From NCBI RefSeq assembly GCF_000378005.1, contig NZ_KB899040.1, forward strand, positions 315,468 through 379,467: a DNA stretch of 64,000 nucleotides, given 5' to 3'. Position numbers and translations under genes: made by a program. Source of the stretch: Coprothermobacter platensis DSM 11748 (GTDB taxonomy: Bacteria > Coprothermobacterota > Coprothermobacteria > Coprothermobacterales > Coprothermobacteraceae). The notes under the pieces were generated by a model. It saw nothing but the letters and a program-made list of their open reading frames with translations. It was not told the DNA's origin and ran no database searches. Shown here in pieces: positions 1-64,000 of the stretch (within the stretch, counting starts at the first letter, position 1; each line of letters opens with the position of its first letter).

Positions 1-552
1 TTATCCAATTTACCTGTGGGCTTTGTCTTTTCCATAAAAGGTAACAGAAATATTACACATTTTAAGCGACTAACCGATGTAAGCGATTTAGTAAAACAGT
101 TTTATAAATCTTTATCTCCTTTAGGCGAACATCTGGCAGTGGTTTTATGGCAACTTCCGCCTTCACTTAAGAAAGATATGAATGTGCTGAAATCGTTTCT
201 GGATGTTTTGGACCATGAGCCAAAGGGTAAAGCGATAGAATTCAGGCACCAAAGCTGGGTCGATCCAGAGGTTATGGATGTTCTAAAAGTACATAATGTA
301 TCTTTTGTAGTCAGCCACGGAGATAATTATCCTTTAGTGATCAACGAGACCACAGCCAATTTTGTTTATGTAAGGTTGCATGGTTACCCTTTACTTTACA
401 GGTCCGGATATTCACAAGAGCAGCTAATATGGTGGCGAGAATATATCCAAGGATGGCTAAGGCAAGGTAAAGACGTTTTTGTTTACTTTAATAACGATGC
501 TGAGGGCTACGCTGTTGAAAACGCGCTTTTGTTAAAGCAAATCTGCGCATAA
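1..552 (+). CDS. DUF72 (YecE-like) family protein, 5'-truncated by the window edge
   Basis: The reading frame is open to base 1, so the true start lies outside the window; the first in-frame start-like codon (GTG at 16) falls in the middle of a conserved block and is not the start. The visible part has the DUF72 hallmarks: an F-S-I-K-G-N-R-N-I-T-H stretch at the left, a 'QLPP' motif, and a C-terminal 'FVYVRLHG' followed by 'VFVYFNND'. DUF72 proteins are TIM-barrel-like proteins of unknown biochemical role, usually 240-280 aa, so roughly a quarter to a third is missing. Family assignment is firm; function is unknown. Confidence 0.85.
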   Translation, partial: LSNLPVGFVFSIKGNRNITHFKRLTDVSDLVKQFYKSLSPLGEHLAVVLWQLPPSLKKDMNVLKSFLDVLDHEPKGKAIEFRHQSWVDPEVMDVLKVHNVSFVVSHGDNYPLVINETTANFVYVRLHGYPLLYRSGYSQEQLIWWREYIQGWLRQGKDVFVYFNNDAEGYAVENALLLKQICA

Positions 553-566
553 AGTATATACTTATA

Positions 567-586
567 GCTCGCTTTAGAGCGTTTTT
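567..586 (+). terminator. Weak hairpin plus T-run after the DUF72 gene
   Basis: A 4-bp stem (CGCT, loop TTAG, AGCG) is followed directly by five T residues, 15 bases after the DUF72 stop. The geometry is right for an intrinsic terminator, but the stem is very short. Confidence 0.3.
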
Positions 587-651
587 GTGCAACTTTCCCT
601 GTTTCTCTGGCGTATTACTTATAAACGCCCTAAGGAGGTTCTCATCTCACG

Positions 652-2286
652 ATGAACCATACAAAAAACACGTCTGTAGAAAAACTGCTCGTTGTACTAA
701 TATTCTTCGTGGCTTTTGCGTTAAGGTTAAAGATGCTATTCTCAATGAATTTGTTCCCCGGTACCGATGGTGCTTATTATCTAATTCAAACCCGAAGTAT
801 CTTAGAAACAGGTAGACTTGCGGGTGCTGACACGCCTCTTGTTTTTTATATAATGGCGGCTGCTTCGTGGATAGTAAGGTTGTTTTCCAGTTTGTCTACA
901 GAACAAGCGGTTTTGGTAGGTGTAAAACTAATAACGGCGTTAGCTCCAGCATTGGCAGCTATTCCTGCTTATCTGTTAGTTAGATCTGTACAAAAAGAAA
1001 ATGGCAGTATCCTGCTACCTGTAGCTGCTGCATGTATTGTTGCTACGCTTTCATCTGGGCCTATTAGTCTTTCCAGTGATTTCATAAAAAACTCTTTAGG
1101 CATGGTATTCTTCTTGTTCATGGCCTATTACGTTGTAAGGTCACTGAAAGATGGTAAGCCTAAAAACATTGTGATGGTCATGGTTTTCCTTGGTCTGTGC
1201 GGAGCAACACACATAGGTGTTTTTGCTTTGGCTCTGTTATTTGCGGCTGTAACAATGCTGGGTTGGATATTGTTTGTGGAAGGTTTAAGTAAGAGGGCGC
1301 TAAAAACGGTTGGTCTGGTAGTAATTCTTGTCACTGCTGTTTTTGCCGCTCTTTCGTTGGTAGGAATCAGCAAATCTGTTTCCGTACTGAATTATGTGAA
1401 AAGTGCATTGAGTTCTCTCGGTTCCATGGGAACAATGCAAAACAGGATGATTAGAGGGATGGGGCAGACGGAAGGTTCTGCAAGCTTGTTCATGTTGCTT
1501 TTGGGTGGTTTGTTTGTAGCGTTTCTTATACAGAAAGACAAACTTGAAAAATGGGAATTAGCCATTGGTTTAGGTTCTGCTTTAGCTACCTTATTTTGCC
1601 TCTATACACCATCCTTTGTTACATACAGTTCAAGATTCTTGAACATGGCGTTTGGTCCCGGCTTAATTGTTCTTGCTATCCTACTTAGGCAGATGGAATT
1701 AAAGCCTCAAGCGTTGCTGTCAGGTGCTGTACTTGCATTTGTGTTAGTTGGTATTCCTACCGATTTGCAATCAATGAACAACACGGCCATTAATGAAAAC
1801 GTCTATGAGGAGCTTTCAATATTTAGGAATTCAATTACCGACAGTAGTCACACTCTTGTTATCGCGCAGCATGGGCTTGAATATTGGGCTGGTTGGATAC
1901 TTCATACTAATTGTGCACAGACGGCAAATACTGTAGATACAACAAGATATTCTACTGTTCTTTATGTTCAAACGAGTGGTGGCAATGTCTTTGGCGATTT
2001 GACCAGAGGCAAGAATAATTCCTCACAGGTTTTTGGTTATGCGCCTTCTCCTACGGATGCTCTTGGCGATAATCCTATTCCTCAAAACATGGGTAGCTTG
2101 GGAGCTCCAGATTTTAGCGGCAATGCCCAAATACCAAACGAACCACCAAGCAACATGCAAAGTCCTGGAAATCAAGGGCTATCGACAAACACTGGTACTA
2201 TTGTCTATCAGGGTGATTATGTCACCATCTATGAATTAAAAGGAAATTTGACGAGTACCACATCTAAAAATGGGGCTGGGAAATAG
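652..2286 (+). CDS. Large multi-spanning membrane protein, GT-C glycosyltransferase-like
   Basis: A 544-aa protein with an N-terminal membrane helix (about residues 10-32) and many further hydrophobic segments to about residue 375, then a soluble C-terminal part. After the first helix comes 'FPGTDGAYY', an acidic motif placed like the catalytic first-loop Asp of GT-C glycosyltransferases (dolichyl-phosphate-mannose mannosyltransferase and oligosaccharyltransferase relatives). The last 80 residues are Asn/Pro/Gly/Ser-rich, ending in a short beta-like segment, and are probably extracytoplasmic. The ATG is chosen because AAGGAGG lies 13 bases upstream at 632-638; an alternative frame beginning at 585 is a shadow. 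It is monocistronic or first in the strand run. The topology is clear; glycosyltransferase function is inference and no substrate can be named. Confidence 0.6.
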   Translation: MNHTKNTSVEKLLVVLIFFVAFALRLKMLFSMNLFPGTDGAYYLIQTRSILETGRLAGADTPLVFYIMAAASWIVRLFSSLSTEQAVLVGVKLITALAPALAAIPAYLLVRSVQKENGSILLPVAAACIVATLSSGPISLSSDFIKNSLGMVFFLFMAYYVVRSLKDGKPKNIVMVMVFLGLCGATHIGVFALALLFAAVTMLGWILFVEGLSKRALKTVGLVVILVTAVFAALSLVGISKSVSVLNYVKSALSSLGSMGTMQNRMIRGMGQTEGSASLFMLLLGGLFVAFLIQKDKLEKWELAIGLGSALATLFCLYTPSFVTYSSRFLNMAFGPGLIVLAILLRQMELKPQALLSGAVLAFVLVGIPTDLQSMNNTAINENVYEELSIFRNSITDSSHTLVIAQHGLEYWAGWILHTNCAQTANTVDTTRYSTVLYVQTSGGNVFGDLTRGKNNSSQVFGYAPSPTDALGDNPIPQNMGSLGAPDFSGNAQIPNEPPSNMQSPGNQGLSTNTGTIVYQGDYVTIYELKGNLTSTTSKNGAGK

Positions 2287-2327
2287 CCTATAAAAAAAGA
2301 GCGCAGAAATCTTACAGCAACGATGCC

Positions 2328-2336
2328 TGCTATAAT
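2328..2336 (+). promoter_or_regulatory. Extended -10 promoter of murI giving a leaderless transcript
   Basis: TGC followed by a perfect TATAAT (2331-2336) is an extended -10 element. The predicted transcription start is about base 2343, one base before the ATG at 2344, and there is no Shine-Dalgarno. A 15-base stretch here (2323-2337) is identical to 5083-5097, the promoter of another leaderless gene. No good -35 is visible, which is normal for extended -10 promoters. Confidence 0.6.
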
Positions 2337-2343
2337 CGTAACA

Positions 2344-3093
2344 ATGAACACTTACTTAGTTTATGATTCTGGTACAGGTGGAGCATGGTTTTCTCTGCAA
2401 CTTCTGGCTCTACGGAAAGCCACGCACGTTATCTTCTATGCTGATACGGCACACTTTCCATTGGGTTTAAAGAATGAAACAGAATTGTACGGTATCTTAC
2501 GTGATTTTTTCACTTTTTCGAGTCCGTTAAAAGTAGACGGTATTTTCTTGGCATGCAATACCATCAGCAGTGTTTATTTGCGCTATTGGCCATTGTTTAA
2601 GAAGAATATGGAAACAAGTATTCCTATTTTTCATACGTACTCTTATCATGAAGGATTACCGAAATTACAAAAACCGCTTATCTTAGCGACACAATCCACT
2701 GTGGATGCTCGTATTTACACATACTTTACAGGCGGAAAGGGAGTAGAAGTAAGCGCGACTAAGCTTATAGATGCCGTTCAGCGGAATAACAGTGAGTTAG
2801 CCCAGGCTCTGGTCCATAACATATGCGAGTACGCCAAAAAGGAACGTTTTAGTGACATAGTTTTGGGATGCACGCATCTTAGCGAAGTGGCTGGGCTTTT
2901 TGCGGAAGAAGGTTTCCGCACTTATGACCCATTAGGTCGCATTTTGGAGAATTTAACAGCAGAATCTCCGTCTGATGGGGGCGATTTGAGTTTGACTTTG
3001 CATGCCACAGGTTCTTATGACGATGTGCTAAACTATGTTAGGAGAAAAGCTTCTTTCTTACCTGAGGAGGTCTTGCTAAATGCCGATAAATGA
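2344..3093 (+). CDS. murI: Glutamate racemase (Asp/Glu racemase family)
   Basis: MurI interconverts L- and D-glutamate for peptidoglycan synthesis in the cytoplasm. The protein shows the family signatures in order: 'VYDSGTGG' near the N terminus (catalytic-site Asp and Ser), 'LACNTIS' containing the first catalytic Cys, and 'VLGCTHL' with the second Cys and adjacent His. At about 249 aa it is near the usual length of 255-270. The ATG at 2344 is preferred over the in-frame ATG at 2323 because the latter lies upstream of a TATAAT box and would not be transcribed from it. The next gene starts 14 bases before this one ends, and downstream comes a membrane-anchored M23 peptidase, so this is a small cell-wall operon. 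Sequence drift from typical MurI is noticeable, but both Cys are present. Confidence 0.85.
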   Translation: MNTYLVYDSGTGGAWFSLQLLALRKATHVIFYADTAHFPLGLKNETELYGILRDFFTFSSPLKVDGIFLACNTISSVYLRYWPLFKKNMETSIPIFHTYSYHEGLPKLQKPLILATQSTVDARIYTYFTGGKGVEVSATKLIDAVQRNNSELAQALVHNICEYAKKERFSDIVLGCTHLSEVAGLFAEEGFRTYDPLGRILENLTAESPSDGGDLSLTLHATGSYDDVLNYVRRKASFLPEEVLLNADK

Positions 3094-3505
3094 CGTCTAT
3101 GTTTTATATGGATTGTTTGGTTTGGCTGCCATTTTGGTTATTATTAACATCTGGCTGTTGGTTAGGTTAGCAAGAATCAAAGGGTACGAAAAGCTGAATG
3201 CTCAGGTTAGTGAAGCTTTGGCAGACCTTGACGAGGTTAAGAATAATTTGTCTTCATTGGAGGCTGATGAAGAGAGCGATTTTTCGTACAGTAAGGTCGT
3301 ACGTTACGATGCTTTCCAGGATGCCAAGGGACGTCAAAGTGGCTCTATGTTAGTGCTGAATAGAAAAGGAACAGGATTTATAATTACAATCATAAATAGC
3401 CGAGACAGATCGGCAACCTTCTTAAAGGAAGTGGTAGAATACAAACCAGTGCAAGCCTTGTCACCAGAAGAGCAGGTGTTGCTGAATGAAGCAAGAAAAG
3501 GTTAG
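3080..3505 (+). CDS. DUF4446 family membrane-anchored protein
   Basis: A 141-aa protein: one N-terminal transmembrane helix (about residues 8-28), a short coiled-coil-like segment (about 35-65), then a compact domain with 'VVRYDAFQDAKG' and an 'LSPEEQ' near the C terminus. These are the conserved features of DUF4446, a family common in Firmicutes with no known function. The ATG at 3080 has GAGGAGG about 10 bases upstream and overlaps the end of murI by 14 bases, so it is probably translationally coupled. Its position between murI and an M23 peptidase suggests an envelope role, which is inference. Confidence 0.8.
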   Translation: MPINDVYVLYGLFGLAAILVIINIWLLVRLARIKGYEKLNAQVSEALADLDEVKNNLSSLEADEESDFSYSKVVRYDAFQDAKGRQSGSMLVLNRKGTGFIITIINSRDRSATFLKEVVEYKPVQALSPEEQVLLNEARKG

Positions 3506-4376
3506 AGAAGATAAGGCCGTTTGTATACATCTGACATTTAATCAAAAGAAAATTGAACTTAATTGTGGAAGGCGCACTTATCGGTGGCTATGCCGGTCTG
3601 TGATGGTTTTATTCCTCATATTGGGGATAGTTTTTTTCAATATGCAACAAACTAAGGGTTTAACCGCGTTAGCTATGCAAAAGCAGGATGTTCAGCAAAC
3701 AAAACAGTTGGTTGCACAGTATGAGTCGCAAATGGCACTTCTGGAAAAACAAAATCAGCTTTTGACAGAGTTTAAAGAGAAACAAGTACAGCAATTAGAA
3801 GCTAAGTTAAAGACGGTGGTGGACACTGCTGCAAATACACTTAAAAAACCCAGCCTGAAGAACTTAGTTGCTACCACATCTGTCGCAGCGGTTTATCGTG
3901 GTACAGATGATATTGACAAGCAAATTCAGAGCCTGCAAAGTCAAATGGATAAAGTAAAAAACACTATCACGAAATACGCAGATGCATTGAACGCATTTCC
4001 TGATAAATGGCCAGTATATGGCGATATAACAAGCACCTTTGGATGGCGTCACTGGAGCTCCGGGTGGTCGGATTTTCATACGGGGCTGGATATAGCGAAT
4101 TCTTGCGGGACACCTGTATACGCTGCTGCAAAGGGTGTAGTAGTGTTTGCAGGGCGTGAGGGTGATTATGGTTTGAACATCATTATCAGCCATGGCAATG
4201 GCTATACCACCAGGTATGCTCATTTGAGTTATATTGATGTGAAAGAAGGGCAAACCGTTCTAAAAGGAGATTACATTGGCAATGTAGGTGAAACAGGTTT
4301 TGCAACGGGATGCCATCTGCATTTTGAAGTAAGACTAAATGGTACCTTAATAGATCCTTATAAAGTACTGGATTAG
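3486..4376 (+). CDS. Membrane-anchored M23 (LytM) metallopeptidase
   Basis: A 296-aa protein. A cytoplasmic N-terminal tail of about 35 residues is followed by one transmembrane helix (about 37-54), a Gln/Lys-rich coiled coil (about 60-110, and again near 140-160), and a C-terminal LytM domain from about residue 180. The zinc-site motifs are intact: 'HTGLDIA' (HxxxD) and 'HLHFE' (HxH), with the intervening 'RYAHL' His. The family cleaves peptidoglycan cross-links or activates amidases, outside the membrane. It overlaps the DUF4446 gene by 20 bases, and its start lies 7 bases after a GCAGGTG Shine-Dalgarno-like sequence. The coiled-coil plus LytM layout resembles EnvC/NlpD-type or sporulation SpoIIQ-like proteins; which one cannot be decided. 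Confidence 0.88.
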   Translation: MKQEKVREDKAVCIHLTFNQKKIELNCGRRTYRWLCRSVMVLFLILGIVFFNMQQTKGLTALAMQKQDVQQTKQLVAQYESQMALLEKQNQLLTEFKEKQVQQLEAKLKTVVDTAANTLKKPSLKNLVATTSVAAVYRGTDDIDKQIQSLQSQMDKVKNTITKYADALNAFPDKWPVYGDITSTFGWRHWSSGWSDFHTGLDIANSCGTPVYAAAKGVVVFAGREGDYGLNIIISHGNGYTTRYAHLSYIDVKEGQTVLKGDYIGNVGETGFATGCHLHFEVRLNGTLIDPYKVLD

Positions 4377-4391
4377 GCACACTTGGATACT

Positions 4392-4435
4392 AAAAGCAAA
4401 GAGGCCCATCTACACAGATGAGCCTCTTTGCTTTT
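4392..4435. terminator. Bidirectional intrinsic terminator between convergent genes
   Basis: A 14-bp perfect outer stem (AAAAGCAAAGAGGC at 4392-4405 and its complement at 4422-4435), extended inside by CATCT/AGATG, separates the M23 peptidase gene from the convergent cyclodeaminase-like gene. It has A-rich and T-rich flanks suitable for termination in both directions. Confidence 0.85.
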
Positions 4436-4446
4436 ATGCCTGCTGG

Positions 4447-5052
4447 CTATATGCCTAACAATGTTTTAGCCGTATTTTCTACGCTCAACGATAAGTTGTT
4501 AAACTCTTCAAATAGAGAAGATGCTTCTTCATACAATGGTGCTGTTTCTTTTTTTGTACTGTTTATTTTCACATTAGCAAAAGCTGAAAACATAGCAGCT
4601 TGAGCTAACTTTACACCGCTATATAAATCAGATGCTACCGCTGGAAGTATTTCTTGCGCAACAGGTTCGATGGTTTCTAAGGATTCCTTAATAACCTTCA
4701 TGGTGTTGAGTGGAACTTGAGTGGCTGTCAGCAATGCACTTTTTATGGTTGCTGACCTAACTTGTTTCTCTTCTTCATTACTTTTTGGAAGATGCAGAGC
4801 GTCCATATAAGAATCAAAAGCCCTTTTGTCTTCATCAGAAAGAATAAGAAGCTGATGACGAAGTGTATCCAAATGCTGCGCTGCTGGCTCAAAGTTAGAG
4901 TCTTGAACTTTTTTCTGGCTAACCCTTATGGACATGGCCATTAGGCTGCAAGCCATGGCTGCGACAACGGCAGCGGCGGCTCCACCACCGGGTGTGGGTG
5001 CATCTGATGACAAAGCGTCTAAAAAGGCTCCTACAGTTTCTTTATCTATCAT
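4447..5052 (-). CDS. Cyclodeaminase/cyclohydrolase family protein (FTCD-C / FchA-like)
   Basis: About 201 aa, the normal size for a stand-alone formiminotransferase-cyclodeaminase C-terminal domain protein. The N terminus 'SDAPTPGGGAAAAVVAAMA' is the conserved folate-binding loop and first helix of this family. Members act on formimino-THF or as methenyl-THF cyclohydrolase (FchA) in one-carbon metabolism. The start at 5052 is chosen because GGAGG lies 8 bases upstream; in-frame ATGs at 5073 and 5070 lie upstream of that site and have none. It is divergent from the exported orphan starting at 5103 and convergent with the M23 gene. No other folate genes are nearby, so the exact reaction is open. 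Confidence 0.85.
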   Translation of the reverse strand: MIDKETVGAFLDALSSDAPTPGGGAAAAVVAAMACSLMAMSIRVSQKKVQDSNFEPAAQHLDTLRHQLLILSDEDKRAFDSYMDALHLPKSNEEEKQVRSATIKSALLTATQVPLNTMKVIKESLETIEPVAQEILPAVASDLYSGVKLAQAAMFSAFANVKINSTKKETAPLYEEASSLFEEFNNLSLSVENTAKTLLGI

Positions 5053-5087
5053 ATGAAAGCCTCCATTCATCAATGTTCTTTCATGCC

Positions 5088-5100
5088 TGCTATAATCATA
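5088..5100. promoter_or_regulatory. Extended -10 promoter, possibly bidirectional, between 5052(-) and 5103(+)
   Basis: TGC plus TATAAT (5091-5096) on the plus strand predicts a transcription start at the A of the ATG at 5103, a leaderless message. The following bases make TATAATCATA, which reads TATGAT (5 of 6 consensus) on the minus strand and would give the cyclodeaminase-like gene a leader of about 36 bases that includes its GGAGG. Confidence 0.55.
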
Positions 5101-5102
5101 GC

Positions 5103-6068
5103 ATGTACAAAGTTCTAACAGCTGTACTCATTGTCTTGGTCGTTCTTGTTGGTTGGTGGGCATGGGATCAGCTTCATGGTGCGTTGAGTGTGAGTACGAC
5201 TACAGGAAACTTTAAATTTATTTCGAAAGGACAAGACGTATCAGTACCTTGTACCAGAGGCAATAGCATAACCTCAGAAAATGTGACTCTTTACACATCT
5301 AATCCTGACACATTGATGAAATATCTCGCATTGCAGCAGGTAAAGACGTGCAGTGCGCCCATTACTTGCATGGCCAAGGGTTTTGATGGGGACAAGCTTT
5401 ATCTTGATCCGAATTGCTATTTCGATTTGGGAACAGGTGGCGCTTACGCTGATGTATTCGAAGCATTAGATACGTATCTTGGCGTGGGCAAAGTAGTCAT
5501 AGGGTCTCGTCAGCTTGAATCAGACCCCGTTTCCAAACTTATTACTTTATCGCCGTATTATTTCATAACAGGTGAACAAGGAGTAGAACTGGTCAGGATA
5601 AAAGACGCGTCGTTGGATAAGTTTTGGCAAACTCTCGGCGTTACGCCTCAAGTAAGTGTAGACGGGAATACCGCTAATGTGAGTTTAAATCTGCCATCGT
5701 ATGATGACCACTTATTGTACGCGATCTCATTGAATATAGAACATTTTATGAAAGTGAGCAATGTTGTCATTAACATAAACGGCTTAGAGGCTTTCCGGCA
5801 CAGCGTGCCATATGGCTTAAAGCTGGCGCAAGGTGCTGATGGCTACTTAGTTACAGGAGAATTGCAGGATAGTAGTGAACTTAGGAGTTTCTTGATTGAT
5901 GCATCCATTACTGATTCTGGAAATACACTATCCGTTAAACTGGATGAAGGAATTAGCTCTGAAAATTACAGCCTTGTTTTAGCTGTTTTGGACACCGTTC
6001 GTGGAAGAACCGTAAAAATTACTGCCGGTCCTTATACGGATCTGGGCTCTTTTCCCTCGCAATTTTGA
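5103..6068 (+). CDS. Orphan membrane-anchored or exported protein
   Basis: About 321 aa. The N terminus (Met-Tyr-Lys, then about 15 hydrophobic residues ending near Gly-Trp-Trp-Ala-Trp) is a signal anchor, so the rest is extracytoplasmic. The body is Ser/Thr/Val-rich and beta-like, with four Cys in the first 110 residues ('VPCTRG', 'KTCSAPITCMAKG', 'PNCYFD') that could form disulfides. I recognise no family. The start is ATG 5103, placed by the TATAAT box exactly one promoter distance upstream; earlier in-frame codons are upstream of the promoter. The 3' end overlaps the convergent HD-like gene by 37 bases, with no terminator between them. Confidence 0.65.
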   Translation: MYKVLTAVLIVLVVLVGWWAWDQLHGALSVSTTTGNFKFISKGQDVSVPCTRGNSITSENVTLYTSNPDTLMKYLALQQVKTCSAPITCMAKGFDGDKLYLDPNCYFDLGTGGAYADVFEALDTYLGVGKVVIGSRQLESDPVSKLITLSPYYFITGEQGVELVRIKDASLDKFWQTLGVTPQVSVDGNTANVSLNLPSYDDHLLYAISLNIEHFMKVSNVVININGLEAFRHSVPYGLKLAQGADGYLVTGELQDSSELRSFLIDASITDSGNTLSVKLDEGISSENYSLVLAVLDTVRGRTVKITAGPYTDLGSFPSQF

Positions 6069-7345
6069 TCCCTTAGCAACCATTTTTTCGGCAAAGCCAA
6101 CACAACATTTTCATTTTTCTTAAGCAATGGCAGAGGTGTGAGAAACACTTTTTCATACGGTAAATCTATACTGCTATGTTTTTGAAAGGTCACGGCTGAG
6201 GACAGCATGAGAAGACGTTTTGGAAGAGTTGCTGTTTGCTCGCCTATGGATACTTCCATTACGTTACCTACAGAAAGTTTTTTAAAAGGACCCTCTATGG
6301 TTGATACAGATGTTTTCAGGAGAAAAGCACTTTGGACTAATGTGTCTGGAATGTTTCGGTGTGTTCCATAGATACCTAATAAGTCTGCGGCCACAGAATA
6401 AAGAGATTTTGGTTTTTCTTGCTGATAAAAATTGTGAAAAAACGTGAACATCTGGTCATTGGAGTAAACCTTTTTGGGCCCGATGGTTTTTAAGAGTGAT
6501 CGCTCTTCTTCTATGTATGAAAGTCTTGTAATGCACTGCTGTGAATGTACATTTTGACAGTGTTTTTCTATTTTCTTTTCATAGTGAAGAAGAAAATCTT
6601 CGTATATATAACAAAGGCTTGCAAAAAAGTCAGTAAATTCCATTGCCAGGCGGTTGAAGGTTAATCCGCTGCTGGTAAGCAATGTCCTCCATGTCTGCAT
6701 TACAGCGGGTTGCAAAGGAGGGACTATTTCAGAGAAGTATGCCTCTATGTTTGCCACATGCTCCGCATAGGATATGCTGAGTTCTCTGGTGTCAGCTGGT
6801 AAGCACTCAAGGATGCGCAAAATGCTATCCATGTCGAAGTACATTCTCCGTGCTTCTTCTTGTGAGGAGATGTCGTAAAAAGATGGCAGTCTGTTCATTA
6901 TTACGTACCTGACGTGCTCCAATTGTTCACCCGTTAAGAGCGCATTGTTGAAGCTAATAACTGTGTCTAACTGTTTTCTACCATAAGGTATGGCATTTGC
7001 ACTGATGGATGTGCTGTAAACTTCTGATTTTTGGAATTGTCGAAGAAAAACATCTTCAGTTCTGTCGTGATGTTTCATCGCTAAGTACCATAATGGAGCG
7101 GCAGAAGGAAGACCCAACCTAAAGAATGGGATGTTCCCAGTGGAAGTCCAAAACTCTGCGAAAGGGCTCATGATTTCTCTTATCTGTTCTGCATGTCTGT
7201 CCTTTTTGGGATGGTTTACGCTTTTTGCTGCAAGAAAATCAGATGAGAGTTTATTAATATCGTGCACTACTGCCAACAACTTTATACCCAATTTTTGTTC
7301 CCAATTGAGACGCGTATTCGTTGCCTCCTGTACATAATTCTTCAT
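6032..7345 (-). CDS. Orphan protein with an HD-domain-like N terminus
   Basis: A 437-aa cytoplasmic protein (no membrane segment or signal). The N terminus carries 'VVHDINKL' (His28-Asp29), further His at 45 and 51, and 'KHHDRT' (His92-His93-Asp94), an H...HD...H...HH/D spacing like metal-dependent HD phosphohydrolases. The rest is helical, with clustered aromatic residues, and I do not recognise it. There is no GGDD polymerase motif, zinc cluster or cas gene nearby, so it is not a Cas10. Its ATG has no Shine-Dalgarno and sits 5 bases after a TATTAT box, and it is back to back with phoH. The downstream AGGAGG inside codons 6-7 leads to no in-frame start codon. The coding region is convincing by length; the function is unknown. 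Confidence 0.6.
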   Translation of the reverse strand: MKNYVQEATNTRLNWEQKLGIKLLAVVHDINKLSSDFLAAKSVNHPKKDRHAEQIREIMSPFAEFWTSTGNIPFFRLGLPSAAPLWYLAMKHHDRTEDVFLRQFQKSEVYSTSISANAIPYGRKQLDTVISFNNALLTGEQLEHVRYVIMNRLPSFYDISSQEEARRMYFDMDSILRILECLPADTRELSISYAEHVANIEAYFSEIVPPLQPAVMQTWRTLLTSSGLTFNRLAMEFTDFFASLCYIYEDFLLHYEKKIEKHCQNVHSQQCITRLSYIEEERSLLKTIGPKKVYSNDQMFTFFHNFYQQEKPKSLYSVAADLLGIYGTHRNIPDTLVQSAFLLKTSVSTIEGPFKKLSVGNVMEVSIGEQTATLPKRLLMLSSAVTFQKHSSIDLPYEKVFLTPLPLLKKNENVVLALPKKWLLRDQNCEGKEPRSV

Positions 7346-7349
7346 GAAG

Positions 7350-7356
7350 TATAATA
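7350..7356. promoter_or_regulatory. Symmetric -10 element serving two divergent leaderless genes
   Basis: TATAATA reads TATAAT on the plus strand (7350-7355) and TATTAT on the minus strand (7356-7351). The two start codons flank it directly: ATG 7364 on plus and ATG 7345 on minus, only 18 bases between them. Predicted starts are about 7362 (plus) and 7344-7345 (minus), so both messages would begin at or within two bases of their ATG. No Shine-Dalgarno fits in either direction. Confidence 0.6.
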
Positions 7357-7363
7357 TGCTAAG

Positions 7364-8323
7364 ATGGGCATGAAGACCTACGACTTTAGAGAAGATGAGT
7401 GGTTACAATATAGTCCTATTCTGACGGGGTCAGAAGAACAGCTTAAGCTCTTGGAAAATTTCTTTCATGTGAAAATCGTAAATAGTCCTGAAGGAACGGC
7501 TATCACTGCGGAAGACGAGGATGATATAAGAGCTTTCATGGACTTCATTGAATCGCTTTCGAAGACACTTAGAGGGGGAGAAACGGTTAAGACAGAGGAC
7601 TTAGAAAGGTTTTTGTCTTCTTTCAGGCAGTACGGTAAGCTGGTTTTGGGCAACGTTATTACGCTTAACGCACAAGGAAAGCCCATAAGGCCAAAAACAA
7701 AGGGTCAAGAGCTATTTGTTGATGCTATGGGCAAAAAGGATTTGGTTTTTGCTGTAGGCCCAGCAGGTACTGGGAAAACCTTTCTTGCTGTTACTTATGG
7801 TGTCGCTTTATTAAAGGAAAAAGCTGTTCAGCGTCTGGTTATTTCACGTCCCATATTGGAGGCAGGAGAAAAGATAGGTTTTCTACCTGGCGATATTTAT
7901 CAGAAAGTTGATCCGTTTTTCAGACCTCTTTATGATGCTTTATTTGAGTTGATGGGTCCTGAGAAAACCCAGCGGTACATTGAAAGAGGTATTATCGAAG
8001 TTGCTCCATTAGCTTACATGCGTGGGCGGACTTTTGATAATGCATTTATCATTCTGGATGAAGCGCAAAATACAGGAAACGAACAGATGAAAATGTTTCT
8101 AACGCGCATGGGATTGGGTTCAAAGATGGTTGTTACGGGAGACATTACACAGATTGATCTACCAAAGCCAAAAGAATCTGGGCTCATAAGAGCTTTAGAC
8201 ATACTTAAAGGGTTTCCAGAAATATCCATTGTCAGACTTAGCGAAAGTGATATCGTGCGTCATCGGCTGGTGCAAAAAATTGTAAGGGCATACGAGGACT
8301 ATGAAGAACAGAATCCGTTATAA
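7364..8323 (+). CDS. phoH: PhoH-like P-loop ATPase
   Basis: A 319-aa protein of the PhoH family (YbeZ/PhoL type): 'VGPAGTGKT' Walker A at about residues 131-138, 'FIILDEAQNT' Walker B at about 225-234, and 'VTGDITQID'. The N-terminal 100 residues contain the degenerate RNA-binding-like region typical of the longer members. The family partners with YbeY in ribosome maturation and RNA metabolism, and ybeY lies two genes downstream. ATG 7364 (or 7370, the third codon) is the start because the -10 box ends at 7355; no Shine-Dalgarno exists. It heads an operon of overlapping genes running to ppdK. The next gene begins 23 bases before this one stops. Confidence 0.92.
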   Translation: MGMKTYDFREDEWLQYSPILTGSEEQLKLLENFFHVKIVNSPEGTAITAEDEDDIRAFMDFIESLSKTLRGGETVKTEDLERFLSSFRQYGKLVLGNVITLNAQGKPIRPKTKGQELFVDAMGKKDLVFAVGPAGTGKTFLAVTYGVALLKEKAVQRLVISRPILEAGEKIGFLPGDIYQKVDPFFRPLYDALFELMGPEKTQRYIERGIIEVAPLAYMRGRTFDNAFIILDEAQNTGNEQMKMFLTRMGLGSKMVVTGDITQIDLPKPKESGLIRALDILKGFPEISIVRLSESDIVRHRLVQKIVRAYEDYEEQNPL

Positions 8324-10133
8324 CGCCGTTGTTTTGCTTTGGATCTTGGGGATAGGCATACTGCTCCTTGGGCTGTTTCCTTTGAGAGCACCAGTGGAAA
8401 ATGGTAAATTCACGCGTTCTGTACTGACAGATAGGAATTTGTCCATTAAGTATGGTGAAAGTGTTGAAAGTTCTGTTATGGTTAGTGATGAACTCACCGT
8501 AAAGTCATACGTGAGCTCACTAAGTAAATTGAGTGAACAGACAACAGATAACCAGCTTAGGCAGGCTATAGCATCGCTGAGCAAATACATTCAAGAGAAA
8601 GGCATTTATGAGACGGAAATACCCATAAAAAAAGAGTGGCTGAAGAGTACTTTCAACCTTAGCACAGATTTGTCGCAGAAACTTGAAAATGTGGTTAAAG
8701 ATATAATCACGAAGCCTACATGGGTCGCTCGCCCTTTGGATGTTATAACAGCCATATCTTCTGCTGAAAATGTAGTTATCCCAGCTGGCACATTGGTGGC
8801 TCAAAAGGGTGATGTGGCACAAAGCGAACAATTGAAGGCACTAAACCTCATGGGACTTTGGGTTCCCGGAAAGCTCATATTGCCATTGAAGTATTGGATT
8901 TTTGTTATCGCTATGCCGATTATGTGGCTCATAATAGCTAATCGCAGTGACGTTTATAAGTCATATTCAGGCATCTTCTACTATATCTACGGCATTTTAG
9001 GTTCGGTTATGTTCCTGTATGCTTATCGTTTTTCCAGCTTGCTTATAGCTTTCCCACTTTTTGTCTTTGCATTCATGCTGTTTGCAGCGAAATTCTCTAA
9101 AGATGGCTTTTGGTCGCTTGTGATACCAACGACTGTCCTTGCTACGTTATCTGTTCCTTTGGATACATACAGTTGGATTGCTTTATTGTTGGTCGCTTTA
9201 CTTATTTATAGTGTTAAGGCTAAGGTTTTCCAATATGAAACGATACTGAAATACGTTGGCTATTCGTTTTTTGGGTTAGCATTGCTGGAGATTTTGTGGT
9301 GCTTCGGCAACATGGTAAGGTCTCTAACGGGTGTTTGGTATGCGCTTACCTTGACGGTTATGGGTTTTCTAATCATAAGTGTTCTTATGGCTTTAACATT
9401 TTTGTGGGAAGAAAGAAAAGGCTTTTTAACGCCACTTACCATACTTAAGTTGAGCAACCTCAGGCATCCATTGCTTCAGCGATTAGCCATTGAGGCTCCG
9501 GGGACATACCATCATTCTATGGTTCTTGCTCAGATGTGTGAAGAGGGTGCTTCTGCCATAGGAGCAAACCGTATCTTAGCGCGTTTGGGAGCCATGTACC
9601 ATGACATTGGAAAGACAAAGCAACCGCAATACTTCATTGAAAATAACCCAGGTGCCAACGATTTACACGAAAAGATGAGCCCAAGTTTGAGCATGCTTAT
9701 ACTGTTGTCTCATGTAAAAGAAGGTTTGGCTTTGGCCGAAAAATATAAATTGCCTACGAGTATAAGGGAGTTCATAGCAACGCACCATGGAACAAGCATT
9801 GCAAGTTTCTTCTACCATAAGGCAAAAACGAGTGGCGTAGAGGTGTCTGAAGAAGAATTCCGTTATCCAGGGCCGCTACCAAAGGGGAAGGAAGCTTCTA
9901 TTCTCATGCTGGCTGATGGATGTGAGGCTGCAGTTAGGTCTTTGGATGAAAAAAATGAAAGTACTATCAGATCTACTGTAGATTCCATAGTGAAGTCACG
10001 ACTGGATGATGGTCAGCTAAACAATTCTGAACTTACTTTTAAGGATATGAGCATTGTAGAAAATGTGTTCGTACGTGTTTTAACGGGGCTTTATCACCCG
10101 AGAGTCCAATATCCAGGAGGTGCCGAAACGTGA
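8301..10133 (+). CDS. pgpH: 7TM-HD family membrane phosphodiesterase (PgpH-like)
   Basis: A 610-aa protein with the PgpH layout: one N-terminal helix (about 8-26), an extracytoplasmic domain (about 27-195), a run of about seven transmembrane helices (about 197-370), and a cytoplasmic HD domain with 'YHHSMVLAQM' (about 402) and 'MYHDIGKT' (about 431), then 'THHGT' near 490. The Listeria and Bacillus homologues hydrolyse cyclic di-AMP. It normally sits between phoH and ybeY, as here. The length is somewhat shorter than the 700 aa of Firmicutes PgpH because the extracytoplasmic domain is reduced. The end overlaps ybeY by four bases (GTGA). Family is certain; the nucleotide substrate is inferred. 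Confidence 0.9.
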   Translation: MKNRIRYNAVVLLWILGIGILLLGLFPLRAPVENGKFTRSVLTDRNLSIKYGESVESSVMVSDELTVKSYVSSLSKLSEQTTDNQLRQAIASLSKYIQEKGIYETEIPIKKEWLKSTFNLSTDLSQKLENVVKDIITKPTWVARPLDVITAISSAENVVIPAGTLVAQKGDVAQSEQLKALNLMGLWVPGKLILPLKYWIFVIAMPIMWLIIANRSDVYKSYSGIFYYIYGILGSVMFLYAYRFSSLLIAFPLFVFAFMLFAAKFSKDGFWSLVIPTTVLATLSVPLDTYSWIALLLVALLIYSVKAKVFQYETILKYVGYSFFGLALLEILWCFGNMVRSLTGVWYALTLTVMGFLIISVLMALTFLWEERKGFLTPLTILKLSNLRHPLLQRLAIEAPGTYHHSMVLAQMCEEGASAIGANRILARLGAMYHDIGKTKQPQYFIENNPGANDLHEKMSPSLSMLILLSHVKEGLALAEKYKLPTSIREFIATHHGTSIASFFYHKAKTSGVEVSEEEFRYPGPLPKGKEASILMLADGCEAAVRSLDEKNESTIRSTVDSIVKSRLDDGQLNNSELTFKDMSIVENVFVRVLTGLYHPRVQYPGGAET

Positions 10134-10576
10134 TCGACGTAGGAAAGGAAGTCGCTGTGCCCAGAGGCGCCATAAAACTTACAAAGAACACTCTAAAGGC
10201 TTTAATGCAGCGTTTTGGGTTACAAAAAAAGGATGTTTCTGTTTATTTTTGTGATGAGCGCACCATTATGGATCTTAACAGCCAATACAGATTCAACGAT
10301 GCACCCACAGATGTTCTTTCTTTTGCAGGTGAAGATGACTTTTTAGGTGAAATCATCATATGCGTTCCTGTGGCTTTAAGGCAAGCCCAGGAGAGCAACG
10401 TAGGTTGGCAAGTAGAGTTTGCCATGTTACTGATACACAGTTTCTTGCACCTATTGGGCTATGATGATGAAACAGAAGAGGGCTACAACGAAATGGTTTC
10501 CATACAAAACCAGATACTAAAGGAATTTGGGTATGAAGAATCAGCGATTAACAGACTCCTTCCGGACAGCCGCTAA
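10130..10576 (+). CDS. ybeY: Endoribonuclease / rRNA maturation factor YbeY
   Basis: A 148-aa protein of normal YbeY length, acting in 16S rRNA 3'-end maturation and ribosome quality control. It shows 'PTDVLSFAGEDDFLGEIIIC' and the metal motif region 'HSFLHLLGYDD'. The usual motif is HGxLHLxGYDH: the first two His are kept, but the third ligand is Asp and the first Gly is Ser. Asp can bind zinc, so activity is plausible but not assured. The start is GTG 10130 with AGGAGG about 9 bases upstream, overlapping the pgpH stop. The phoH-pgpH-ybeY-dgkA-cdd-era order is classic for Firmicutes and relatives. Confidence 0.92.
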   Translation: MIDVGKEVAVPRGAIKLTKNTLKALMQRFGLQKKDVSVYFCDERTIMDLNSQYRFNDAPTDVLSFAGEDDFLGEIIICVPVALRQAQESNVGWQVEFAMLLIHSFLHLLGYDDETEEGYNEMVSIQNQILKEFGYEESAINRLLPDSR

Positions 10577-10985
10577 AGGTTTTTACCAAGCGTTCCGCCG
10601 GGAGTATCATATAAAAGTAGCTTTCCTGCTCACATTCATTGCTGTAGTTTACAGCTGTGTACTGGGCTTAACGTTGGCAGAATGGACGACTGTGGTTGTG
10701 TTATCTGCCATGGTTGTTTCACTGGAAATGATGAACACAGCATTAGAGAAGCTGGCTGACGCTGTACATCCTGAATGGAGCGAGGAAGTTGGGCTATCCA
10801 AGGATTTGGCAGCAGGCGCTGTCTTGGTATCGGTGGGCGCTGCTGCTGCAGTTGGGTTTCCCATGTTCGTCAGCGCCTTTTGTAGGCGTTTCGCTGTTTC
10901 TTTAACATATGGTGTCCTGGTGAATTTAACACTGTTTATCATTGGAATAGGGTTGTTGCTCATTTGGGACATGTTTAGGAGGTAG
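10533..10985 (+). CDS. dgkA: Diacylglycerol/undecaprenol kinase family protein
   Basis: About 150 aa, an integral membrane kinase of the DgkA family with three or four helices. The N terminus 'LTDSFRTAAKGFYQAFRRE' matches the amphipathic start of the family, and 'EMMNTALEKLAD' is the catalytic E-x-x-N-T-A-x-E motif. Gram-positive members mainly phosphorylate undecaprenol for lipid-carrier recycling. ATG 10533 is chosen because AAGGA lies about 8 bases upstream; an in-frame TTG at 10527 is less well placed. It overlaps ybeY by 44 bases in another frame. It is longer than typical (about 120-135 aa) because of an extra C-terminal helix. Confidence 0.88.
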   Translation: MKNQRLTDSFRTAAKGFYQAFRREYHIKVAFLLTFIAVVYSCVLGLTLAEWTTVVVLSAMVVSLEMMNTALEKLADAVHPEWSEEVGLSKDLAAGAVLVSVGAAAAVGFPMFVSAFCRRFAVSLTYGVLVNLTLFIIGIGLLLIWDMFRR

Positions 10986-10992
10986 GAAATAT

Positions 10993-11409
10993 ATGGCAGA
11001 TGTGAACGACGTCGTTGAGAAATATGCGTCCTTAATAGACGCTGCTAAGCGCGCTCGAGAAAATGCTGTGGCGCCTTTTTCTCATTTTAGGGTTGGAGCT
11101 GCCTTACTTGGTAAGAGCGGCAAGGTTTACATAGGTGCAAATATGGAACCTGATGTGATGAACTTGGGCCTATGTGCTGAACGTACTGCCCTTTTTAGCG
11201 CATTGGCACAAGGCGAGCGCCAGTTTGAGGCAATAGCTGTTTATAGCGGAACAGATGAGCCTGGGTATCCTTGTGGGGCGTGCCGTCAAGTGTATTCAGA
11301 TTTGGCTCCAGATGTCCTTTGGATACTTGTAGGCGATAAGCAGGTTAAAATAGAAAAGCTTGATGATATATTACCTAATCGTTTTGTTTTGGAGGACCTT
11401 AGGAGGTGA
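10993..11409 (+). CDS. cdd: Cytidine deaminase
   Basis: A 138-aa homotetrameric-type cytidine deaminase converting cytidine and deoxycytidine to uridines in pyrimidine salvage. Zinc ligands and catalytic Glu are visible in 'LCAERTA' (Cys, Glu) and 'PCGACRQ' (two Cys), and the substrate-binding 'FRVGAAL' is near the N terminus. ATG 10993 has AGGAGG about 8 bases upstream, at the end of dgkA. The cdd-era pairing is typical of Firmicutes. The stop codon overlaps the Shine-Dalgarno region of era. Confidence 0.95.
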   Translation: MADVNDVVEKYASLIDAAKRARENAVAPFSHFRVGAALLGKSGKVYIGANMEPDVMNLGLCAERTALFSALAQGERQFEAIAVYSGTDEPGYPCGACRQVYSDLAPDVLWILVGDKQVKIEKLDDILPNRFVLEDLRR

Positions 11410-11414
11410 GTACC

Positions 11415-12305
11415 TTGTCAAAATCGGGCATCGTTTCTCTTGTAGGACGTCCTGGTGTTGGGAAATCTACGCTTTTGAATAGCTTGGTGAAGCAAAAAGT
11501 TTCCATTGTGACACCACGTGCTCAGACGACCAGAAGGCCTGTTAGGGCTGTCCTCAATACTGAAGGTGGTTCTCAAATAGTATTTGTGGACCTTCCGGGT
11601 GCTAAAAAACCGACAGATGCCTTAGGAGAATACATGTTCGACACTGTTTGGACGAATGTGGAAGAATCTGATTTGGCTCTGTTTGTAGTAGATGGTTCTT
11701 CTGTGCCACCTGGACCGGGTGATATTTATGTTGCCAGAGATCTGATGAAAACAGGCATCCCATCGATTTTGGTGATAAACAAGATGGATTTAGTACCACC
11801 TGATGCCATGGAAGAACGTGTGCGCATGTTCGAGTCTTTGGGAGATTTTGTAAGCACTGTTGCGGTCTCAGCACTTAGTGGTAACAATGTATCACAATTG
11901 GTAAGTGCTATTGAAGATCGTCTGGAAGAGGGGCCAACATTCTATCCAGAAGGAATGACCACAGATCAATCTATGGAAGCATTCATAGGCGAGATAATAA
12001 GAGAGAAAGTTATGCTGCTAACAGCAGATGAACTACCTTATGCTGTGGAATCACAGGTAGACTTCTTGGATGAGAGCACCGATATAGTGCGTATAAATGC
12101 AACCATTTATGTAGAGAGGGAATCACAGAAGCCCATAATCATAGGTGCTAATGGGCAAATGATCAAACAAATAGGTACCTTAGCACGTAAGGAATTGGAA
12201 AAGGTTCTGGGCAAGCATGTGTTTCTCGGACTATGGGTAAAGGTAAAAGAAAACTGGAGAAACAATAAAGAAGCTCTATATTACTTTGGCTACCATGTGG
12301 AATAA
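11415..12305 (+). CDS. era: GTPase Era
   Basis: An essential GTPase that binds 16S rRNA and promotes 30S assembly. GTPase motifs are in order: G1 'GRPGVGKST' (about residues 11-19), G2 within 'TTRRPV', G3 'DLPG' (the usual form is DTPG), G4 'NKMD', and the 'SALSG' G5. A C-terminal KH domain carries 'IIGANGQMIKQIG' in the RNA-binding loop. The start is TTG 11415, 8 bases after AGGAGG (11401-11406); the in-frame GTG at 11406 overlaps that Shine-Dalgarno and is less likely. The length of about 296 aa is normal. The end overlaps nfi by about 11 bases. Confidence 0.95.
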   Translation: MSKSGIVSLVGRPGVGKSTLLNSLVKQKVSIVTPRAQTTRRPVRAVLNTEGGSQIVFVDLPGAKKPTDALGEYMFDTVWTNVEESDLALFVVDGSSVPPGPGDIYVARDLMKTGIPSILVINKMDLVPPDAMEERVRMFESLGDFVSTVAVSALSGNNVSQLVSAIEDRLEEGPTFYPEGMTTDQSMEAFIGEIIREKVMLLTADELPYAVESQVDFLDESTDIVRINATIYVERESQKPIIIGANGQMIKQIGTLARKELEKVLGKHVFLGLWVKVKENWRNNKEALYYFGYHVE

Positions 12306-12954
12306 AGAAGGTTTTAAGAAAGCGCAGCTTGTTCTCGCAAACAAAGAAGAAACATTTACTCTTGACGAAGTACACACGGTTGCTGCATTTGATGTATCTT
12401 TTCAAGGGCACTTAGGTATAGGCGTAGCCGCCGTATTCGACTATTTTTCCTTAGACCTATTGGAATGCCAGACATTTGTATGTGAACCCTATGTACCTTA
12501 TGTTCCAACATTTCTATCATTCAGGGAAATGCCTTATGTACTTGCTTTGTACTCACGTTTACAAAACAAACCTGATTTGCTACTGATAGATGGACACGGA
12601 AAAAGCCATCCAAGAAGAATGGGTATAGCTGTTCAAGCTGGCTTAGCGTTGAGAAAGCCTTCTATTGGTGTGGCTAAGCACTTGCTATATGGCGATATAG
12701 TAGACAGAGAAAGAGGAACATATGTAGTGGACCCTGTATCGCAAGATGTTCTGGCTTACGCATATAGAGAAAAGCCGAGATTCAATCCAGTTTTTATTTC
12801 AGTAGGTGCAGGCATACCCACTGTTGAAGACGCGGTAAATCTGGTTATGCCGTTGTTCAAAGGCCATCGAGAGCCAGAGCCTTTGAGGTATGTACACAAT
12901 GTTTCTTTAAATGAAGGGAGGACACTTGTCCATGGATTACAACAGACTTATTGA
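12295..12954 (+). CDS. nfi: Endonuclease V (deoxyinosine 3'-endonuclease)
   Basis: About 219 aa. EndoV nicks DNA one base 3' of deoxyinosine or other deaminated bases. Catalytic positions are visible: 'FDVSF' (first Asp), 'FLSFREMP' (Glu), 'LLIDGHG' (second Asp) followed by 'HPRRMG', and 'IGVAKHLL' (Lys). No strong Shine-Dalgarno is present, so the start is uncertain between ATG 12295 and TTG 12286; translation is probably coupled to era, whose stop is at 12303-12305. It lies between era and deoC, so deoxynucleoside salvage (cdd, deoC) and deamination repair are transcribed together. The 3' end overlaps deoC by 23 bases. Confidence 0.92.
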   Translation: MWNKEGFKKAQLVLANKEETFTLDEVHTVAAFDVSFQGHLGIGVAAVFDYFSLDLLECQTFVCEPYVPYVPTFLSFREMPYVLALYSRLQNKPDLLLIDGHGKSHPRRMGIAVQAGLALRKPSIGVAKHLLYGDIVDRERGTYVVDPVSQDVLAYAYREKPRFNPVFISVGAGIPTVEDAVNLVMPLFKGHREPEPLRYVHNVSLNEGRTLVHGLQQTY

Positions 12955-13585
12955 CCACACGTTATTGAAGGCAGAGGCAACAGCGGATCAAATAGAACAG
13001 TTATGCCACGAGGCAGTGCAGTATAACTTTTTCTCTGTTTGTGTAAATTCGGCTTATGTCCCGTTGGCAAGAAGTTTTTTGGATAACTCCGGTGTAAAAG
13101 TAGCCACCACTATAGGATTTCCTTTAGGAGCTTCAGCAACACGTGTAAAAGCTTTTGAGGTAGAAGAAGCATTAAAAAATGGCGCAGAAGAGTTTGACGT
13201 GGTCATCAACGTAGGGTGGCTCAAAAGCAAACTCTATAAACTTGTGCAGCAGGATATCGCAGACGTAGTGCAAGCGGCTTGTGGCCACACTGTAAAAGTG
13301 ATAATTGAGACTTGTTATCTGACTGAAGATGAAAAGAAAATAGCATGTTCGCTGGCAGTTTCCGCAGGGGCACATTTTGTTAAGACGTCTACGGGGTTTG
13401 GGACTGGTGGAGCTACTGTTGAAGATGTAAAACTCATGCGTTCCATTGTAGGTCCAAACATAGGTGTTAAAGCTTCTGGCGGTATTAGAGATGCCGCTAC
13501 ATTGAAAGCTATGGTTGATGCAGGAGCTAATAGAATCGGTGCCAGTGCCAGCGTAAGAATTATGGAGGAACTGCGTATTGAATGA
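12932..13585 (+). CDS. deoC: Deoxyribose-phosphate aldolase
   Basis: A 217-aa class I aldolase splitting 2-deoxyribose 5-phosphate into glyceraldehyde 3-phosphate and acetaldehyde. Family motifs: 'IDHTLLKAEAT' at the N terminus, 'FDVVINVGWLKS', 'VIIETCYLT', 'FVKTSTGFG' with the Schiff-base Lys, and 'GVKASGGIRD'. ATG 12932 has GGGAGG (12916-12921) about 10 bases upstream; an in-frame ATG at 12911 precedes that site. It overlaps the 3' end of nfi and the 5' end of recO. Together with cdd it forms a deoxynucleoside salvage pair inside the ribosome-biogenesis operon. Confidence 0.95.
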   Translation: MDYNRLIDHTLLKAEATADQIEQLCHEAVQYNFFSVCVNSAYVPLARSFLDNSGVKVATTIGFPLGASATRVKAFEVEEALKNGAEEFDVVINVGWLKSKLYKLVQQDIADVVQAACGHTVKVIIETCYLTEDEKKIACSLAVSAGAHFVKTSTGFGTGGATVEDVKLMRSIVGPNIGVKASGGIRDAATLKAMVDAGANRIGASASVRIMEELRIE

Positions 13586-14234
13586 ATTTGAAGAACAGTT
13601 CGCCATTCTGCAGAGGATTCCATATAAAGAAACTGATCTGCTTTTGTCTGTTTTAGGCAAGCACATCGGTAAAGACTTACTCACTGTTCGTTCTGGCAGA
13701 AAAATACCCAATAGGTGGAAGAGTTCTTTTTCTGAAGGGAGTATTTTGCTTGGCCGTATTATGAAAATAAAAAACTACAGCATACTTACAGGTGTTATCA
13801 ACGAGCAGTATGTACCGGATAAATATCCTGTGTGGACTGTTTTGGCGCTTGAAATAATGGCTAAGATGCCTTCTTTAGACAGCTCGCTTTTTGAACTGCT
13901 AAGGCGCTTTTTGCAGTCAGAAGGAACGCGAAAAGATTTTGATCAGTTCCTGGTTTCTTTCATGGTTAAAGAAAGTTTACAGCCCAGCTTAAACAGCTGT
14001 GTTGTGTGCGGAGAACGAAGGGAATCATTTCCGATAAAAGCGAGTCCATACTTAGGCGGCTATGTATGTGAAAAATGCGGAACAGCAGAAACAGAAATTA
14101 CCGTTGTGGATTACGAATCGTTGCTTCAGGCATATAAGAAAAAAGGCGAACTTACAGATAATATGCGTGCATTTTGGCTCGATTGTTTGGAATCTGAGCT
14201 TAATGCAAAACTTGTTTCCAGGGAGGGGTTATAG
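13578..14234 (+). CDS. recO: DNA repair protein RecO
   Basis: A 218-aa protein placed at the standard position between era and glyQ. It has an N-terminal OB-like region ('[17 protein letters not shown]'), a helical middle, and a C-terminal zinc-finger-like 'CVVCGE...CEKCG'. RecO loads RecA on SSB-coated single strands with RecF/RecR. The start is TTG 13578 with GGAGG about 9 bases upstream, overlapping the deoC stop; the end shares a base with the GTG of glyQ. The protein is slightly shorter than average (about 240 aa). Family call rests on layout, Cys pairs and gene order. Confidence 0.85.
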
Positions 14235-15109
14235 TGACTTTTCAAGAGCTTATTATGAAACTGACAGACTTTTGGATAAACCAAGGTTGTATCATGGCTC
14301 AGCCGTTCGATATTGAGGTGGGAGCAGGTACAATGAACCCCAACACATTTTTGAGAGTATTAGGGCCTGAACCATGGCGTGTGGTTTATGTAGAGCCTTC
14401 CAGACGTCCTGCCGATGGACGTTATGGGGAAAACCCGAATCGTCTTTACATGCATCATCAGATGCAGGTCATACTTAAACCCGCCCCAAGCAATGTTCAA
14501 GACCTTTATTTAAGATCGCTGGAGGCTATTGGCGTATCGCTAAAGGACCATGATATCCGGTTTGTTGAAGATAACTGGGAATCGCCAACTTTAGGTGCTT
14601 GGGGTATAGGATGGGAAGTTTGGTTAGATGGAATGGAAATCACCCAGTTCACATACTTTCAGCAGGCTGGCGGTTACGATTTAGATGTGGTTCCTGCTGA
14701 ACTTACCTATGGTTTAGAGAGAATTTCAATGTACTTACAGGGTGTGGAAAATGTGTTTGACTTAAAATGGTCAGACAAAGTGACCTATGGAGAAATGCGG
14801 AAGCATGAAGAATATGAGCATTGCGTTTATGCTTTCGAAGAATCAGATCCTAAACAGCTTCGCGAATGGTTCGATTCCTATGAACGCGAGGCGTTGCATC
14901 TCATTGAGAAAGGGCTTGCATTGCCAGCTTATGATTATGTTCTGAAATGCTCTCACACGTTTAATTTGTTAGATGCGCGTGGCGGTTTTTCTGCCGCGGA
15001 ACGAAGTTCTTATGTTTTGAGAATAAGAAAGCTGAGTAGCAAGATTGCAGGCCAATGGCTCAAACAAAGGGAAGAGGCTAACTTTCCATTAATGGGGAGG
15101 TGGAACTAA
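14234..15109 (+). CDS. glyQ: Glycine-tRNA ligase alpha subunit
   Basis: A 291-aa catalytic-side subunit of the bacterial alpha2beta2 glycyl-tRNA synthetase. Highly conserved blocks include '[20 protein letters not shown]', '[14 protein letters not shown]', '[15 protein letters not shown]' and '[13 protein letters not shown]' (class II motifs 2 and 3 regions). The start is GTG 14234 after AGGGAGG. It is followed immediately by glyS, whose ATG overlaps the glyQ TAA by one base. Confidence 0.97.
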
Positions 15110-17115
15110 TGGAGCTGCTTTTCGAACTTGGCTTTGAGGAAATGCCGCCTTCTCATTTAAAGGCGTTACGTGAACAAGTATTAAAGCGTTTGCCAGAGGT
15201 TTTCAGTGATTATGGTATAGCTTATAGTGATGTCCATACGTATCTGACACCCAGGCGTTTTGCGTTGATTGTTGATGGACTTCCAGAGAAGCAGGATGTG
15301 GTGGAAAAAACCATAAAAGGTCCACCCAGTTCTGCATGCTACATGCCTGATGGGAGCATAAAGCCCGCTTTGCAGAAATTCATGGATGCAAATGGTGTCA
15401 CATCTGAAGATATACGCATCGTAGAAGAAAACGGCAAGAGTTATGTCTACGCATTTAAAAAAGAGGGTGGTAAGGACGTAAAAGCTATCCTCCCAGATGC
15501 TTTAAGGGAAATATTCACGGACTTATGGTTCCCTAAAACAATGCGCTGGGGAGACGGTTTTACCTTCGGAAGGCCTGTGAGGTGGATTGTATCTCTATTG
15601 GATGATCAAGTACTGGATATAGAGCTATTTGGAGTTCAAGCTGGCCGTTTGTCACGAGGTTTGCGTGTGTTTGGTCAGGATGTGGAAATCAATCGCATAG
15701 CGGAATATCTTCAAGAAGAGGAACAAAAAGGCATGGTCATCGTAGATGAAAACAAGAGGAAAGAGTCCATTAAGATGCAGGCACAAGAACTTGCTGCACG
15801 CTTTGGTGGAAAGCCTCATTTACCAGACACGTTGTTAGAAGAGCTCACCTACATTAACGAATTCCCTACAGGGTTCGTAGGCCATTTTGAAGAAGAATTC
15901 TTGAAGTTGCCTAAAGTTGTCTTGGAGACGGTCATGATACACCATCAACGGTACGTTGCTGTAGAAGGTGAAGATGGCGACCTCATGCCTTACTTTATCG
16001 GTTTCAGAAACGGCCCAGCAGAGAATGTACAGCAAGTCATAGTAGGAAACGAAAGGGTAATTAGAGCTCGTTTTTACGATGCACTCTTCTTCGTGGACGA
16101 GGACATAAAAAGGCCTTTGGCTGACAGGGTAAATGATTTAAATAGAATCAGCTTCTTGGGAAATTATGGAACATTGTTCGATAAGGTGAAAAGAGTCAAA
16201 TCACTCTTGCGAGTTTTTAATAGGCAGGATGATGTGACGGCACAAAGACTTTGTGAACTTTACAACGCTGATTTAACGACGATGATGGTTCAGGAACTTC
16301 CAGAACTACATGGTTATATGGGTGCATTTTACGCAGAGCGTACAGGCATAGCACCGGAATTATCCCGTCTCATTGCTGAAGTAGTGGATAAACCTACGCA
16401 AGAGACGAGTGCATTGATAAAGGTATTGGATGCTTTGGACACGATTTTTGCGGGTTTTGATATGGGTTTTGTTCCTTCCGGTTCGTCAGATCCGCTGGGT
16501 CTAAAAGGGTTAGCTTTTGACGTGCTCAATGTTGTGTCAGCGTTTTTCCCCACATACTCCGTTAATGATTTAATCGCAGCGAGTGCTGATGTACTTGGCA
16601 AAGAACAACTTAAAGAAAAAGTTGAAGCCTTTTTCTTAGACAGGCTAAGCAGTTGGGTTCAATGCCAAGAAGTGCGTGTTAAGAATGCGATTATGGATAG
16701 AGCCTTATATAAACCATTGGGTCTTTTCCCTGTTTTAGTCGATGTACTTCAACCGTTTTGGACAGGGAATTTGGTTCAAACCATCGCTTTGGCTCATAGA
16801 AGAATTAGAAACATTTTAAGGAATCAGGATGGCGGCGTTTTTGATTCTGCGTTGGCTTCTGAGAATGATTTAAACTTGTATAACAGTATGCTTAACAACG
16901 GCTTAAGAATAGACTCTTTAAACGAACCGAGCAAAGATGCTTTAATGAAGGTGCTGGAATATTTAGCTGCGATCAGTGAAAACGTACACGAATATTTTGA
17001 TAAGGAATTGGTCATGGCAGAGGACATAGATGTACGTAAAAACAGAATAGCTTTGCTTTCTGCAGTGGACAACTTGTTTAGCAGATTTGCCTATTTCGGC
17101 GATTTAGTAATGTAG
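15109..17115 (+). CDS. glyS: Glycine-tRNA ligase beta subunit
   Basis: A 668-aa beta subunit, normal length 670-690. The N terminus 'LLFELGFEEMPPSHL' matches the family ('ELGTEELP'), and the body has 'FPKTMRWGDG', 'TFGRPVRWIV' and 'FVGHFEEEFLKLPKVVL', with a C-terminal anticodon-binding-like domain. The start is ATG 15109, 9 bases after GGGGAGG (15093-15099); the in-frame GTG at 15100 abuts that site. ppdK follows 11 bases downstream with its own strong Shine-Dalgarno. Confidence 0.96.
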   Translation: MELLFELGFEEMPPSHLKALREQVLKRLPEVFSDYGIAYSDVHTYLTPRRFALIVDGLPEKQDVVEKTIKGPPSSACYMPDGSIKPALQKFMDANGVTSEDIRIVEENGKSYVYAFKKEGGKDVKAILPDALREIFTDLWFPKTMRWGDGFTFGRPVRWIVSLLDDQVLDIELFGVQAGRLSRGLRVFGQDVEINRIAEYLQEEEQKGMVIVDENKRKESIKMQAQELAARFGGKPHLPDTLLEELTYINEFPTGFVGHFEEEFLKLPKVVLETVMIHHQRYVAVEGEDGDLMPYFIGFRNGPAENVQQVIVGNERVIRARFYDALFFVDEDIKRPLADRVNDLNRISFLGNYGTLFDKVKRVKSLLRVFNRQDDVTAQRLCELYNADLTTMMVQELPELHGYMGAFYAERTGIAPELSRLIAEVVDKPTQETSALIKVLDALDTIFAGFDMGFVPSGSSDPLGLKGLAFDVLNVVSAFFPTYSVNDLIAASADVLGKEQLKEKVEAFFLDRLSSWVQCQEVRVKNAIMDRALYKPLGLFPVLVDVLQPFWTGNLVQTIALAHRRIRNILRNQDGGVFDSALASENDLNLYNSMLNNGLRIDSLNEPSKDALMKVLEYLAAISENVHEYFDKELVMAEDIDVRKNRIALLSAVDNLFSRFAYFGDLVM

Positions 17116-17126
17116 GAGGGTGGATT

Positions 17127-19793
17127 ATGGCAAAAAGCATTTACTTCTTTGATGATCCCGAACCAGTTGGACGCGAACTTCTGGGAGGGAAAGGTGCGGG
17201 CTTGGCGGAAATGACAAAGATTGGGCTGCCAGTGCCTTATGGTTTTACTATTACTACGGAAGTTTGTAGGGAGTACTACAGACTCGGTGGGAAGCTTCCT
17301 GAAGGACTTAGGGAAGATGTTATCCAGAGCATGCATAAACTGGAAGAGCGAACAGGCAGGAAATTTGGCGATACCAATAACCCGCTTCTTGTTAGTGTGC
17401 GTTCTGGTGCACGTGTGTCCATGCCTGGTATGATGGACACAATTTTGAACCTGGGGCTAAACGATGAGAGTGTATTGGGGTTGGCAAAACTAACAAATAA
17501 TGAACGTTTTGCATGGGATAGTTACAGAAGATTCATCACCATGTTTGCAGACGTTGTCCTGGGCATATCCAAGGATGAATTCGAAAAAGTGCTGGACGAA
17601 GTCAAAGAAAAAGAGCACGTGAAATATGATGCTGAAGTTTCCGCGGAGGGTTTAAAAGACGTTGCGGCAAAGAGTAAAGAACTCGTTAAGCAAGTAACGG
17701 GGAAGCCATTCCCCATGGACGTGTGGGAACAATTGTTTATGGCCATAGAGGCTGTTTTCAAATCATGGAATAACCAGCGCGCCATTCTTTACAGGCAGCT
17801 AAATAACATTCCTGACGAATGGGGCACTGCGGTGAACATTGTCCAAATGGTGTTTGGCAACATGGGAGACGATAGTGGCACTGGCGTTGCGTTCACTCGT
17901 AACCCTGCTACCGGAGAAAAAGAACTTTACGGAGAGTATTTGACTAATGCTCAGGGCGAAGATGTGGTTGCGGGTATAAGGACACCGAAAGCGATAAAGG
18001 AAATGGCAAATGAATGGCCCAATACCTATGCTGAGCTCACACGTGTCGCTTCTTTGCTGGAAAAGAACTACAAAGATATGCAGGATATGGAGTTTACCGT
18101 TGAGAAGGGTAAACTTTATATGCTACAGACCAGAAGTGGTAAGAGGACTGCTCAGGCTGCCGTTCGAGTCGCCGTGGACATGGTCCATGAGGGTTTAATC
18201 GACAAGGAAACAGCTTTATTAAGAGTTAGTCCCGAGGATGTAAATCATCTACTGCATAAACGTATCGACCCCAACTCAAAAGGACAGCCTATCGCGGTCG
18301 GTTTAGCAGCATCGCCCGGTGCAGCAGTGGGGACTTTGGTTTTCAGCGCCGATGAAGCTGTAGCTGAAGCAGCAGCGGGAAAAAATGTTATTCTGTGCAG
18401 GCCTGAAACGACACCTGATGATTTACACGGTATGGTTGCCGCGCAGGGCATATTGACTACAAGGGGCGGTATGACGAGTCACGCAGCTGTTATAGCCAGA
18501 GGCATGGGAAAACCTGCTGTTACTGGAACAGAAGCTTTAAAACTCGATTCTGAAAATGGTGTTGTTCAGACACCTGGTGGCACGATTATTCGGCGTGGCG
18601 AAGTGGTTACCATTGATGGCAGTACCGGAGAGGTTTTCTTGGGCGCTTTACCTTTGGTTGAGCCTGAAGTGGGTGCCCATTTTGAAGAACTCTTAAGCTG
18701 GGCGGACGAGTTTAGAAAACTTGGGGTAAAGGCGAATGCTGACACTCCAGAGGATGCAGCTCTGTCGCGCAAATTTGGGGCAGAAGGTATCGGTCTTACA
18801 AGGACAGAACATATGTTCCTTGGCCCTGAGCGTACACAGATCGTCCAAGACATGATCATGGCTGAAACGACGGAAGAGCGGCAGGAACCTCTGCAGCGCC
18901 TACTGGAATTGCAGCGTAGTGATTTTATAGGCATATTAAAAGCCATGGATGGTTTACCAGTTACCATAAGACTTTTAGACCCACCTTTACACGAATTCTT
19001 GCCTCAACCTGAAGACCTTGCAAAGGAGCTTGACGAAGCAAAGAAGAAAGGCGCATCTGACACAGAAATCGCCAAATTAGAGCGTCTTTTAAGACGAGCT
19101 ATCCAGCTTCAGGAACACAACCCCATGATGGGTTTTAGAGGTTGTCGCTTGGGTATTGTTTATCCTGAAATTTACGAAATGCAGGTAAGAGCAGTAGCTG
19201 AGGCTGCAGCACAGCTTAAGAAAGACGGATATAACCCGCGCTTCCAAATCATGCATCCCTTAGTTGGGACAGAAGCAGAAATGAAGTTCTTAGCGGACAT
19301 GACTCACAGAGTCGTCAACGAGGTGCTTTCGGCCAATGGAGTGCAGCTCGATTATAAAGTGGGCACCATGGTAGAAGTGCCCAGAGCAGCTTTAGTTGCT
19401 GGCGATTTGGCTAAATACGCTGAGTTTTTCTCTTTCGGTACTAATGATCTTACCCAGCTTACCTTTGGTTATTCCAGAGATGATGCTGAAGGGAAATTCT
19501 TGGGTACTTATGTCCAGAAGGGCATTCTTCCAGAGGATCCATTTGTGAGCCTGGATAAGAGCGGTGTAGGTAGATTGATAAAATTAGGTGTTACGGAAGG
19601 TAGAGCTACCAGACCCGAACTTGAGGTCGGTATATGTGGCGAACATGGCGGAGATCCAAAATCTATAGAATTCTGCCATGAAGTTGGGTTAAACTATGTT
19701 TCTGCCTCGCCTTACCGTGTACCGTTAGCGCGTTTAGCGGCCGCTCAGATAGCCATAAAAGAGAAACGGGGAGAGATATTTAAAGACAAATAA
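17127..19793 (+). CDS. ppdK: Pyruvate, phosphate dikinase
   Basis: An 888-aa three-domain enzyme interconverting pyruvate, ATP and phosphate with PEP, AMP and pyrophosphate. The N-terminal ATP-grasp domain has 'GGKGAGLAEM' and 'MPGMMDTILN'; the central swivelling domain has 'RGGMTSHAAVIARG' with the phospho-His at about residue 452; the C-terminal TIM barrel has 'EVGICGEHGGDP' with the catalytic Cys near 837 and 'GTNDLTQ'. Its Shine-Dalgarno (AGGAGGG) is 7 bases upstream. It ends the phoH operon before a long palindromic terminator. Pyrophosphate use links it functionally with the pyrophosphatase hppA in this window; this is inference. Confidence 0.98.
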   Translation: MAKSIYFFDDPEPVGRELLGGKGAGLAEMTKIGLPVPYGFTITTEVCREYYRLGGKLPEGLREDVIQSMHKLEERTGRKFGDTNNPLLVSVRSGARVSMPGMMDTILNLGLNDESVLGLAKLTNNERFAWDSYRRFITMFADVVLGISKDEFEKVLDEVKEKEHVKYDAEVSAEGLKDVAAKSKELVKQVTGKPFPMDVWEQLFMAIEAVFKSWNNQRAILYRQLNNIPDEWGTAVNIVQMVFGNMGDDSGTGVAFTRNPATGEKELYGEYLTNAQGEDVVAGIRTPKAIKEMANEWPNTYAELTRVASLLEKNYKDMQDMEFTVEKGKLYMLQTRSGKRTAQAAVRVAVDMVHEGLIDKETALLRVSPEDVNHLLHKRIDPNSKGQPIAVGLAASPGAAVGTLVFSADEAVAEAAAGKNVILCRPETTPDDLHGMVAAQGILTTRGGMTSHAAVIARGMGKPAVTGTEALKLDSENGVVQTPGGTIIRRGEVVTIDGSTGEVFLGALPLVEPEVGAHFEELLSWADEFRKLGVKANADTPEDAALSRKFGAEGIGLTRTEHMFLGPERTQIVQDMIMAETTEERQEPLQRLLELQRSDFIGILKAMDGLPVTIRLLDPPLHEFLPQPEDLAKELDEAKKKGASDTEIAKLERLLRRAIQLQEHNPMMGFRGCRLGIVYPEIYEMQVRAVAEAAAQLKKDGYNPRFQIMHPLVGTEAEMKFLADMTHRVVNEVLSANGVQLDYKVGTMVEVPRAALVAGDLAKYAEFFSFGTNDLTQLTFGYSRDDAEGKFLGTYVQKGILPEDPFVSLDKSGVGRLIKLGVTEGRATRPELEVGICGEHGGDPKSIEFCHEVGLNYVSASPYRVPLARLAAAQIAIKEKRGEIFKDK

Positions 19794-19808
19794 GGATAAG
19801 CATCGCTT

Positions 19809-19850
19809 TAGAGAAGAAAGGAGCCTCTATAGAGGCTCCTTTCTTCTCTA
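19809..19850. terminator. Perfect 21-bp palindrome between convergent genes
   Basis: A hairpin with two uninterrupted 21-base arms and no loop bases is centred at 19829/19830, between ppdK and the convergent orphan, whose TTA stop begins at 19851. The arms are A/G-rich then T/C-rich, so each strand ends the hairpin with a pyrimidine run. No long flanking T tract exists; it is presumed to be a bidirectional terminator. Confidence 0.65.
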
Positions 19851-21599
19851 TTAAGGCTGTACCGTGTAAACGCTATTGCTGGCTGAGTCAACAGCTAAGT
19901 AATAAGTGAGCTTGACATCACCGTAAGCTCTGTTCAAAGGTATGAATAGGGTCTCGTTTATGATAAAGGGGGCACCCGTTGTCATTCCCATTGCTTGATA
20001 CTGTTTTAAATAAGTGTTGACTTGTGTTGTTACCTGCGTATTATGTTCTATGAAGAGTTCGTTTATCCCTGTCTTGGGCACTTTATAGAAAACTACATGC
20101 TGTTGATTTAAGCTTCCCATGTAGATAACATTTCCTGGCAAAGTTAAACTGTCTATGACACCACGTTTCAAAGGCGTCATATCCAGCGTAACAACATTTC
20201 CTTTTTCTACACCATAGGAAAGCAACAGTTCTCCATTATCCTCGGTGAAGAAAAGTGTTTGGGGAGGTTTCGTGTATTGACTGGCAGATACCAGGTGATC
20301 ATTACCTAAAACAAAGAAACGCTGCAAATCCGTCGTTTGTACCAGTCCTGTGTCTTCCATCTCTGTTATAAGTTTGCCTTCACTAACAAAATAGTGTTTT
20401 GGTGTTTCAGCCTTTGCGTTGGTTGCTTGAAAGTTGCGCGATGTCATGTCTAAGAAAAAACTTAGTGACCAGTCACACTGGGACGCTTGGCCAATTATGT
20501 GTTCGGTCACATTCATGGTTACAGACCAAAGTTTTTCAGTAACCGGCTCCGTTTGAAAATCAACATCCCTGGTTATGAAACGTTGTGAAGGAAAACTCTG
20601 CGCCGTACAGACTGACGACACGCCGCCGCGTACTAAGTTACTCACCAAATTATCATCGTTCTCATGGATTGCTAAGCTTAAGGCCTTTATCCAAGGAATA
20701 GGCTGGGCGTCTCTCTGAAATTCCAAACGTTTTACTGAAGCAGATGTGTTTTCCCATAAAGAAATATAAAGCCCATCATCCAGCGTAGACCACCAAACAT
20801 CGCGTATATTCGCTTCGTACTTATCAGTTTCATAAATATCTTTTGTTGATCTGGTTTTCTCATCATAAATACTTACTTTCATTGTGGTGTTATTCGTTGA
20901 GACGAAGGCTACTACTGGAGAAGTTTTTGAACAAGACAGCATATCTACATTTTGTTTAGCAATATTGCTGACATTACGATTTACTAAATCGTAACTACTC
21001 ATTATGTTGCCGTTGGCATAATATATTCTGGTCCCATCTGCGTTTATGCATGCTCGAGCTTGATCTGGAAGTATTCTTTCCAAGCGCCCGCTGAATATTG
21101 AGTATAGGTAAATCCCAGATGAATCGTTTTGTTCTCTTAACGTTGGGAAGGGCGAAAGACTGATGAGTATTACTCCGTTGTCAGTGCTCAAATCCAAGCT
21201 AATTATGGCTGCCTTTTCTTTGAAACTGACTAACGGTTTTGGAGAGAACCCTTGGCCCTGGTCCAAGTAGAAAACTTCTCCAGAGCGTGAAGCAACAGCG
21301 AGTGCGGTATCGTTGCCGAAATGATTAGCTGAGAACATCGACACGTTGTCCATAAGTATGGTAGGGTTTTTCTTGTTTGCCGAATAATAAAGTAGTTTAC
21401 CGTCGGCACTAAGGCTGAAGACATTGTTTCCTGACCACCGTACTTCGCTGGTACTCAGATTCATAGATGCCACAGAACGGTAATCCACCAGCGACAAGCG
21501 TTTACCTTTTGTGCTATCGGATTTGATCTCGACAAAAAGAATGATAATTACGACAATAATGATGGGTACAAAAAGCCAAGATTTCTTGATGCTTTTCAT
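19851..21599 (-). CDS. Orphan membrane-anchored beta-propeller-like protein
   Basis: About 582 aa. The N terminus is Lys-rich, then a strongly hydrophobic helix (about residues 8-24) ending in 'FVEIKS', so it is a signal anchor with the rest outside. The body is almost all beta, with repeated 'SADGKLLYYS', 'STDNGVILISLS' and 'NADGTRIYYANG' units spaced roughly 45-60 residues apart, as in TolB/WD40-like propellers. A central region with two Cys does not show the repeat. No enzymatic motif is seen. The ATG at 21599 has no Shine-Dalgarno, and TATAAT lies only four bases upstream, so a leaderless or near-leaderless message is possible. The function is unknown. Confidence 0.65.
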   Translation of the reverse strand: MKSIKKSWLFVPIIIVVIIILFVEIKSDSTKGKRLSLVDYRSVASMNLSTSEVRWSGNNVFSLSADGKLLYYSANKKNPTILMDNVSMFSANHFGNDTALAVASRSGEVFYLDQGQGFSPKPLVSFKEKAAIISLDLSTDNGVILISLSPFPTLREQNDSSGIYLYSIFSGRLERILPDQARACINADGTRIYYANGNIMSSYDLVNRNVSNIAKQNVDMLSCSKTSPVVAFVSTNNTTMKVSIYDEKTRSTKDIYETDKYEANIRDVWWSTLDDGLYISLWENTSASVKRLEFQRDAQPIPWIKALSLAIHENDDNLVSNLVRGGVSSVCTAQSFPSQRFITRDVDFQTEPVTEKLWSVTMNVTEHIIGQASQCDWSLSFFLDMTSRNFQATNAKAETPKHYFVSEGKLITEMEDTGLVQTTDLQRFFVLGNDHLVSASQYTKPPQTLFFTEDNGELLLSYGVEKGNVVTLDMTPLKRGVIDSLTLPGNVIYMGSLNQQHVVFYKVPKTGINELFIEHNTQVTTQVNTYLKQYQAMGMTTGAPFIINETLFIPLNRAYGDVKLTYYLAVDSASNSVYTVQP

Positions 21600-21667
21600 C
21601 AATATTATATGTTAACCCATTTATTGGTTAAAAATAGTTCCAACGCTTATTTGTGGCTGGGCCTTAT

Positions 21668-21676
21668 TGTGATAAT
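21668..21676 (+). promoter_or_regulatory. Candidate extended -10 promoter for the coaD operon
   Basis: TGT followed by GATAAT (one mismatch to consensus) predicts a start near 21683 and a 70-base leader carrying the AAGGAG of coaD. No convincing -35 is visible. The 150-base gap here is one of the few intergenic spaces in the region. Confidence 0.35.
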
Positions 21677-21752
21677 CTTATAGATGTAAATATGCCTTCT
21701 ATGAGTTTGTGAATGAATGGTATGTAAAACGACGTAAGGAGTTGGATGAAAA

Positions 21753-22253
21753 ATGACTAAAGCGGTTTATCCTGGCACCTTTGATCCCATTACCCGCGGT
21801 CACCTGGATATTTTGATGCGCGCTGCAGATGTATTTGATCAGGTTACACTTCTGGTCCTCAGTAATACACAGAAAAAATCTATGTTTTGTTTAGAAGAAA
21901 GAGCTCGGCTGGCAAAGGCGGCCATAGACGAGTGTGGGCTTTTAGGTGGACGTAATATTATCGTGGATTCGTACGACGGTGTTACGGTTAGATACCTTGA
22001 AGAGCATGATATACGCGTTATTATTAGAGGTCTAAGAGCGGTAAGTGATTATGAATATGAAATACAGTTATTTCTGGCTAATAAGTATCTGGATCCGAAG
22101 GTAGAAACATTGCTCATGCCTACAAGTTTGAGATATCAATTCGTTTCATCGAGTTTAATGAAGGAGATGGTAAGTTTCGGATTGGATGTTTCAGAATTCG
22201 TTACACCCACGGTAGAACAAGCTCTTAGAGAAAAATTGGAGGTGAAACAATGA
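21753..22253 (+). CDS. coaD: Phosphopantetheine adenylyltransferase
   Basis: A 166-aa enzyme of the nucleotidyltransferase alpha/beta phosphodiesterase superfamily, catalysing the penultimate step of coenzyme A synthesis. 'YPGTFDPITRGHLDIL' contains the TxGH-type motif (here TRGH), and 'RGLRAVSDYEYE' and 'SSLMKEM' are the other family signatures. An AAGGAG lies 13 bases upstream of the ATG. It overlaps ackA by four bases (ATGA) and opens an operon reaching the IMPase gene. Confidence 0.96.
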   Translation: MTKAVYPGTFDPITRGHLDILMRAADVFDQVTLLVLSNTQKKSMFCLEERARLAKAAIDECGLLGGRNIIVDSYDGVTVRYLEEHDIRVIIRGLRAVSDYEYEIQLFLANKYLDPKVETLLMPTSLRYQFVSSSLMKEMVSFGLDVSEFVTPTVEQALREKLEVKQ

Positions 22254-23449
22254 AGATTTTGGTGCTCAATGCGGGCAGCAGCTCGCTAAAATTCCAGCTT
22301 TTCGACATGGAAGATGAATCCGTTATGGCTAAAGGTATCGTTGAAAGGATTGGTCTTCAGAAACCGTCTATGACATACACCGCAAAGGAAAAAACGAAAT
22401 TTGAAAAAGATGAACCTATAAGCCATAAGGAAGCACTTCAATGGGTATTGGATACGTTGACATCCACTGATCACGGTGTCATTTCATCACTTGATGAAAT
22501 AGGTGCCGTGGGACACAGGGTTGTTCATGGTGGAGAAGACTTCACGGGTTCGGTGCTTATCGATGACAAGGTTATTGAATCACTGGAACGAAACAAGAAT
22601 TTAGCACCATTGCACAACCCACCAAATCTAACAGGTATTTACGCTACTCAAACTGTTTTACCAAATGTTCCCATGGTCGGCGTATTTGATACGGCTTTTC
22701 ACTCTACTATGCCTGAAAAAGCTTACCTTTATGGTTTGCCCATAGAGCTTTATGAGAAATATAAAGTGAGACGTTATGGCTTTCACGGGACCAGCCATCA
22801 TTATGTAGCTCAGGAGGCTGCACGACGTTTGGGCAAAGATATAAAAGACTTGAAAATAATAACCGCGCATTTGGGAAATGGTGCGTCAGTTTGTGCTATA
22901 AAGGGTGGGCAGTCCATAGATACGTCCATGGGATTTACGCCTCTGGAAGGATTAGTTATGGGCACACGTTCTGGAGACATAGACCCGGCCATTGTCATTT
23001 GGATGATGCGAGAGCTTGGTATGAGCTATGACGAAGTGGATAACGTGCTTAATAAGAAAAGCGGCATTCTTGGTTTAGTTCGTGGAAGAAGCTATGATAT
23101 GCGGGACATTGAAGACTGGATGGCAGCAGGAGACGAGGAAGCTCGCCGCGCCATGGATGTATACTGCTACAGGCTTAAAAAGTATATTGGCTCTTATGCT
23201 GCTGTCTTAGGTGGCTTAGACGTTTTGGTGTTTACAGCAGGGGTGGGCGAAAACTCTCCCATTTTAAGAGAAATCGTTTGCGACGGTCTGGAATTCTTGG
23301 GGATCAAGATTGATAAAGAGAAGAACAATGTTAAAGGCGATGCTATAATAAGCGCCGCAGATTCAAAGGTAACTGTGATGTCCATAAGAACTGATGAGGA
23401 ACTCATGATTGCCAGAGACACTTATAGGATTGTGAGGGGATTGAAATAA
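22250..23449 (+). CDS. ackA: Acetate kinase
   Basis: A 399-aa ASKHA-fold kinase making ATP from acetyl phosphate in fermentation. 'VLNAGSSSLKF' (phosphate 1) opens the protein; 'GVFDTAFH', 'YGFHGTSHHYV', 'AHLGNGASVCAI' and 'FTAGVGENSP' follow. GGAGG lies 7 bases before the ATG. No phosphotransacetylase gene is adjacent. Neighbours coaD, plsX and acpP all touch CoA, acyl-phosphate or acyl carrier chemistry, and the same coaD-ackA-yceD-rpmF-plsX order is known in Firmicutes. Confidence 0.97.
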   Translation: MKILVLNAGSSSLKFQLFDMEDESVMAKGIVERIGLQKPSMTYTAKEKTKFEKDEPISHKEALQWVLDTLTSTDHGVISSLDEIGAVGHRVVHGGEDFTGSVLIDDKVIESLERNKNLAPLHNPPNLTGIYATQTVLPNVPMVGVFDTAFHSTMPEKAYLYGLPIELYEKYKVRRYGFHGTSHHYVAQEAARRLGKDIKDLKIITAHLGNGASVCAIKGGQSIDTSMGFTPLEGLVMGTRSGDIDPAIVIWMMRELGMSYDEVDNVLNKKSGILGLVRGRSYDMRDIEDWMAAGDEEARRAMDVYCYRLKKYIGSYAAVLGGLDVLVFTAGVGENSPILREIVCDGLEFLGIKIDKEKNNVKGDAIISAADSKVTVMSIRTDEELMIARDTYRIVRGLK

Positions 23450-23454
23450 GCGAA

Positions 23455-23934
23455 ATGATTCTTGACTTGAATACGGTCAGGCGGCAAAAAGGCTATGCAA
23501 AGATTGATTTACCTGATTTGCAAGGCCACTTAAGCTTGCCTTATGAAATTAAAAACTTGATCGGTTCAATAGAAGTTAACCAATGGGAATTTGAAAAGTT
23601 TGATTTATTGATTGATGGATCAGTGGATGTGCTGGTTCCATGTGACCGTTGTGGACAGATGTATTGGCAACATGTAACGCTTGATGATAAAGAGCTTTTT
23701 GTTATCGGTCATGAACCTAACCGAGAGGGTGAAGAGAAGCATCTCTCTGAGGACGATATTTCAACATTCTACACGCCCAATGGACGCGTGGATGTGATAG
23801 AATTGTTGAGCGAGTATATTCTTAACAGTTTACCCAGCAAGCTCGTTTGTAGTGACGAATGCGCTGGGCCTGAAGAATTATTGCAAAAGTTAGAGTTTAT
23901 TGATCTCATATTAGAAGACCAAGGAGGTAAATAA
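23455..23934 (+). CDS. yceD: YceD family protein (DUF177)
   Basis: A 159-aa protein with the DUF177 core: 'VPCDRCGQMY' (first Cys pair) and 'VCSDECAG' (second Cys pair), a probable metal site. YceD is almost always upstream of rpmF and has been linked to 23S rRNA and ribosome accumulation in plants and bacteria. The ATG has only a weak Shine-Dalgarno; it lies 5 bases after ackA. rpmF follows after a three-base gap. Confidence 0.85.
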   Translation: MILDLNTVRRQKGYAKIDLPDLQGHLSLPYEIKNLIGSIEVNQWEFEKFDLLIDGSVDVLVPCDRCGQMYWQHVTLDDKELFVIGHEPNREGEEKHLSEDDISTFYTPNGRVDVIELLSEYILNSLPSKLVCSDECAGPEELLQKLEFIDLILEDQGGK

Positions 23935-23937
23935 ATA

Positions 23938-24126
23938 ATGGGTGCACCAAAGAAGAAACCAACACAGATGAAACGAGATCAAAGAAGGGCTCATATCAAA
24001 GCAAGTGTTCCGAATTTGATTGAGTGCCCTCACTGCCATGAGCTTATCCCTTCTCACACTGTTTGCCCAAATTGTGGTTGGTATGCAGGTGAGGAAAAGA
24101 TAAAAGTAGAAAAAGAAAAGGATTAG
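23938..24126 (+). CDS. rpmF: Ribosomal protein bL32
   Basis: A 62-aa ribosomal protein. The N terminus 'MGAPKKKPTQMKRDQRRAH' is a classic L32 start, followed by a zinc ribbon with 'CPHCHE' and 'CPNCGW'. A strong AAGGAGG precedes the ATG. The Cys-containing form implies zinc binding. plsX begins 15 bases downstream. Confidence 0.96.
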   Translation: MGAPKKKPTQMKRDQRRAHIKASVPNLIECPHCHELIPSHTVCPNCGWYAGEEKIKVEKEKD

Positions 24127-24141
24127 CGAGAGCACAAAATC

Positions 24142-25134
24142 ATGAAAATAGCCCTTGATCTCATGGGGGCTGATCAGCCAGCTGGTGTACTGCTGGAAGG
24201 TGTTTACCGTTATGCGCGTGACCATCGAGAGGATGAGCTGTTAGCGCTAATTACAAAGGATGAAGTGCTTCGCGATACAGACCTGATAAAGCCTGTCTAT
24301 TGTGAAGAAGTAATTAAGCAAGAAGATCCTCCTACGGTGGTGCTCAAGAAACGTAGAAGCAGTATGTGCATAGGCTTAGAAATGGTTGCTGACGGCAGTG
24401 CTGACGGTGTGATCAGCTTTGGTAATACGGGGGCTCTGGTCATTGGCGGAGTAGCTTATGTGAAACGCTTAGAAAATCACATGAGACCTGCCATATGTAT
24501 TGCTATGCCCTCTGTTTCAAGTGAAACATGGGTTTTAGTAGATGCCGGGGCGAATGCTGAGGCTGACCCAGAAGATTTAGTAGATTTTGCAGCTTACGGG
24601 TCTGCTTACTTTAGGTCACTACAGGGGCATTCGCCTCGTAAAGTCGCAATTCTAAATGTGGGGAAAGAAGATCACAAGGGTTCTAAGCTTATCCAGGATG
24701 CTTCTAAGCTCATGAAACGTATGCCAGAGTACGCGGGTTTTGTGGAACCTGATGAAATACTTTTGCCTACCGTAGATGTTGTAGTAACTTGGGGATTACT
24801 TGGTAACGTGTTTCTAAAAACCGCAGAAGGTGTACTGGATATTGTAAAAACTGTTGTGAAAAACATAAGTGAGCAAGGAATAAGGCAAAAACTAGGTTTA
24901 GGTCTTATTAAGAACGATTTAACAGGGGCATTTAAAAAGTTCGATTACAGAAGCTATGGTGTTAGTCCCATACTTGGTTTAACGGGAAATGTGTTAAAAG
25001 GGCATGGGAAAAGTGATCCTGAAGCGGTATATAATGCTCTACGAACTGGTAAATTGCTCATGGAACGAGATACTATCGGTTCGGTAAAGGAGGAACTTAT
25101 AAGGTGGAGAGAGAAAAGATCTTCCAGGAGTTAA
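24142..25134 (+). CDS. plsX: Phosphate acyltransferase PlsX
   Basis: A 330-aa peripheral enzyme making acyl phosphate from acyl-ACP for glycerolipid synthesis. Diagnostic blocks are 'IALDLMGAD' at the start, 'VISFGNTGAL', 'VLVDAGANAEADPEDL', 'NVGKEDHKGS' and 'GKSDPEAVYNAL' near the end. acpP overlaps its last 31 bases, so its acyl-ACP substrate carrier is co-translated. plsY and plsC are not in the window. Confidence 0.95.
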   Translation: MKIALDLMGADQPAGVLLEGVYRYARDHREDELLALITKDEVLRDTDLIKPVYCEEVIKQEDPPTVVLKKRRSSMCIGLEMVADGSADGVISFGNTGALVIGGVAYVKRLENHMRPAICIAMPSVSSETWVLVDAGANAEADPEDLVDFAAYGSAYFRSLQGHSPRKVAILNVGKEDHKGSKLIQDASKLMKRMPEYAGFVEPDEILLPTVDVVVTWGLLGNVFLKTAEGVLDIVKTVVKNISEQGIRQKLGLGLIKNDLTGAFKKFDYRSYGVSPILGLTGNVLKGHGKSDPEAVYNALRTGKLLMERDTIGSVKEELIRWREKRSSRS

Positions 25135-25352
25135 AGAACATTCTACGCGATACAGTGGCAGTGGATGATGAAAACGTTACCATGGATTCTGACTTAGTAG
25201 CCGATCTAAATTTGGACAGCCTGGATTTAGTTGATCTTGCTCTCAGTGTAGAGCAAGTATTTGGCTTTGAATTCAACGACGAACAGTTGAAGGATATAAA
25301 AACTGTCAAAGACGTGGTTGATATCATAGAATCATATCTTTATGCTCGATGA
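25104..25352 (+). CDS. acpP: Acyl carrier protein
   Basis: An 82-aa acidic helical protein with the phosphopantetheine-attachment motif 'LNLDSLDLVD'. The start is GTG 25104, preceded by AAAGGAGG inside plsX. Fatty-acid synthase genes are not adjacent. It overlaps the radical SAM gene by four bases (ATGA). In most Firmicutes rnc and smc would follow; here a radical SAM gene does. Confidence 0.95.
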   Translation: MEREKIFQELKNILRDTVAVDDENVTMDSDLVADLNLDSLDLVDLALSVEQVFGFEFNDEQLKDIKTVKDVVDIIESYLYAR

Positions 25353-26125
25353 GAATCTACCCTGTTTTTCTTTCTCACGCTGGTTGCCCTCAGCGGTGTG
25401 TATTTTGTAATCAACATGCTGCTGAAAAAGTAAAACCCTGGCAGCAAAGCGTAGAGGAATCAATTGCTTACATAGAGAAAAGCAATCTGGTTTATGATGA
25501 GGTGGCTTTTTATGGCGGTACGCCCACCTCATCGTTATCTTTTATATCAGATTTATTAGAGCCTTTTCAACCATTTATTGAGGCAAATAAAGTAAGAGGC
25601 ATAAGATTGTCTACACGTCCAGATGAGCTGGACAAAACAGTGGTAGCAGCATTAGTTGATTACCATGTGACCACGGTGGAACTGGGCGTTGAGAGTTTTT
25701 CTGATGAAGTGCTGGATGCTTGTGGACGAGGTTATCATCGTTCTGACGTTTTGAGTGCTTACGAACTTGTAAAACCGCATTTCAATGTGGTTTTACAAAT
25801 CATGGTTGGTTTACCTAAAGAAACAGAAGAAGACAGACGCTTCGCCATTGAGTATACCGTGGATTTACATCCCTGGGGCGTAAGGTATTTCCCAACATTG
25901 GTTCTGCGAAATACGGTCTTGGAAAAGATGTATAAGGATGGATACTACAAGCCACTTTCTATGGATGAAGCTATTCATTGGTCGAAGACGGCTTACAATA
26001 GTTTTAAGAATGCTGGTATAAGGGTTCTCCAAGTGGGGCTTCACAGTTCAGAATTCTTAACTGATGAACTTGTGGCGGGCCCTTACGTTGGCAATTTTGG
26101 CGAGCTGGTTAGGAGTGATTTTTAG
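25349..26125 (+). CDS. Radical SAM protein, Elp3/YhcC-like
   Basis: A 258-aa protein with the [4Fe-4S]-SAM motif C-x3-C-x2-C at Cys13, Cys17 and Cys20, then 'VAFYGGTPT', 'LSTRPDELD', 'VELGVESFSD' and 'LQIMVGLP', all typical of the Elp3/MiaB-like half-barrel. It lacks an acetyltransferase domain and ends soon after the barrel. Such proteins are commonly found between acpP/rnc and ftsY in clostridia-like genomes and are thought to modify RNA or another substrate; this one cannot be assigned a reaction. The stop (TAG) shares a base with the GTG of ftsY. Confidence 0.85.
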   Translation: MRIYPVFLSHAGCPQRCVFCNQHAAEKVKPWQQSVEESIAYIEKSNLVYDEVAFYGGTPTSSLSFISDLLEPFQPFIEANKVRGIRLSTRPDELDKTVVAALVDYHVTTVELGVESFSDEVLDACGRGYHRSDVLSAYELVKPHFNVVLQIMVGLPKETEEDRRFAIEYTVDLHPWGVRYFPTLVLRNTVLEKMYKDGYYKPLSMDEAIHWSKTAYNSFKNAGIRVLQVGLHSSEFLTDELVAGPYVGNFGELVRSDF

Positions 26126-26985
26126 TGGGACTTTTTGACAGTTTTAAATCTCTTTTTCATCAGACTGTCCTCAAAATGCAAGGCAAAGCGCTTACGCCTC
26201 AGCAAGAGGAAGAGCTGCTTTCTACTCTTATTTCCTCTGATTTTAGTTTAAAAAAGGCTCAAACGCTTTTAGAAACTATAAGAGAAAAAGGCAACAGTAC
26301 GGATGTGGTGAGGGAAGTGCTTTTAAACTCAGCACCCCCGTTTGAGCCCTTGAATGATACTTCTGTACCATCTGTGTTTTTCTTGATCGGCGTCAATGGT
26401 GTCGGGAAAACTACCACAGTTGCTAAGCTTTCTCACATGTATGCAAGTAAAGGGAAAGATGTCGTTGTTGTAGGCGCTGATACATTTAGGGCAGCAGCTC
26501 AGGATCAGCTTAGCACATTAGTTCAGAATATGCCTGTTACATATGTGGGCGGGGACAGGGGTTCCGACAGTGCATCTGTTCTTTACAAAGCATTGTCAGA
26601 ACATTCTCATGCGTCGCTGTTCTTAGTTGACACTGCTGGTCGAATACATACATCAAAAGCACTTATTGATGAACTGACTAAGCTTATCAAAGTAAGCAAG
26701 AAATTTTCTTCAGATTATCCACAAGAAATCCTATTAGTACTTGATGGTACTCAAGGTATGCAAGGTTACAGGCAAGCTATATCTTTTGTGAAAGGTGCTC
26801 CCATAACAGGATTGGTACTAACAAAGATGGATAGTACGGCTAAGGGTGGCATGATTTTTTCCATTTGGGATGAACTAAAGATACCTGTTAAATTACTTTG
26901 TTTTGGACAGCAATTGACGGATATTGACTTTTATACTCCTGAAAAGATAGTAGATGCCATATTAGGAGATGACTACAATGCATGA
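26125..26985 (+). CDS. ftsY: Signal recognition particle receptor FtsY
   Basis: A 286-aa SRP-type GTPase that receives ribosome-SRP complexes at the membrane. An N domain (about 1-75) is followed by the G domain with 'GVNGVGKTTTVAKL' (about 88-101), 'ADTFRAAAQDQL', 'VDTAGR' and 'TKMDSTAKGG'. There is no long acidic A domain, only a short hydrophobic-basic N-terminal helix ('GLFDSFKSLFHQ') likely to contact lipid. The GTG start overlaps the preceding stop. The 3' end overlaps the phosphatase gene by 8 bases. Confidence 0.96.
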   Translation: MGLFDSFKSLFHQTVLKMQGKALTPQQEEELLSTLISSDFSLKKAQTLLETIREKGNSTDVVREVLLNSAPPFEPLNDTSVPSVFFLIGVNGVGKTTTVAKLSHMYASKGKDVVVVGADTFRAAAQDQLSTLVQNMPVTYVGGDRGSDSASVLYKALSEHSHASLFLVDTAGRIHTSKALIDELTKLIKVSKKFSSDYPQEILLVLDGTQGMQGYRQAISFVKGAPITGLVLTKMDSTAKGGMIFSIWDELKIPVKLLCFGQQLTDIDFYTPEKIVDAILGDDYNA

Positions 26986-27754
26986 CGAGATATGGGCACT
27001 TCAAACAACTATGGTGCATGCTGTGGAGCTTGCCTTACAAGAGATATGGAAATACTGGTATACCCCTGTAACCTGGGAAGAGAAAGGAACTGATGATCGA
27101 GTAACCTTCTTAGACAAACAGATTGAGAACAAAGTCGAGCGTTTTCTGCGAGAACGTACAGGATATGGCTTTATGGGTGAAGAGTATGGATTACGTAGTG
27201 AAGGAAAACGTAGGTGGGTTTTAGACCCCATTGACGGTACAGTAAACTTTACCGTAAGGTTACCGCTTGTGGCAGTGTCTTTGGCACTCATGGAAGATGA
27301 CGAAGCCATTATGGGTGCCATAGGCGAGGTTGCAAGCAAGCGCGTTTATTGGTCTGATGGAAACCAGCTCTATCGCGGAAACGTTGCAATACAGAATAGC
27401 CGTTATGTGAAGAGTTTAGATGAGGCGTTTGTTGGTTTGGGAACGCCGAGAAAAGACGACCCTTATGGAGCAAAGTACGGTGTTTTTCTTTCTGATCTAC
27501 AGACAAGAGCAATGCGCCTTAGAATACTCGGTTCAGCGGCTCTCGGTTTGACTTATGTGGCTACAGGTGCGCTGGATGCATGTTTGATTCCGCGCTTCGA
27601 GCTCTGGGATGTGGCCGCAGGCAGATTATTGGTAGAAGCAGGTAAAAGTGTGCTTTATCAGTATGAACCCAACGCTGTTTTGATGGCCGCACGTACTCCT
27701 GAACTGTTATATGAACTAAAACAGCTTTGGGAAAGTATATATTTTGGCAAATAG
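26978..27754 (+). CDS. Inositol monophosphatase family protein
   Basis: About 258 aa. Metal-dependent phosphatase motifs are intact: 'FMGEEYG' (metal-binding Glu), 'WVLDPIDGTVNF' (two Asp) and 'ELWDVAAGRLLVEAG' (third Asp). The family hydrolyses inositol phosphates, fructose 1,6-bisphosphate or 3'-phosphoadenosine phosphate, and the sequence alone does not separate these. ATG 26978 is preferred to 26969 because AGGAG lies about 10 bases upstream of it. It is the last gene of the coaD run. Confidence 0.88.
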   Translation: MHDEIWALQTTMVHAVELALQEIWKYWYTPVTWEEKGTDDRVTFLDKQIENKVERFLRERTGYGFMGEEYGLRSEGKRRWVLDPIDGTVNFTVRLPLVAVSLALMEDDEAIMGAIGEVASKRVYWSDGNQLYRGNVAIQNSRYVKSLDEAFVGLGTPRKDDPYGAKYGVFLSDLQTRAMRLRILGSAALGLTYVATGALDACLIPRFELWDVAAGRLLVEAGKSVLYQYEPNAVLMAARTPELLYELKQLWESIYFGK

Positions 27755-27820
27755 TGGTAATCCTCTAATAGAGAGGTAAATATTCGTAACTATCGGAGAG
27801 TACTTATCTCAATGGTTAAT

Positions 27821-27844
27821 ATGCTGGTAATATCGAGCCAGCAT
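27821..27844. repeat. Inverted repeat in the promoter region of the first DUF996 gene
   Basis: Two 7-base arms (ATGCTGG at 27821-27827 and CCAGCAT at 27838-27844) enclose TAATAT, which with the preceding TGG looks like a weak extended -10. It could be an operator or a hairpin in the leader. A second short hairpin (CCTCT/AGAGG) sits at 27764-27778; the remaining space between 27755 and 27866 shows nothing else. Confidence 0.4.
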
Positions 27845-27866
27845 GTTCGAAACGGAGGATAAAAAC

Positions 27867-28425
27867 ATGGTGGATAGAAAAATGGAAAGAGCAAGAAGGA
27901 TCGGGGGCATTGGAACCGTTTTTTCTCTGATGTTCTTCATACCCGTGGTGGGTTGGATTATCGGGCTAATCGGCTTAGTGCTACTGTTTTTTAGCTGTAC
28001 AGGAAATTGTTAAGGACTCCAAACAAGAAGGCGCCGAGAAACGCTTACTGGCAGCGGTAATCCTTGATGTTTTGTCGGGTATTTCCCTGGTATTGATAGC
28101 CATTATATTCATGGTAACTATACATCAGGAAGCGAGCTTTGGATGGCGTGGTTCTTATAACAACATATTCCAACTAGGTTTTGCTTCTCTTGCATTGATC
28201 ATACCTTATTTGTTAGGAGTTATTTCTGGTTTGCTTTATAGGGACGCTTTCCAGCGAGTTGAAGAAACAACAGATGTTGCTAACTTTAAACTGGCAGGCA
28301 ACCTAATTATGTGGGGCAAAATATTGAATATTGTCCTTGTAGGACCTTTTGTGGAGCTAATCGGTAGAGCACTTTTAGTAGCCGCTTTTTTGCAGCTCCC
28401 TGATACACTGCAACCTAAAGAGTAA
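27867..28425 (+). pseudogene. DUF996 family membrane protein, split by a +1 frame change at a T6 run
   Basis: An ATG with GGAGG 8 bases upstream opens a 48-codon frame ('VFSLMFFIPVVGWIIGLIGL...') that stops at 28011. The +1 frame, open from 27979, continues the same family: 'VQEIVKDSKQEG', 'VILDVLSG' and then 'ISGLLYRDAF' match the intact paralogue at 28636 ('IQKISRQKN', 'MILDIVG', 'ISGSLYKNFY'). The frames join at six T residues, 27987-27992; removing one T gives an uninterrupted protein of about 185 aa with four or so transmembrane helices. The downstream frame has no good start of its own. Causes could be true decay, phase variation, slippage during transcription, or a sequencing error. 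Confidence 0.75.
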
Positions 28426-28445
28426 AATCCCTGCATATTTTTTAG

Positions 28446-28475
28446 AAGAGGGAACCTTTTGATTCCCTCTTTTTT
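28446..28475 (+). terminator. Intrinsic terminator after the first DUF996 gene
   Basis: A 9-bp perfect stem (AAGAGGGAA / TTCCCTCTT) with an 8-base loop runs into a T tract. It separates the frameshifted gene from tRNA-Gln. Confidence 0.88.
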
Positions 28476-28502
28476 GTTATCTTCCTTTAATGGCCTTGTG
28501 CG

Positions 28503-28511
28503 TGGTAAAAT
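28503..28511 (+). promoter_or_regulatory. Extended -10 promoter of tRNA-Gln
   Basis: TGG followed by TAAAAT predicts a start near 28518, about 19 bases before the mature tRNA 5' end. No clear -35 is present. Confidence 0.5.
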
Positions 28512-28536
28512 ATTTCTTGCCAAGTGTTTTTTTGCT

Positions 28537-28611
28537 TGGGGGATCGTCTAATGGGCAGGACACAGGACTTTGGATCCTGGAGTGGTGGTTCGAGTCCACC
28601 TCCCCCAGCCA
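28537..28611 (+). tRNA. tRNA-Gln (anticodon TTG)
   Basis: 75 bases fold as a full cloverleaf. The acceptor stem is TGGGGGA paired with TCCCCCA, discriminator G, and an encoded CCA at 28609-28611. The anticodon stem is CAGGA/TCCTG with loop CTTTGGA, giving anticodon TTG, which reads CAA. The T arm has GGTTCGAGTCC. This gene sits between two DUF996 paralogues. Confidence 0.97.
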
Positions 28612-28635
28612 ATTAGGCAATGGGGGGTGAAACGT

Positions 28636-29253
28636 GTGCAAAACAAAGAGGTTTTCCTCTCACGGTTATTAGGTGAAATTGGCGCCATTATCTACGTCAT
28701 ATCACTGGCCACATTGAATGTTAATCTTCTTATCGTAAGCTTGGTTCTTTTGCTTATCGCCTTGGAAGGAATTCAGAAAATCAGCAGGCAAAAAAACATG
28801 ACAGCAACTTTCGTCATAGCCATGATTTTAGACATTGTGGGAGCAATGGCACTTTCGTTTGGTTATGTTATCGTCTTATCAACATTTGGAATGGAATCGT
28901 ATGCAGGCAATTTCAATTGCACAGGTCCTTGGTGCAACTTGTTGCTTTCCAATCCATTTGGTTATATCCGTCACCCATTTGTATGGTTTAAAACCGTTGG
29001 TACCATTGCTACCTTGCTTGGCTACGTTTTGAGCATCATAAGTGGTTCCCTTTACAAGAATTTCTACACTAAACTGGGCAATGCGTTTAGCATCGACAGC
29101 TTCAAAAGAGCGGCAGGATGGATTTACTGGGGTAGAATACTAAGCATTGTTTTTGTGGGCATCTTTGCAGATTTCGTTGGAAGATTTTTCTTAGCTATCG
29201 CTTTTTCCAATTTGCCTGATTCACTACCAACACATTACGAAGAAGCTGTATAG
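28636..29253 (+). CDS. DUF996 family membrane protein
   Basis: About 205 aa with roughly four transmembrane helices and the DUF996 pattern: N-terminal 'LLGEIGAIIYVIS', a short polar loop 'IQKISRQKN', a helix with 'MILDIVG', and a C-terminal helix with 'GRILSIVFVGIFADFVGRFF'. The start is GTG 28636 after GGGGGGTGA; the longer in-frame extension would run back into the tRNA and is rejected. It is an intact paralogue of the frameshifted gene just upstream. DUF996 is found in archaea and thermophilic bacteria and has no known function. There is no terminator before the convergent MerR gene. Confidence 0.82.
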   Translation: MQNKEVFLSRLLGEIGAIIYVISLATLNVNLLIVSLVLLLIALEGIQKISRQKNMTATFVIAMILDIVGAMALSFGYVIVLSTFGMESYAGNFNCTGPWCNLLLSNPFGYIRHPFVWFKTVGTIATLLGYVLSIISGSLYKNFYTKLGNAFSIDSFKRAAGWIYWGRILSIVFVGIFADFVGRFFLAIAFSNLPDSLPTHYEEAV

Positions 29254-29289
29254 CTTTTGCCGCTGACACTGGGTAAGCTGTATGAAGTA

Positions 29290-30108
29290 TTAACGCTCAG
29301 GTTTTTCTTTTTGTACGGGAATTTGAATTTCCGTTAGAAATTCTTCAGAAAGCCTTGTTTCGTGGATGTCAATGCGGTAAAACTCCAAAGCAGGCCCTTG
29401 GATAGTGTAATTGTTCTGATGAATGAATTCGAAAAGCTGCCCTAAATACAACCTGCTTTGTGAATAAGGACCTCTGTACAATATGGAAGCATATTCTCCA
29501 TCATTCAAGGTAATATCTCCATTTTCTTGATCAGGTATGATGGTAAAAACGGCTTCGTACTCGTTATAGATGCCATTCTTTATACTGTCCATATCGTAGA
29601 TAGCGCCTATTTTAGGATTTCCCAATATATAAAATTCACCATGGTCTTTCTGCATACGTTTTACGAGAAAGTCTACTTCTTCGTCTCTGGTGATTTTTCC
29701 GTGAAGTATCAAAGCGTGCCTTTTTTCAATCCTAACTATGCGCGGAATAAAAAGTTCTTTAATAGAAATCGTGTTCTTGATATTTTCCAAACGTTTGTTG
29801 AGTTCGCTTTTGATCAGCTCAAGTTGTTGAATTCTTTCATCGATTAATGTTATTTCCTGTTCAAGAGTAGCAGTGGTCGTCTGAATCGATCTTCCATCTA
29901 TGTACTGCTTTATCATTTCCATAGAAAAACCCAGAGAACGCAGTTCTTTTATGATGTTCAGTTTCCATATGTCGCTCAATTGATAAATGCGATAATTGTT
30001 TTCGCCACGGGTGGGGCTAAGAAGCCCAAGTTTTTCATAGTACATGAGAGAATCTCTTCCGATACCATATAATTTGGATATTTCCCCAATGGTGTAATAA
30101 CTTTCCAT
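29290..30108 (-). CDS. MerR family regulator with GyrI-like effector domain
   Basis: A 272-aa regulator. The N-terminal winged helix ('YTIGEISKLYGIGRDSLMYYEKLGLL') is typical MerR, followed by a dimerising coiled coil (about 75-115) and a C-terminal GyrI/BmrR-like ligand-binding domain (about 120-265). The type usually senses hydrophobic or cationic drugs and activates an exporter. It is divergent from a MATE transporter 59 bases away, whose promoter has the long -35/-10 spacing MerR proteins use. A GAAGG lies 5 bases before the ATG. The ligand is unknown. Confidence 0.9.
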   Translation of the reverse strand: MESYYTIGEISKLYGIGRDSLMYYEKLGLLSPTRGENNYRIYQLSDIWKLNIIKELRSLGFSMEMIKQYIDGRSIQTTTATLEQEITLIDERIQQLELIKSELNKRLENIKNTISIKELFIPRIVRIEKRHALILHGKITRDEEVDFLVKRMQKDHGEFYILGNPKIGAIYDMDSIKNGIYNEYEAVFTIIPDQENGDITLNDGEYASILYRGPYSQSRLYLGQLFEFIHQNNYTIQGPALEFYRIDIHETRLSEEFLTEIQIPVQKEKPER

Positions 30109-30126
30109 AGAAACCTTCTTTCGCGC

Positions 30127-30157
30127 TTGACATTAGTATTGTACCAAGGTTTAAAGT
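30127..30157 (+). promoter_or_regulatory. MerR-type promoter of the MATE gene with 19-bp spacer
   Basis: A perfect -35 TTGACA (30127-30132) is followed, after 19 bases, by TAAAGT (30152-30157). A 19-bp spacer is the hallmark of MerR-activated promoters. The predicted start is about 30164, four bases before the ATG, leaving no room for a Shine-Dalgarno. The spacer holds a short ACC-AA-GGT dyad. A 17-bp alternative (TTTAAA) is also possible. Confidence 0.5.
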
Positions 30158-30167
30158 AAGAATTGCC

Positions 30168-31523
30168 ATGGAAAGAAAAGGAATAATACATAACCAGTTT
30201 TTAAGATTTGTTGTCCCTTCCATCTTGTCGATGTGGGTATATTCGCTTTATACCATGGTGGATGGCATGTTTGTGGGACACGGTGTGTGCCCAGATGCTT
30301 TGGCTGGTGTTAACATTGTTGCGCCCTTTGTGAATTTGATATTTTCCATAGGAGTTGTCTTTGCTACAGGGGCATCTACACTTATCTCTATTGAGCTGGG
30401 CAAAGGTCATAGAGAACAGGCGAACAATATCTTCAGTACGATAACTTTGATTGTTATTCTGATAAGCGTTTTTCTGGCATTGGTGACGCTATTCAACTTA
30501 AAGAGTATAATTTCGCTCCTTGGCGCTCCGGAAGACGTTTTCCTTTTCTCTTTTCAATATCTGCGTATCATTGTTATATTTGCGGTATTTCTTATACTCT
30601 CTTATTTCTTTGAACTGGTGGTAAAAGTGGATGGCTTTCCGGGTTTAGCCATTGCGGGGGTACTGCTCTCAGGGATAGCAAACATTGTTTTAGATTACCT
30701 TTTCATAATGCAATTCGGGTGGGGCGTTACAGGAGCTGCTGTAGCCACAGGCATTTCGCAAGTAGCTGCCACATTGTTTTACATTTTTCATTTCTCCCGT
30801 GGACACTCGAACTTGCAATTTGTGAAACCACGTATGCCCCGTGAAATAGTTCGTAAGTCCATTGCTATAGGCTTATCCGCGGGTATCATGGAGATTTCCA
30901 GCGGTCTTGTAACTTTCATTTTCAATATGGTAATAGGGCTTAAGCTCGGTAGTGATGGACTGATCAGCTTTGGCGTTATTTCATATATAAACCAGTTTGT
31001 TTTTATGACTGTAACGGGCATTAGCCAAGGTTCGCAGCCACTAATCAGTTTCTATTTTGGCAAGAGGGAGCAGAAGGCAGCTTCTGAGGTTCTACATCTT
31101 GGTATGGTCTACGTAACTGCGGTAGGTGTTGTGGCTTTCGTGATTTGTAACGTTCTCACGTCGCTATTGGTAGGTTTGTTTTTAGACATGCATGATGACC
31201 TGGAGGTATTTACGGCGACGTTGCTACCATTGAGATTATTTTCACTATCATTTCTATTTGTGGGATACAATGTGCTTTTTGCCTCGTATTTTTCTTCGGT
31301 GACGAAGATAGGAGAGAGTGTTGCCGTTACGGTGCTTAGGGGGCTCGTATTTGCTTTGTGCTCCATGGCTATTTGCATATTGTTTTTGGGTAATTTAGGC
31401 ATTTGGATATCGCAGTTTATTTGTGAAATAGCTACATCAATATGCATCATGATCATGTTAAGAAGGCAACCTAATTGGAAACACATTTCACAAGAAAGGG
31501 AGGAAAGAAAAGTTCCAAGCTAA
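30168..31523 (+). CDS. MATE family multidrug/cation antiporter
   Basis: A 451-aa protein with about 12 transmembrane helices arranged as two similar halves. Family signatures include 'VVPSILSMWVYSLYTMVDGMFVG' (first helix region), 'GATGAST'-like 'FATGASTLISIELG', and 'ISQGSQPLISFYFG' in the second half. MATE exporters use Na+ or H+ gradients to expel drugs. It is divergent from a MerR drug-sensing regulator, consistent with inducible efflux. The ATG at 30168 has no Shine-Dalgarno. Confidence 0.92.
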   Translation: MERKGIIHNQFLRFVVPSILSMWVYSLYTMVDGMFVGHGVCPDALAGVNIVAPFVNLIFSIGVVFATGASTLISIELGKGHREQANNIFSTITLIVILISVFLALVTLFNLKSIISLLGAPEDVFLFSFQYLRIIVIFAVFLILSYFFELVVKVDGFPGLAIAGVLLSGIANIVLDYLFIMQFGWGVTGAAVATGISQVAATLFYIFHFSRGHSNLQFVKPRMPREIVRKSIAIGLSAGIMEISSGLVTFIFNMVIGLKLGSDGLISFGVISYINQFVFMTVTGISQGSQPLISFYFGKREQKAASEVLHLGMVYVTAVGVVAFVICNVLTSLLVGLFLDMHDDLEVFTATLLPLRLFSLSFLFVGYNVLFASYFSSVTKIGESVAVTVLRGLVFALCSMAICILFLGNLGIWISQFICEIATSICIMIMLRRQPNWKHISQEREERKVPS

Positions 31524-31537
31524 ATTTTCTTCCTCCC
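31498..31537. terminator. Hairpin between the convergent MATE and nrdJ genes
   Basis: A 13-bp stem with one bulged A (GGGAGGAAAGAAAA pairing with TTTTCTTCCTCCC) spans the MATE stop codon. It is T-rich on the 3' side within the arm. Termination in either direction is plausible but no clean T tract follows. Confidence 0.5.
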
Positions 31538-31559
31538 TCAAAGGATCATTTAAGCAATG

Positions 31560-33962
31560 TTATCCGCATTTACTGTAGCCGCAGTTAGGGCAGGTGAGAC
31601 ACCCTTCTTCGTTCAACATGGGTGTACCACATACTGGACACAAGCTTATGCCCTCACTGCTTAGAATCTCTTGTACTCTTTCATCTCCGTAAATTGCTTT
31701 CATGGCATCGATCTGTTCTTTATCAAGTTTCGGAACCTTATGGTTGTTTTGACTGTGGCTTCTTTCTTCATTAACACCCAAGGAGAATATGGGTGTAGCG
31801 CTTTTCAGCCCATTTCCGAGGATATTAAGCCCTTTATTAACTGCCTCTCTAAGGGACAAAGCTATGCCGTGTGCAGTGCTTCTTAACCCTTCAGGTGATA
31901 GTTTATAACTCACAGGATCCACAGGTTGCGTAAGCTGGTCAACGATTTCATCCAAAGGAATGCCATATTGCAAACCGATGGACACAAGGCGTGCTATGGC
32001 TTCAATCTCTGCGGGAGCCACAGAACCGCTCACATTTGTGAAAACTTCAATGGGGCGACCGTTTTCGTCGACATTTACCGTAACGTAGAGAGTTCCGGTA
32101 CCTGTTCTGAACTTCTTGGTAAAACCTGTGAGCACTTCGGGCCGTTTGGGGAAAATACGCTTTGGCTTGCCAACTTCTACGTTTTCTTCAATGGCGCTTT
32201 CGCCTTGCGATGTGCTGGACGGTGCGTTCAAAACTTGCAAATCTAATGATTTATCGCGGTAAACGGTTATTGATTTTGCACCAAGTTCATAAGCCAGCGC
32301 ATATATTTTTTCTACATCTTCCACAGTAGCTTCGTAAGGTAAATTCACCGTTTTCGATATAGAACTGTCGATGTTTTCTTGCCATGCGGCTTGCATTCGC
32401 ACGTGCCATTCTGGATCTACTTCCATCGCTGTAGGGAACACACTTTTCAATTCTTCAGGCAAATCCTCAATGCTTCTAAGTTTGCCCTCATTGTCAATGA
32501 TGCGTGTTACAAGTTCTTCGCTATAGAGATTTCTTTGTTTTAGTATATCCAGAAGCGTGGACTGCACTTCCTTGAAATTGCCTGCTGTTATTTTTCTTTC
32601 AAAGGCAAGTGCAAAGTAAGGCTCAATACCGCTATTAACATTTGCCAAAATAGAAAGCGTCCCCGTAGGAGCGATGGTTGTTACAGCAGCATTGCGCATG
32701 GGCGTACCCATTTCTTTCCATTTGCTTCTGTCATAAAACTCGAAAACGCCTCGCTCCTTTGCAAGCTCCTGGGATGCAAGGTGCGACTTTTCTTTAAGGA
32801 AAGCGCCAACTTTGCGTGCTTCATCCAATGCTTCTTCGGAATCGTAAGGAATGCCAAGAAGTGAAAGAGCGTCAGCCCAGCCCATAACACCAAGGCCTAT
32901 GCGTCTGGCTTTTTTAGCATAGTTCTCTAATTCGGGTATGGGGTAATCATTGGCTTCAATGACGTTATCGAGGAAACGGACAGCAAGTTTTATCGTTTCT
33001 TCAAAGATTTCCCAGTCCCATTCATAGCCGGAATCTGTCTCTTTAAGCATATGTTTTAGGTTGATAGAACCCAAGTTGCAAGAACCATAAGGTGGCAGTG
33101 GCTGTTCACCACAAGGATTAGTGGCTTCTATTTGGCCATCATCCAAATAATCTTCGCTGTTTATTCTGTCTATGAAGATAATGCCTGGGTCCCCTGTACG
33201 CCATGCATTTTCAGCAATTTTGTGCATCAATTCGCGTGTGTTTAATTCACCAATTGTTTCTCCTGTGTGAGGTGCTATCAATTTAAAATTAGCGTTAGCT
33301 TTGTAAGCTTCCATGAATGCTTCTGTTATCGCAACTGAAATGTTGAAGTTATGCAGTGGGCCTTTGCCACTAGTGTTTTCTCTTTTTGAATCGACAAATT
33401 CCAGAATGTCTGGGTGGTGAACATTCAAAACACCCATCTGGGCGCCACGTCGTTTACCACCTTGAGCCACTACATCTACCATAACGTCATAAATGTGCAT
33501 GAATGACACTGGTCCTGAAGATTGCCCACCGCTGCTTTTTACTAATGATCCTTTTGGCCTAAGGCGGCTAAATGCATAACCTACGCCGCCTCCTGCTTGC
33601 ATGATTTTTGCTGCATCCCACAATGTTTTGAAGATCCCATCTATGCTATCTTCCACAGGGAGCACGATGCAAGCAGACATAAAACGCCTGCCTTTGTATT
33701 TTTCATCTTTTGGCAAACCAGCATGGAACAGTGTAGGAGTATTTGGAAGGAAATTTCGTTTCCACAGCATGTCAAAGAAACGTTCCTCTATGGTTTGAAT
33801 TTTGTCTTGATCAGCCCCCCAAACAGATTCTGCCTGCGCTATTCCGTGCGCTACTCTACGCATGAGCTGCTCTGGCGTTTCTATGGTATTCCCTTGCTCA
33901 TCTTTCAAAAGGTAGCGTTGTTCCAATACCCTGAGTGCAGTTTCACTCCATTGAAGTTCCAT
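31560..33962 (-). CDS. nrdJ: Adenosylcobalamin-dependent (class II) ribonucleotide reductase
   Basis: An 800-aa enzyme reducing ribonucleotides with a B12-derived radical, oxygen-independent. Seen in order: 'FLPNTPTLFHAG', 'FMSACIVLP' (redox Cys), 'AGGGVGYAFSRLRP', 'NPCGEQPLPPYGSCNLGSINL' (active-site Cys and Glu), a C-terminal regulatory and DUF-like part, and a zinc ribbon 'CPVCGTP...CPNCGYSKCG'. That size and ribbon are typical of the large vitamin B12-dependent NrdJ of thermophiles and anaerobes. yqeY is three bases upstream in the same operon. No cobalamin riboswitch precedes it. Confidence 0.96.
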   Translation of the reverse strand: MELQWSETALRVLEQRYLLKDEQGNTIETPEQLMRRVAHGIAQAESVWGADQDKIQTIEERFFDMLWKRNFLPNTPTLFHAGLPKDEKYKGRRFMSACIVLPVEDSIDGIFKTLWDAAKIMQAGGGVGYAFSRLRPKGSLVKSSGGQSSGPVSFMHIYDVMVDVVAQGGKRRGAQMGVLNVHHPDILEFVDSKRENTSGKGPLHNFNISVAITEAFMEAYKANANFKLIAPHTGETIGELNTRELMHKIAENAWRTGDPGIIFIDRINSEDYLDDGQIEATNPCGEQPLPPYGSCNLGSINLKHMLKETDSGYEWDWEIFEETIKLAVRFLDNVIEANDYPIPELENYAKKARRIGLGVMGWADALSLLGIPYDSEEALDEARKVGAFLKEKSHLASQELAKERGVFEFYDRSKWKEMGTPMRNAAVTTIAPTGTLSILANVNSGIEPYFALAFERKITAGNFKEVQSTLLDILKQRNLYSEELVTRIIDNEGKLRSIEDLPEELKSVFPTAMEVDPEWHVRMQAAWQENIDSSISKTVNLPYEATVEDVEKIYALAYELGAKSITVYRDKSLDLQVLNAPSSTSQGESAIEENVEVGKPKRIFPKRPEVLTGFTKKFRTGTGTLYVTVNVDENGRPIEVFTNVSGSVAPAEIEAIARLVSIGLQYGIPLDEIVDQLTQPVDPVSYKLSPEGLRSTAHGIALSLREAVNKGLNILGNGLKSATPIFSLGVNEERSHSQNNHKVPKLDKEQIDAMKAIYGDERVQEILSSEGISLCPVCGTPMLNEEGCLTCPNCGYSKCG

Positions 33963-33965
33963 ACT

Positions 33966-34430
33966 TTATTGACCTCCGTTCAAATATGCCGCTAATTCTT
34001 CGTCCAGTATTTTTCCTACTAAAGCACCCTCTGCTTTGCCTTTCAATTCTTGCATTACAGAACCCATGATTTTACCACGTTCTTTTATATCTTTTGGTTG
34101 CATCTGCACTATGTGTGCTTTAATGACGTTTCTTACTTCTTCATCTGACATCATTTTTGGCAGATATGCCTCAAGCACTTCAAGTTCAGCCTGTTCTTTT
34201 TGAGCAAGTTCATTTCTTCCAGCCTTTTCATAAAGTTCAATAGCTTCTCTGCGTTTCTTTACTTCCTGCCTTATTGCTTGTAATACGTCTTCATCATCCG
34301 CTGTTTTCATTTTTTGAACTTCTATATTTTTTACGGCGGTAAGCACAGAACGAACGACTTCCAATCTCAGGGTATCTCGGGCTTTCATATATTGTTTCAA
34401 CTCATCTTGTAATTGTTCTTTTAAACTCAT
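33966..34430 (-). CDS. yqeY: GatB/YqeY domain protein
   Basis: A 154-aa stand-alone YqeY protein, related to the C-terminal tRNA-binding domain of GatB. The N terminus 'SLKEQLQDELKQYMKARD' and 'RREAIELYEKAGR' and 'LEAYLPKMMSDEE' are diagnostic. Its biochemical role is unclear, perhaps linked to tRNA-dependent amidation. ATG 34430 has AAAGGAGGGG about 7 bases upstream; the in-frame ATG at 34454 precedes that site. It is transcribed with nrdJ. Confidence 0.9.
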   Translation of the reverse strand: MSLKEQLQDELKQYMKARDTLRLEVVRSVLTAVKNIEVQKMKTADDEDVLQAIRQEVKKRREAIELYEKAGRNELAQKEQAELEVLEAYLPKMMSDEEVRNVIKAHIVQMQPKDIKERGKIMGSVMQELKGKAEGALVGKILDEELAAYLNGGQ

Positions 34431-34490
34431 TTTTTGCCCCTCCTTTATTTCCATAACTTAAATATAAGACACACTCCCCAATAACACTTA

Positions 34491-34507
34491 AAGAATATAT
34501 TATTCTT
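34491..34507. repeat. 17-bp palindrome between divergent yqeY and kinase genes
   Basis: AAGAATA-TAT-TATTCTT is a perfect inverted repeat with 7-base arms, placed between the divergent starts at 34430 and 34542 in an A/T-rich promoter region. It could be an operator for a dimeric regulator or overlapping -10 elements. The flanking TATATGAT looks like a -10 for the plus-strand gene. Confidence 0.4.
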
Positions 34508-34541
34508 ATATGATACCGTTTTAAGCGGGAGATGAAATGCT

Positions 34542-36170
34542 ATGGTTCATTACCTTTCTGTAGAAGGACTTTTCAAGTGTGAAGTGGAAGATGGACAGCC
34601 ATTTTGGGATGCCATAAGCACGAACGAGCAGTACCGTTCAATATTGGAAAAAGAAGAAGCCGTGGCTATTCACTTAGGGAAAGATATATTGCCTCTACAA
34701 GCGCCTGTAAAAACGGATGGAGCTGTGCGCCTTGTCAGACGAGATAGCGTGTTAGGCCAACGCATAGTGGAAAAGATGTGCTTATTCTTGGTAGGGATGG
34801 CTGCTTACAGGTTATTTGGTGAGAAATATATGGAAATAAAGTATTCCTATGGCTCTGGCATATTCTGTTCCATGGAACAGCCGCTAAAGGATAGCGAAGT
34901 AGATGCACTCAATAATGAAGTGGAAAAGCTTATAGAAAAAAACGTTCCTATAAGTTGGGAACCTACTTCCTTAAATTCATCCATATTATCATCTTCATTC
35001 GTTAGGGGTAAGAGCAGCCTGTTGAAATATCCGAAGGTAGAGCATCAGCTCTTCTACAGTCAAGGATATGGGGAAATATCGTGGCTTCCCATTCTGCCCA
35101 GTTCAGGTATGGTTAGAAAAGTCAATGTCATAAACTACACGCCTGGCTTTGTGGTGGTGCCAGAAGGGAATGTTTTCGAAGAAATACCAAAACTATTCCA
35201 AGCCTTTTTCGAATACGACCAGTGGTTAAACGTTCTGGGTATTAGAGATGTGGGCGATATAAATGCGTTGGTTCAGAGCCGTGAGATCATTGAACTTATA
35301 AAGGTTGCAGAAGCGCTACATGAAAAGCGTATTTCTTATATCGCTGATGAGATTTCTAAAAGAGAAGCAAAGCTTGTGCTCATCGCTGGCCCATCGTCTT
35401 CTGGGAAAACGAGCTTCTCTAAGCGCTTGTCGATTCAGCTTAGGGTAAATGGGCTGAGGCCTGTCTACATGGGCACTGACGATTACTTTGTGCCAAGAGA
35501 TTTGACACCCAAAGATGAGAACGGTAATTACGACTTTGACTCCTTGAATGCTTTAGATTTGCAGACCCTCGTACAAGATATAAACAAACTTTTGAATGGT
35601 GAAGAAATTGAGGTAAAAAAGTATGATTTTGTAAAAGGTGTCCGCATAATTCAAGAGAAGAAAATGCGTTTACCCAGTAATGGTGTATTGGTCTTAGAGG
35701 GAATCCATGCTTTAAATCCCAAAACTACTTTGGGCGTGCCAGCACATGTGAAGTATAAGATTTATGTGAGTGCATTGGCGCATTTGAATCTGGATGAAGT
35801 AAACAGAACGTATACGACCGATGCACGTTTGGTTAGGCGTATGGTTCGTGACAGTTTCTACAGAGCATATCTTGCTGAAGAAACACTCCGTCAATGGCCT
35901 TTGGTAAGACGTGGTGAGGACAGGAACATATTTCCATATCAGCAGGAAGCGGATGCGTTCTTTAATAGTGCGCTACCATATGAGCTTCTCGTACTCAAGC
36001 CTTTCGCTGAGCCCATGCTTCAACAGATACCCGAAACCTTAAAAGAATATGCCGATGCTTGGAGGCTTAAACGTCTATTAAGCTATTTTGACACATGTGA
36101 GTCCGCATTTGTTCCCAACACCTCTATTCTGCGTGAGTTTGTGGGGGGAAGTGCCTTTGATGTTTACTAA
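34542..36170 (+). CDS. Uridine-kinase-like protein fused to a ThrRS-like N-terminal region
   Basis: A 542-aa protein with two parts. Residues 1-240 resemble the TGS and second additional domains of threonyl-tRNA synthetase (beta-rich start, then 'VEKMCLFLVGMAAYRLFG' helix), but the editing His residues are not obvious. Residues about 280-480 are a phosphoribulokinase/uridine kinase domain with Walker A 'IAGPSSSGKTSFSKRL', 'TDDYFVPRD' and 'VLEGIHALN'. This arrangement occurs widely in Thermotoga, clostridia and related bacteria; the substrate has not been clear, uridine being the common guess. A GGGAGATGA lies about 11 bases before the ATG. It stands alone between yqeY and rex. Confidence 0.85.
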   Translation: MVHYLSVEGLFKCEVEDGQPFWDAISTNEQYRSILEKEEAVAIHLGKDILPLQAPVKTDGAVRLVRRDSVLGQRIVEKMCLFLVGMAAYRLFGEKYMEIKYSYGSGIFCSMEQPLKDSEVDALNNEVEKLIEKNVPISWEPTSLNSSILSSSFVRGKSSLLKYPKVEHQLFYSQGYGEISWLPILPSSGMVRKVNVINYTPGFVVVPEGNVFEEIPKLFQAFFEYDQWLNVLGIRDVGDINALVQSREIIELIKVAEALHEKRISYIADEISKREAKLVLIAGPSSSGKTSFSKRLSIQLRVNGLRPVYMGTDDYFVPRDLTPKDENGNYDFDSLNALDLQTLVQDINKLLNGEEIEVKKYDFVKGVRIIQEKKMRLPSNGVLVLEGIHALNPKTTLGVPAHVKYKIYVSALAHLNLDEVNRTYTTDARLVRRMVRDSFYRAYLAEETLRQWPLVRRGEDRNIFPYQQEADAFFNSALPYELLVLKPFAEPMLQQIPETLKEYADAWRLKRLLSYFDTCESAFVPNTSILREFVGGSAFDVY

Positions 36171-36345
36171 CGCATGAGGCTGACAATGTTCTGGAAAACG
36201 GTATAAACAGTGGGCAGTACTTTATAATTGAAATAGGGCTGCTCATCACGATATGATGGCAGACATCTTTAATGGTATTGGTGTTTTCAGTTTAAATGTG
36301 TTTTCCGTATGTATATGAACAAGTTAAAAGGAGGATGATAGCCAT

Positions 36346-36972
36346 ATGATACCTTGGGTTGTTCTTGAAAGGCTTTATCTTTATTATTCTTATGTGGACT
36401 CTCTACCGCCAGAGATAAATTGGGTTTCTTCCCAGATGTTAGGAGAAGCTTTGGGCATATCTCCGGATTTAGTCAGAAAAGACATGACATACTGCGAAAT
36501 AAAAGGAAAACCCAGGCAGGGTTATCCTGTTCCTGAACTAAGGAACTATCTTAAAAAGCTTTTGAAACTGGATACGTCAGTGAATTCGGTTATAGTTGGG
36601 ACAGGTAGACTTGGCTCTGCACTGGCAAACTATGAGGGATTGAAGAAAAGCAACATGCATGTTGTGGGACTGTTCGATACCGATCCGAAAAAAGTTGGCA
36701 CTACGTTGGGTGATCTAACGATCATGCATTTAGGTAAGATGCATGACTTTATTAAAGAAAATGACGTTGTGTGCGGTGTAATAACTGTTCCGGCTCATAG
36801 TGCTCAACAAGTATGCGATCTGTTAGTGGGTGCTGGTGTTAAGGCAATATGGAACTTCGCTCCGGTAGCTCTTAAAGTGCCTGATGGTGTCTATCTGCGG
36901 AGTGAGAACATCGTTCAAGGTTTTGTTCTGCTGCGCATTAGCTTGCTTGAGGCAAACCAACATGGATCGTAA
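36346..36972 (+). CDS. rex: Redox-sensing transcriptional repressor Rex
   Basis: A 208-aa repressor that binds DNA when NADH/NAD+ is low. The N-terminal winged helix has 'WVSSQMLGEALGISPDLVRKD', followed by 'GKPRQGYPVPEL' and a Rossmann domain with 'VIVGTGRLGSAL', then a swapped C-terminal helix. It heads the operon that continues into DUF2148 and the DNA end-processing genes. AAAGGAGG lies about 12 bases upstream of the ATG. I find no convincing Rex operator in the 175 bases before it, which otherwise hold no clear structure. Confidence 0.93.
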   Translation: MIPWVVLERLYLYYSYVDSLPPEINWVSSQMLGEALGISPDLVRKDMTYCEIKGKPRQGYPVPELRNYLKKLLKLDTSVNSVIVGTGRLGSALANYEGLKKSNMHVVGLFDTDPKKVGTTLGDLTIMHLGKMHDFIKENDVVCGVITVPAHSAQQVCDLLVGAGVKAIWNFAPVALKVPDGVYLRSENIVQGFVLLRISLLEANQHGS

Positions 36973-37495
36973 AGAAATAGTTGGCGAAAGTTTACACGTA
37001 TCCGGTGTGCTGGCAGCTCAAAAAATGCTCACTGCGCCGAAGGGTTTAGGTCGTGATAGCATTGACGTCATGCTCATAGAGGATGAAAAAACACTGTCGA
37101 AAATATTGGAAGAGGCAAAACAATTTCAAGAAAAATGGCCATTTTTTGACAGAGACGCTCATACGCTTGAAGGCAAAAAGTTTATGATCCTTTTGGCATT
37201 CGCAGAAGATAAAAAGCCTGCTAACCTCAATTGTGGTTTATGCAAAGCAGACTGCGATGCTGCTCGCGAAGGAAAGACTTTTTGCGTGTTTTCTGCCATG
37301 GATTTGGGCATCGCATTAGGTGTTGCGGTGGATGTATTCAATGATTTTGGTGTAGATAATCGGATACAATGGACTCTTGGTGAAGCTTGTAAAAGCCTTG
37401 GCCTTTGCCCTGAAGGAAGCGTTGCCATTGCCATACCTATGAGCGTAAGCAGTAAAAACATATTCTTTGATAGGCTATGGTGGAACAGGAAGTGA
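36962..37495 (+). CDS. DUF2148 ferredoxin-like domain protein
   Basis: A 177-aa protein with the DUF2148 pattern: N-terminal helix 'LHVSGVLAAQKMLTAPKGLG', a Cys cluster 'NCGLCKADC...TFCVFSAMDLGIALG' with four Cys likely holding an Fe-S cluster, 'VDNRIQWTLGEA', and the C-terminal 'SSKNIFFDR'. The function is unknown; members are found in anaerobes and often near redox genes. It starts at ATG 36962, overlapping the end of rex by 11 bases, so co-regulation by Rex is likely. A long upstream in-frame extension to 36884 would lie within rex and is rejected. Confidence 0.88.
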   Translation: MDRKEIVGESLHVSGVLAAQKMLTAPKGLGRDSIDVMLIEDEKTLSKILEEAKQFQEKWPFFDRDAHTLEGKKFMILLAFAEDKKPANLNCGLCKADCDAAREGKTFCVFSAMDLGIALGVAVDVFNDFGVDNRIQWTLGEACKSLGLCPEGSVAIAIPMSVSSKNIFFDRLWWNRK

Positions 37496-37505
37496 TGATT
37501 CATTT

Positions 37506-38630
37506 ATGAGAGTATTAGTTACTGGCGACTGGCATTTAGGTGCCGTAACATGGAGGCGGAAGCCTCAAGATAGAACACCAGAAATACAAGCGTGCTTGGA
37601 AGAAATCTTGGATTATCTTCGTGAAGAACCAGTGGATCTTATCGCAGTTACAGGTGACTTAACACATTATTGGGTTCCTTTGGAAGGCGAAAAGCAGCAT
37701 TGGCTCATGGACTACCTTTATAAACTATCAGATTTTGCTCCCGTTATAGGTGTGTTGGGTAATCACGATTGGAAGGGTTTGGTAAGTTTTGACAAATTTG
37801 CACGTATAAAGAATGTTTTCATAGTGGATAAGCTTGAGCAACTTAATTTGGATGTAGGTGGAGAAAAGGTATGCATCACGGCGCTACCCTATTTTGATGC
37901 TAGAAAAATTATCACACCTACTGATACCAATACCAGAGAAGTCATGAATGACGCTGTCCAATCGGTACTGGACGAAATTTCTCCGCGTAATTGCAGCGGG
38001 GATTCTACATACCGTTTTTTACTCACGCATGGTGTTGTGGAGGGCATGTCGTATTCAAAGTTTGGTACTAACGAAGTACCCATACCCAGAGTACTGCTAT
38101 CACAGTTCGATTTTACATTTTTGGGGCACATCCATGATGCCAAGCTTATCACAGACAATCATACGCAGAAGATACTGGGATGTTATCCTGGTGGCGTCGC
38201 AAAGCTGGACTTTGGAGAAGAGAGTAGTCAACAGGGTTTTTACATTGTCGACTTCAGCGGTCAAGGTACGAAGACCTATTTTCACCCGTTTATTTCTCAA
38301 AAGAAATTGAAACAGGTTACCGTTATAGGGAGCCCTTCTCCTAAAGTTGTTAGTGATTTAACGACTTTTCAAGGTTACGTGAAAGTAACACTTCAAGAGG
38401 GCGATTTGGTTGCTGTACAAAGGCTGTATGAATTGCCTTCAGTGGTTTCAGTAGAGCTTGAAAGTGTAACAGCGGACGACACAGAAAACAGTAGAGTGAA
38501 GTTTTCATCCATGGAAGAAGCTTACGGACAGTATTTAGAGAAGCAGGAACTTAAATCAGAGCTCAGAGATAAACTGTTAGAAAAATTCTCCAGTTATTTG
38601 CAGAAGGCAAGAGAGGACGATACATTGTGA
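37506..38630 (+). CDS. sbcD: Mre11/SbcD-type nuclease subunit
   Basis: A 374-aa calcineurin-like phosphoesterase, nuclease partner of Rad50/SbcC in DNA double-strand break processing. All five metal motifs are present: 'GDWHLG', 'TGDLTH', 'GNHDW', 'LLTHG' and 'LGHIHDA'. The C-terminal part (about 265-374) carries capping and Rad50-binding regions ending in a Lys/Glu-rich helix. ATG 37506 is used; the longer in-frame frame starting at 37467 overlaps DUF2148. The gene overlaps sbcC by four bases (GTGA). Confidence 0.93.
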   Translation: MRVLVTGDWHLGAVTWRRKPQDRTPEIQACLEEILDYLREEPVDLIAVTGDLTHYWVPLEGEKQHWLMDYLYKLSDFAPVIGVLGNHDWKGLVSFDKFARIKNVFIVDKLEQLNLDVGGEKVCITALPYFDARKIITPTDTNTREVMNDAVQSVLDEISPRNCSGDSTYRFLLTHGVVEGMSYSKFGTNEVPIPRVLLSQFDFTFLGHIHDAKLITDNHTQKILGCYPGGVAKLDFGEESSQQGFYIVDFSGQGTKTYFHPFISQKKLKQVTVIGSPSPKVVSDLTTFQGYVKVTLQEGDLVAVQRLYELPSVVSVELESVTADDTENSRVKFSSMEEAYGQYLEKQELKSELRDKLLEKFSSYLQKAREDDTL

Positions 38631-41548
38631 AACCTGAAAAGTTGGAAGTTACCAATTTCTTGGGTTTAAAAAAGATCTCTTTGACGTTTCCTCCTCAGGG
38701 CGTTTTTGTCATAACGGGACCTAATGGTGCAGGAAAATCTTCCATATTGGAGGCGATTTACTTTGCTCTTTATGGAAAAACAATGAGATTGCCTGGGGAT
38801 GTGAAGAACACTGCCATTATTAATAGAAATGCTCGGCATAGCACTGACAACCCTGCCAGAGCTGAAGTAATTTTTACCTTTTCTCAGCAAGGTCGTAAGT
38901 ACTTAATAAGAAGAGAACTGGAGCGGAACACAAAAAAGGTAGATGATTCTACCCATAATGCATGGTTTTTCGACTTAGATGGTCCCCATGGAGACGTTCC
39001 TGAAACCGGTGTAACAAAAGTTAATAAAAAGATTGAGGACGTCCTTGGTTTGAATCCTGAAGTGTTTGCTTCAACGGTTTTTTTGGGCCAAGGCAGAATA
39101 ACCGATTTAGTAGAGGCGAAACCGGACAAGAGGCGAAAAATTTTTGATTCTATTTTGGAAACGCATAATTTAAGTAAGATGCAAGCACTGGTGCGTGGTG
39201 ATTTGCAGCAAGTTCAAGCTCGGGTGGAATCGCTCACCGAGGAATACAACCAACTTAGGGAAGGACCGTCCGCTGATGAATTACGCCAACAACTGAGCGA
39301 CGTTCTATCCAAAATAGAAGAAATTCGCCGTCAGCTTGAGCAGTTCGAACAGATGTCTAAGCGTTTTGAAGAAATCCATCAGGTTAAGAGTGATATGGAA
39401 AAAACGCAAAACAACATCAACGTGCTGAAGTCGCAGATTGAGGAGCTAAGGTACAAAGCTTATGAGGATGCCAATATTAAACTAGCAAAAGAATTGCGAG
39501 TTAAGTACATTCAATTGGAACAAGACGAAGCGCAGTTTGAACAACTAAAACTGCAAAAACAGGGATTGGAAGAGAATGCAAAACGCTTTGGTGAAATTGC
39601 CGAGAAGCTATCAAAAGACATAGAATCTCTTCACCACCGCCTGGAAGAGTTGGGTGAAGAACAGCAGCTTGAAGATGAACTGTCGTACTTGGAGCATAGT
39701 TTACAAGAACTAAACGCAGCGAGAAGCAAGCTTGATGACGCCTTTAATACATTGATGCAATGCAGAACACTTAGCAGTGAGATGTTGACTTTGCTGGCTG
39801 AGGAAAAAACACTTAAAAAAGATGTTTCTGCCTTGGATAAGCTGCTTCGGTTCCTTGACGAGCGTAGAGGCGTGTTTGAAAAATATTACGAAGCAAAGCA
39901 GGAAATAAAAAAACTCGAAGATGAACGCGCTAAAAACATGGAAGAAGCAAATAAACTGCAGCGAGCATATCAGCAGTTAAACAGTAGAATGCAAACTGTC
40001 AACGCTGAATTTCCCAACGCGGAAAGAGATTTTTTGGTAAGCCGCATAGTGGAAACTTTGAGCCCACAAGATGAGTGCCCTATTTGTGGGAACGAAATCA
40101 CAGAGTTAAAAACCGTTTCTCTTCCTGACGAATTGTTGCTGGAGTTTGGCCAACTGGAAATGCAGAAGTATCATGTGGAACAACAGTTGAAGAAAATCAA
40201 TGAGCACATGGCTGAGTTGGAGAATCGATTGTCTGAATTGCAGGCTGTTGTTTCCAAGTGCCAGGAACATTTTACGCCGAATCTGTCAGCAAGAATAGAG
40301 CGCTTATCATCCGTGGGTGAAATGAACACATGGATAGAGAGCCAAGGTCAAATCTATGGCGATAGGAGAGAACGCTTAGCAGTGGTACAGCAACAGCTTT
40401 ATGCGAGGGGAGTTCAACTAAGAGCGCAGAACGAACGTTTGAAATCGTTATGTTCCAATGTCGAGATAAGATCGGCTCTTCACGAAAACAATCTGCAAGA
40501 TAAGCTTGTTGCTATGGAAAAAAATATAAAAATGACCGAGCAAAAGATAGCCGCCTTATCTAAACAAATAACGGATTTGAAAGAAATGCGGCAAAGCATA
40601 ACGGTGGAGTTGGCTAAACGCGGTGGAGAACTGAACAAAACACAGGAAAGCAAAACTGAGACTGAAAAAGCACTGAAAGAGCTAAATCGCCGCATAGACA
40701 CGATTTTGTCAAGGATAACGGATGAGCGCTCTCTGCTCAAAAATGAACTTTTGGAAAAGGGCCTGACGATGGAGAATTACGAATCGTTAAAGAATCGCGA
40801 TGTTCAGGGCGCAGACGATAAGCTCAAAATGCTCATGGGTAGTTTGGATCAACTTCAAAACGCATTCAATGAAAAACAGGACCAGTATTTATCATTGCTT
40901 GCAGATGTGAAAGAAGAAGGCGACTTGAATTCAGTACAAAGTCAACTTCAGAGTGCCAATGAAACATATAAGCAGTTACTTAAAGAATCTGGTAGCATCG
41001 AGGATGCCATTAAGCATGCTGTGGAAAGGGAACAACGTTTGAAAGAAAAAGAGAATCAACGTGCCTTGCTGGAAGAAGAACTTAGCGTGCTTACGCGTTT
41101 ATGGGAAGACTTAAAAGCTGACCGTTTCCCGGATTTTTACCGTGGTGAGATGATGAATGAAATTGTGACTTCTGCTTCTAACCTGCTTTGGGAGATGAGT
41201 GGCGGGCAGTTTAATCTCATTTTTGATTCTGATTCTTTTCGCTTTGATGTTGTATTTGACGACGGTTTGACTTCTGACATAAGTAATCTAAGTGGCGGCG
41301 AGAAAGTGCTTGTAGCATTGTCATTGGCATTCGCCATTAGTCAACATTTTGCTGGTTCTTTAGAATCTATTTTTCTTGATGAAGGTTTAGCGTGGTTGGA
41401 TAAAGAAAACAACACGAAGTTAGCTCAGTACTTGCAGAATATGGAAAATAGCTCTATGGTTGTGGGCATAGTAACGCATTCAGAAGAGTTCGCGATAAAC
41501 TTTCAGCGTAGACTTTATGTGAATGGGGGCACAGCGCAGTGGACATAA
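38627..41548 (+). CDS. sbcC: Rad50/SbcC-type SMC-like ATPase
   Basis: A 973-aa SMC-family ATPase. Walker A 'GPNGAGKSSILEAIY' lies near residue 31, followed by the Q-loop 'VFLGQGRI'; two long coiled coils meet at a single zinc hook 'CPICGNEI' (Cys484 and Cys487); the C-terminal lobe has the signature 'LSGGEKVLVALSLAFA' (about 887) and Walker B 'SIFLDEGLAWLD' (about 914). It is the length of archaeal Rad50, slightly short for SbcC. GTG 38627 is the start, overlapping the sbcD stop. The nurA gene begins 10 bases before its end. Confidence 0.95.
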   Translation: MKPEKLEVTNFLGLKKISLTFPPQGVFVITGPNGAGKSSILEAIYFALYGKTMRLPGDVKNTAIINRNARHSTDNPARAEVIFTFSQQGRKYLIRRELERNTKKVDDSTHNAWFFDLDGPHGDVPETGVTKVNKKIEDVLGLNPEVFASTVFLGQGRITDLVEAKPDKRRKIFDSILETHNLSKMQALVRGDLQQVQARVESLTEEYNQLREGPSADELRQQLSDVLSKIEEIRRQLEQFEQMSKRFEEIHQVKSDMEKTQNNINVLKSQIEELRYKAYEDANIKLAKELRVKYIQLEQDEAQFEQLKLQKQGLEENAKRFGEIAEKLSKDIESLHHRLEELGEEQQLEDELSYLEHSLQELNAARSKLDDAFNTLMQCRTLSSEMLTLLAEEKTLKKDVSALDKLLRFLDERRGVFEKYYEAKQEIKKLEDERAKNMEEANKLQRAYQQLNSRMQTVNAEFPNAERDFLVSRIVETLSPQDECPICGNEITELKTVSLPDELLLEFGQLEMQKYHVEQQLKKINEHMAELENRLSELQAVVSKCQEHFTPNLSARIERLSSVGEMNTWIESQGQIYGDRRERLAVVQQQLYARGVQLRAQNERLKSLCSNVEIRSALHENNLQDKLVAMEKNIKMTEQKIAALSKQITDLKEMRQSITVELAKRGGELNKTQESKTETEKALKELNRRIDTILSRITDERSLLKNELLEKGLTMENYESLKNRDVQGADDKLKMLMGSLDQLQNAFNEKQDQYLSLLADVKEEGDLNSVQSQLQSANETYKQLLKESGSIEDAIKHAVEREQRLKEKENQRALLEEELSVLTRLWEDLKADRFPDFYRGEMMNEIVTSASNLLWEMSGGQFNLIFDSDSFRFDVVFDDGLTSDISNLSGGEKVLVALSLAFAISQHFAGSLESIFLDEGLAWLDKENNTKLAQYLQNMENSSMVVGIVTHSEEFAINFQRRLYVNGGTAQWT

Positions 41549-42573
41549 CATTCAAAAAAGAAACGCTGAGTATGTGCAAGGATTTGTCTTTGCAGAGGGG
41601 TGTGGAGCACTCTTCTTATGACAATGATTACTCCACGTTCGCTAATGTGGAACCGCTGCCAGAAGATTTTGGCGGATTAAACGTTGTCAGCTACACGCCG
41701 CTCTCTCCTTCTTTGATAGAACGTTGTGAAATTGATCAATTGGAGAGCCGCATAGCCATAGTAGACGGTGTGCAAATGACCATGCTCCGTAAAATCCAAC
41801 GTAACGGTATGTGGGCTTATTTGGTGGGATTGGCAGCGGGAGCAGTGGAAATTTGGCCTTCACGTGATCTTATCCCCTCTACTATAAAGCGCGAGTTGGT
41901 ACTGTTTGTGCCCAAAGAAAATTTAACACTGCCTTTTGACGATTCTTACGGCAATATACGTTTTAGAACGGTGCCTTATGAGCCAGAAAATGAACGTAGA
42001 CAGCTCAACAGCGTTGTCAGTGATACCCGCTCACAGCTTGAGATAGATGCTTTGAACCAAGCCGTAGCGGATTTCAATGGCGAAGGATTATTGCTCAGAG
42101 ATGGTAGGCTCACCTATGGGGATCCCATGACCAGGTTTAATGGCCCAGTGGGACTTGTAAAAACGTTGGAGCCTCGAAGTAATGTGAGTGTTTTCAGTAA
42201 CTACGTACAAAGGTTGAATTTTGGCGAGGTAAGCTGCTTAATAGAGACAGAGAACAAGAACGAAGAGGACGGTAGCGGAATCAGAAGGTATTTTGCTTAT
42301 TTACGGATTATGGATGTGGGAGACCCTGAATCGCTGGAGGGTATCGTTCGGCTGGATTTCACGGGGAAAGCAGATATTGGTAGTTCCTTGGCAGACGTTG
42401 CTCTTCGAGCTGCAAAAGTAGTGTTTTCTCTATCAGTGGAAGGCCCTTATCCACGGTCTCCTTACAACCTGTTGACCATAAACTGGTTAGAAAACAGGTT
42501 GAGGTCTCTGCTGCCGGATCCCATGGTTGTAAGTTTGGATATTGCCCGGGAGGTGAACAGGTTTGGAAGCTAA
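41539..42573 (+). CDS. nurA: NurA domain nuclease
   Basis: A 344-aa protein. The NurA family is a 5'-3' nuclease that works with the HerA translocase in archaeal DNA end resection. Two acidic metal-site positions in beta strands are visible: 'RIAIVDGVQ' (Asp76) and 'GLLLRDGRL' (Asp188), and the C terminus has 'YPRSPYNLLTINWLEN', which resembles the conserved terminal motif. Lying between Rad50-like and HerA-like genes makes the assignment strong. GTG 41539 is the start, inside the sbcC 3' end. Confidence 0.82.
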   Translation: MDITFKKETLSMCKDLSLQRGVEHSSYDNDYSTFANVEPLPEDFGGLNVVSYTPLSPSLIERCEIDQLESRIAIVDGVQMTMLRKIQRNGMWAYLVGLAAGAVEIWPSRDLIPSTIKRELVLFVPKENLTLPFDDSYGNIRFRTVPYEPENERRQLNSVVSDTRSQLEIDALNQAVADFNGEGLLLRDGRLTYGDPMTRFNGPVGLVKTLEPRSNVSVFSNYVQRLNFGEVSCLIETENKNEEDGSGIRRYFAYLRIMDVGDPESLEGIVRLDFTGKADIGSSLADVALRAAKVVFSLSVEGPYPRSPYNLLTINWLENRLRSLLPDPMVVSLDIAREVNRFGS

Positions 42574-44647
42574 TAATCCTGTAGGTATTGTTTCTGGTTT
42601 AGAAAAGAATACACCGACAGAATTCTTCGTAAATCTCTTTTCAGAAGATGGCCAAAGCATAAAAGTGCGCATTGGCGATGTCATACGTGTGAGCGTCTTC
42701 TACAACGGTCAGGAAGTAACGTATTACGGAACTGTTTATGATATTGTTAGCCGCTGGGATAGTGATGTGGACTCAGGGTTTAAGGAAAAAGCTGTGTTTG
42801 AAAAACTCGTCCCGGGAACACGTTTTTACGTGGCTGCAGTTGCGGTGACTCGGGCATGTTATAGTGCTCAAGAAGTTTTTGATGAACCTCTTTCTGTGCC
42901 AGCACCAGGCACACCAGCTTTTCTCGTTACTGAGAAGGAAGAAGTAGAAAAAGCGCTGCGCTTTGACGAGCTTAAGAAACGTGGGTCTCACTTACCCGTG
43001 GGTGTGATGATAAATGGGCAACCTGCTTACGTTGATTTAGGGTTTATACTCGGTGAGAATGGTGCGCACATAAACATAAGTGGGCAATCCGGCGTGGCTG
43101 CAAAAACCAGTTATGCGACATTCCTCATGGCTGCAATGATTCAGAGAGGCAGAGACACAGGCAGATATGCTAATGCGTTACGGCAAGGACGTTACATCGT
43201 TTTTAATATGAAGGGTGAAAGCTTGTTCTTCTTGGACTGTGACAGCGAAGATTGGCTAAAAGCTGACGCTCATGACAGGGAAATGTGGATGACTATGTAC
43301 GAGTCCATGGGACTTGATCCTGAGTGGAAATTTCCTTTAGATAACATTGTTTACTTAGGCGTGGCTGAGGGGTTGGGCGGCGCAAAGCTAAAAAAACCAG
43401 ATATAAAATCGAGAACCAAGGCTGAAGGACACTTAAGAGTTTATGGATGGGATTTCATAGATATCATACGATATCGTTTGCTGGAACTTGCGCTGGATGA
43501 AGAAGAAATGTCTCTAAGTCAGAATATGCAATTACTTTTGTTCAGCATACAAGAGAAAATGGAAGAATTGTTAGAACAGTTGGCTATGGATGTTGAAAGA
43601 GTATTCAATGAAAGAAATAGCGGCGTAAACACAGCTTTCTATAAAGACGAAGAAAAACTCAACGCCGAGGATACTGAAGAAAACAGCGATGAAGACTCAG
43701 AGGATGTTCTGGAATTACTTAGAAAAGCAAAAAGTAACATAAAATGCTCTGTACCTGAAGACCCTTACGAGCGTTTGCGCTTGGTACTGTACGCCAGCAA
43801 TGTGGAACCAAGAAAAATCCTACAAAAATACGGAATACCGGAAACCGTTGATGATTTAACCAACTACTTGAGAAAAGCAGCCTTAGGAGAAAAAGCTGAC
43901 GTAAAAGCAGATGAAATGCATGCAGTGGAAGAATGGCGTAAAGCCATTTTCGAAAACGAACTTGGTACAGCTACGGTTTTTGCTTTTGTGAGACGTCTGA
44001 AATTGGCTAGAAAAGAGGGCTTATCGAAGCTTTGGCGTGAATTGCCTTACGGTTTAAGTGGCGATGTAGAAAATTTACCTGACGAAGAATTCGAATATAA
44101 CGTTGGGCGCTCATGGGACCGTTCTGGTGGCATTACCGTAATAGACTTATCCAAGCTTCACTCTTCCATGCAAACATTTGTGGTGGGGGCCGTTCTTAGG
44201 CAGGTCATGGAAGCAAAAATGGCGAACCCATTAGCTACTGAACAGCCTGTATTCATTTTCTTGGACGAGCTTAATAAGTACGCTCCCCGAGCGGAAGGCG
44301 GTGCCATGGTCAAATTATTCCGCGATGTGGCTGAGCGCGGTAGGTCTTTCGGTGTGGTTTTGGTAGGTGCTGAACAAACGGCATCTCAGGTTGATTTCCG
44401 TGTTGTTACACAGAGTTCTACCACCATTGTGGGGCATCAGAAGGCGGCAGAGTTAAACCATGATGAGTATAAGCATTTACTCGACAGGCAACGTGAGATG
44501 GCTTCTTCAGTAGGACCAGGAGTGGTGTTTATTGACCAACCATTCCTACGTGTTCCCATCATGGTTAAGTTCCCTATGACCAGATGGTCTACCAAGGAGA
44601 CAAAGGTTTCAAATGAGGGCGGTAGGCTCAAGAGGATTTTAGGATAA
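42563..44647 (+). CDS. herA: HerA-type hexameric DNA translocase (DUF87/FtsK-HerA superfamily)
   Basis: A 694-aa ATPase. An N-terminal HAS-barrel-like beta domain (about 1-110) is followed by a RecA-like core with Walker A in variant form 'GQSGVAAKTS' (about 174-183; the usual form is GxxGxGKS) and Walker B 'VFIFLDELNKYAP' (about 563), then 'LFRDVAERGRSFG' and an arginine-finger-like 'QSSTTIVGH'. An inserted acidic region (about 366-390, Glu/Asp/Asn-rich) is unusual for archaeal HerA. HerA pumps DNA and drives NurA for end resection. The start is TTG 42563 after GGGAGGTGA, overlapping nurA. Confidence 0.85.
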   Translation: MEANNPVGIVSGLEKNTPTEFFVNLFSEDGQSIKVRIGDVIRVSVFYNGQEVTYYGTVYDIVSRWDSDVDSGFKEKAVFEKLVPGTRFYVAAVAVTRACYSAQEVFDEPLSVPAPGTPAFLVTEKEEVEKALRFDELKKRGSHLPVGVMINGQPAYVDLGFILGENGAHINISGQSGVAAKTSYATFLMAAMIQRGRDTGRYANALRQGRYIVFNMKGESLFFLDCDSEDWLKADAHDREMWMTMYESMGLDPEWKFPLDNIVYLGVAEGLGGAKLKKPDIKSRTKAEGHLRVYGWDFIDIIRYRLLELALDEEEMSLSQNMQLLLFSIQEKMEELLEQLAMDVERVFNERNSGVNTAFYKDEEKLNAEDTEENSDEDSEDVLELLRKAKSNIKCSVPEDPYERLRLVLYASNVEPRKILQKYGIPETVDDLTNYLRKAALGEKADVKADEMHAVEEWRKAIFENELGTATVFAFVRRLKLARKEGLSKLWRELPYGLSGDVENLPDEEFEYNVGRSWDRSGGITVIDLSKLHSSMQTFVVGAVLRQVMEAKMANPLATEQPVFIFLDELNKYAPRAEGGAMVKLFRDVAERGRSFGVVLVGAEQTASQVDFRVVTQSSTTIVGHQKAAELNHDEYKHLLDRQREMASSVGPGVVFIDQPFLRVPIMVKFPMTRWSTKETKVSNEGGRLKRILG

Positions 44648-44689
44648 GCAGGAATCATTACAAATTACAAAGAGGAGAGTGAAATAAGC

Positions 44690-45160
44690 ATGAAAGCAGA
44701 CCTTCACATAGAGCTGGTTAAAGAAGTTCCTGAGCCGCAAAAAGTGACCAATTGGAATGATTTTTTGGATGGTGCTGAAACCTTTATGAGCGCGGTAGAG
44801 TCCAAATTTGAAGAAGAAGGCCTTTATTTTAGTGCTGAGATACGTTTGTATTCTGGAATGGAAGCAGGCGATTTGATAATGGCCTCCACACTATATGATG
44901 TGGATATAACAAAGGCTAAAGATATTGTGTTAGCCTTGGAAAGTTGGACCAAGGAAAATGGGTTTACCCTTGGAGAGGTATCCCTGGAATTTGGTCAAGA
45001 ACAAGATGTGTCTGCTAAACTCAATATCGGTCGACTTTTATCTGAGAATGGCTCGAAGATGGAAATAGAGAAAGGAAAAGTAGCATTAGTTTTTATACCT
45101 GCTTCACTTAAGGATTTTGATGAACTGTTTTCTCTGGTGATAAAGGACCTGACTGATTGA
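44690..45160 (+). CDS. Orphan protein after herA
   Basis: A 156-aa acidic, probably cytoplasmic protein with no signal, membrane segment or Cys. The pattern is alternating helix and beta: 'WNDFLDGAETFMSAVESKFEEEG', 'SAEIRLYSGME', 'KAKDIVLALESWTKENG' and 'SAKLNIGRLL'. I recognise no family. It has a good AGAGGAGAG Shine-Dalgarno about 8 bases before the ATG and lies 42 bases after herA on the same strand, so it is likely in that operon. It might be a partner of the resection machinery or an unrelated tail gene. Confidence 0.6.
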   Translation: MKADLHIELVKEVPEPQKVTNWNDFLDGAETFMSAVESKFEEEGLYFSAEIRLYSGMEAGDLIMASTLYDVDITKAKDIVLALESWTKENGFTLGEVSLEFGQEQDVSAKLNIGRLLSENGSKMEIEKGKVALVFIPASLKDFDELFSLVIKDLTD

Positions 45161-45168
45161 ATAGCAGT

Positions 45169-45726
45169 TTACGGAGCAGTTATGACCTTTTGTATTACGT
45201 TAGAAACGCCTTTCCCGTCGCTATCAACTGCATACACACGCAGGTTCATGGTTCCTTTAGCCTCGCCGGAAAGGCGTGTAAATTTATAACTGAATGTGCC
45301 ATTGAAGTCTGTGCGTAAAACCATTATCAATCTATTACCATCCCAGAAAGTGACGTAATAAGCACCTGCTTTGTTGTTTTTTGTCACTTTTCCGCTAAAA
45401 ACAACCCAATCTGCTTTTAATGTATCCGCTGTGGGATAACTCAGTTGCAAGGTGAGGGTTTGAGATGCCGTTGTCGCTTGATCTGGGGTAGGAAATCCAT
45501 AAGAAAGCATGCCTGTGGGAGTAGTTGTATTCCCCGTTGGGGAAGTGGCAGTGCAAACTTCCTTCACGACCGTAGTGGTTTGAACTACCGTTTTTGGTAT
45601 GCAACTTTGACTTTCTATGGCCGGTTTACCGGCCAAGATAAGAAGTGCTCCTAAAAACAAACCGATTGCAAAAAGCAGAATACCTGAGACACTTCTCCTG
45701 TTTTGAGGCCTTTCAGGATAGTACAT
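45169..45726 (-). CDS. Orphan membrane-anchored protein with Ig-like domain
   Basis: A 185-aa protein with basic residues, then a transmembrane helix (about 15-33), a Thr/Pro/Val-rich linker, and a C-terminal beta-rich domain of about 95 residues ('WVVFSGKVTKNN', 'TFSYKFTRLSG', 'RVYAVDSDGKGVSN') that looks like an Ig or fibronectin fold. It is exposed outside the membrane. The start at 45726 has no Shine-Dalgarno, but TAAAAT sits so that transcription would begin one base before the ATG. It converges with the previous gene and diverges from rdgB. Confidence 0.6.
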   Translation of the reverse strand: MYYPERPQNRRSVSGILLFAIGLFLGALLILAGKPAIESQSCIPKTVVQTTTVVKEVCTATSPTGNTTTPTGMLSYGFPTPDQATTASQTLTLQLSYPTADTLKADWVVFSGKVTKNNKAGAYYVTFWDGNRLIMVLRTDFNGTFSYKFTRLSGEAKGTMNLRVYAVDSDGKGVSNVIQKVITAP

Positions 45727-45733
45727 AAGTTTT

Positions 45734-45739
45734 ATTTTA
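45734..45739 (-). promoter_or_regulatory. -10 box of the Ig-like orphan (leaderless)
   Basis: On the minus strand TGA-TAAAAT is an extended -10, with the predicted start at about 45727, one base before the ATG at 45726. No Shine-Dalgarno is present. Confidence 0.55.
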
Positions 45740-45762
45740 TCAGAAGTTGGCGCTATTCGTTG

Positions 45763-45768
45763 TAAAAT
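45763..45768 (+). promoter_or_regulatory. -10 box of rdgB (leaderless)
   Basis: TAAAAT is placed so that the start of transcription falls on base 45775, the A of the rdgB ATG. No Shine-Dalgarno precedes the ATG. The divergent -10 of the Ig-like orphan is 23 bases away. Confidence 0.55.
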
Positions 45769-45774
45769 TTAGCC

Positions 45775-46395
45775 ATGGAAAGAAAACGTATGGTTTTAGC
45801 TACAAGTAACTTAGGAAAGGTAAGAGAAATCTCTAAGATCATAGGAGATATTGTAGAACTTGTTCCTTTTGACGGAGAAATGCCAGAGGAAACAGGCAGT
45901 ACCTATTCGGAAAATGCTTTTATAAAAGCAAAAGCAGCTTTTGATAAGTACGGCATAGCTTCATTGGCAGATGACTCGGGGTTAGAGGTAGACTACCTTG
46001 GCGGACAACCGGGCATTTTTAGTAACCGTTTTATGAATTTGAAAACAGATAAAGAAAAGTACATGAAAATACTTGAATTAATGCAAGGTGTACCCTGGGA
46101 AAAACGTACGGCACGTTTCCACACGGTAGTCTGTTTCATTCATGATGAAGGTAAATCGCACTTTTTTGAAGGCATTGTAGAAGGTTTCATTGCCAATGAG
46201 CCTGCGGGAAGCAATGGTTTTGGCTATGATCCCATTTTTTATTACCCACCGCTAAACAAACATTTTGCAGAATTAGACGCAGAAGAAAAGAATGAAGTAA
46301 GCCATAGAAGCAGGGCTTTCTTGAAATTTAAAGAATTCTATACCGGTGTTCTTGAAGCAAAGCAGACAAAAGGAGGAGAAAATTATGAGCGATAG
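45775..46395 (+). CDS. rdgB: XTP/dITP diphosphatase (RdgB/HAM1)
   Basis: A 206-aa house-cleaning enzyme hydrolysing dITP, XTP and similar non-canonical purine nucleotides. Family motifs: 'LATSNLGKVREI' at the start, 'LADDSGLEVDYLGGQPG' and 'SNGFGYDPIF'. It heads the long plus-strand run rdgB-valS-...-rodA, with a leaderless ATG. It functionally complements nfi, which removes inosine from DNA. It overlaps valS by 11 bases. Confidence 0.94.
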   Translation: MERKRMVLATSNLGKVREISKIIGDIVELVPFDGEMPEETGSTYSENAFIKAKAAFDKYGIASLADDSGLEVDYLGGQPGIFSNRFMNLKTDKEKYMKILELMQGVPWEKRTARFHTVVCFIHDEGKSHFFEGIVEGFIANEPAGSNGFGYDPIFYYPPLNKHFAELDAEEKNEVSHRSRAFLKFKEFYTGVLEAKQTKGGENYER

Positions 46396-48997
46396 TGACC
46401 AAAAGCAGCCCCAAATGGACGCGCAATATGATCCTTCTCATGAACTTTATTGGTCGAAGAAATGGAAGGAAGACCATGTATTCCACAGTGAAATAGATGA
46501 AAACAAACCGCGTTTTAGTATGGTTATCCCTCCTCCCAATGTAACTGGTTCACTGCATATTGGCCATGCTTTGGACTTATCTCTTCAAGATGCGGTTGTT
46601 CGCTATAAGAAGATGAACGGTTTCAATGTGTGCTGGGTTCCCGGCACAGATCATGCAGGCATCGCTACGCAGAACGTTGTTGAACGTTCCCTTCTTAAAG
46701 AGGGGATAAAACGTCAGGACATAGGGCGTGAAGCGTTTTTAGATAAAGTCTGGGAGTGGAAAGATAAGTACGGAAACAAGATATTGGACCAAATAACGCG
46801 CCTCGGTTGTGGTGTTGACTGGGAAAGGCTTCGATTTACCATGGATCCTGTTTGTGCAAGAGCCGTACGCCATGCGTTCAAGGAGCTTTTTGATCAGGGG
46901 CTTATTTATAAAGGGCATTACATGATTAACTGGTGCCCTCGATGTGGTACAGCCATATCAGATTTAGAAGTGACTTATGAAGAAGAAGATGCTCATCTTT
47001 GGTACATACGTTACCCATTTGAAGACCAAAAGGGTTTTATCGTGGTGGCTACGACACGTCCCGAGACCATGCTTGGAGATACAGCTATTGCAGTTAACCC
47101 TAATGATGAACATTATCAAAGTGTTATAGGAAAGTTTGTTTTGGTCCCTCTGATAGGTAGAAGGATTCCCGTTGTTGCAGACGAAAGTGTGGATCCCGAC
47201 TTCGGAACCGGTGCTGTGAAGGTTACGCCTGCCCATGACCCAACAGATTTTGCTGTGGGACAGCGACATGATTTGGAAGTCATACAAGTTATTGGATTGG
47301 ATGGGCGTATGACTGATGCTGCCGGCAAATATGCTGGTTTGGATAGATTTGATGCTCGGGAAGCCGTGGTAAACGATTTAGAAAAACAAGATTATTTAGA
47401 AAAAATAGAACCTTACAGGCATGCTGTGGGTCACTGCCAGCGCTGCAACACAGTTGTAGAGCCCATGATATCAGATCAGTGGTTTGTAAAATTAACTGCC
47501 ATGGCTCCTGAAGCGAAGCGTGTGGTAGAGGATGGAGAAATCCAGATTGTTCCAGATCGCTGGGTAAAGGTTTACCAAGATTGGATGGATAATATTCGAG
47601 ATTGGTGCATTTCCCGTCAGATTTGGTGGGGTCACAGAATACCTGTTTATACATGCCAAGAGTGTGGCTATGTATTTGCAAGCGAAGAAGAGCATGTGGA
47701 TACATGCCCCAAATGTGGTGGTCCTGTAAAGCAAGAAGAGGATGTGCTTGATACCTGGTTTAGCTCCTCGTTGTGGCCATTTGAAGTTTTTGGTTGGCCA
47801 GAGCAGACTGCAGATCTCAAATATTATTTCCCTACGACCTTGCTTATAACGGGCTATGACATTCTGTTTTTCTGGGTCGCTCGTATGGTATTCATGTCCA
47901 CTACGTTAAACAAACAGGTTCCTTTTAAACAAGTGTTCTTGCATGGTTTAGTCTTGGATGAGCACGGTCAGAAGATGAGTAAATCAAAGGGAAATACGGT
48001 AGATCCCATGGACATGATTGATGAGTACAGTGCTGATGCATTACGCTATGCGCTCATTTCTGGCATGAGCTTGGGAGGGCAGGACGTAAACTTTTCAGAA
48101 TCACGCATAGAACATGGTAAGAACTTGACAAACAAAATATGGAACTCAGCTCGTTATGTTCTTAACGTGGTTGCAGATAAAGATTTGAGCAAAGAACCCG
48201 AGCAGCTTTCATCTGTAGACCGCTATATATTGAGCCGATTAGAAGAAACGAAAAACGTAGTTGTACAGTGCTTCGACAGTTACGATTTTGGGGCCGCTTT
48301 AAGAGAAATAGAGAGTTTTTACTGGGCAGATTATTGCGATTGGTACATAGAGATGTCTAAGGTAGAGCCGACATATGGCACGTACTGGACGTTGCGCCAC
48401 GTTTTGGAAGAATCGCTGAAAATGCTACATCCATTCTTGCCTTTTATTACCCAAGAGGTATGGAGTAGAATCGGTTTTGATTCGTACTTAGTAAATGAAA
48501 CGTGGCCTGCGCCAAGGAAAGATTTTGTCGACTCAGTTGCTGTAGAAAGACTTTCAGTAGTCAAGGACGCTATTAGGGGTATAAGGAACCTCAGGGCTGA
48601 ACTCAATGTAAAACCTTCTCAACGCATTAGGGTTTTGCTCCAAGGGGATTTAGACAGTTGGTCCGAATTTATACCATATATAAAGTTCTTGGCTCGTGTG
48701 GAAGAGGTAAGCCAGACTGCTTCTGCTGTGGAAAATGCCTACAGCGTAGTAGTCGGAACCGACGTATTTTATGTTCCTCTGCAAGGCATTGTGGACATTG
48801 AGAAGGAAAAGAGCAGGCTCCTTAAACAGAAAAGCGACTTAGAAAATCGTATCAGCGTTTATGACAAACGCTTGCAGAATAATGATTTCTTGAACAAGGC
48901 TCCCAAAGAGGTTGTGGAAAAACAAAAAGAAGAGCGACAAGCATTGGAGGAGTCTTTGAGTCAGTTGGTAAAAAGGTTAAGCGAATTGGGGGGATGA
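46385..48997 (+). CDS. valS: Valine-tRNA ligase
   Basis: A class I synthetase of 870 aa. 'PPNVTGSLHIGHALD' contains the HIGH motif, 'QKMSKSKGN' the KMSKS motif, and the CP1 editing domain has 'TTRPETMLGDTAIAVNP'. Two zinc-type knots are visible ('CPRCG' and 'CQECGY...CPKCGG'). A C-terminal coiled coil (about 800-870) is the ValRS tRNA-binding arm. ATG 46385 follows AAGGAGG; an in-frame ATG at 46346 is inside rdgB and lies upstream of that site. Confidence 0.97.
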   Translation: MSDSDQKQPQMDAQYDPSHELYWSKKWKEDHVFHSEIDENKPRFSMVIPPPNVTGSLHIGHALDLSLQDAVVRYKKMNGFNVCWVPGTDHAGIATQNVVERSLLKEGIKRQDIGREAFLDKVWEWKDKYGNKILDQITRLGCGVDWERLRFTMDPVCARAVRHAFKELFDQGLIYKGHYMINWCPRCGTAISDLEVTYEEEDAHLWYIRYPFEDQKGFIVVATTRPETMLGDTAIAVNPNDEHYQSVIGKFVLVPLIGRRIPVVADESVDPDFGTGAVKVTPAHDPTDFAVGQRHDLEVIQVIGLDGRMTDAAGKYAGLDRFDAREAVVNDLEKQDYLEKIEPYRHAVGHCQRCNTVVEPMISDQWFVKLTAMAPEAKRVVEDGEIQIVPDRWVKVYQDWMDNIRDWCISRQIWWGHRIPVYTCQECGYVFASEEEHVDTCPKCGGPVKQEEDVLDTWFSSSLWPFEVFGWPEQTADLKYYFPTTLLITGYDILFFWVARMVFMSTTLNKQVPFKQVFLHGLVLDEHGQKMSKSKGNTVDPMDMIDEYSADALRYALISGMSLGGQDVNFSESRIEHGKNLTNKIWNSARYVLNVVADKDLSKEPEQLSSVDRYILSRLEETKNVVVQCFDSYDFGAALREIESFYWADYCDWYIEMSKVEPTYGTYWTLRHVLEESLKMLHPFLPFITQEVWSRIGFDSYLVNETWPAPRKDFVDSVAVERLSVVKDAIRGIRNLRAELNVKPSQRIRVLLQGDLDSWSEFIPYIKFLARVEEVSQTASAVENAYSVVVGTDVFYVPLQGIVDIEKEKSRLLKQKSDLENRISVYDKRLQNNDFLNKAPKEVVEKQKEERQALEESLSQLVKRLSELGG

Positions 48998-49000
48998 GTT

Positions 49001-49780
49001 ATGCCTGCAATGGGCATCATTACTTGTCACCCGCCCATCATTATTCCTGAGATAGGCGGAAAAGAAACGCGCATGGTTCAAAGCACTATTGATGCACTGA
49101 AAAAGGCATCAGAAGATGTGGAGGCATTCGGGCCAGATGTGACCGTTATCATGTCTCCACATGCTGTTAGTCTTAATGGACGCAGTATTCCCGTGCAAGT
49201 AACGGATAAGTACATCGGGGATTTCGGGGATTTCGACGCGCCACACGTCACCATGTCCTATCCATGTGCTACTGATGATGCTTACAGCATGAAAAAGTGT
49301 GGCGCCTCAGCCATCCGTTATGGACTGCTGGATTATGCATCCATGGTTCCACTTTACTATTTAAAGCCGAAGACTCCTTTAGTGGTTATGGGGTATGCTT
49401 TTTCGTTGACTACGCAGGGGTATGTAGAATTCGGCTCTTGCGTGAGAAAACTTTTGGATGATGGAAGGAAAATACTTTTTGTGGCTTCGGGGGACCTCAG
49501 CCACAGACTTATCCCTGGAGCTCCGGCTGGATTTAATCCAAATGCCAAGTTGTTCGATGAAAAAGTTGTTGAGACGATAAGCGAATGGTCTCTAACAGAA
49601 TACCTCACGTTGGAAGAAATGAGAGACATGGCTGGTGAATGTGGCTATTGGTCCATTGCCACACTTTTTGGGTTTATGGGTGAATCTGCTCACGCAGAAG
49701 TACTTAGCTACGAAGGTCCTTTTGGTGTAGGTTATTGCGTAGCAGAAGTTGCTCTCTCGATGGAAGGCGACAGTTTATGA
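49001..49780 (+). CDS. LigB-fold (class III extradiol dioxygenase-like) protein of the AmmeMemoRadiSam cluster
   Basis: A 259-aa protein of the LigB/MEMO-like fold. 'ITCHPPIIIPEIG' (first His metal ligand), 'VIMSPHA' and 'ASGDLSHRL' (His) and the C-terminal 'SYEGPFGVGYCVAE' match the N-terminal half of the AmrA fusion proteins of Firmicutes. The AMMECR1 partner follows immediately as a separate gene, and the radical SAM enzyme after that. The chemistry of this three-protein set is not established. A GGGGGGATGAG Shine-Dalgarno precedes the ATG; the gene overlaps amrA by four bases. Confidence 0.85.
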   Translation: MPAMGIITCHPPIIIPEIGGKETRMVQSTIDALKKASEDVEAFGPDVTVIMSPHAVSLNGRSIPVQVTDKYIGDFGDFDAPHVTMSYPCATDDAYSMKKCGASAIRYGLLDYASMVPLYYLKPKTPLVVMGYAFSLTTQGYVEFGSCVRKLLDDGRKILFVASGDLSHRLIPGAPAGFNPNAKLFDEKVVETISEWSLTEYLTLEEMRDMAGECGYWSIATLFGFMGESAHAEVLSYEGPFGVGYCVAEVALSMEGDSL

Positions 49781-50316
49781 TGAATAACGACAAGGAGCAG
49801 CACCATCCCTTTGTAATGTTGGCAAAACAAGCGTTAGAGACATTTGTCATGAGAGGGGTAGTTATAACACCGCCGAACCCACTGCCTGAAGAATTCAGGA
49901 GAAAAGCTGGATGTTTCGTAACGCTCGAGGAGAATGGTGAGCTCAGAGGATGCATTGGAACAATTGAGCCCATTTATGATAACCTGGCTCAGGAAATCAT
50001 AAACAACGCCATAGCTGCTGGTACAGAAGATCCACGTTTTCCACCTGTTACTGTGGACGAGCTTGATATCATTGACTACACGGTGGAAGTGCTTTCGTCA
50101 TTGGAAGAAGTAGCTGACGAGTCAGCGTTGGATCCAAAACGATGGGGCGTTGTGGTTCAGTCAAAGTTGCGTCCCTATAGAAAAGGTGTCTTACTCCCAA
50201 ACTTAGAGGGAGTAGATTCTGTTCAGGAGCAGATAAGAATATGCCGTTTGAAAGGTGGCATAAGCCATAGCGAAGAGGTTAGACTTTTTAGATTCACAAC
50301 AGAGAAATACAAATGA
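49777..50316 (+). CDS. amrA: AMMECR1 domain protein (AmmeMemoRadiSam protein A)
   Basis: A 179-aa AMMECR1 protein. The hallmark 'LRGCIGTIEP' is intact, followed by 'AAGTEDPRFPPVT' and 'VEVLSSLEEV', and near the C terminus 'YRKGVLLPNLEGV'. The domain is universal in archaea, many bacteria and eukaryotes, with no proven reaction. ATG 49777 (next to another ATG at 49780) is the start, four bases overlapping the LigB gene. Together with that gene and amrS it forms a full cassette. Confidence 0.9.
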   Translation: MMNNDKEQHHPFVMLAKQALETFVMRGVVITPPNPLPEEFRRKAGCFVTLEENGELRGCIGTIEPIYDNLAQEIINNAIAAGTEDPRFPPVTVDELDIIDYTVEVLSSLEEVADESALDPKRWGVVVQSKLRPYRKGVLLPNLEGVDSVQEQIRICRLKGGISHSEEVRLFRFTTEKYK

Positions 50317-51305
50317 AGCTATTTGCTAATTCTAAACAAGGTACTTTTTGCTTAGCTTGTCCTCGGGCTTGTAATTTAAGCCGTGTTAAGGCATATTGTG
50401 GCGTAAGGTCTGCTCATGGAGAGAATGTTACCTGTGATGTGTATGGCTTGGTAAGTAGTTTGGCAATCGACCCAGTGGAGAAAAAACCAGTATTTCATTA
50501 TATGCCTTCCAGCGATGTGCTTTCTGTGGGTACGCTCGGTTGCAATATGCGCTGCAAGGGATGTCAGAATTGGGAAATAGCTCATCGTGATTTAGATACA
50601 TATCATTGGCAACTCAAAAAAATAATGCCTGATGCTTTGTCTGATTTGGCTTTGGCGCATGCCCAAGGCGTCGCCTGGACCTATAATGAACCAACGGTGT
50701 GGGCAGAATACGTTCATGATAGCGCAGAACTCTGCAAGGCAAAAGGGCTCTTCACGATTGTCGTTACGAACGGTTATTACTCGGTTCAGACATTTGCCCT
50801 ATGGGAACCTGTCATCGACGTATTCCGCATCGATATCAAGGGCTATTCCGATAGTACTTATGATAAGTTTGCTCCCGGGGTTAAAGCCTCCGTAGTATTA
50901 GAAAATGTTGAGAGAGCGATTTCTCATGGTAAGCATGTAGAGGTAGTAACGAATGTGATGCCAGGCATCAATGATAGTGATCTGCCAGATATCGCATCAT
51001 TCTTAGTACACCTTAGTCCTGACATTCCTTGGCACATCACGCGTTTTTTTCCTGATTTTGAGCTTTCCGAGTTAAAACCTACACCAATTAAGACGCTGAC
51101 GGATGCCCGGGCCATGGCCATGGATAAGGGACTGCATTATGTTTACGTGGGAAACGTTGATATGGCAGAAGTGGAAAACACTGTATGCCCTTCTTGTGGT
51201 AAGCTTTTAATTGAACGTAAAGGGCTTCTCGTTACGCATAACTTCATTGTGAATGATAGATGCCCTAATTGTGGACAAAAAATCTACGGACGATTTGGAG
51301 GTTAG
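50313..51305 (+). CDS. amrS: AmmeMemoRadiSam system radical SAM enzyme
   Basis: A 330-aa radical SAM protein. An N-terminal Cys group ('CLACPRAC...YCGVR') precedes the C-x3-C-x2-C cluster at Cys77, Cys81 and Cys84 ('CNMRCKGC'), then 'AWTYNEPTVW' and 'VFRIDIKGYSD', which identify the AmrS family (related to pyruvate formate-lyase activating enzymes). It ends in a zinc ribbon 'CPSCG...CPNCGQ', an addition not in every member. It overlaps amrA by four bases. Confidence 0.92.
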   Translation: MKLFANSKQGTFCLACPRACNLSRVKAYCGVRSAHGENVTCDVYGLVSSLAIDPVEKKPVFHYMPSSDVLSVGTLGCNMRCKGCQNWEIAHRDLDTYHWQLKKIMPDALSDLALAHAQGVAWTYNEPTVWAEYVHDSAELCKAKGLFTIVVTNGYYSVQTFALWEPVIDVFRIDIKGYSDSTYDKFAPGVKASVVLENVERAISHGKHVEVVTNVMPGINDSDLPDIASFLVHLSPDIPWHITRFFPDFELSELKPTPIKTLTDARAMAMDKGLHYVYVGNVDMAEVENTVCPSCGKLLIERKGLLVTHNFIVNDRCPNCGQKIYGRFGG

Positions 51306-51308
51306 TAA

Positions 51309-51551
51309 TTGAGGCGAAAGAGTTCTCTACCACTGGTATGGAGCATACTCATCGGTTTGTTCTTGGGAACGTACCTGGGTTACATCCTGGGTAACTATAT
51401 ACCTTTCTTCAGTCATGCATGGAATCTGCAGCTGGGGCCGTTAGCGTTAGATTTGGGTTTTTTGAAGCTGCAGTTTAACATAGCTTTGGGTATCAACGCC
51501 ATGTCACTTTTGGGCGTTTTGTTTATGTTGTATGTGTATTTGGTTCAATAA
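51309..51551 (+). CDS. DUF4321 family small membrane protein
   Basis: An 80-aa protein with two transmembrane helices ('VWSILIGLFLGTYLGYILG' and 'ALGINAMSLLGVLFMLYVYL') and the middle segment 'LGPLALDLGFLKLQFNI' typical of DUF4321. It is usually beside maf/rad or mreB in clostridia and is of unknown function. The start is TTG 51309 with GGAGG about 9 bases upstream. The 50-base gap before mreB is the longest in this run. Confidence 0.82.
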   Translation: MRRKSSLPLVWSILIGLFLGTYLGYILGNYIPFFSHAWNLQLGPLALDLGFLKLQFNIALGINAMSLLGVLFMLYVYLVQ

Positions 51552-51601
51552 AACACATGCTAAAAAGGAAAATATAGAGGAAAATAGGAGGTTTTAAAAC
51601 G

Positions 51602-52609
51602 ATGCCAATAGATTTAGGGATAGATCTCGGTACAGCGAATAGCTTGGTTGCGGTAAAAGGTAAAGGAATCGTAGTAAGTGAACCGTCTGTGGTGGGTTTG
51701 GATAGAACGACGCAAAAGGTGTTAAAGGTGGGTAATGAGGCCTTCGAAATGGCCGGAAAGACGCCGGAAAACATCGTTGTAATAAGACCGTTGAAGAGTG
51801 GTGTCATTGCAGACGATTACACCACGGAGATCATGGTTAAATACCTCATAAGTAAGGCAAAAGGTCACGCCAGCTTTTCTGTTTTCCCCCAGCGTCTTCG
51901 CGTTGTCGTGGGTGTTCCTACCGGTGCAACGCCTGTTGAAAGAAAAGCTGTAGAAGATGCTTGCAGAAATGCGGGTGCCAGAGATGTTTGGGTAGTACAA
52001 GAACCTTTGGCAGCAGCAGTAGGTGCGGGTTTACCTATTACGGAACCCAGAGGTAACATGATTGTGGACATAGGTGGTGGAACTACCGAAGCTGCTGTTA
52101 TCTCTTTGGGCGGCTTGGTTTCTTGGAAGTCAGTTCCGGTTGCTGGTGATGCTTTCACGGAGCGCATAATCGATTTTGTGAAAAACGAATACAACCTGTT
52201 CATCGGCGAACGTACGGCCGAAATGATAAAGATAAATATCGGATCTGCTTATCCCATGGAAAAGATGCAGATGGAAGTTACGGGCCGCGACTTACTTACA
52301 GGTTTGCCAAAACGTGTAACGATTTCCTCCGATGCCGTTCGCGATGCTTTCAAGGATTTGTTGGGCACGTTAGTTGATGCTGTAAAGGCTACACTGGAAA
52401 CTACACCGCCTGAATTGATTGCAGATATCATGGAAACAGGTTTCTATCTAACCGGTGGTGGATCTTTGCTTAAAGGTGTAGATAGGCTTCTAAGTGAACG
52501 CACGGGTGTTCCTGTCCACGAAGTAGAAGATCCATTGACCGCTGTAGCACGCGGAGCTGGCATAATAGCTGGCAATATGGAGCTTCTGAAAGAAATACTA
52601 CAAGCGTGA
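51602..52609 (+). CDS. mreB: Rod-shape actin homologue MreB
   Basis: A 335-aa actin-like ATPase guiding lateral wall synthesis. 'GIDLGTANSLV' (phosphate 1), 'VQEPLAAAVGAGLPI', 'MIVDIGGGTTEAAVISLGG' (phosphate 2) and 'GFYLTGGGSLLKGVD' (adenosine) are all present. A strong AGGAGG precedes it. It begins the mreB-mreC-mreD-PBP2-minC-minD-minE-rodA cluster, the usual order in Firmicutes. Confidence 0.97.
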   Translation: MPIDLGIDLGTANSLVAVKGKGIVVSEPSVVGLDRTTQKVLKVGNEAFEMAGKTPENIVVIRPLKSGVIADDYTTEIMVKYLISKAKGHASFSVFPQRLRVVVGVPTGATPVERKAVEDACRNAGARDVWVVQEPLAAAVGAGLPITEPRGNMIVDIGGGTTEAAVISLGGLVSWKSVPVAGDAFTERIIDFVKNEYNLFIGERTAEMIKINIGSAYPMEKMQMEVTGRDLLTGLPKRVTISSDAVRDAFKDLLGTLVDAVKATLETTPPELIADIMETGFYLTGGGSLLKGVDRLLSERTGVPVHEVEDPLTAVARGAGIIAGNMELLKEILQA

Positions 52610-52615
52610 GCATGA

Positions 52616-53299
52616 ATGAAGGTAAATCTTGCCCGGATCTTAGAGTGGACCATAGCTGCTTTATTGATCTTGGCTGTCTTTACCACGGTAAGTTGGAATA
52701 CTTTTTTTAGCTATGTCTCCAGACCGTTTCTGTGGATAAGGACTGGCGTATACAGGGTCAGTGATGCCATATCTACGTTCTATTGGTGGAACACCGATGG
52801 ACGTGATGTGTATGAACGGATGCTATCTCAGAATGAAAAGTCGCTTGTTCGCAGTGTTACAGGCAGCGTCAGGTTTGGGCAGATAAAGGTTATTGGTCTA
52901 AGGTGGGATAAGGATCATATCGAACTAATTGCCACAGGGGTCAAACCGCAGGTAGGCGACTTGATAACCACTGACACGGATATTTTGGTGGGCCAGGTTA
53001 GTCAGATTACGGGGAATGACTTCATTATACGTACTGTTTATGACAAGAGCTTCAGCGTTCCTGCAGTCATTTCCCGCACTGGTGCTGTGGGTAGACTTTT
53101 TTATCAAAAGAATCAATTGACCTTTCAGCCGGTAGGTTATGAAGATATTCTTCCGGGTGATTACATCGTTGTGCCTACGTCAACACCACTTCTCGTAGCT
53201 ATAGTCAGTGATGTTTCAGACAAGCAGTACATAAAGGCGAATACGGTTTTGGTTGACTTAAGAACGTATGGCTTAAAATTGTGGCATAAAACATGGTAG
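52616..53299 (+). CDS. mreC: Rod-shape protein MreC
   Basis: A 227-aa periplasmic-face scaffold: a short cytoplasmic tail, one transmembrane helix (about 10-30), a brief coiled coil (about 55-75) and a double beta-barrel with 'GLRWDKDHIELIATG', 'VGQVSQITGNDFII' and 'AVGRLFYQ'. It is on the short side (270-300 aa is usual) because the coiled coil is reduced. It links MreB to PBP2. It overlaps the next gene by seven bases. Confidence 0.88.
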   Translation: MKVNLARILEWTIAALLILAVFTTVSWNTFFSYVSRPFLWIRTGVYRVSDAISTFYWWNTDGRDVYERMLSQNEKSLVRSVTGSVRFGQIKVIGLRWDKDHIELIATGVKPQVGDLITTDTDILVGQVSQITGNDFIIRTVYDKSFSVPAVISRTGAVGRLFYQKNQLTFQPVGYEDILPGDYIVVPTSTPLLVAIVSDVSDKQYIKANTVLVDLRTYGLKLWHKTW

Positions 53300-53622
53300 A
53301 AAGTCTGTTTTTCTTGGTCACAGGTATGATGTTCTTTCCGCCGTTGGCTATAATGAGAGTGCGGGCTTTGCTTAATAATCTCGGGTTTTGGTCCTGGGTT
53401 GTCGTTTTTATCTTGGCTTTGGGTTTTGATGGTGCATACATGCACCCATTTTCGCTTTGCACCGTCGGTCTTTTACTTATGGCACAGATATTTGAATGGA
53501 ATTGGAAAAAGCTTTTTGGCATCATGGCTGCTGTAGTAGTGCTTTGGGGCTTTATTGTAAATTGGTGGGCGATGCTCATCTTACCACTTGTCTTAATAGA
53601 GGCGTGGGCGGATGCGGAGTAA
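53293..53622 (+). CDS. mreD: Short MreD-like membrane protein
   Basis: A 109-aa protein with about four transmembrane helices, lying exactly where mreD belongs, between mreC and PBP2, and overlapping both. It is shorter than standard MreD (about 160 aa) and sequence signatures are weak, so the name rests mainly on position and topology. Confidence 0.6.
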   Translation: MVESLFFLVTGMMFFPPLAIMRVRALLNNLGFWSWVVVFILALGFDGAYMHPFSLCTVGLLLMAQIFEWNWKKLFGIMAAVVVLWGFIVNWWAMLILPLVLIEAWADAE

Positions 53623-55336
53623 TAAGGTTCTTTACGCATTAGGTTCGTTGGTTCTAATCGTGATGGGTTTGTTCTTGTGGCGTCTTTACTATCTTCAAGT
53701 TGATCAATATGATTACTATGCTGTAAGGGAGAAAAACAACTATACCCGTTACGTGACTGAAGAACCTGTGCGTGGACGCATTCTGGATACCAAGGGTAGA
53801 GTACTGGCTTATGATGAAGTAGCATACAATGTGGCTGTAGTTCCATCGTTAACGAAAAGTGCTTCAGCGACAAAACAGCACTTATTGCAGTTAGGGGCAA
53901 AGCAAGCAGATATCGAAGCAGCCTTTGAAAGCAGTGAGCTTTATCCATTTCAGCCTATAACGGTCATACAAGACTTGGATGAATCAAAACGTTTAAAAGT
54001 GCTGGAAGTCGAAAATGATGACCCCGCTATCAAACTGGTAATGGGTTCTAAGCGCATTTACCCATATGGTGAATTGGGTGCGTTTATAACGGGTTACGTG
54101 GGTAAAGCTTCAAAAGAAGACCTGCAGAGTGATTCCAATTTGAGACCAAGCAGCATCGTTGGCAAGATGGCTGCTGAAAAAGTTTTTGATAGTTATTTGC
54201 GTGGACAACCTGGAATCACTGAGGTTTTAGTAAACGTTTCAGGTAAGGTTATCAAAGAAAAAACGGTTTCTACTCCTGTTAAGGGCTATGATGTTTACTT
54301 GACAGTGGACATGGATTTGCAAAAAATCGCATGGGATGCAGTGGGCAATGAAGTAGGAGGGGTAATCGCGGCCAATCCAAAGGATGGAAGTATTTATGCT
54401 TTAGTTTCTAAGCCAAGTTTTGATCCCAACGTTTTCATAAAAGGCATCGACCAGGCAACGTGGCAACAATATGAGAAAAACAGCAGTTTGGTTAACAGGA
54501 TGACAAAATCGCAAATCCCTGCTGGCTCAACTTTCAAAGTCGTCACCGGGTTAGCAGGTCTTTACTATCATGCTATTACGCCCGATTTTACCATAAATGA
54601 CCCTGGGTATCTTCAGATCGGTTCCACAAGAGTATGGAATTACCATCACAGAAGTTATGGCACGGTGGATTTCATAAAAGGATTGGCCATGTCAGACAAC
54701 GTTTATTTTGGCACTGTGGGCCTTAGAGCTGGCATAGATAACATATATAAAGTGGCAAATACCATGGGGTTGACAACTTATCCATGGATTGAATATGATT
54801 CTGTGAGCAAAGGGACCGTACCAAATCAGGCATGGAAGCTAAAGAACATAGGTGAACCATGGTATCCTGGCGATACAGTTAACACAAGTATCGGGCAGGG
54901 GTATGTAGCTGTTTCTCCCATTCTCATGGCGCAAGTGTATCAGCAGATAATAAACGATGGGCAGCTTTATAAATTTAGGCTTCTTAAGGAAGTGAAAGAC
55001 GGGAAAACGCTTATATTACAAGGGAAGCCCGAATCAAGAGCGCAAAGCACCATTTACAAATCATGGTTCCCTGTAATAAAAGAGGGTATGAAGGCTGGTG
55101 TGGACTGGGGCCTTCTCACAGGGTTGAAATCAAACCTTTACACTGCTGCGGGGAAGAGTGGTACCGCAGAGACCGAACGTGCAAACAAATACCATAAGTG
55201 GCTCATCGCCTACGCTAATTACGATGCACCAGAGATTATGGTAGTTTCTTTAAGGTTGTACACCACCGATACAGAGCCTGTTAAAATTACTAAGACAGTT
55301 ATGGAGGGTTATTTCCGTGGAAAAACAGTTCGTTAA
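53612..55336 (+). CDS. mrdA: Penicillin-binding protein 2
   Basis: A 574-aa class B transpeptidase for cell elongation. One N-terminal helix (about 6-26) is followed by a dimerisation domain with 'EEPVRGRILDTKGRVLAY', and a transpeptidase domain with catalytic 'PAGSTFKV' (SxxK), 'MSDNVYFG' (SxN) and 'GKSGTAE' (KSG in place of the commoner KTG). It overlaps minC by 20 bases. RodA at the end of the cluster is its glycosyltransferase partner. Confidence 0.94.
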   Translation: MRSNKVLYALGSLVLIVMGLFLWRLYYLQVDQYDYYAVREKNNYTRYVTEEPVRGRILDTKGRVLAYDEVAYNVAVVPSLTKSASATKQHLLQLGAKQADIEAAFESSELYPFQPITVIQDLDESKRLKVLEVENDDPAIKLVMGSKRIYPYGELGAFITGYVGKASKEDLQSDSNLRPSSIVGKMAAEKVFDSYLRGQPGITEVLVNVSGKVIKEKTVSTPVKGYDVYLTVDMDLQKIAWDAVGNEVGGVIAANPKDGSIYALVSKPSFDPNVFIKGIDQATWQQYEKNSSLVNRMTKSQIPAGSTFKVVTGLAGLYYHAITPDFTINDPGYLQIGSTRVWNYHHRSYGTVDFIKGLAMSDNVYFGTVGLRAGIDNIYKVANTMGLTTYPWIEYDSVSKGTVPNQAWKLKNIGEPWYPGDTVNTSIGQGYVAVSPILMAQVYQQIINDGQLYKFRLLKEVKDGKTLILQGKPESRAQSTIYKSWFPVIKEGMKAGVDWGLLTGLKSNLYTAAGKSGTAETERANKYHKWLIAYANYDAPEIMVVSLRLYTTDTEPVKITKTVMEGYFRGKTVR

Positions 55337-55964
55337 ACTATCTGGTTTGAAAGAGGGATATCTGGTGGAATATAACGGGGATAATCCCCAAGAATTGTCA
55401 AATATCCTTACAAAGTATTTATCTTCTTATGGTGAATTGCTAAAAGAGCATACGTTATTTGTCCGTTCTGGTCTTGATGAACAAGCCCTTAACATAGTAA
55501 GAAAGAATCTCGAGCAATTTGGTTTTAGCAACCGTGTTTTACCTTATAAACAAGAAGCAGCGCCGAAGGAAGAGAAACGAGAACGAACTGCCGGCAAAGC
55601 ATTAAAAAATGCTGAATTGCTTTTTCGTATGGTTACCGGACCGCTGCGTGGTGGAGAAAACATTTATTCAAATGAGGGCGTTTTCCTTTGGGGCGATTTG
55701 CACAAAGATGGCATAATAAAGGCCCCTTGTGTTATTGTTATGGGAAAGGCGGCTGGCAAGGTAGTTGTTCCTGAAGGATCTTTTGCTTTATTCCGTCAGT
55801 GCGAAGGAGCGTCAGTGCAGGTGGGTGATGTTCTTTATGTCGATATTTCTTCGAAAACATGGATACTTGTAAGTGATACAGAACCAAATACGATAGAGGT
55901 TTTCACAGATGAAAAACAGGCTGGGAGGAGGATAAGCCAATGGCTGGACAATGTGTTGTTGTGA
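55317..55964 (+). CDS. minC: Septum-site inhibitor MinC
   Basis: A 215-aa protein. The N-terminal domain (about 1-85) inhibits FtsZ; the C-terminal beta helix has the pattern 'PLRGGENIYSNEG', 'WGDLHKDGIIKA', 'VIVMGKAAGKVVVPEG', binding MinD. Divergence is high in the N-terminal half. The GTG start lies within the mrdA 3' end. Order with minD and minE makes the call firm. Confidence 0.88.
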   Translation: MEKQFVKLSGLKEGYLVEYNGDNPQELSNILTKYLSSYGELLKEHTLFVRSGLDEQALNIVRKNLEQFGFSNRVLPYKQEAAPKEEKRERTAGKALKNAELLFRMVTGPLRGGENIYSNEGVFLWGDLHKDGIIKAPCVIVMGKAAGKVVVPEGSFALFRQCEGASVQVGDVLYVDISSKTWILVSDTEPNTIEVFTDEKQAGRRISQWLDNVLL

Positions 55965-56743
55965 CGTCCGGAAAAGGTGGAGTTGGAAAAACCACGATTA
56001 CAGCTAACGTGGGATATGGCTTGGCGTCACTGGGTAAAAGGGTTTTGCTCATTGATGGTGATATAGGGTTAAAGAACTTGGATAGTGTGTTGGGCCTCGA
56101 GAGGCGTGTTGTGTACGACTTGTTCGATGTTATCAGTGGCAGAGTAGATTTGAAAGATGCGCTGGTAAAAGACAAACGTCTCCCTGAGAACCTGTTTCTG
56201 TTGGCTGCGTCTCAAACACATTTCAAGGAAGATGTCCCTGAAGACAAGTTCAGCACTGTGGTAGCGCAGGCAAAAGAAATGTTTGAATATGTGTTTGTGG
56301 ACAGCCCTGCAGGTATTGAGCATGGTTTTCGTATAAGCAGTCGTTTTGCCGATAGGGCGGTTGTTGTTACCGTGCCTGAGGTTCCATCCATTCGAGATGT
56401 TGATCGTGTCGTAGGATTGTTAGAAAACTACAAAGTGAAGATCGATGGGGTAGTTATAAACAGGCTCAATCAATCATTGGTAAAGCAGGGAAATATGCTT
56501 TCGCCAGACGATATACTGGATCTTTTGGAGATTCCTTTATTGGGTGTGGTTCCTGACGATACGCTTATTGTCCAAGCAGTGAACCAAGGGGAACCGTTGC
56601 TTTCTAAGTATCCATCTTCACCTGTGGCACATGCATACTTGAATATTGCTCATAAACTGCTGGATCCTGATTATGTTGCTCAAGAGGTAAAAAAACCGAA
56701 GAGTTTTTGGTCCATATTCGGTTTTTTAAGAGGTGAAGGCTAA
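55940..56743 (+). CDS. minD: Septum-site determining ATPase MinD
   Basis: A 267-aa ParA-like ATPase. Deviant Walker A 'SGKGGVGKTT' (about residues 10-19), 'LLIDGDIGLKNLD', and 'VFVDSPAGIEHGF' are present. The C-terminal 'KPKSFWSIFGFLRGEG' is an amphipathic membrane-targeting helix. It recruits MinC and is released by MinE. It shares its last base with the ATG of minE. Confidence 0.96.
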   Translation: MAGQCVVVTSGKGGVGKTTITANVGYGLASLGKRVLLIDGDIGLKNLDSVLGLERRVVYDLFDVISGRVDLKDALVKDKRLPENLFLLAASQTHFKEDVPEDKFSTVVAQAKEMFEYVFVDSPAGIEHGFRISSRFADRAVVVTVPEVPSIRDVDRVVGLLENYKVKIDGVVINRLNQSLVKQGNMLSPDDILDLLEIPLLGVVPDDTLIVQAVNQGEPLLSKYPSSPVAHAYLNIAHKLLDPDYVAQEVKKPKSFWSIFGFLRGEG

Positions 56744-57000
56744 TGTCCTGGTTCAGTGACCTTTTTGGAAAGCACACAAAAGATGACGCGAAGCAGCGTT
56801 TGGAAGTGATGTTGATCCACGACCGAGGTCTTTTTGACAACGCTGATTTGGAGCAGATGGAGAAGGAAATATTAGCCGTAGTAAAACGTTACGCAGACAT
56901 AGAAACCGGCGCAGCAGAAATAAACGCCGACCGTTTGGAAAATGGTCGGTTACTGCTTAGCATAAGAGTGCCGGTTAGTGGGCAGAAGACTCGACGGTGA
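56743..57000 (+). CDS. minE: Cell division topological factor MinE
   Basis: An 85-aa protein with an amphipathic N terminus ('SWFSDLFGK'), the MinD-stimulating 'AKQRLEVMLIHDRG' segment and the C-terminal topological domain with 'EILAVVKRYADI'. The presence of MinE implies pole-to-pole oscillation rather than a DivIVA-based Min system. The stop overlaps the rodA GTG. Confidence 0.93.
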   Translation: MSWFSDLFGKHTKDDAKQRLEVMLIHDRGLFDNADLEQMEKEILAVVKRYADIETGAAEINADRLENGRLLLSIRVPVSGQKTRR

Positions 57001-58091
57001 AGGTTCGTTTATTTTTTGCTTTTGTCTGTGTTATAAGTGCTTTGTTCTTGGTGGCTTTCGGGCTGGTGGGTATATCAGCCGCCACTCAACCTGGTTACGA
57101 GTTTAGTAGTTTTTTTACGGATTCTGTGCGAACGCAAGTTTTTGCTTTTGCCGCTGGTCTCATAATAGGTTTAGTCGTTCTTTATATTGGGTTTTCTTAT
57201 TTGCTTAGGATTGCACCTTATTTGGGTGGTATTTCCTTAGCACTTCTTGTGCTAACGCTGATTATCGGCCATGAGACGTATGGTGCGCAGCGTTGGATTT
57301 CCTTAGGTTTCTTTCAGTTTCAGCCGTCAGAACTTGCTAAACTGACCTTGCCGCTATTCCTTGTTTGGATTTCTGCTCATTTTAGTGGTTGGAGAAAATG
57401 GGTCGTGAGCACGTTGGTGGCTTTGTGTTTTATTGGATTAGTCATTATTCAGCCTGATTTAGGTACCAGCATTGTTTTACTTACAGAGTTTTTAGGTTTT
57501 CTCGTTGTGGATGGTATTAATTGGGGAGTGCTTTTCTCTGGCGTCTATGCCTTGATATTGATGTTTCCTGTACTTTGGGAAAAAGGTCTAAGAGATTATC
57601 AGCGTAGACGTCTTCTCAGTTTTCTTAACCCTTACGATGACACAACGAAAGATGGTTATAACTTGATCCAAGCCTGGACTGCCATTGGCGCTGGAGGTCT
57701 TAGGGGGAAAGGGCTTCAAGACGCATTTTTCCTTTACTATGGCTATTTGCCCGTGGATTATGCTGACTTCATTTTTGCGACAATTGCTTACGTTCTTGGT
57801 TTTTGGGGCGCCCTTGCTGTAATCATTTTGGTTTGCACATTCTTGCTGGGTGGCTTGGGCTATGCTTTCTTTGTTCCTAACCAAATTCAGCAGAAATTCT
57901 GTTTTATGGCACTATGCGCCTGGGCAGTACAGTTCGTTATAAATATTGGCATGAACCTGGGGCTCATGCCAATAACAGGGATACCGTTGCCTTTTATCAG
58001 TTATGGTGGCTCGGCAATTCTTATGAACACCGTAATGCTTTTTGTGTTCTTGTCCTATAGACCAGAACCTGAAGCACACGAAACGCATTAA
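56997..58091 (+). CDS. rodA: SEDS glycosyltransferase RodA
   Basis: A 364-aa SEDS protein with about 10 transmembrane helices that polymerises lipid II for elongation with PBP2. Motifs: 'QRWISLGFFQFQPSELAK', 'QPDLGTSIVL', 'GLRGKG', 'DFIFATIAYVLGFWG' and 'PLPFISYGGSA'. It is closer to RodA than FtsW by its cluster with mreBCD and mrdA. Its TAA shares bases with the stop of the convergent M16 peptidase gene; there is no terminator. Confidence 0.95.
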   Translation: MKVRLFFAFVCVISALFLVAFGLVGISAATQPGYEFSSFFTDSVRTQVFAFAAGLIIGLVVLYIGFSYLLRIAPYLGGISLALLVLTLIIGHETYGAQRWISLGFFQFQPSELAKLTLPLFLVWISAHFSGWRKWVVSTLVALCFIGLVIIQPDLGTSIVLLTEFLGFLVVDGINWGVLFSGVYALILMFPVLWEKGLRDYQRRRLLSFLNPYDDTTKDGYNLIQAWTAIGAGGLRGKGLQDAFFLYYGYLPVDYADFIFATIAYVLGFWGALAVIILVCTFLLGGLGYAFFVPNQIQQKFCFMALCAWAVQFVINIGMNLGLMPITGIPLPFISYGGSAILMNTVMLFVFLSYRPEPEAHETH

Positions 58092-59299
58092 GGCCCAAGA
58101 ACAACCTCTGCTGAGCCTCCATCCAGACTTTCTCTGAGTGCGCTACTTATTTTTCCCACATCAATACTTCGAATGTAGTTTATCTCACTGTCTGGATTCC
58201 AAATGATACCGCGCGACAGAAAGCGGTCTGCTAAAAGCATAGAAATGGTGGACGTGGACTCCAATCCCATAGTGTAAGCACCTAGTGTAAAGCGTTTAAA
58301 CTTTTCTAACTGTTCTTCATCCAACTCGCCTTGACTGAGTTTTTCCAGTTCTTCATCAACGATTTCCTTTGCTTTATCGAGGCCATTGGGTTTTAAGTCG
58401 CAAGCGATCACGAGTGATCCTGCCACAGATGTACCTTCTATGTTTGAATACACAGAATAGCTTAGACCTTCTTCCTCCCTAATTCTTAGGAAGAGCTGGC
58501 TGAAACTGGAGCCGCCTAAAATATTAGAGATTAATTGGTATGTGAAAATGTCATCGCTGGTTGTACTACTACCTCTCAGGGCCTTGCGGTAATACAGTTG
58601 CTGAGTATCTTCTCTAACCCGGGATTCTCCCGCGTGGAATGAAGGGGCGTCTATTGATAAGCGCTCACTGTTCAACTCGAACGGTGGGTGAAGTTTTTCA
58701 ATAAAAGATTGGACAACGTTTGCTTCCATGGGCCCGACCATGGCAATACAAGGTTTTCTTGAAAACATCGATTTCCAGAAGCTCTCTATCTTCGGCTTTG
58801 TGGCATTTTCTACATCTTCTCGTCTACCCGCTACATCTTCGCCCATGCGGTGTCCATCCCACATCAACTTTTGCAAATAGGAGTAAGCACGTTCTTCAGG
58901 CTGGTCTTCTGACATTTGGATCTCACTTATTACCACTTGCTTTTCTATAGAAAGAGCTGTTTCTTCTAAAAGTGGTTCATAAGCCAAACTGAATATGACA
59001 TCGACTGCGTTCTGCCAAAATGGTGCTGGTACAGTGGCTGTGAAGTATATTGCATCGAACGTTGTAAAACCGTTATAACGGCCACCGACACCTTCAATTT
59101 CCATAGCTAAATCTTTACTCGTGGGATACTTCTTTGTGCCCCTAAACACCATGTGTTCCAAAAGGTGAGCGTATCCTAACTGGCCTTCTTCTTCAGCCAT
59201 GGCTCCACCTGGTATAGCCATGGTGACAGAAAACACGCTGGTGTCTCGCTTCGCATATAAGCTCGAAAATGGTGTATCACCGATCAACTCAATATTCAT
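58088..59299 (-). CDS. M16 family zinc peptidase
   Basis: A 403-aa insulinase/processing-peptidase-like protein. The inverted zinc motif 'HLLEHMVFRGT' (HxxEH) is near residue 47, with the downstream Glu in 'KQVVISEIQMSED' about 75 residues later. Two M16 halves fit in this length. It is similar to YmxG/PqqL-type proteases of Firmicutes, which degrade small peptides. GGAGG lies 9 bases before the ATG. Confidence 0.9.
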   Translation of the reverse strand: MNIELIGDTPFSSLYAKRDTSVFSVTMAIPGGAMAEEEGQLGYAHLLEHMVFRGTKKYPTSKDLAMEIEGVGGRYNGFTTFDAIYFTATVPAPFWQNAVDVIFSLAYEPLLEETALSIEKQVVISEIQMSEDQPEERAYSYLQKLMWDGHRMGEDVAGRREDVENATKPKIESFWKSMFSRKPCIAMVGPMEANVVQSFIEKLHPPFELNSERLSIDAPSFHAGESRVREDTQQLYYRKALRGSSTTSDDIFTYQLISNILGGSSFSQLFLRIREEEGLSYSVYSNIEGTSVAGSLVIACDLKPNGLDKAKEIVDEELEKLSQGELDEEQLEKFKRFTLGAYTMGLESTSTISMLLADRFLSRGIIWNPDSEINYIRSIDVGKISSALRESLDGGSAEVVLGP

Positions 59300-59332
59300 G
59301 AGAATATTCCTCCGTTTTAACGTTTTTGAGTT

Positions 59333-59581
59333 CTAAGAAATGTCGTTACTCTTCTTCAAACGCTCTTCAAGCTGTGCTTTAGAAGGGCGCTCGTCGTTAA
59401 GAACTGTATACCGTGTATAGGCTACTGGTGTGTCTACTTCTATAACATCATTGATTTTTATAGTTTCTGACTGCTTTGCTGTTTTTCCGTTTATGCGCAC
59501 ATAGCCAGCTTGAATGATCTTTTGGGCTAAACTACGCCTTTTAATGATGCCGCTTTCCTTCAAAAACTTATCCAATCTCAT
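59333..59581 (-). CDS. rqcP: S4 RNA-binding protein, RqcP/YabO-like
   Basis: An 82-aa S4 domain protein. 'MRLDKFLKESGIIKRRSLAQKIIQAGYVRING' is the S4 start, as in RqcP, which helps the ribosome quality control factor RqcH add alanine tails, or the heat-shock protein Hsp15. It overlaps mazG by 14 bases; mazG-rqcP (yabN-yabO) is the standard Firmicutes pair, which favours RqcP. ATG 59581 is taken; the upstream ATG at 59608 lies within mazG and adds no homology. Confidence 0.85.
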   Translation of the reverse strand: MRLDKFLKESGIIKRRSLAQKIIQAGYVRINGKTAKQSETIKINDVIEVDTPVAYTRYTVLNDERPSKAQLEERLKKSNDIS

Positions 59582-60605
59582 GTTTAGATTGTTCCCAAAG
59601 TTCATCAACGTTTTTATTTTCTTTGTGTTGAGTTACATAATCCAAACGTTTCTGGAACTTTCTACTGGCTTTCAGCAATGCGTCCTCTGGGTCTACGCCT
59701 AAAAGTCTGGCAATATTGATTACAGTAAAAAGCAGATCGCCTACTTCTTCCGTTTCTCCATCATGATTGTTTTCTTCATAAGCCTGCCGGAGTTCTTCGA
59801 ATTCTTCCGATAGCTTGTCACTTAGTTGCATCGCATTTTCCCAATCCAAACCATTGTGGTGGGCTTCGTCTTGCAAACGCAGGGCCCAAGTAAAAATGTT
59901 TGGTGGAATGCTGCTTTCATCTTTTTTCTTACCTTTTCTTGATTGCCATTTGCTCAAAACCGTAGCAGCATCGCTATCTGTGTCTGAGGCGAACACATGC
60001 GGATGCCTGGATATGGCTTTTTCAGAAGCCATTTGAAAAACAGTTTCTAAGTTAAACGCATTGGTTTCCTCAGCGATGGTACTGTGGAGGAACAAATGCA
60101 GCCATAAATCGCCCAGTTCTTCAGCATAATTCTCCATGTCATTGTTGTTTATGGCATCCATTAATTCGCTGAGTTCTTCACGGCTCAACGTTACTAATTG
60201 ATATGGTGTTACCTCTTTGTCCCAAGGGCATTCTTTCCTCAGCGTTTCCACAATTTTCTTAAAACGAACGAAATGGAAACCCAAACTTTCAGCAGGGTAA
60301 ACCTGTAATGGTGTGGGTTCAACGTTTTCATCTAATTTGAATGCTTTTTGCGTTTCTAACGCCGCACGTTCAGAGGTATACCCCATAGTTTTTAAAAACA
60401 CCTGAGCAAACGTGACTGCTGTATCCACATCCATGCACAGCACGTTTACGGAGTCATGGTTTAGCAGCGCTTCCCAAACGCTTGTGGCAATGTTTGACCA
60501 GTCGTTTTCATCAGCGCGTATTTCAATGGCATTGGGCCATTGTTCAGCGCCTTTTTCATCCTCCACAATGACGTGGAGTCCTTTTATGAGCTCTATATTT
60601 ATCAT
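59568..60605 (-). CDS. mazG: MazG nucleotide pyrophosphohydrolase
   Basis: A 345-aa protein with two MazG units after an N-terminal extension of about 110 residues that I do not recognise. Domain 1 has 'CPWDKEVTPYQL' and 'REELSELMDAI'; domain 2 has 'LSEEFEELRQAY' and 'EEVGDLLFTVINIARLLGVDPEDAL'. MazG hydrolyses nucleoside triphosphates. In Bacillus YabN the N-terminal part is a tetrapyrrole methylase; here it is shorter and unlike that. The ATG at 60605 has no Shine-Dalgarno and sits at the predicted start of a TAAGAT promoter. Confidence 0.9.
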   Translation of the reverse strand: MINIELIKGLHVIVEDEKGAEQWPNAIEIRADENDWSNIATSVWEALLNHDSVNVLCMDVDTAVTFAQVFLKTMGYTSERAALETQKAFKLDENVEPTPLQVYPAESLGFHFVRFKKIVETLRKECPWDKEVTPYQLVTLSREELSELMDAINNNDMENYAEELGDLWLHLFLHSTIAEETNAFNLETVFQMASEKAISRHPHVFASDTDSDAATVLSKWQSRKGKKKDESSIPPNIFTWALRLQDEAHHNGLDWENAMQLSDKLSEEFEELRQAYEENNHDGETEEVGDLLFTVINIARLLGVDPEDALLKASRKFQKRLDYVTQHKENKNVDELWEQSKHEIG

Positions 60606-60611
60606 ATTTAA

Positions 60612-60647
60612 ATCTTACACCAGTGCCTTTTGGCTGGTATAATCATA
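60612..60647. promoter_or_regulatory. Divergent promoters of mazG (minus) and hppA (plus)
   Basis: On the minus strand TAAGAT (60617-60612) places the start of transcription on the A of the mazG ATG at 60605. On the plus strand TGG-TATAAT (60635-60643) is an extended -10 with start near 60650 and a 38-base leader carrying the hppA Shine-Dalgarno. The plus -10 continues as TATAATCATA, also reading TATGAT on the minus strand. The first codons of the plus message would be ATG TAA at 60651. Confidence 0.5.
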
Positions 60648-60688
60648 GCTATGTAATATTAACAGTAGGTTAAGAGGAGGGGGAAAGT

Positions 60689-62689
60689 GTGGTAGGATTT
60701 TTTGCGGCGGCAGTATTGTTGCTTGTTACAGTTATTTTGAGTGCTCGCTGGGTACTCCACATAAAAGTGGAAAACCAACGGGCTGCGGACATCAGCCGGC
60801 ATATACATGATGGTGCCAAGGCTTTCCTGACCAGTGAATACCGGGTCATGTTTCCATGGATAATGTTGTTATTTGTAGCACTCATCTTTCTTACCGGCTA
60901 TAAGTCTGCTATTGCGTTCATAGTTGGGTCTGCATTTTCTGTGGCAGCAGGTTACATAGGGATGCAGATTGCCACACTCTCCAACGTTAGAACAACTGAG
61001 GCAGCCCGTAAAGGGAGTGGAGATGCTCTTTTAGTAGCATTTTCTGCTGGTTCTGTTATGGGGATGACCGTTGTTGCTTTTGGTTTGCTTGGTTTGGGCG
61101 TTGTGGCTGCCATGTTTGGTGGATTTGAGGCATCTGGTTCCATCATAAGTAGTTTCAGCTTAGGGGCGTCCTTTGTAGCTTTATTTGCACGTGTTGGAGG
61201 AGGCATATTTACAAAAGCTGCCGATGTTGGAGCAGATTTAGTAGGGAAAGTGGAAGCGAACATCCCTGAAGATGATCCAAGGAATCCTGCAGTCATCGCA
61301 GATAATGTGGGGGATAATGTAGGAGACGTTGCCGGGATGGGTGCTGACCTTTATGAATCCTATGTGGGTTCTATCGTTGCGTGCATTATTTTAGCTGTAA
61401 CTCAGACGGACAATGTCGGTTTGAACTTTACTTTGTGGACCGCAACATTGGGTGCGCTTTCTTCTTGGTTCACAGTTCTACTGGTGCGTTACATATCTAC
61501 TCATTCGCGCATGGAACCAGCAAACATATTTAGATTGGGCAGTGTACTCGTAACGACCATGGCTGTCGTTTTAGTCTGTTTTATCCCCATTTGGACAGGG
61601 GCAAGTTGGTCCTTAGTGATTGCCACCATAGCAGGAATGTTAGTGGGAATTACTATTGGTTTTATCACAGATTACTATACCATGGGCAAACCCATAAAGG
61701 AAATTGCTAAAGCCAGTGAGACAGGCGCCGCTACCAACATACTATCTGGTATGGCTATCGCTATGGAATCTACATTTCTGCCCGTTATTTTGGTGGGTTT
61801 AGCGATCATCGTGGCTTACGTGAGTGCGGGGTTATTCGGCATCGCTTTAGCCGGTGTCGGTATGCTTTGCACCCTGGCATTCTCTCTTTCTGTGGACGCT
61901 TATGGTCCAGTGGCAGATAATGCAGGTGGCATAGCAGAAATGGCGCATTTTCCACCTCAAATCCGCGATGTTACGGATGGTTTGGATGCTTTAGGTAATG
62001 CTACTGCTGCCATGGGTAAAGGATTCGCCATTGCTTCGGCGGCGTTAACTGCATTAGCATTGTTTTCTGCGTTCAACAGCGCTGTAGGCTTGCAAGCGCT
62101 GGACATTTCTGACCCGCGTGTGCTAACAGGTGTCATGATCGGTGCTGCATCTCCATTTTTGTTTTCTTCCATTGTCATAAATGCCGTTTCTACAACTGCG
62201 TTTGTCATTGTTAAAGAAGTTAGACGTCAGTTCAAAGAGATTCCTGGTCTTCTATCTGGACATGCTGACCCAGACTATGTTGTATGTGTGAGCATTAGCA
62301 CCAGCCACGCTCTAAAGAATATGGTCATTCCAGCCTTGTTGGCACTCATTTTGCCGCTGGCTTCCTATTTCTTATTGGGGGTAGCTGGGGTAGGTGGTGT
62401 TCTCATAGGACAAACTGTGTCTGGTTTTGTAATGGCTATCTATATGGCTAATGCAGGTGGCGCTTGGGACAATGCAAAGAAACTAATAGAAGGTGGCCTT
62501 TTAGGTGGTAAAGGTTCTGAGGCACATCATGCTGCCGTTATAGGCGATACGGTAGGAGATCCTCTAAAAGACACAGCTGGCCCTTCCATAAACATTCTTA
62601 TGAAGCTGAGCACAGTTGTTTCTCTCATTCTTATACCTATTTTCGTAAAGATGGGCTTACCAGCACTAATAGATTTGATTGTTAAATAA
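60689..62689 (+). CDS. hppA: Membrane-bound ion-pumping pyrophosphatase
   Basis: A 666-aa pump with about 16 transmembrane helices coupling pyrophosphate hydrolysis to H+ or Na+ export. Catalytic loops are intact: 'DVGADLVGKVEANIPEDDPRNPAVIADNVGDNVGD', shown here only by its key residues (Asp-Val-Gly-Ala-Asp and NVGDNVGD), and 'DNAKK...GDTVGDPLKDTAGP'. The 'GNATAAMGKGF' position with Ala, not Lys, suggests the K+-dependent class. The GTG start has AGAGGAGGGGG about 7 bases upstream. It could recover energy from pyrophosphate made by tRNA synthetases or used with ppdK. Confidence 0.95.
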   Translation: MVGFFAAAVLLLVTVILSARWVLHIKVENQRAADISRHIHDGAKAFLTSEYRVMFPWIMLLFVALIFLTGYKSAIAFIVGSAFSVAAGYIGMQIATLSNVRTTEAARKGSGDALLVAFSAGSVMGMTVVAFGLLGLGVVAAMFGGFEASGSIISSFSLGASFVALFARVGGGIFTKAADVGADLVGKVEANIPEDDPRNPAVIADNVGDNVGDVAGMGADLYESYVGSIVACIILAVTQTDNVGLNFTLWTATLGALSSWFTVLLVRYISTHSRMEPANIFRLGSVLVTTMAVVLVCFIPIWTGASWSLVIATIAGMLVGITIGFITDYYTMGKPIKEIAKASETGAATNILSGMAIAMESTFLPVILVGLAIIVAYVSAGLFGIALAGVGMLCTLAFSLSVDAYGPVADNAGGIAEMAHFPPQIRDVTDGLDALGNATAAMGKGFAIASAALTALALFSAFNSAVGLQALDISDPRVLTGVMIGAASPFLFSSIVINAVSTTAFVIVKEVRRQFKEIPGLLSGHADPDYVVCVSISTSHALKNMVIPALLALILPLASYFLLGVAGVGGVLIGQTVSGFVMAIYMANAGGAWDNAKKLIEGGLLGGKGSEAHHAAVIGDTVGDPLKDTAGPSINILMKLSTVVSLILIPIFVKMGLPALIDLIVK

Positions 62690-62722
62690 AAAAAGCCTCC
62701 AAGGAAGGAGGCTTTTTTTATT
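62688..62722. terminator. Bidirectional intrinsic terminator between hppA and rnpB
   Basis: A GCCTCC/GGAGGC stem with flanking seven-A and seven-T runs forms a textbook hairpin. It ends the hppA message and, in reverse, the rnpB transcript about 10 bases after the RNA's paired 3' end. Confidence 0.92.
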
Positions 62723-62730
62723 TTTATATT

Positions 62731-63096
62731 AGTGAGCAGACAATAAGCCGAGTTCTGTCTCCACCAAGAATTGGTGGATGGCAACCATTTCTCTGGGCGC
62801 ACTGTTGCCAATACGCTCAAGCGGCCTACCCGCCAGCTCGCCGAGCAGGGTCTCAGCTGGCTGCTTGGCCTTGCACCGGATGGGGTTTACCATGCCAGCA
62901 CTGTCACCAGTACTGCGGTGGGCTCTTACCCCACCTTTTCACCCTTGCCAACTATTCCCCGATGGGGAATAGCGGCGGTTTGTTTTCTGTGGCACTGTCC
63001 TTGAGGTCGCCCTCACTGGGAGTTACCCAGCATCCCGCTCTGTGGAGCTCGGACTTTCCTCAGTCTCTATTTGACTGCGGTTGCCTCGTCTGCTCT
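62731..63096 (-). ncRNA. rnpB: RNase P RNA
   Basis: About 366 bases on the minus strand. Near the 5' end is AGGAAAGTCCGAGCTCC (the universal P3/P4 region), and near the 3' end the ACAGAACTCGGCTTAT segment (P4/J complementary side). The ends pair as P1: GAGCAGAC (63095-63088) with GTCTGCTC (62741-62734). The RNA is the catalytic part of RNase P that matures tRNA 5' ends. Its first 74 bases overlap the 3' end of the rsfS coding sequence on the same strand, and it is followed by a strong terminator. Confidence 0.95.
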
Positions 63097-63421
63097 TAAC
63101 ATATTCTACCATGTTGTTCCAGTGGGACTCAATATCGTAATACTCTCTGGTTTTTTGTGTAAAGATGTGCACTACAACATCTCCCATGTCCACCAAAATC
63201 CAATCACCCGGATTGAAACCTTCAACTCTGTAATGGATGTGTCTTTCGTCGAGGAAATCCTCAAGAGCGTTAGCCAGTGATTGGCTGTGTATGAGCGAAT
63301 TTGCCGTGCACACAATAAAATAGTCAGCTACTGTGTCCAGAGAACTTATGTCGATTATTTTTATGTCTGTTGCCTGCTTATCATCAAGCAACTGTTGTAT
63401 ATCCTGCATGTCTTTATCCAT
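63023..63421 (-). CDS. rsfS: Ribosomal silencing factor RsfS
   Basis: A 132-aa protein that binds uL14 and blocks subunit joining. 'IKIIDISSLDTVADYFIVCTANS', 'YRVEGFNPGDWILVDMGDVVVHIF' and 'REYYDIESHW' are the conserved blocks, shown in pieces. The family usually ends soon after that last block; here about 24 extra polar residues follow, and they are encoded by the first 74 bases of rnpB. The gene has GGAGGTGAATAGG upstream and lies seven bases after nadD. Confidence 0.93.
   Translation of the reverse strand: MDKDMQDIQQLLDDKQATDIKIIDISSLDTVADYFIVCTANSLIHSQSLANALEDFLDERHIHYRVEGFNPGDWILVDMGDVVVHIFTQKTREYYDIESHWNNMVEYVKSRRGNRSQIETEESPSSTERDAG
63103..63132 (-). promoter_or_regulatory. rnpB promoter inside the rsfS coding sequence
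   Basis: On the minus strand TTGAGT (63132-63127), an 18-base spacer, then TGG-TAGAAT (extended -10, 63108-63103). The predicted start is 63096, one base before the P1 stem begins, which fits the RNA's 5' end without processing. Confidence 0.65.
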
Positions 63422-63427
63422 AAATGC

Positions 63428-64000
63428 CTATTCACCTCCTTTATAAAAAGGTATTTTATATAAGTTATGACTTTCTATGAACGACTGCACGGGTTCTGGA
63501 ACTAATAGTTTTATGGGTTTTTCTTCTTCACACCGTTGCCTTATGTAAGTGGAGGAAATATTCATTGGTGTCTTTTCCGTAAAAATAGCTGTTGCGTCAG
63601 GCCTATCCGTGATTATGGATCCTCTTGGAATGACTACAAAAATAGCATTTTCCACAAGGATATCATAATGTTTCCATAAATGTAGGTTTTCCCATTCATC
63701 ACTTCCAATGATGAAGTACGGTTTTTCACCGATGAGCGCTCTAACTTTCAAAAGGGTCTCGAATGAATAAGAAGGAGTACTGCTTCCTTCCAGTTCTGCA
63801 ACAACGAATCGTGGTTCTATTTGGAGCGCCAGCTTCAGCATTTGAGTGCGGTTTTCATAAGAGGCTTGTGGCTTCTGTTTGTGGGGTGGAACATTCGTTG
63901 GTATGAACCAAATAGAATCCAAAGGTACTGTTTCCATAGCCAAGTAAGCCATGAACAGATGTCCCACATGTACGGGGTCGAAAACACCAGATAATATGCC
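63428..64000 (-). CDS. nadD: Nicotinate-nucleotide adenylyltransferase, 5'-truncated by the window edge
   Basis: The visible 190 or so residues include 'GILSGVFDPVHVGHLFMA' (GxFxPxHxGH nucleotidyltransferase motif), 'WFIPTNVPPHK', 'YFIIGSDEWENLHLW' and 'ISSTYIRQR' (ISxTxIR-type). NadD adenylates nicotinate mononucleotide in NAD synthesis. The frame is open to base 64000, so only the first few residues are missing. nadD-rsfS is a conserved pair; yqeK, which often lies between them, is absent. Confidence 0.95.
   Translation of the reverse strand, partial: GILSGVFDPVHVGHLFMAYLAMETVPLDSIWFIPTNVPPHKQKPQASYENRTQMLKLALQIEPRFVVAELEGSSTPSYSFETLLKVRALIGEKPYFIIGSDEWENLHLWKHYDILVENAIFVVIPRGSIITDRPDATAIFTEKTPMNISSTYIRQRCEEEKPIKLLVPEPVQSFIESHNLYKIPFYKGGE

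Follow-up and report, generated by a model that had tools for sequence, protein, structure and literature searches.

Putative leaderless transcripts behind start-proximal -10 elements in Coprothermobacter and its family

Results

Seven genes with a -10-like hexamer next to the start codon

The window analyzed here is a stretch of 64,000 nucleotides, positions 315468-379467 of a 1.42 Mb Coprothermobacter genome. A preliminary description had singled out seven genes in it, those starting at 2344, 5103, 7345(-), 7364, 45726(-), 45775 and 60605(-), as lacking a Shine-Dalgarno (SD) sequence and carrying a -10-like hexamer 5-8 nt ahead of the ATG. Both statements held: SD complementarity upstream was at most 4 nt at all seven, and the gap, defined as the number of nucleotides between the -10 hexamer and the start codon, was 7, 6, 5, 8, 7, 6 and 6, respectively (Table 1). 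The strong SD sites said to lie inside operons were also found, with AGGAGG or GGAGG preceding many operon-internal genes of the window.

Table 1. Candidate -10 elements and the genes that follow them (window coordinates)
Feature	Position	Strand	Remarks
Extended -10 TGCTATAAT (TATAAT)	2328..2336	+	Gap 7 to ATG of racemase-like gene
Racemase-like gene (MurI-like, MNTYLVYDSGTGG), putative leaderless start	2344..3093	+	Weak Pfam Asp_Glu_race match, under cut-off
Extended -10 TGCTATAAT (TATAAT)	5088..5096	+	Gap 6; TATAATCATAGC-ATG in sister species, TGCTATAATGATAGC-ATG in another genus
Gene of unknown family, putative leaderless start	5103..6068	+	Start conserved in G001 and L003
Gene with leaderless-looking ATG in window species only	6032..7345	-	-10 conserved
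Pseudo-symmetric shared -10 TATAATA	7350..7356	both	TATAAT on +, gap 8; TATTAT on -, gap 5
PhoH gene, putative leaderless start	7364..8323	+	Pfam PhoH E=1.7e-91; -10 TATAAT, gap 8
Gene of unknown family, putative leaderless start	45169..45726	-	N-terminus MYYPERPQNR conserved in G001
-10 TAAAAT	45734..45739	-	Gap 7; gap and element conserved in sister species
-10 TAAAAT	45763..45768	+	Gap 6; TTGTAAAATTTAGCC-ATG identical in sister species
Ham1 family (nucleotide pyrophosphatase) gene, putative leaderless start	45775..46395	+	Pfam Ham1p_like E=9.4e-60; start conserved
MazG-domain gene, putative leaderless start	59568..60605	-	Pfam MazG E=2.4e-30; start conserved
-10 TAAGAT	60612..60617	-	Gap 6; CTGGTGTAAGAT conserved in sister species

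No Pfam match was obtained for the products of 5103..6068 and 45169..45726(-). The racemase-like gene is the least certain of the seven as a transcript-first gene, because a same-strand gene ends 57 nt before it.

We compared sites of this set with relatives G001, L001 and L002 and with L003 (another genus). The sister species G001, a member of the same genus with a GC content of 45.0% as against 42.4% in the window genome, keeps the arrangement at six of the seven sites; the seventh, 7345(-), is not conserved as leaderless. L003 keeps the arrangement at 2344, 5103 and 7364. At 2344, where the N-terminus of the product aligns with its orthologues in G001 and L003, the sequence is TATAATCGTAACA-ATG here, TATAATCGTAAGA-GTG in G001 and TATAATTGGATGA-GTG in L003; the 7-nt gap is identical in the three lineages, and the rest of the upstream DNA differs. 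The start and the -10 of the PhoH gene, whose product is 83% identical to that in the nearest Coprothermobacter MAG contigs, are kept in G001, L001, L002 and L003. Within the 48 bp that separate 45726(-) from 45775, both ends are conserved in G001 and the middle has diverged.

Genome-wide association with SD-less divergent genes

The contrast had been called systematic, and it proved to extend beyond the window, to the whole genome and to a second species. Our scans took in the 1,423,273-bp main contig and 1.2 Mb of G001, and genes (1321) were called with our own simple coding-only model, which is blind to upstream signals. The comparison with shuffled sequence that had been proposed as a check gave a clear result: a TATAAT-like hexamer lies at gap 5-9 in 45 of the 102 SD-less divergent genes, whereas in 200 dinucleotide shuffles the number averaged 6.3 and never exceeded 16. 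The same hexamer was found at 1 of 118 SD-led divergent genes and at 5 of 111 SD-less operon-internal genes, and the latter difference supports the transcript-first status of the candidates.

The spacing peaks at gap 6, which is the zero-leader spacing, with 19 SD-less divergent genes (10, 7 and 8 at gaps 7-9) and about one hexamer per position farther upstream; no gap-6 peak was seen in operon-internal genes. Zero-leader spacing is present at all seven window sites (gaps 5-8) and as a peak in both genomes. TATAAT outranks all permutations of its own letters (53 matches; next 33, median 13), and motif discovery that was not seeded with TATAAT returned TGnTATAAT at the zero-leader position of SD-less divergent upstream regions. 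Expectation maximization (EM) seeded with TGnTATAAT retained this motif in divergent genes, whereas for distant same-strand genes and for operon-internal genes it converged on AGGAGG. By EM, a -10 at gaps 5-9 precedes roughly 19% of the divergent first genes of the window genome and 22% of those of G001. The putative leaderless genes start with ATG (64) or GTG (4) and never with TTG; 20% of the other genes have non-ATG starts.

At 21599(-) in the window, TATAAT stands 4 nt before an ATG without SD, with a TTG one codon earlier, and G001 has TAGAAT at a similar distance; this is a possible further leaderless gene.

Promoter type and the anti-SD sequence

A TG one base ahead of the hexamer (TGnTATAAT) was found at about a quarter of the leaderless sites. 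No -35 consensus was found at the leaderless candidates (spacers 8-31), nor at leadered promoter candidates (spacers 10-25). Promoters of the extended -10 or -10-only type fit the leaderless candidates. A TTGACA-like -35 was likewise detected genome-wide at neither of the promoter classes tested.

The missing -35 partner, together with the AT-richness of SD-less starts from -14 to -3, would also suit a different reading, in which the hexamer acts in translation, not as a promoter but as a non-SD ribosome site of the unstructured or S1 type. Such a signal would be expected at operon-internal SD-less genes as well, where the hexamer is nearly absent in comparison with divergent genes (5/111 vs 45/102), and it would account neither for the preference for TATAAT over its permutations nor for a peak at the promoter-to-start spacing. 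We therefore regard a translation signal as very improbable and keep to the promoter reading.

The anti-SD at the 16S tail is intact (CACCTCCTTTCT), so the missing SD at the putative leaderless genes does not come from anti-SD loss. A second GGATCACCTCC match in G001 lies outside any 16S gene and was rejected as 16S; read on the opposite strand, it probably represents a perfect SD.

Conservation of the start sites

In G001, a TATAAT-like hexamer occupies gap 6 in 23 of 87 SD-less divergent genes and gaps 5-9 in 36 of 87, against a shuffle mean of 5.0. We then used a set of 1060 orthologous pairs between the two genomes (median identity 75%). Among 33 orthologous starts in G001 whose counterparts had been chosen in the window genome, 29 keep a -10 at gap 5-9 and 23 have the identical gap; for control first genes, 11 of 246 orthologous starts have a -10 in this range. 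Base identity between the two species is 0.70-0.82 over -12 to -7 and about 0.4 farther upstream, where the DNA has diverged. The 26-bp divergent intergenic region at genome positions 1013749-1013776, GTGTATATGATACAATGAACTTCGTT, is identical in both species, whereas most intergenic DNA has diverged between them.

TANNNT near an ATG is common in AT-rich intergenic DNA, and the match rule behind the first seven sites was loose (TAAGAT and TATTAT were allowed), so a reader choosing matches might have assembled such a set by chance. The shuffles, the permutations, the second genome and the conservation reject this explanation, whose probability we take to be negligible. It no longer stands for the set as a whole, although any individual site may have arisen by chance.

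A further alternative accepts the -10s as real and supposes that most of the mRNAs have very short SD leaders and a start codon downstream of the one called. Some -10s near a called ATG clearly do serve short SD leaders. One is at the YqeY gene (window 34430-34454(-)), which was not among the seven genes: TATATT stands 6 nt ahead of the called ATG, and we rejected 34454(-) as an eighth leaderless case because an SD-led ATG (AAGGAGGGGCAAAAAATG) 24 nt downstream matches the protein family better than the ATG at 34454. The others are the relatives of 7345(-), in which a leader of 10-11 nt contains AAGG (see below). For the candidates as a group, SD-led alternative starts within 25 codons occur no more often than among SD-led genes (7 of 53 vs 49 of 247). 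Codon-type conservation, moreover, sets in just past the called start, with values of 0.71/0.79/0.44 for the three codon positions, and there is none upstream of it; in several products a conserved domain begins close to that start (residue 2 for a TrmFO/GidA-like protein, residue 7 for MutS_I). Short SD leaders are thus an improbable explanation for most of these genes, and we favor initiation at the called start codon.

Closely spaced divergent genes

The divergent pair 7345(-)/7364(+) contains a pseudo-symmetric TANNNTA, with start codons 19 bp apart, and this TATAATA is conserved in four relatives: the genus members have the identical element, and L003 likewise retains TATAATA. In relatives of the genus, 7345(-) has ATA at the position of the ATG, and translation begins 10-11 nt later after AAGG; the leaderless start of 7345(-) therefore looks species-specific. 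At the predicted transcription start, the short-leader and the leaderless form differ by one base (ATA or ATG), which suggests how a gene could switch its start mode.

Divergent start codons lie exactly 18 bp apart in three pairs of the window genome and 21 bp apart in one. The pairs in this range are window 7345-7364 and those at genome positions 203864, 789522 and 1411234. With starts so close, the -10s must be contained entirely between the two start codons, and upstream promoter contacts, if there are any, would be inside the opposite gene. The 21-bp pair at 1411234, a macro-domain gene and its neighbor, has its -10s at gaps of 6 and 7 nt, and the sister species shows the same two starts, each with its -10 at the same gap. 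Divergent pairs with two leaderless members are not in excess (4 vs 3.8 expected under independence), and we thus do not claim a general bidirectional mode. We put forward tentatively, as somewhat less likely than its opposite, that in some divergent pairs with starts 18-21 bp apart, the candidates being 7345(-)/7364(+) and the pair at 1411234, a single -10 region of partial symmetry serves two leaderless genes. If so, the whole intergenic region would be promoter, and each transcript would begin at its own AUG.

Occurrence in related genomes

The spread of the arrangement was measured by counting TATAAT-N6-ATG matches against a reversed-pattern control. The counts were 25/7 in the window genome, 24/8 in G001, 26/8 in G002, 9/4 in G003 and 15/2 in G004 (another genus of the same family), and in two other families of the phylum 21/17, 21/15, 19/25 and 20/26. 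A TAWAAT version gave 66/25 in the window genome and 44/29, 44/34, 45/38 and 60/59 in these two families, so there may be a weak excess in the second of them (f2). With a 2-nt gap as control the excess in the window genome was much smaller (43/33). In a domain-wide sample, ratios were equal or higher in several unrelated genomes, in line with published surveys.

Discussion

The identity of the hexamer, its spacing, its restriction to transcript-first SD-less genes and its conservation together with that spacing are directly supported by the data, and they favor the leaderless reading. On this sequence evidence we consider it highly probable that transcription from a -10-only or extended -10 promoter begins at the start codon or no more than a few bases away from it and yields essentially leaderless mRNAs. 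Our best reading is that such mRNAs would come from about 20% of the divergent transcript-first genes and that this would be a family-level feature of the Coprothermobacteraceae. Sigma-A would begin transcription at the start codon of these genes, the 5' end of the mRNA would lie at the AUG, and ribosomes would start at a 5'-terminal AUG or GUG without SD pairing. They may do so by the 70S/IF2 route of leaderless initiation. Two start modes would then operate side by side, a leaderless one for about a fifth of the divergent transcript-first genes and an SD-led one for most others, operon-internal genes included.

If this is correct, a compact thermophile lineage, the Coprothermobacteraceae, joins the bacteria that use leaderless mRNAs with a normal anti-SD. 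Little or no excess was seen in the order- and phylum-level relatives tested, so gain or loss could be followed within a small group. Start annotation in the family should take -10 spacing into account.

The preliminary description had called leaderless use notable in this gene background, which was too strong, since published surveys show leaderless genes in many bacteria. The survey of Zheng et al. (2011, PMC3160421) gives 207 of 953 bacterial genomes, and according to GeneMarkS-2 predictions 21.6% of bacterial species have leaderless transcription (Lomsadze et al. 2018, as quoted in PMC9581028). Leaderless starts in bacteria are already well documented; the Coprothermobacter lineage would be a further example. 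Coprothermobacter is not mentioned in PMC3160421, supplementary tables aside, and the accessible part of another study places Coprothermobacteria among SD users (table value 63) and makes no leaderless claim there (PMC10783764). Our literature search, supplements and subscription papers aside, found no report of leaderless use in this lineage, and it found no transcription-start study of Coprothermobacter.

The genes described here resemble the TA-led genes of Zheng et al. (PMC3160421), which form a minority with a Pribnow-like signal about 10 bp before the translation start and no SD; the TAtaaT form, given there as typical of medium-GC genomes, is also the form found here. They also resemble those of Deinococcus, in which -10 motifs lie 6-7 bp ahead of ORFs, and of Deinococcus-Thermus generally, in which a -10 about 6-7 bp before the ORF occurs alongside SD-type genes (PMC12340547). 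In Deinococcus-Thermus, however, the motif is TANNNT, often TACACT, and concerns nearly a third of all genes (PMC12340547), whereas in Coprothermobacter it is TATAAT or TAAAAT, partly TGn-extended, and mostly at divergent transcript-first genes. Finally, the pair 7345(-)/7364(+) is similar to the bidirectional promoters described by Warman et al. (PMC12825309, PMC10268837), whose -10 is pseudo-symmetric and in which starts are most often 18 bp apart and spacings of 10 and 23 bp are also common (PMC12825309): its TATAATA could act on either strand, which would place the two starts about 18 bp from each other. Unlike in the promoters of Warman et al., the predicted starts at 7345/7364 fall on both start codons, and therefore both transcripts would be leaderless in the window species.

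Follow-up and report, generated by a model that had tools for sequence, protein, structure and literature searches.

A bacterial-type Mre11-Rad50-NurA-HerA operon predicted to process DNA breaks in Coprothermobacter platensis

Background and main finding

Coprothermobacter platensis DSM 11748 carries the genes for Mre11, Rad50, NurA and HerA in one overlapping series, which we read, with a probability of about 0.88, as a bacterial-type operon for DNA double-strand-break end resection combining Mre11-Rad50 with HerA-NurA. Here, we describe this locus within a 64,000-nucleotide stretch of contig NZ_KB899040.1 (positions 315,468 to 379,467, hereafter the window), which belongs to a genome of 1.42 Mb in two contigs. 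Judged from profile comparisons and predicted folds, the operon is a bacterial-type set for processing DNA breaks and not one borrowed from archaea. The direct observations are the identity and bacterial-type affinity of the genes, the preservation of their catalytic residues, their conserved synteny and the lack of matches to alternatives. A bacterial four-gene resection operon is already known, and of interest here are its apparent status as the only machine of this kind in the organism and an unexplained small gene that accompanies it.

In the proposed mechanism, Mre11-Rad50 would recognise and open ends that are blocked or form hairpins, after which a hexamer of HerA would pump the duplex through its own ring into a NurA dimer, and this dimer would degrade the 5' strand to leave a 3' tail, which RecFOR/RecA would use for homologous recombination. 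Complex formation, polarity and the hand-off from Mre11-Rad50 to HerA-NurA are here inferred from the biochemistry of Deinococcus radiodurans and archaea, and would operate in Coprothermobacter by analogy.

Gene content and synteny

All four open reading frames lie on the plus strand where the original prediction had placed them, with overlaps of 4 nt between mre11 and rad50 (38627-38630), 10 nt between rad50 and nurA (41539-41548) and 11 nt between nurA and herA (42563-42573). The claim that they form one directon encoding all four components held, as every component was identified by profiles or fold, while the description of the interval 37506-45160 as a four-gene operon was incomplete, since a fifth conserved gene, encoding a 156-aa protein (44690-45160, plus strand), also lies inside it. 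The directon starts with rex (36346-36972, plus strand; NCBIfam Rex 1.2e-76; syntenic in L005, L006 and L007), encoding a redox-sensing repressor, and continues with a gene for a DUF2148 ferredoxin-domain protein of 177 aa (36962-37495, plus strand; Pfam DUF2148 3e-28; 67-81% identity in the same place in three relatives), whose inferred start, an ATG that overlaps rex at its end, gives the same length as in the relatives. From there it runs through mre11, rad50, nurA and herA to the 156-aa gene with no gap above 42 nt, and it ends at 45160, leaving 8 nt to a convergent gene (45169-45726). Elsewhere in the window, a bacterial RNase P RNA (class A) is found on the minus strand at 62729-63096 (308 bits).

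Three other Coprothermobacteraceae genomes (G001, G003 and G004) share the block, with synteny extending from rex through the 156-aa gene, and the arrangement is therefore not due to chance; the four genomes represent two genera including that of the window, and the shared neighbours of the locus are valS, rex and a uridine-kinase-like gene. In all four genomes where the region was read, rex and the DUF2148 gene stand immediately next to the repair genes, a conserved linkage that suggests co-transcription. Redox control by Rex, the further proposal, is a conjecture: the linkage of rex, DUF2148 and mre11 is conserved within the family, but of two Rex-operator consensus patterns one matched the window once and the other 11 times, which does not exceed chance, and no match to either lies upstream of rex. 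Scans for promoters and terminators likewise gave no more sites than shuffled sequences.

Protein families and catalytic residues

Mre11 and Rad50 both have clear Pfam and NCBIfam matches and show the hallmarks of Mre11-Rad50 (SbcCD), a metallophosphoesterase and a split ABC ATPase with a zinc hook. For the nuclease gene mre11/sbcD (37506-38630, plus strand; Metallophos 2.3e-14) and the ATPase gene rad50/sbcC (38627-41548, plus strand; AAA_23 3.2e-23, SbcC_Walker_B 6.8e-8, zinc-hook motif CPICG), the closest solved relatives are the Thermotoga maritima proteins (3QG5), at 6.9e-37 and 8e-47, respectively.

The third gene, nurA (41539-42573, plus strand), encodes a protein that the Pfam NurA model (PF09376) matched neither in a search with the protein itself nor in a whole-genome search. 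A profile built from five relatives nevertheless matched T. maritima NurA (1ZUP, TM1739; 3e-17), its closest solved relative, and D. radiodurans NurA (7F6D; 7.5e-11), and recovered no archaeal NurA at E up to 1. As this profile search against the PDB succeeded, we take the Pfam miss as limited sensitivity of the model, since a match to Pfam is a matter of detection and does not define the enzyme; a relative from the same phylum (L015) passes the Pfam model with 22 bits against a cut-off of 21. That the protein might not be a NurA at all was considered on account of the Pfam silence and ruled out by the profile matches to solved NurA structures. In an alignment of 60 relatives, the RNase H-like catalytic acids D76, E168 and D188 never vary, nor does K208, among sequences with a residue at the position, and 59 of the 60 have R306. 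Once a 20-residue tag offset is assumed, the profile alignment pairs D76 with D53, K208 with K201 and R306 with R309 of D. radiodurans NurA, and each of these D. radiodurans residues was found essential by mutagenesis (PMC9960219). The catalytic acids, lysine and arginine of the D. radiodurans enzyme are thus conserved in Coprothermobacter NurA.

The gene herA (42563-44647, plus strand) encodes a predicted bacterial-type hexameric dsDNA translocase. Single-sequence hmmscan gave weak results (DUF87 below the cut-off, PADLOC HerA at 5e-13), and a HerA profile matched D. radiodurans HerA at 1.1e-88 as against 4.2e-5 for Sulfolobus HerA. The AlphaFold model (pLDDT 86) matched D. radiodurans HerA (7WRW) at 1.3e-44 with a TM score of 0.81 on the target, and archaeal and defence HerA proteins followed at 1.6e-21 or weaker. 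The original prediction had depended on profile searches placing 41539-42573 in NurA and 42563-44647 in HerA; the first placement fails with Pfam and succeeds with the relatives' profile, and the second is secured by profile (1e-88) and fold (1.3e-44) matches to D. radiodurans.

HerA combines a HAS-barrel with a RecA-like ATPase bearing a Walker A lysine and a Walker B D/E pair, and shares its subfamily, the Walker A form GVA(T/A)KTS and Walker B with the D. radiodurans NurA-HerA structures (7F6D, 7WRW, 7WRX). Its Walker A motif, GQSGVAAKTS (residues 174-183; 43082-43111, plus strand), was located in an 85-sequence alignment, across which the family-wide form is G..G(V/I)A(T/A/S)KT; K181/T182 align with D. 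radiodurans K175/T176, which have been seen binding ADP and Mg (PMC9960219). We considered whether this degenerate-looking motif indicates a dead ATPase and rejected the idea, as the form is family-wide in the 85 sequences and D. radiodurans HerA, with a similar motif, is active. Walker B (D568/E569; 44264-44269, plus strand) is equivalent to D. radiodurans D487/E488 in the profile alignment and is kept in 84-85 of 85 relatives, and R576 conserves the pore arginine R495. In D. radiodurans HerA, K175, D487/E488, R495 and R552 are essential by mutagenesis (PMC9960219). Two substitutions, both present in Coprothermobacteraceae HerA, count against the resection reading as judged from the alignment: the essential pore and DNA-contact residue R552 is H633 here (an R or K stands here in 65 of the 84 relatives in which the position is occupied), and D220, called catalytic in D. 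radiodurans, is S220, with the neighbouring E219 kept. As the residues essential in D. radiodurans are mostly conserved, with the HerA DNA-contact arginine replaced by histidine, the known end-resection mechanism most likely applies here.

HerA also has an enlarged helical domain (residues about 320-490; 43520-44032, plus strand), delimited by Walker spacing and predicted structure. Between its Walker A and Walker B lie 394 residues; this spacing has a median of 274 across the 65 relatives where it could be measured and is 366-378 in other Coprothermobacteraceae. The helix bundle exceeds the family median by about 120 residues and differs in this from the D. radiodurans protein. The added segment is predicted to be helical, with high confidence except at about 351-380. 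Its position would make it part of the helix bundle regarded as the putative substrate entrance in D. radiodurans HerA (PMC9960219).

The fifth gene, an extra one in comparison with the D. radiodurans system, begins 42 nt past herA, is the last in the directon and stands directly downstream of herA wherever the region was read. Its 156-aa product was found in genomes G000-G004 only (48-75% identity in G001-G004), the sister-family genome G005 giving one non-significant match. Together with the longer HerA helix bundle, this gene is particular to Coprothermobacteraceae. Profile searches gave no family match for the protein, and a PHROGs search returned nothing. The AlphaFold model (pLDDT 89, pTM 0.84) mixes strands and helices, and a fold search against the PDB and viral structures gave no convincing match (TM at most 0.53). 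The candidates considered, namely ACT-like regulatory domains, archaeal SerRS, KH pairs and SAM lyase, were all poor, and no function was assigned. Linkage by itself suggests an accessory role.

Other resection genes in the genome

The search for addA/addB or recBCD that had been proposed alongside the original prediction agreed with it: profile searches, which could miss divergent enzymes, recognised neither an AddA/RecB-type nuclease nor RecJ or RecQ in the window genome or in the one-contig genome G001 of the same genus. In both genomes, PDDEXK_1, used as a stand-in model for AddB, occurs once, in a protein of 292-300 aa, and UvrD_C occurs once, in a UvrD of 660-682 aa within whose frame all AddA-model matches fall. 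The RecJ model gave no match in Coprothermobacteraceae and matched 13 of 14 controls, while matches to the RecQ model were weak, partial and confined to the helicase domain; RecR is present in both genomes. The only clear Mre11-type nuclease found is the one encoded in this operon. With no recognisable AddAB/RecBCD, RecJ or RecQ found, the organism probably has in this operon its main or sole dedicated machinery for resection. In two draft genomes from a sister family of the same order (G005 and G006), no Mre11, NurA or HerA was found with the queries used, nor any AddA-type or clear RecJ match.

A bolder version, in which the operon has wholly replaced AddAB/RecBCD together with RecJ/RecQ in Coprothermobacteraceae, and the 156-aa protein acts alongside the enlarged HerA entrance domain as a fifth subunit specific to the lineage, is tentative and in our estimate rather doubtful.

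Distribution and alternative roles

The expectation that the four-gene arrangement is unusual in bacteria was not borne out. Genome contigs were scanned with the HerA alignment, yielding 80 loci whose flanks were annotated by profiles, and all four genes occur together in 41 of 85 HerA loci from several bacterial phyla, counts that reflect selection of loci by HerA motifs and not prevalence and that include several doubtful MAG labels. The carriers are labelled Actinomycetota, Chloroflexota, Acidobacteriota, Cyanobacteriota, Binatota, Spirochaetota, Myxococcota and others. Their arrangements, all cyclic permutations of nurA-herA-mre11-rad50, are this order itself (32 loci), mre11-rad50-nurA-herA (6 loci; Coprothermobacteraceae, L060 and L061) and herA-mre11-rad50-nurA (3 loci; L027, L037 and L047). 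Although L060 and L061 are MAG contigs labelled Coprothermobacterota, their HerA groups with Cryosericota/Caldisericota and not with the window family, which may reflect a wrong label or gene exchange. A further MAG contig (L065), labelled "Klebsiella pneumoniae", carries nurA-herA-mre11-rad50 and groups with Binatota, and is almost certainly a mislabelled bin.

The archaeal operon of Sulfolobus, Pyrococcus and Thermococcus, which clusters the same four functions, has the order herA-mre11-rad50-nurA, which we take to be the same cyclic order as in Coprothermobacter. A bacterial cluster of the same four gene families, nurA-herA-sbcD-sbcC, was published earlier from Oceanithermus profundus by authors who noted its similarity to archaea (PMC5448004); sbcD and sbcC there lie downstream of herA, unlike the Coprothermobacter order mre11-rad50-nurA-herA.

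The recurrence of this linkage in many phyla, in three cyclically permuted arrangements, argues against an alternative that we consider unlikely, namely that Mre11-Rad50 (in SbcCD-like hairpin cutting) and NurA-HerA (in DNA-end or DNA turnover) share an operon and act separately. Separate action would agree with the Thermotogota genomes examined, where herA and nurA are unlinked (nurA is present in five of the seven searched and never adjoins herA), and with most Deinococcota loci, which have nurA-herA with no mre11-rad50 alongside; against it, Sulfolobus Mre11 is reported to interact with HerA (PMC2288612). Against the resection reading itself, strains of D. radiodurans or Thermus deleted for either nurA or herA show mild or even improved DNA-damage resistance (PMC9960219), and the role of these proteins in resection in vivo is therefore debated.

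That HerA with nuclease partners also appears in phage defence had been raised as well, and a HerA-plus-nuclease anti-phage system in place of housekeeping repair is very improbable for this locus. PADLOC HerA and LmuB models do match parts of HerA and Rad50, and the fold search returned structures of known defence systems in which HerA ATPases are paired with SIR2 or DUF4297. The best HerA match, however, is the repair-type D. radiodurans protein, and no SIR2 or DUF4297 gene adjoins herA, whose neighbours are rex, DUF2148, mre11, rad50, nurA and the 156-aa gene. The synteny in four genomes beside housekeeping neighbours, with valS, rex and the uridine-kinase-like gene among them, is unlike a mobile defence island, and the operon supplies the only clear Mre11-type nuclease found.

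As to ancestry, the label "archaeal-style" did not survive: for each of the four proteins, the nearest relative with a solved structure is bacterial, and profile, solved-structure and fold comparisons found none closer to archaeal than to bacterial homologues. In quick tree searches with long branches, HerA of Coprothermobacteraceae joins that of bacterium 42_11 (SH-aLRT 96) on the Thermotogota side, and the NurA tree agrees weakly (support 82). As nurA and herA are unlinked in the Thermotogota genomes examined, and bacterium 42_11 has them adjacent, the closest relatives of the Coprothermobacter set mostly lack the full four-gene cluster, and the Coprothermobacter operon may be either ancestral or reassembled. 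Acquisition of the operon from archaea, which its gene content (that of the operon of thermophilic archaea), the probable thermophily of the organism and the described archaeal origin of Thermus HerA (PMC5448004) would favour, is very improbable, given the HerA profile (1e-88 against 4e-5 for Sulfolobus) and fold (1e-44 against 1.6e-21 for the best archaeal match) comparisons, an archaeal HerA identity of about 12% in the fold alignment, the undetected archaeal NurA, the T. maritima affinity of Mre11 and Rad50, and trees grouping HerA and NurA with Thermotogota and bacterium 42_11. An ancient transfer from archaea into bacteria as a whole may have taken place.

Significance

To see an archaeal peculiarity in the four-gene resection operon is tempting but wrong, as it recurs in many bacterial phyla with its gene order cyclically permuted. 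Since no other resection nuclease was found, Coprothermobacter provides a clean natural setting in which to ask whether Mre11-Rad50 and NurA-HerA together can carry bacterial resection alone, and the 156-aa gene is a concrete candidate for an accessory factor.
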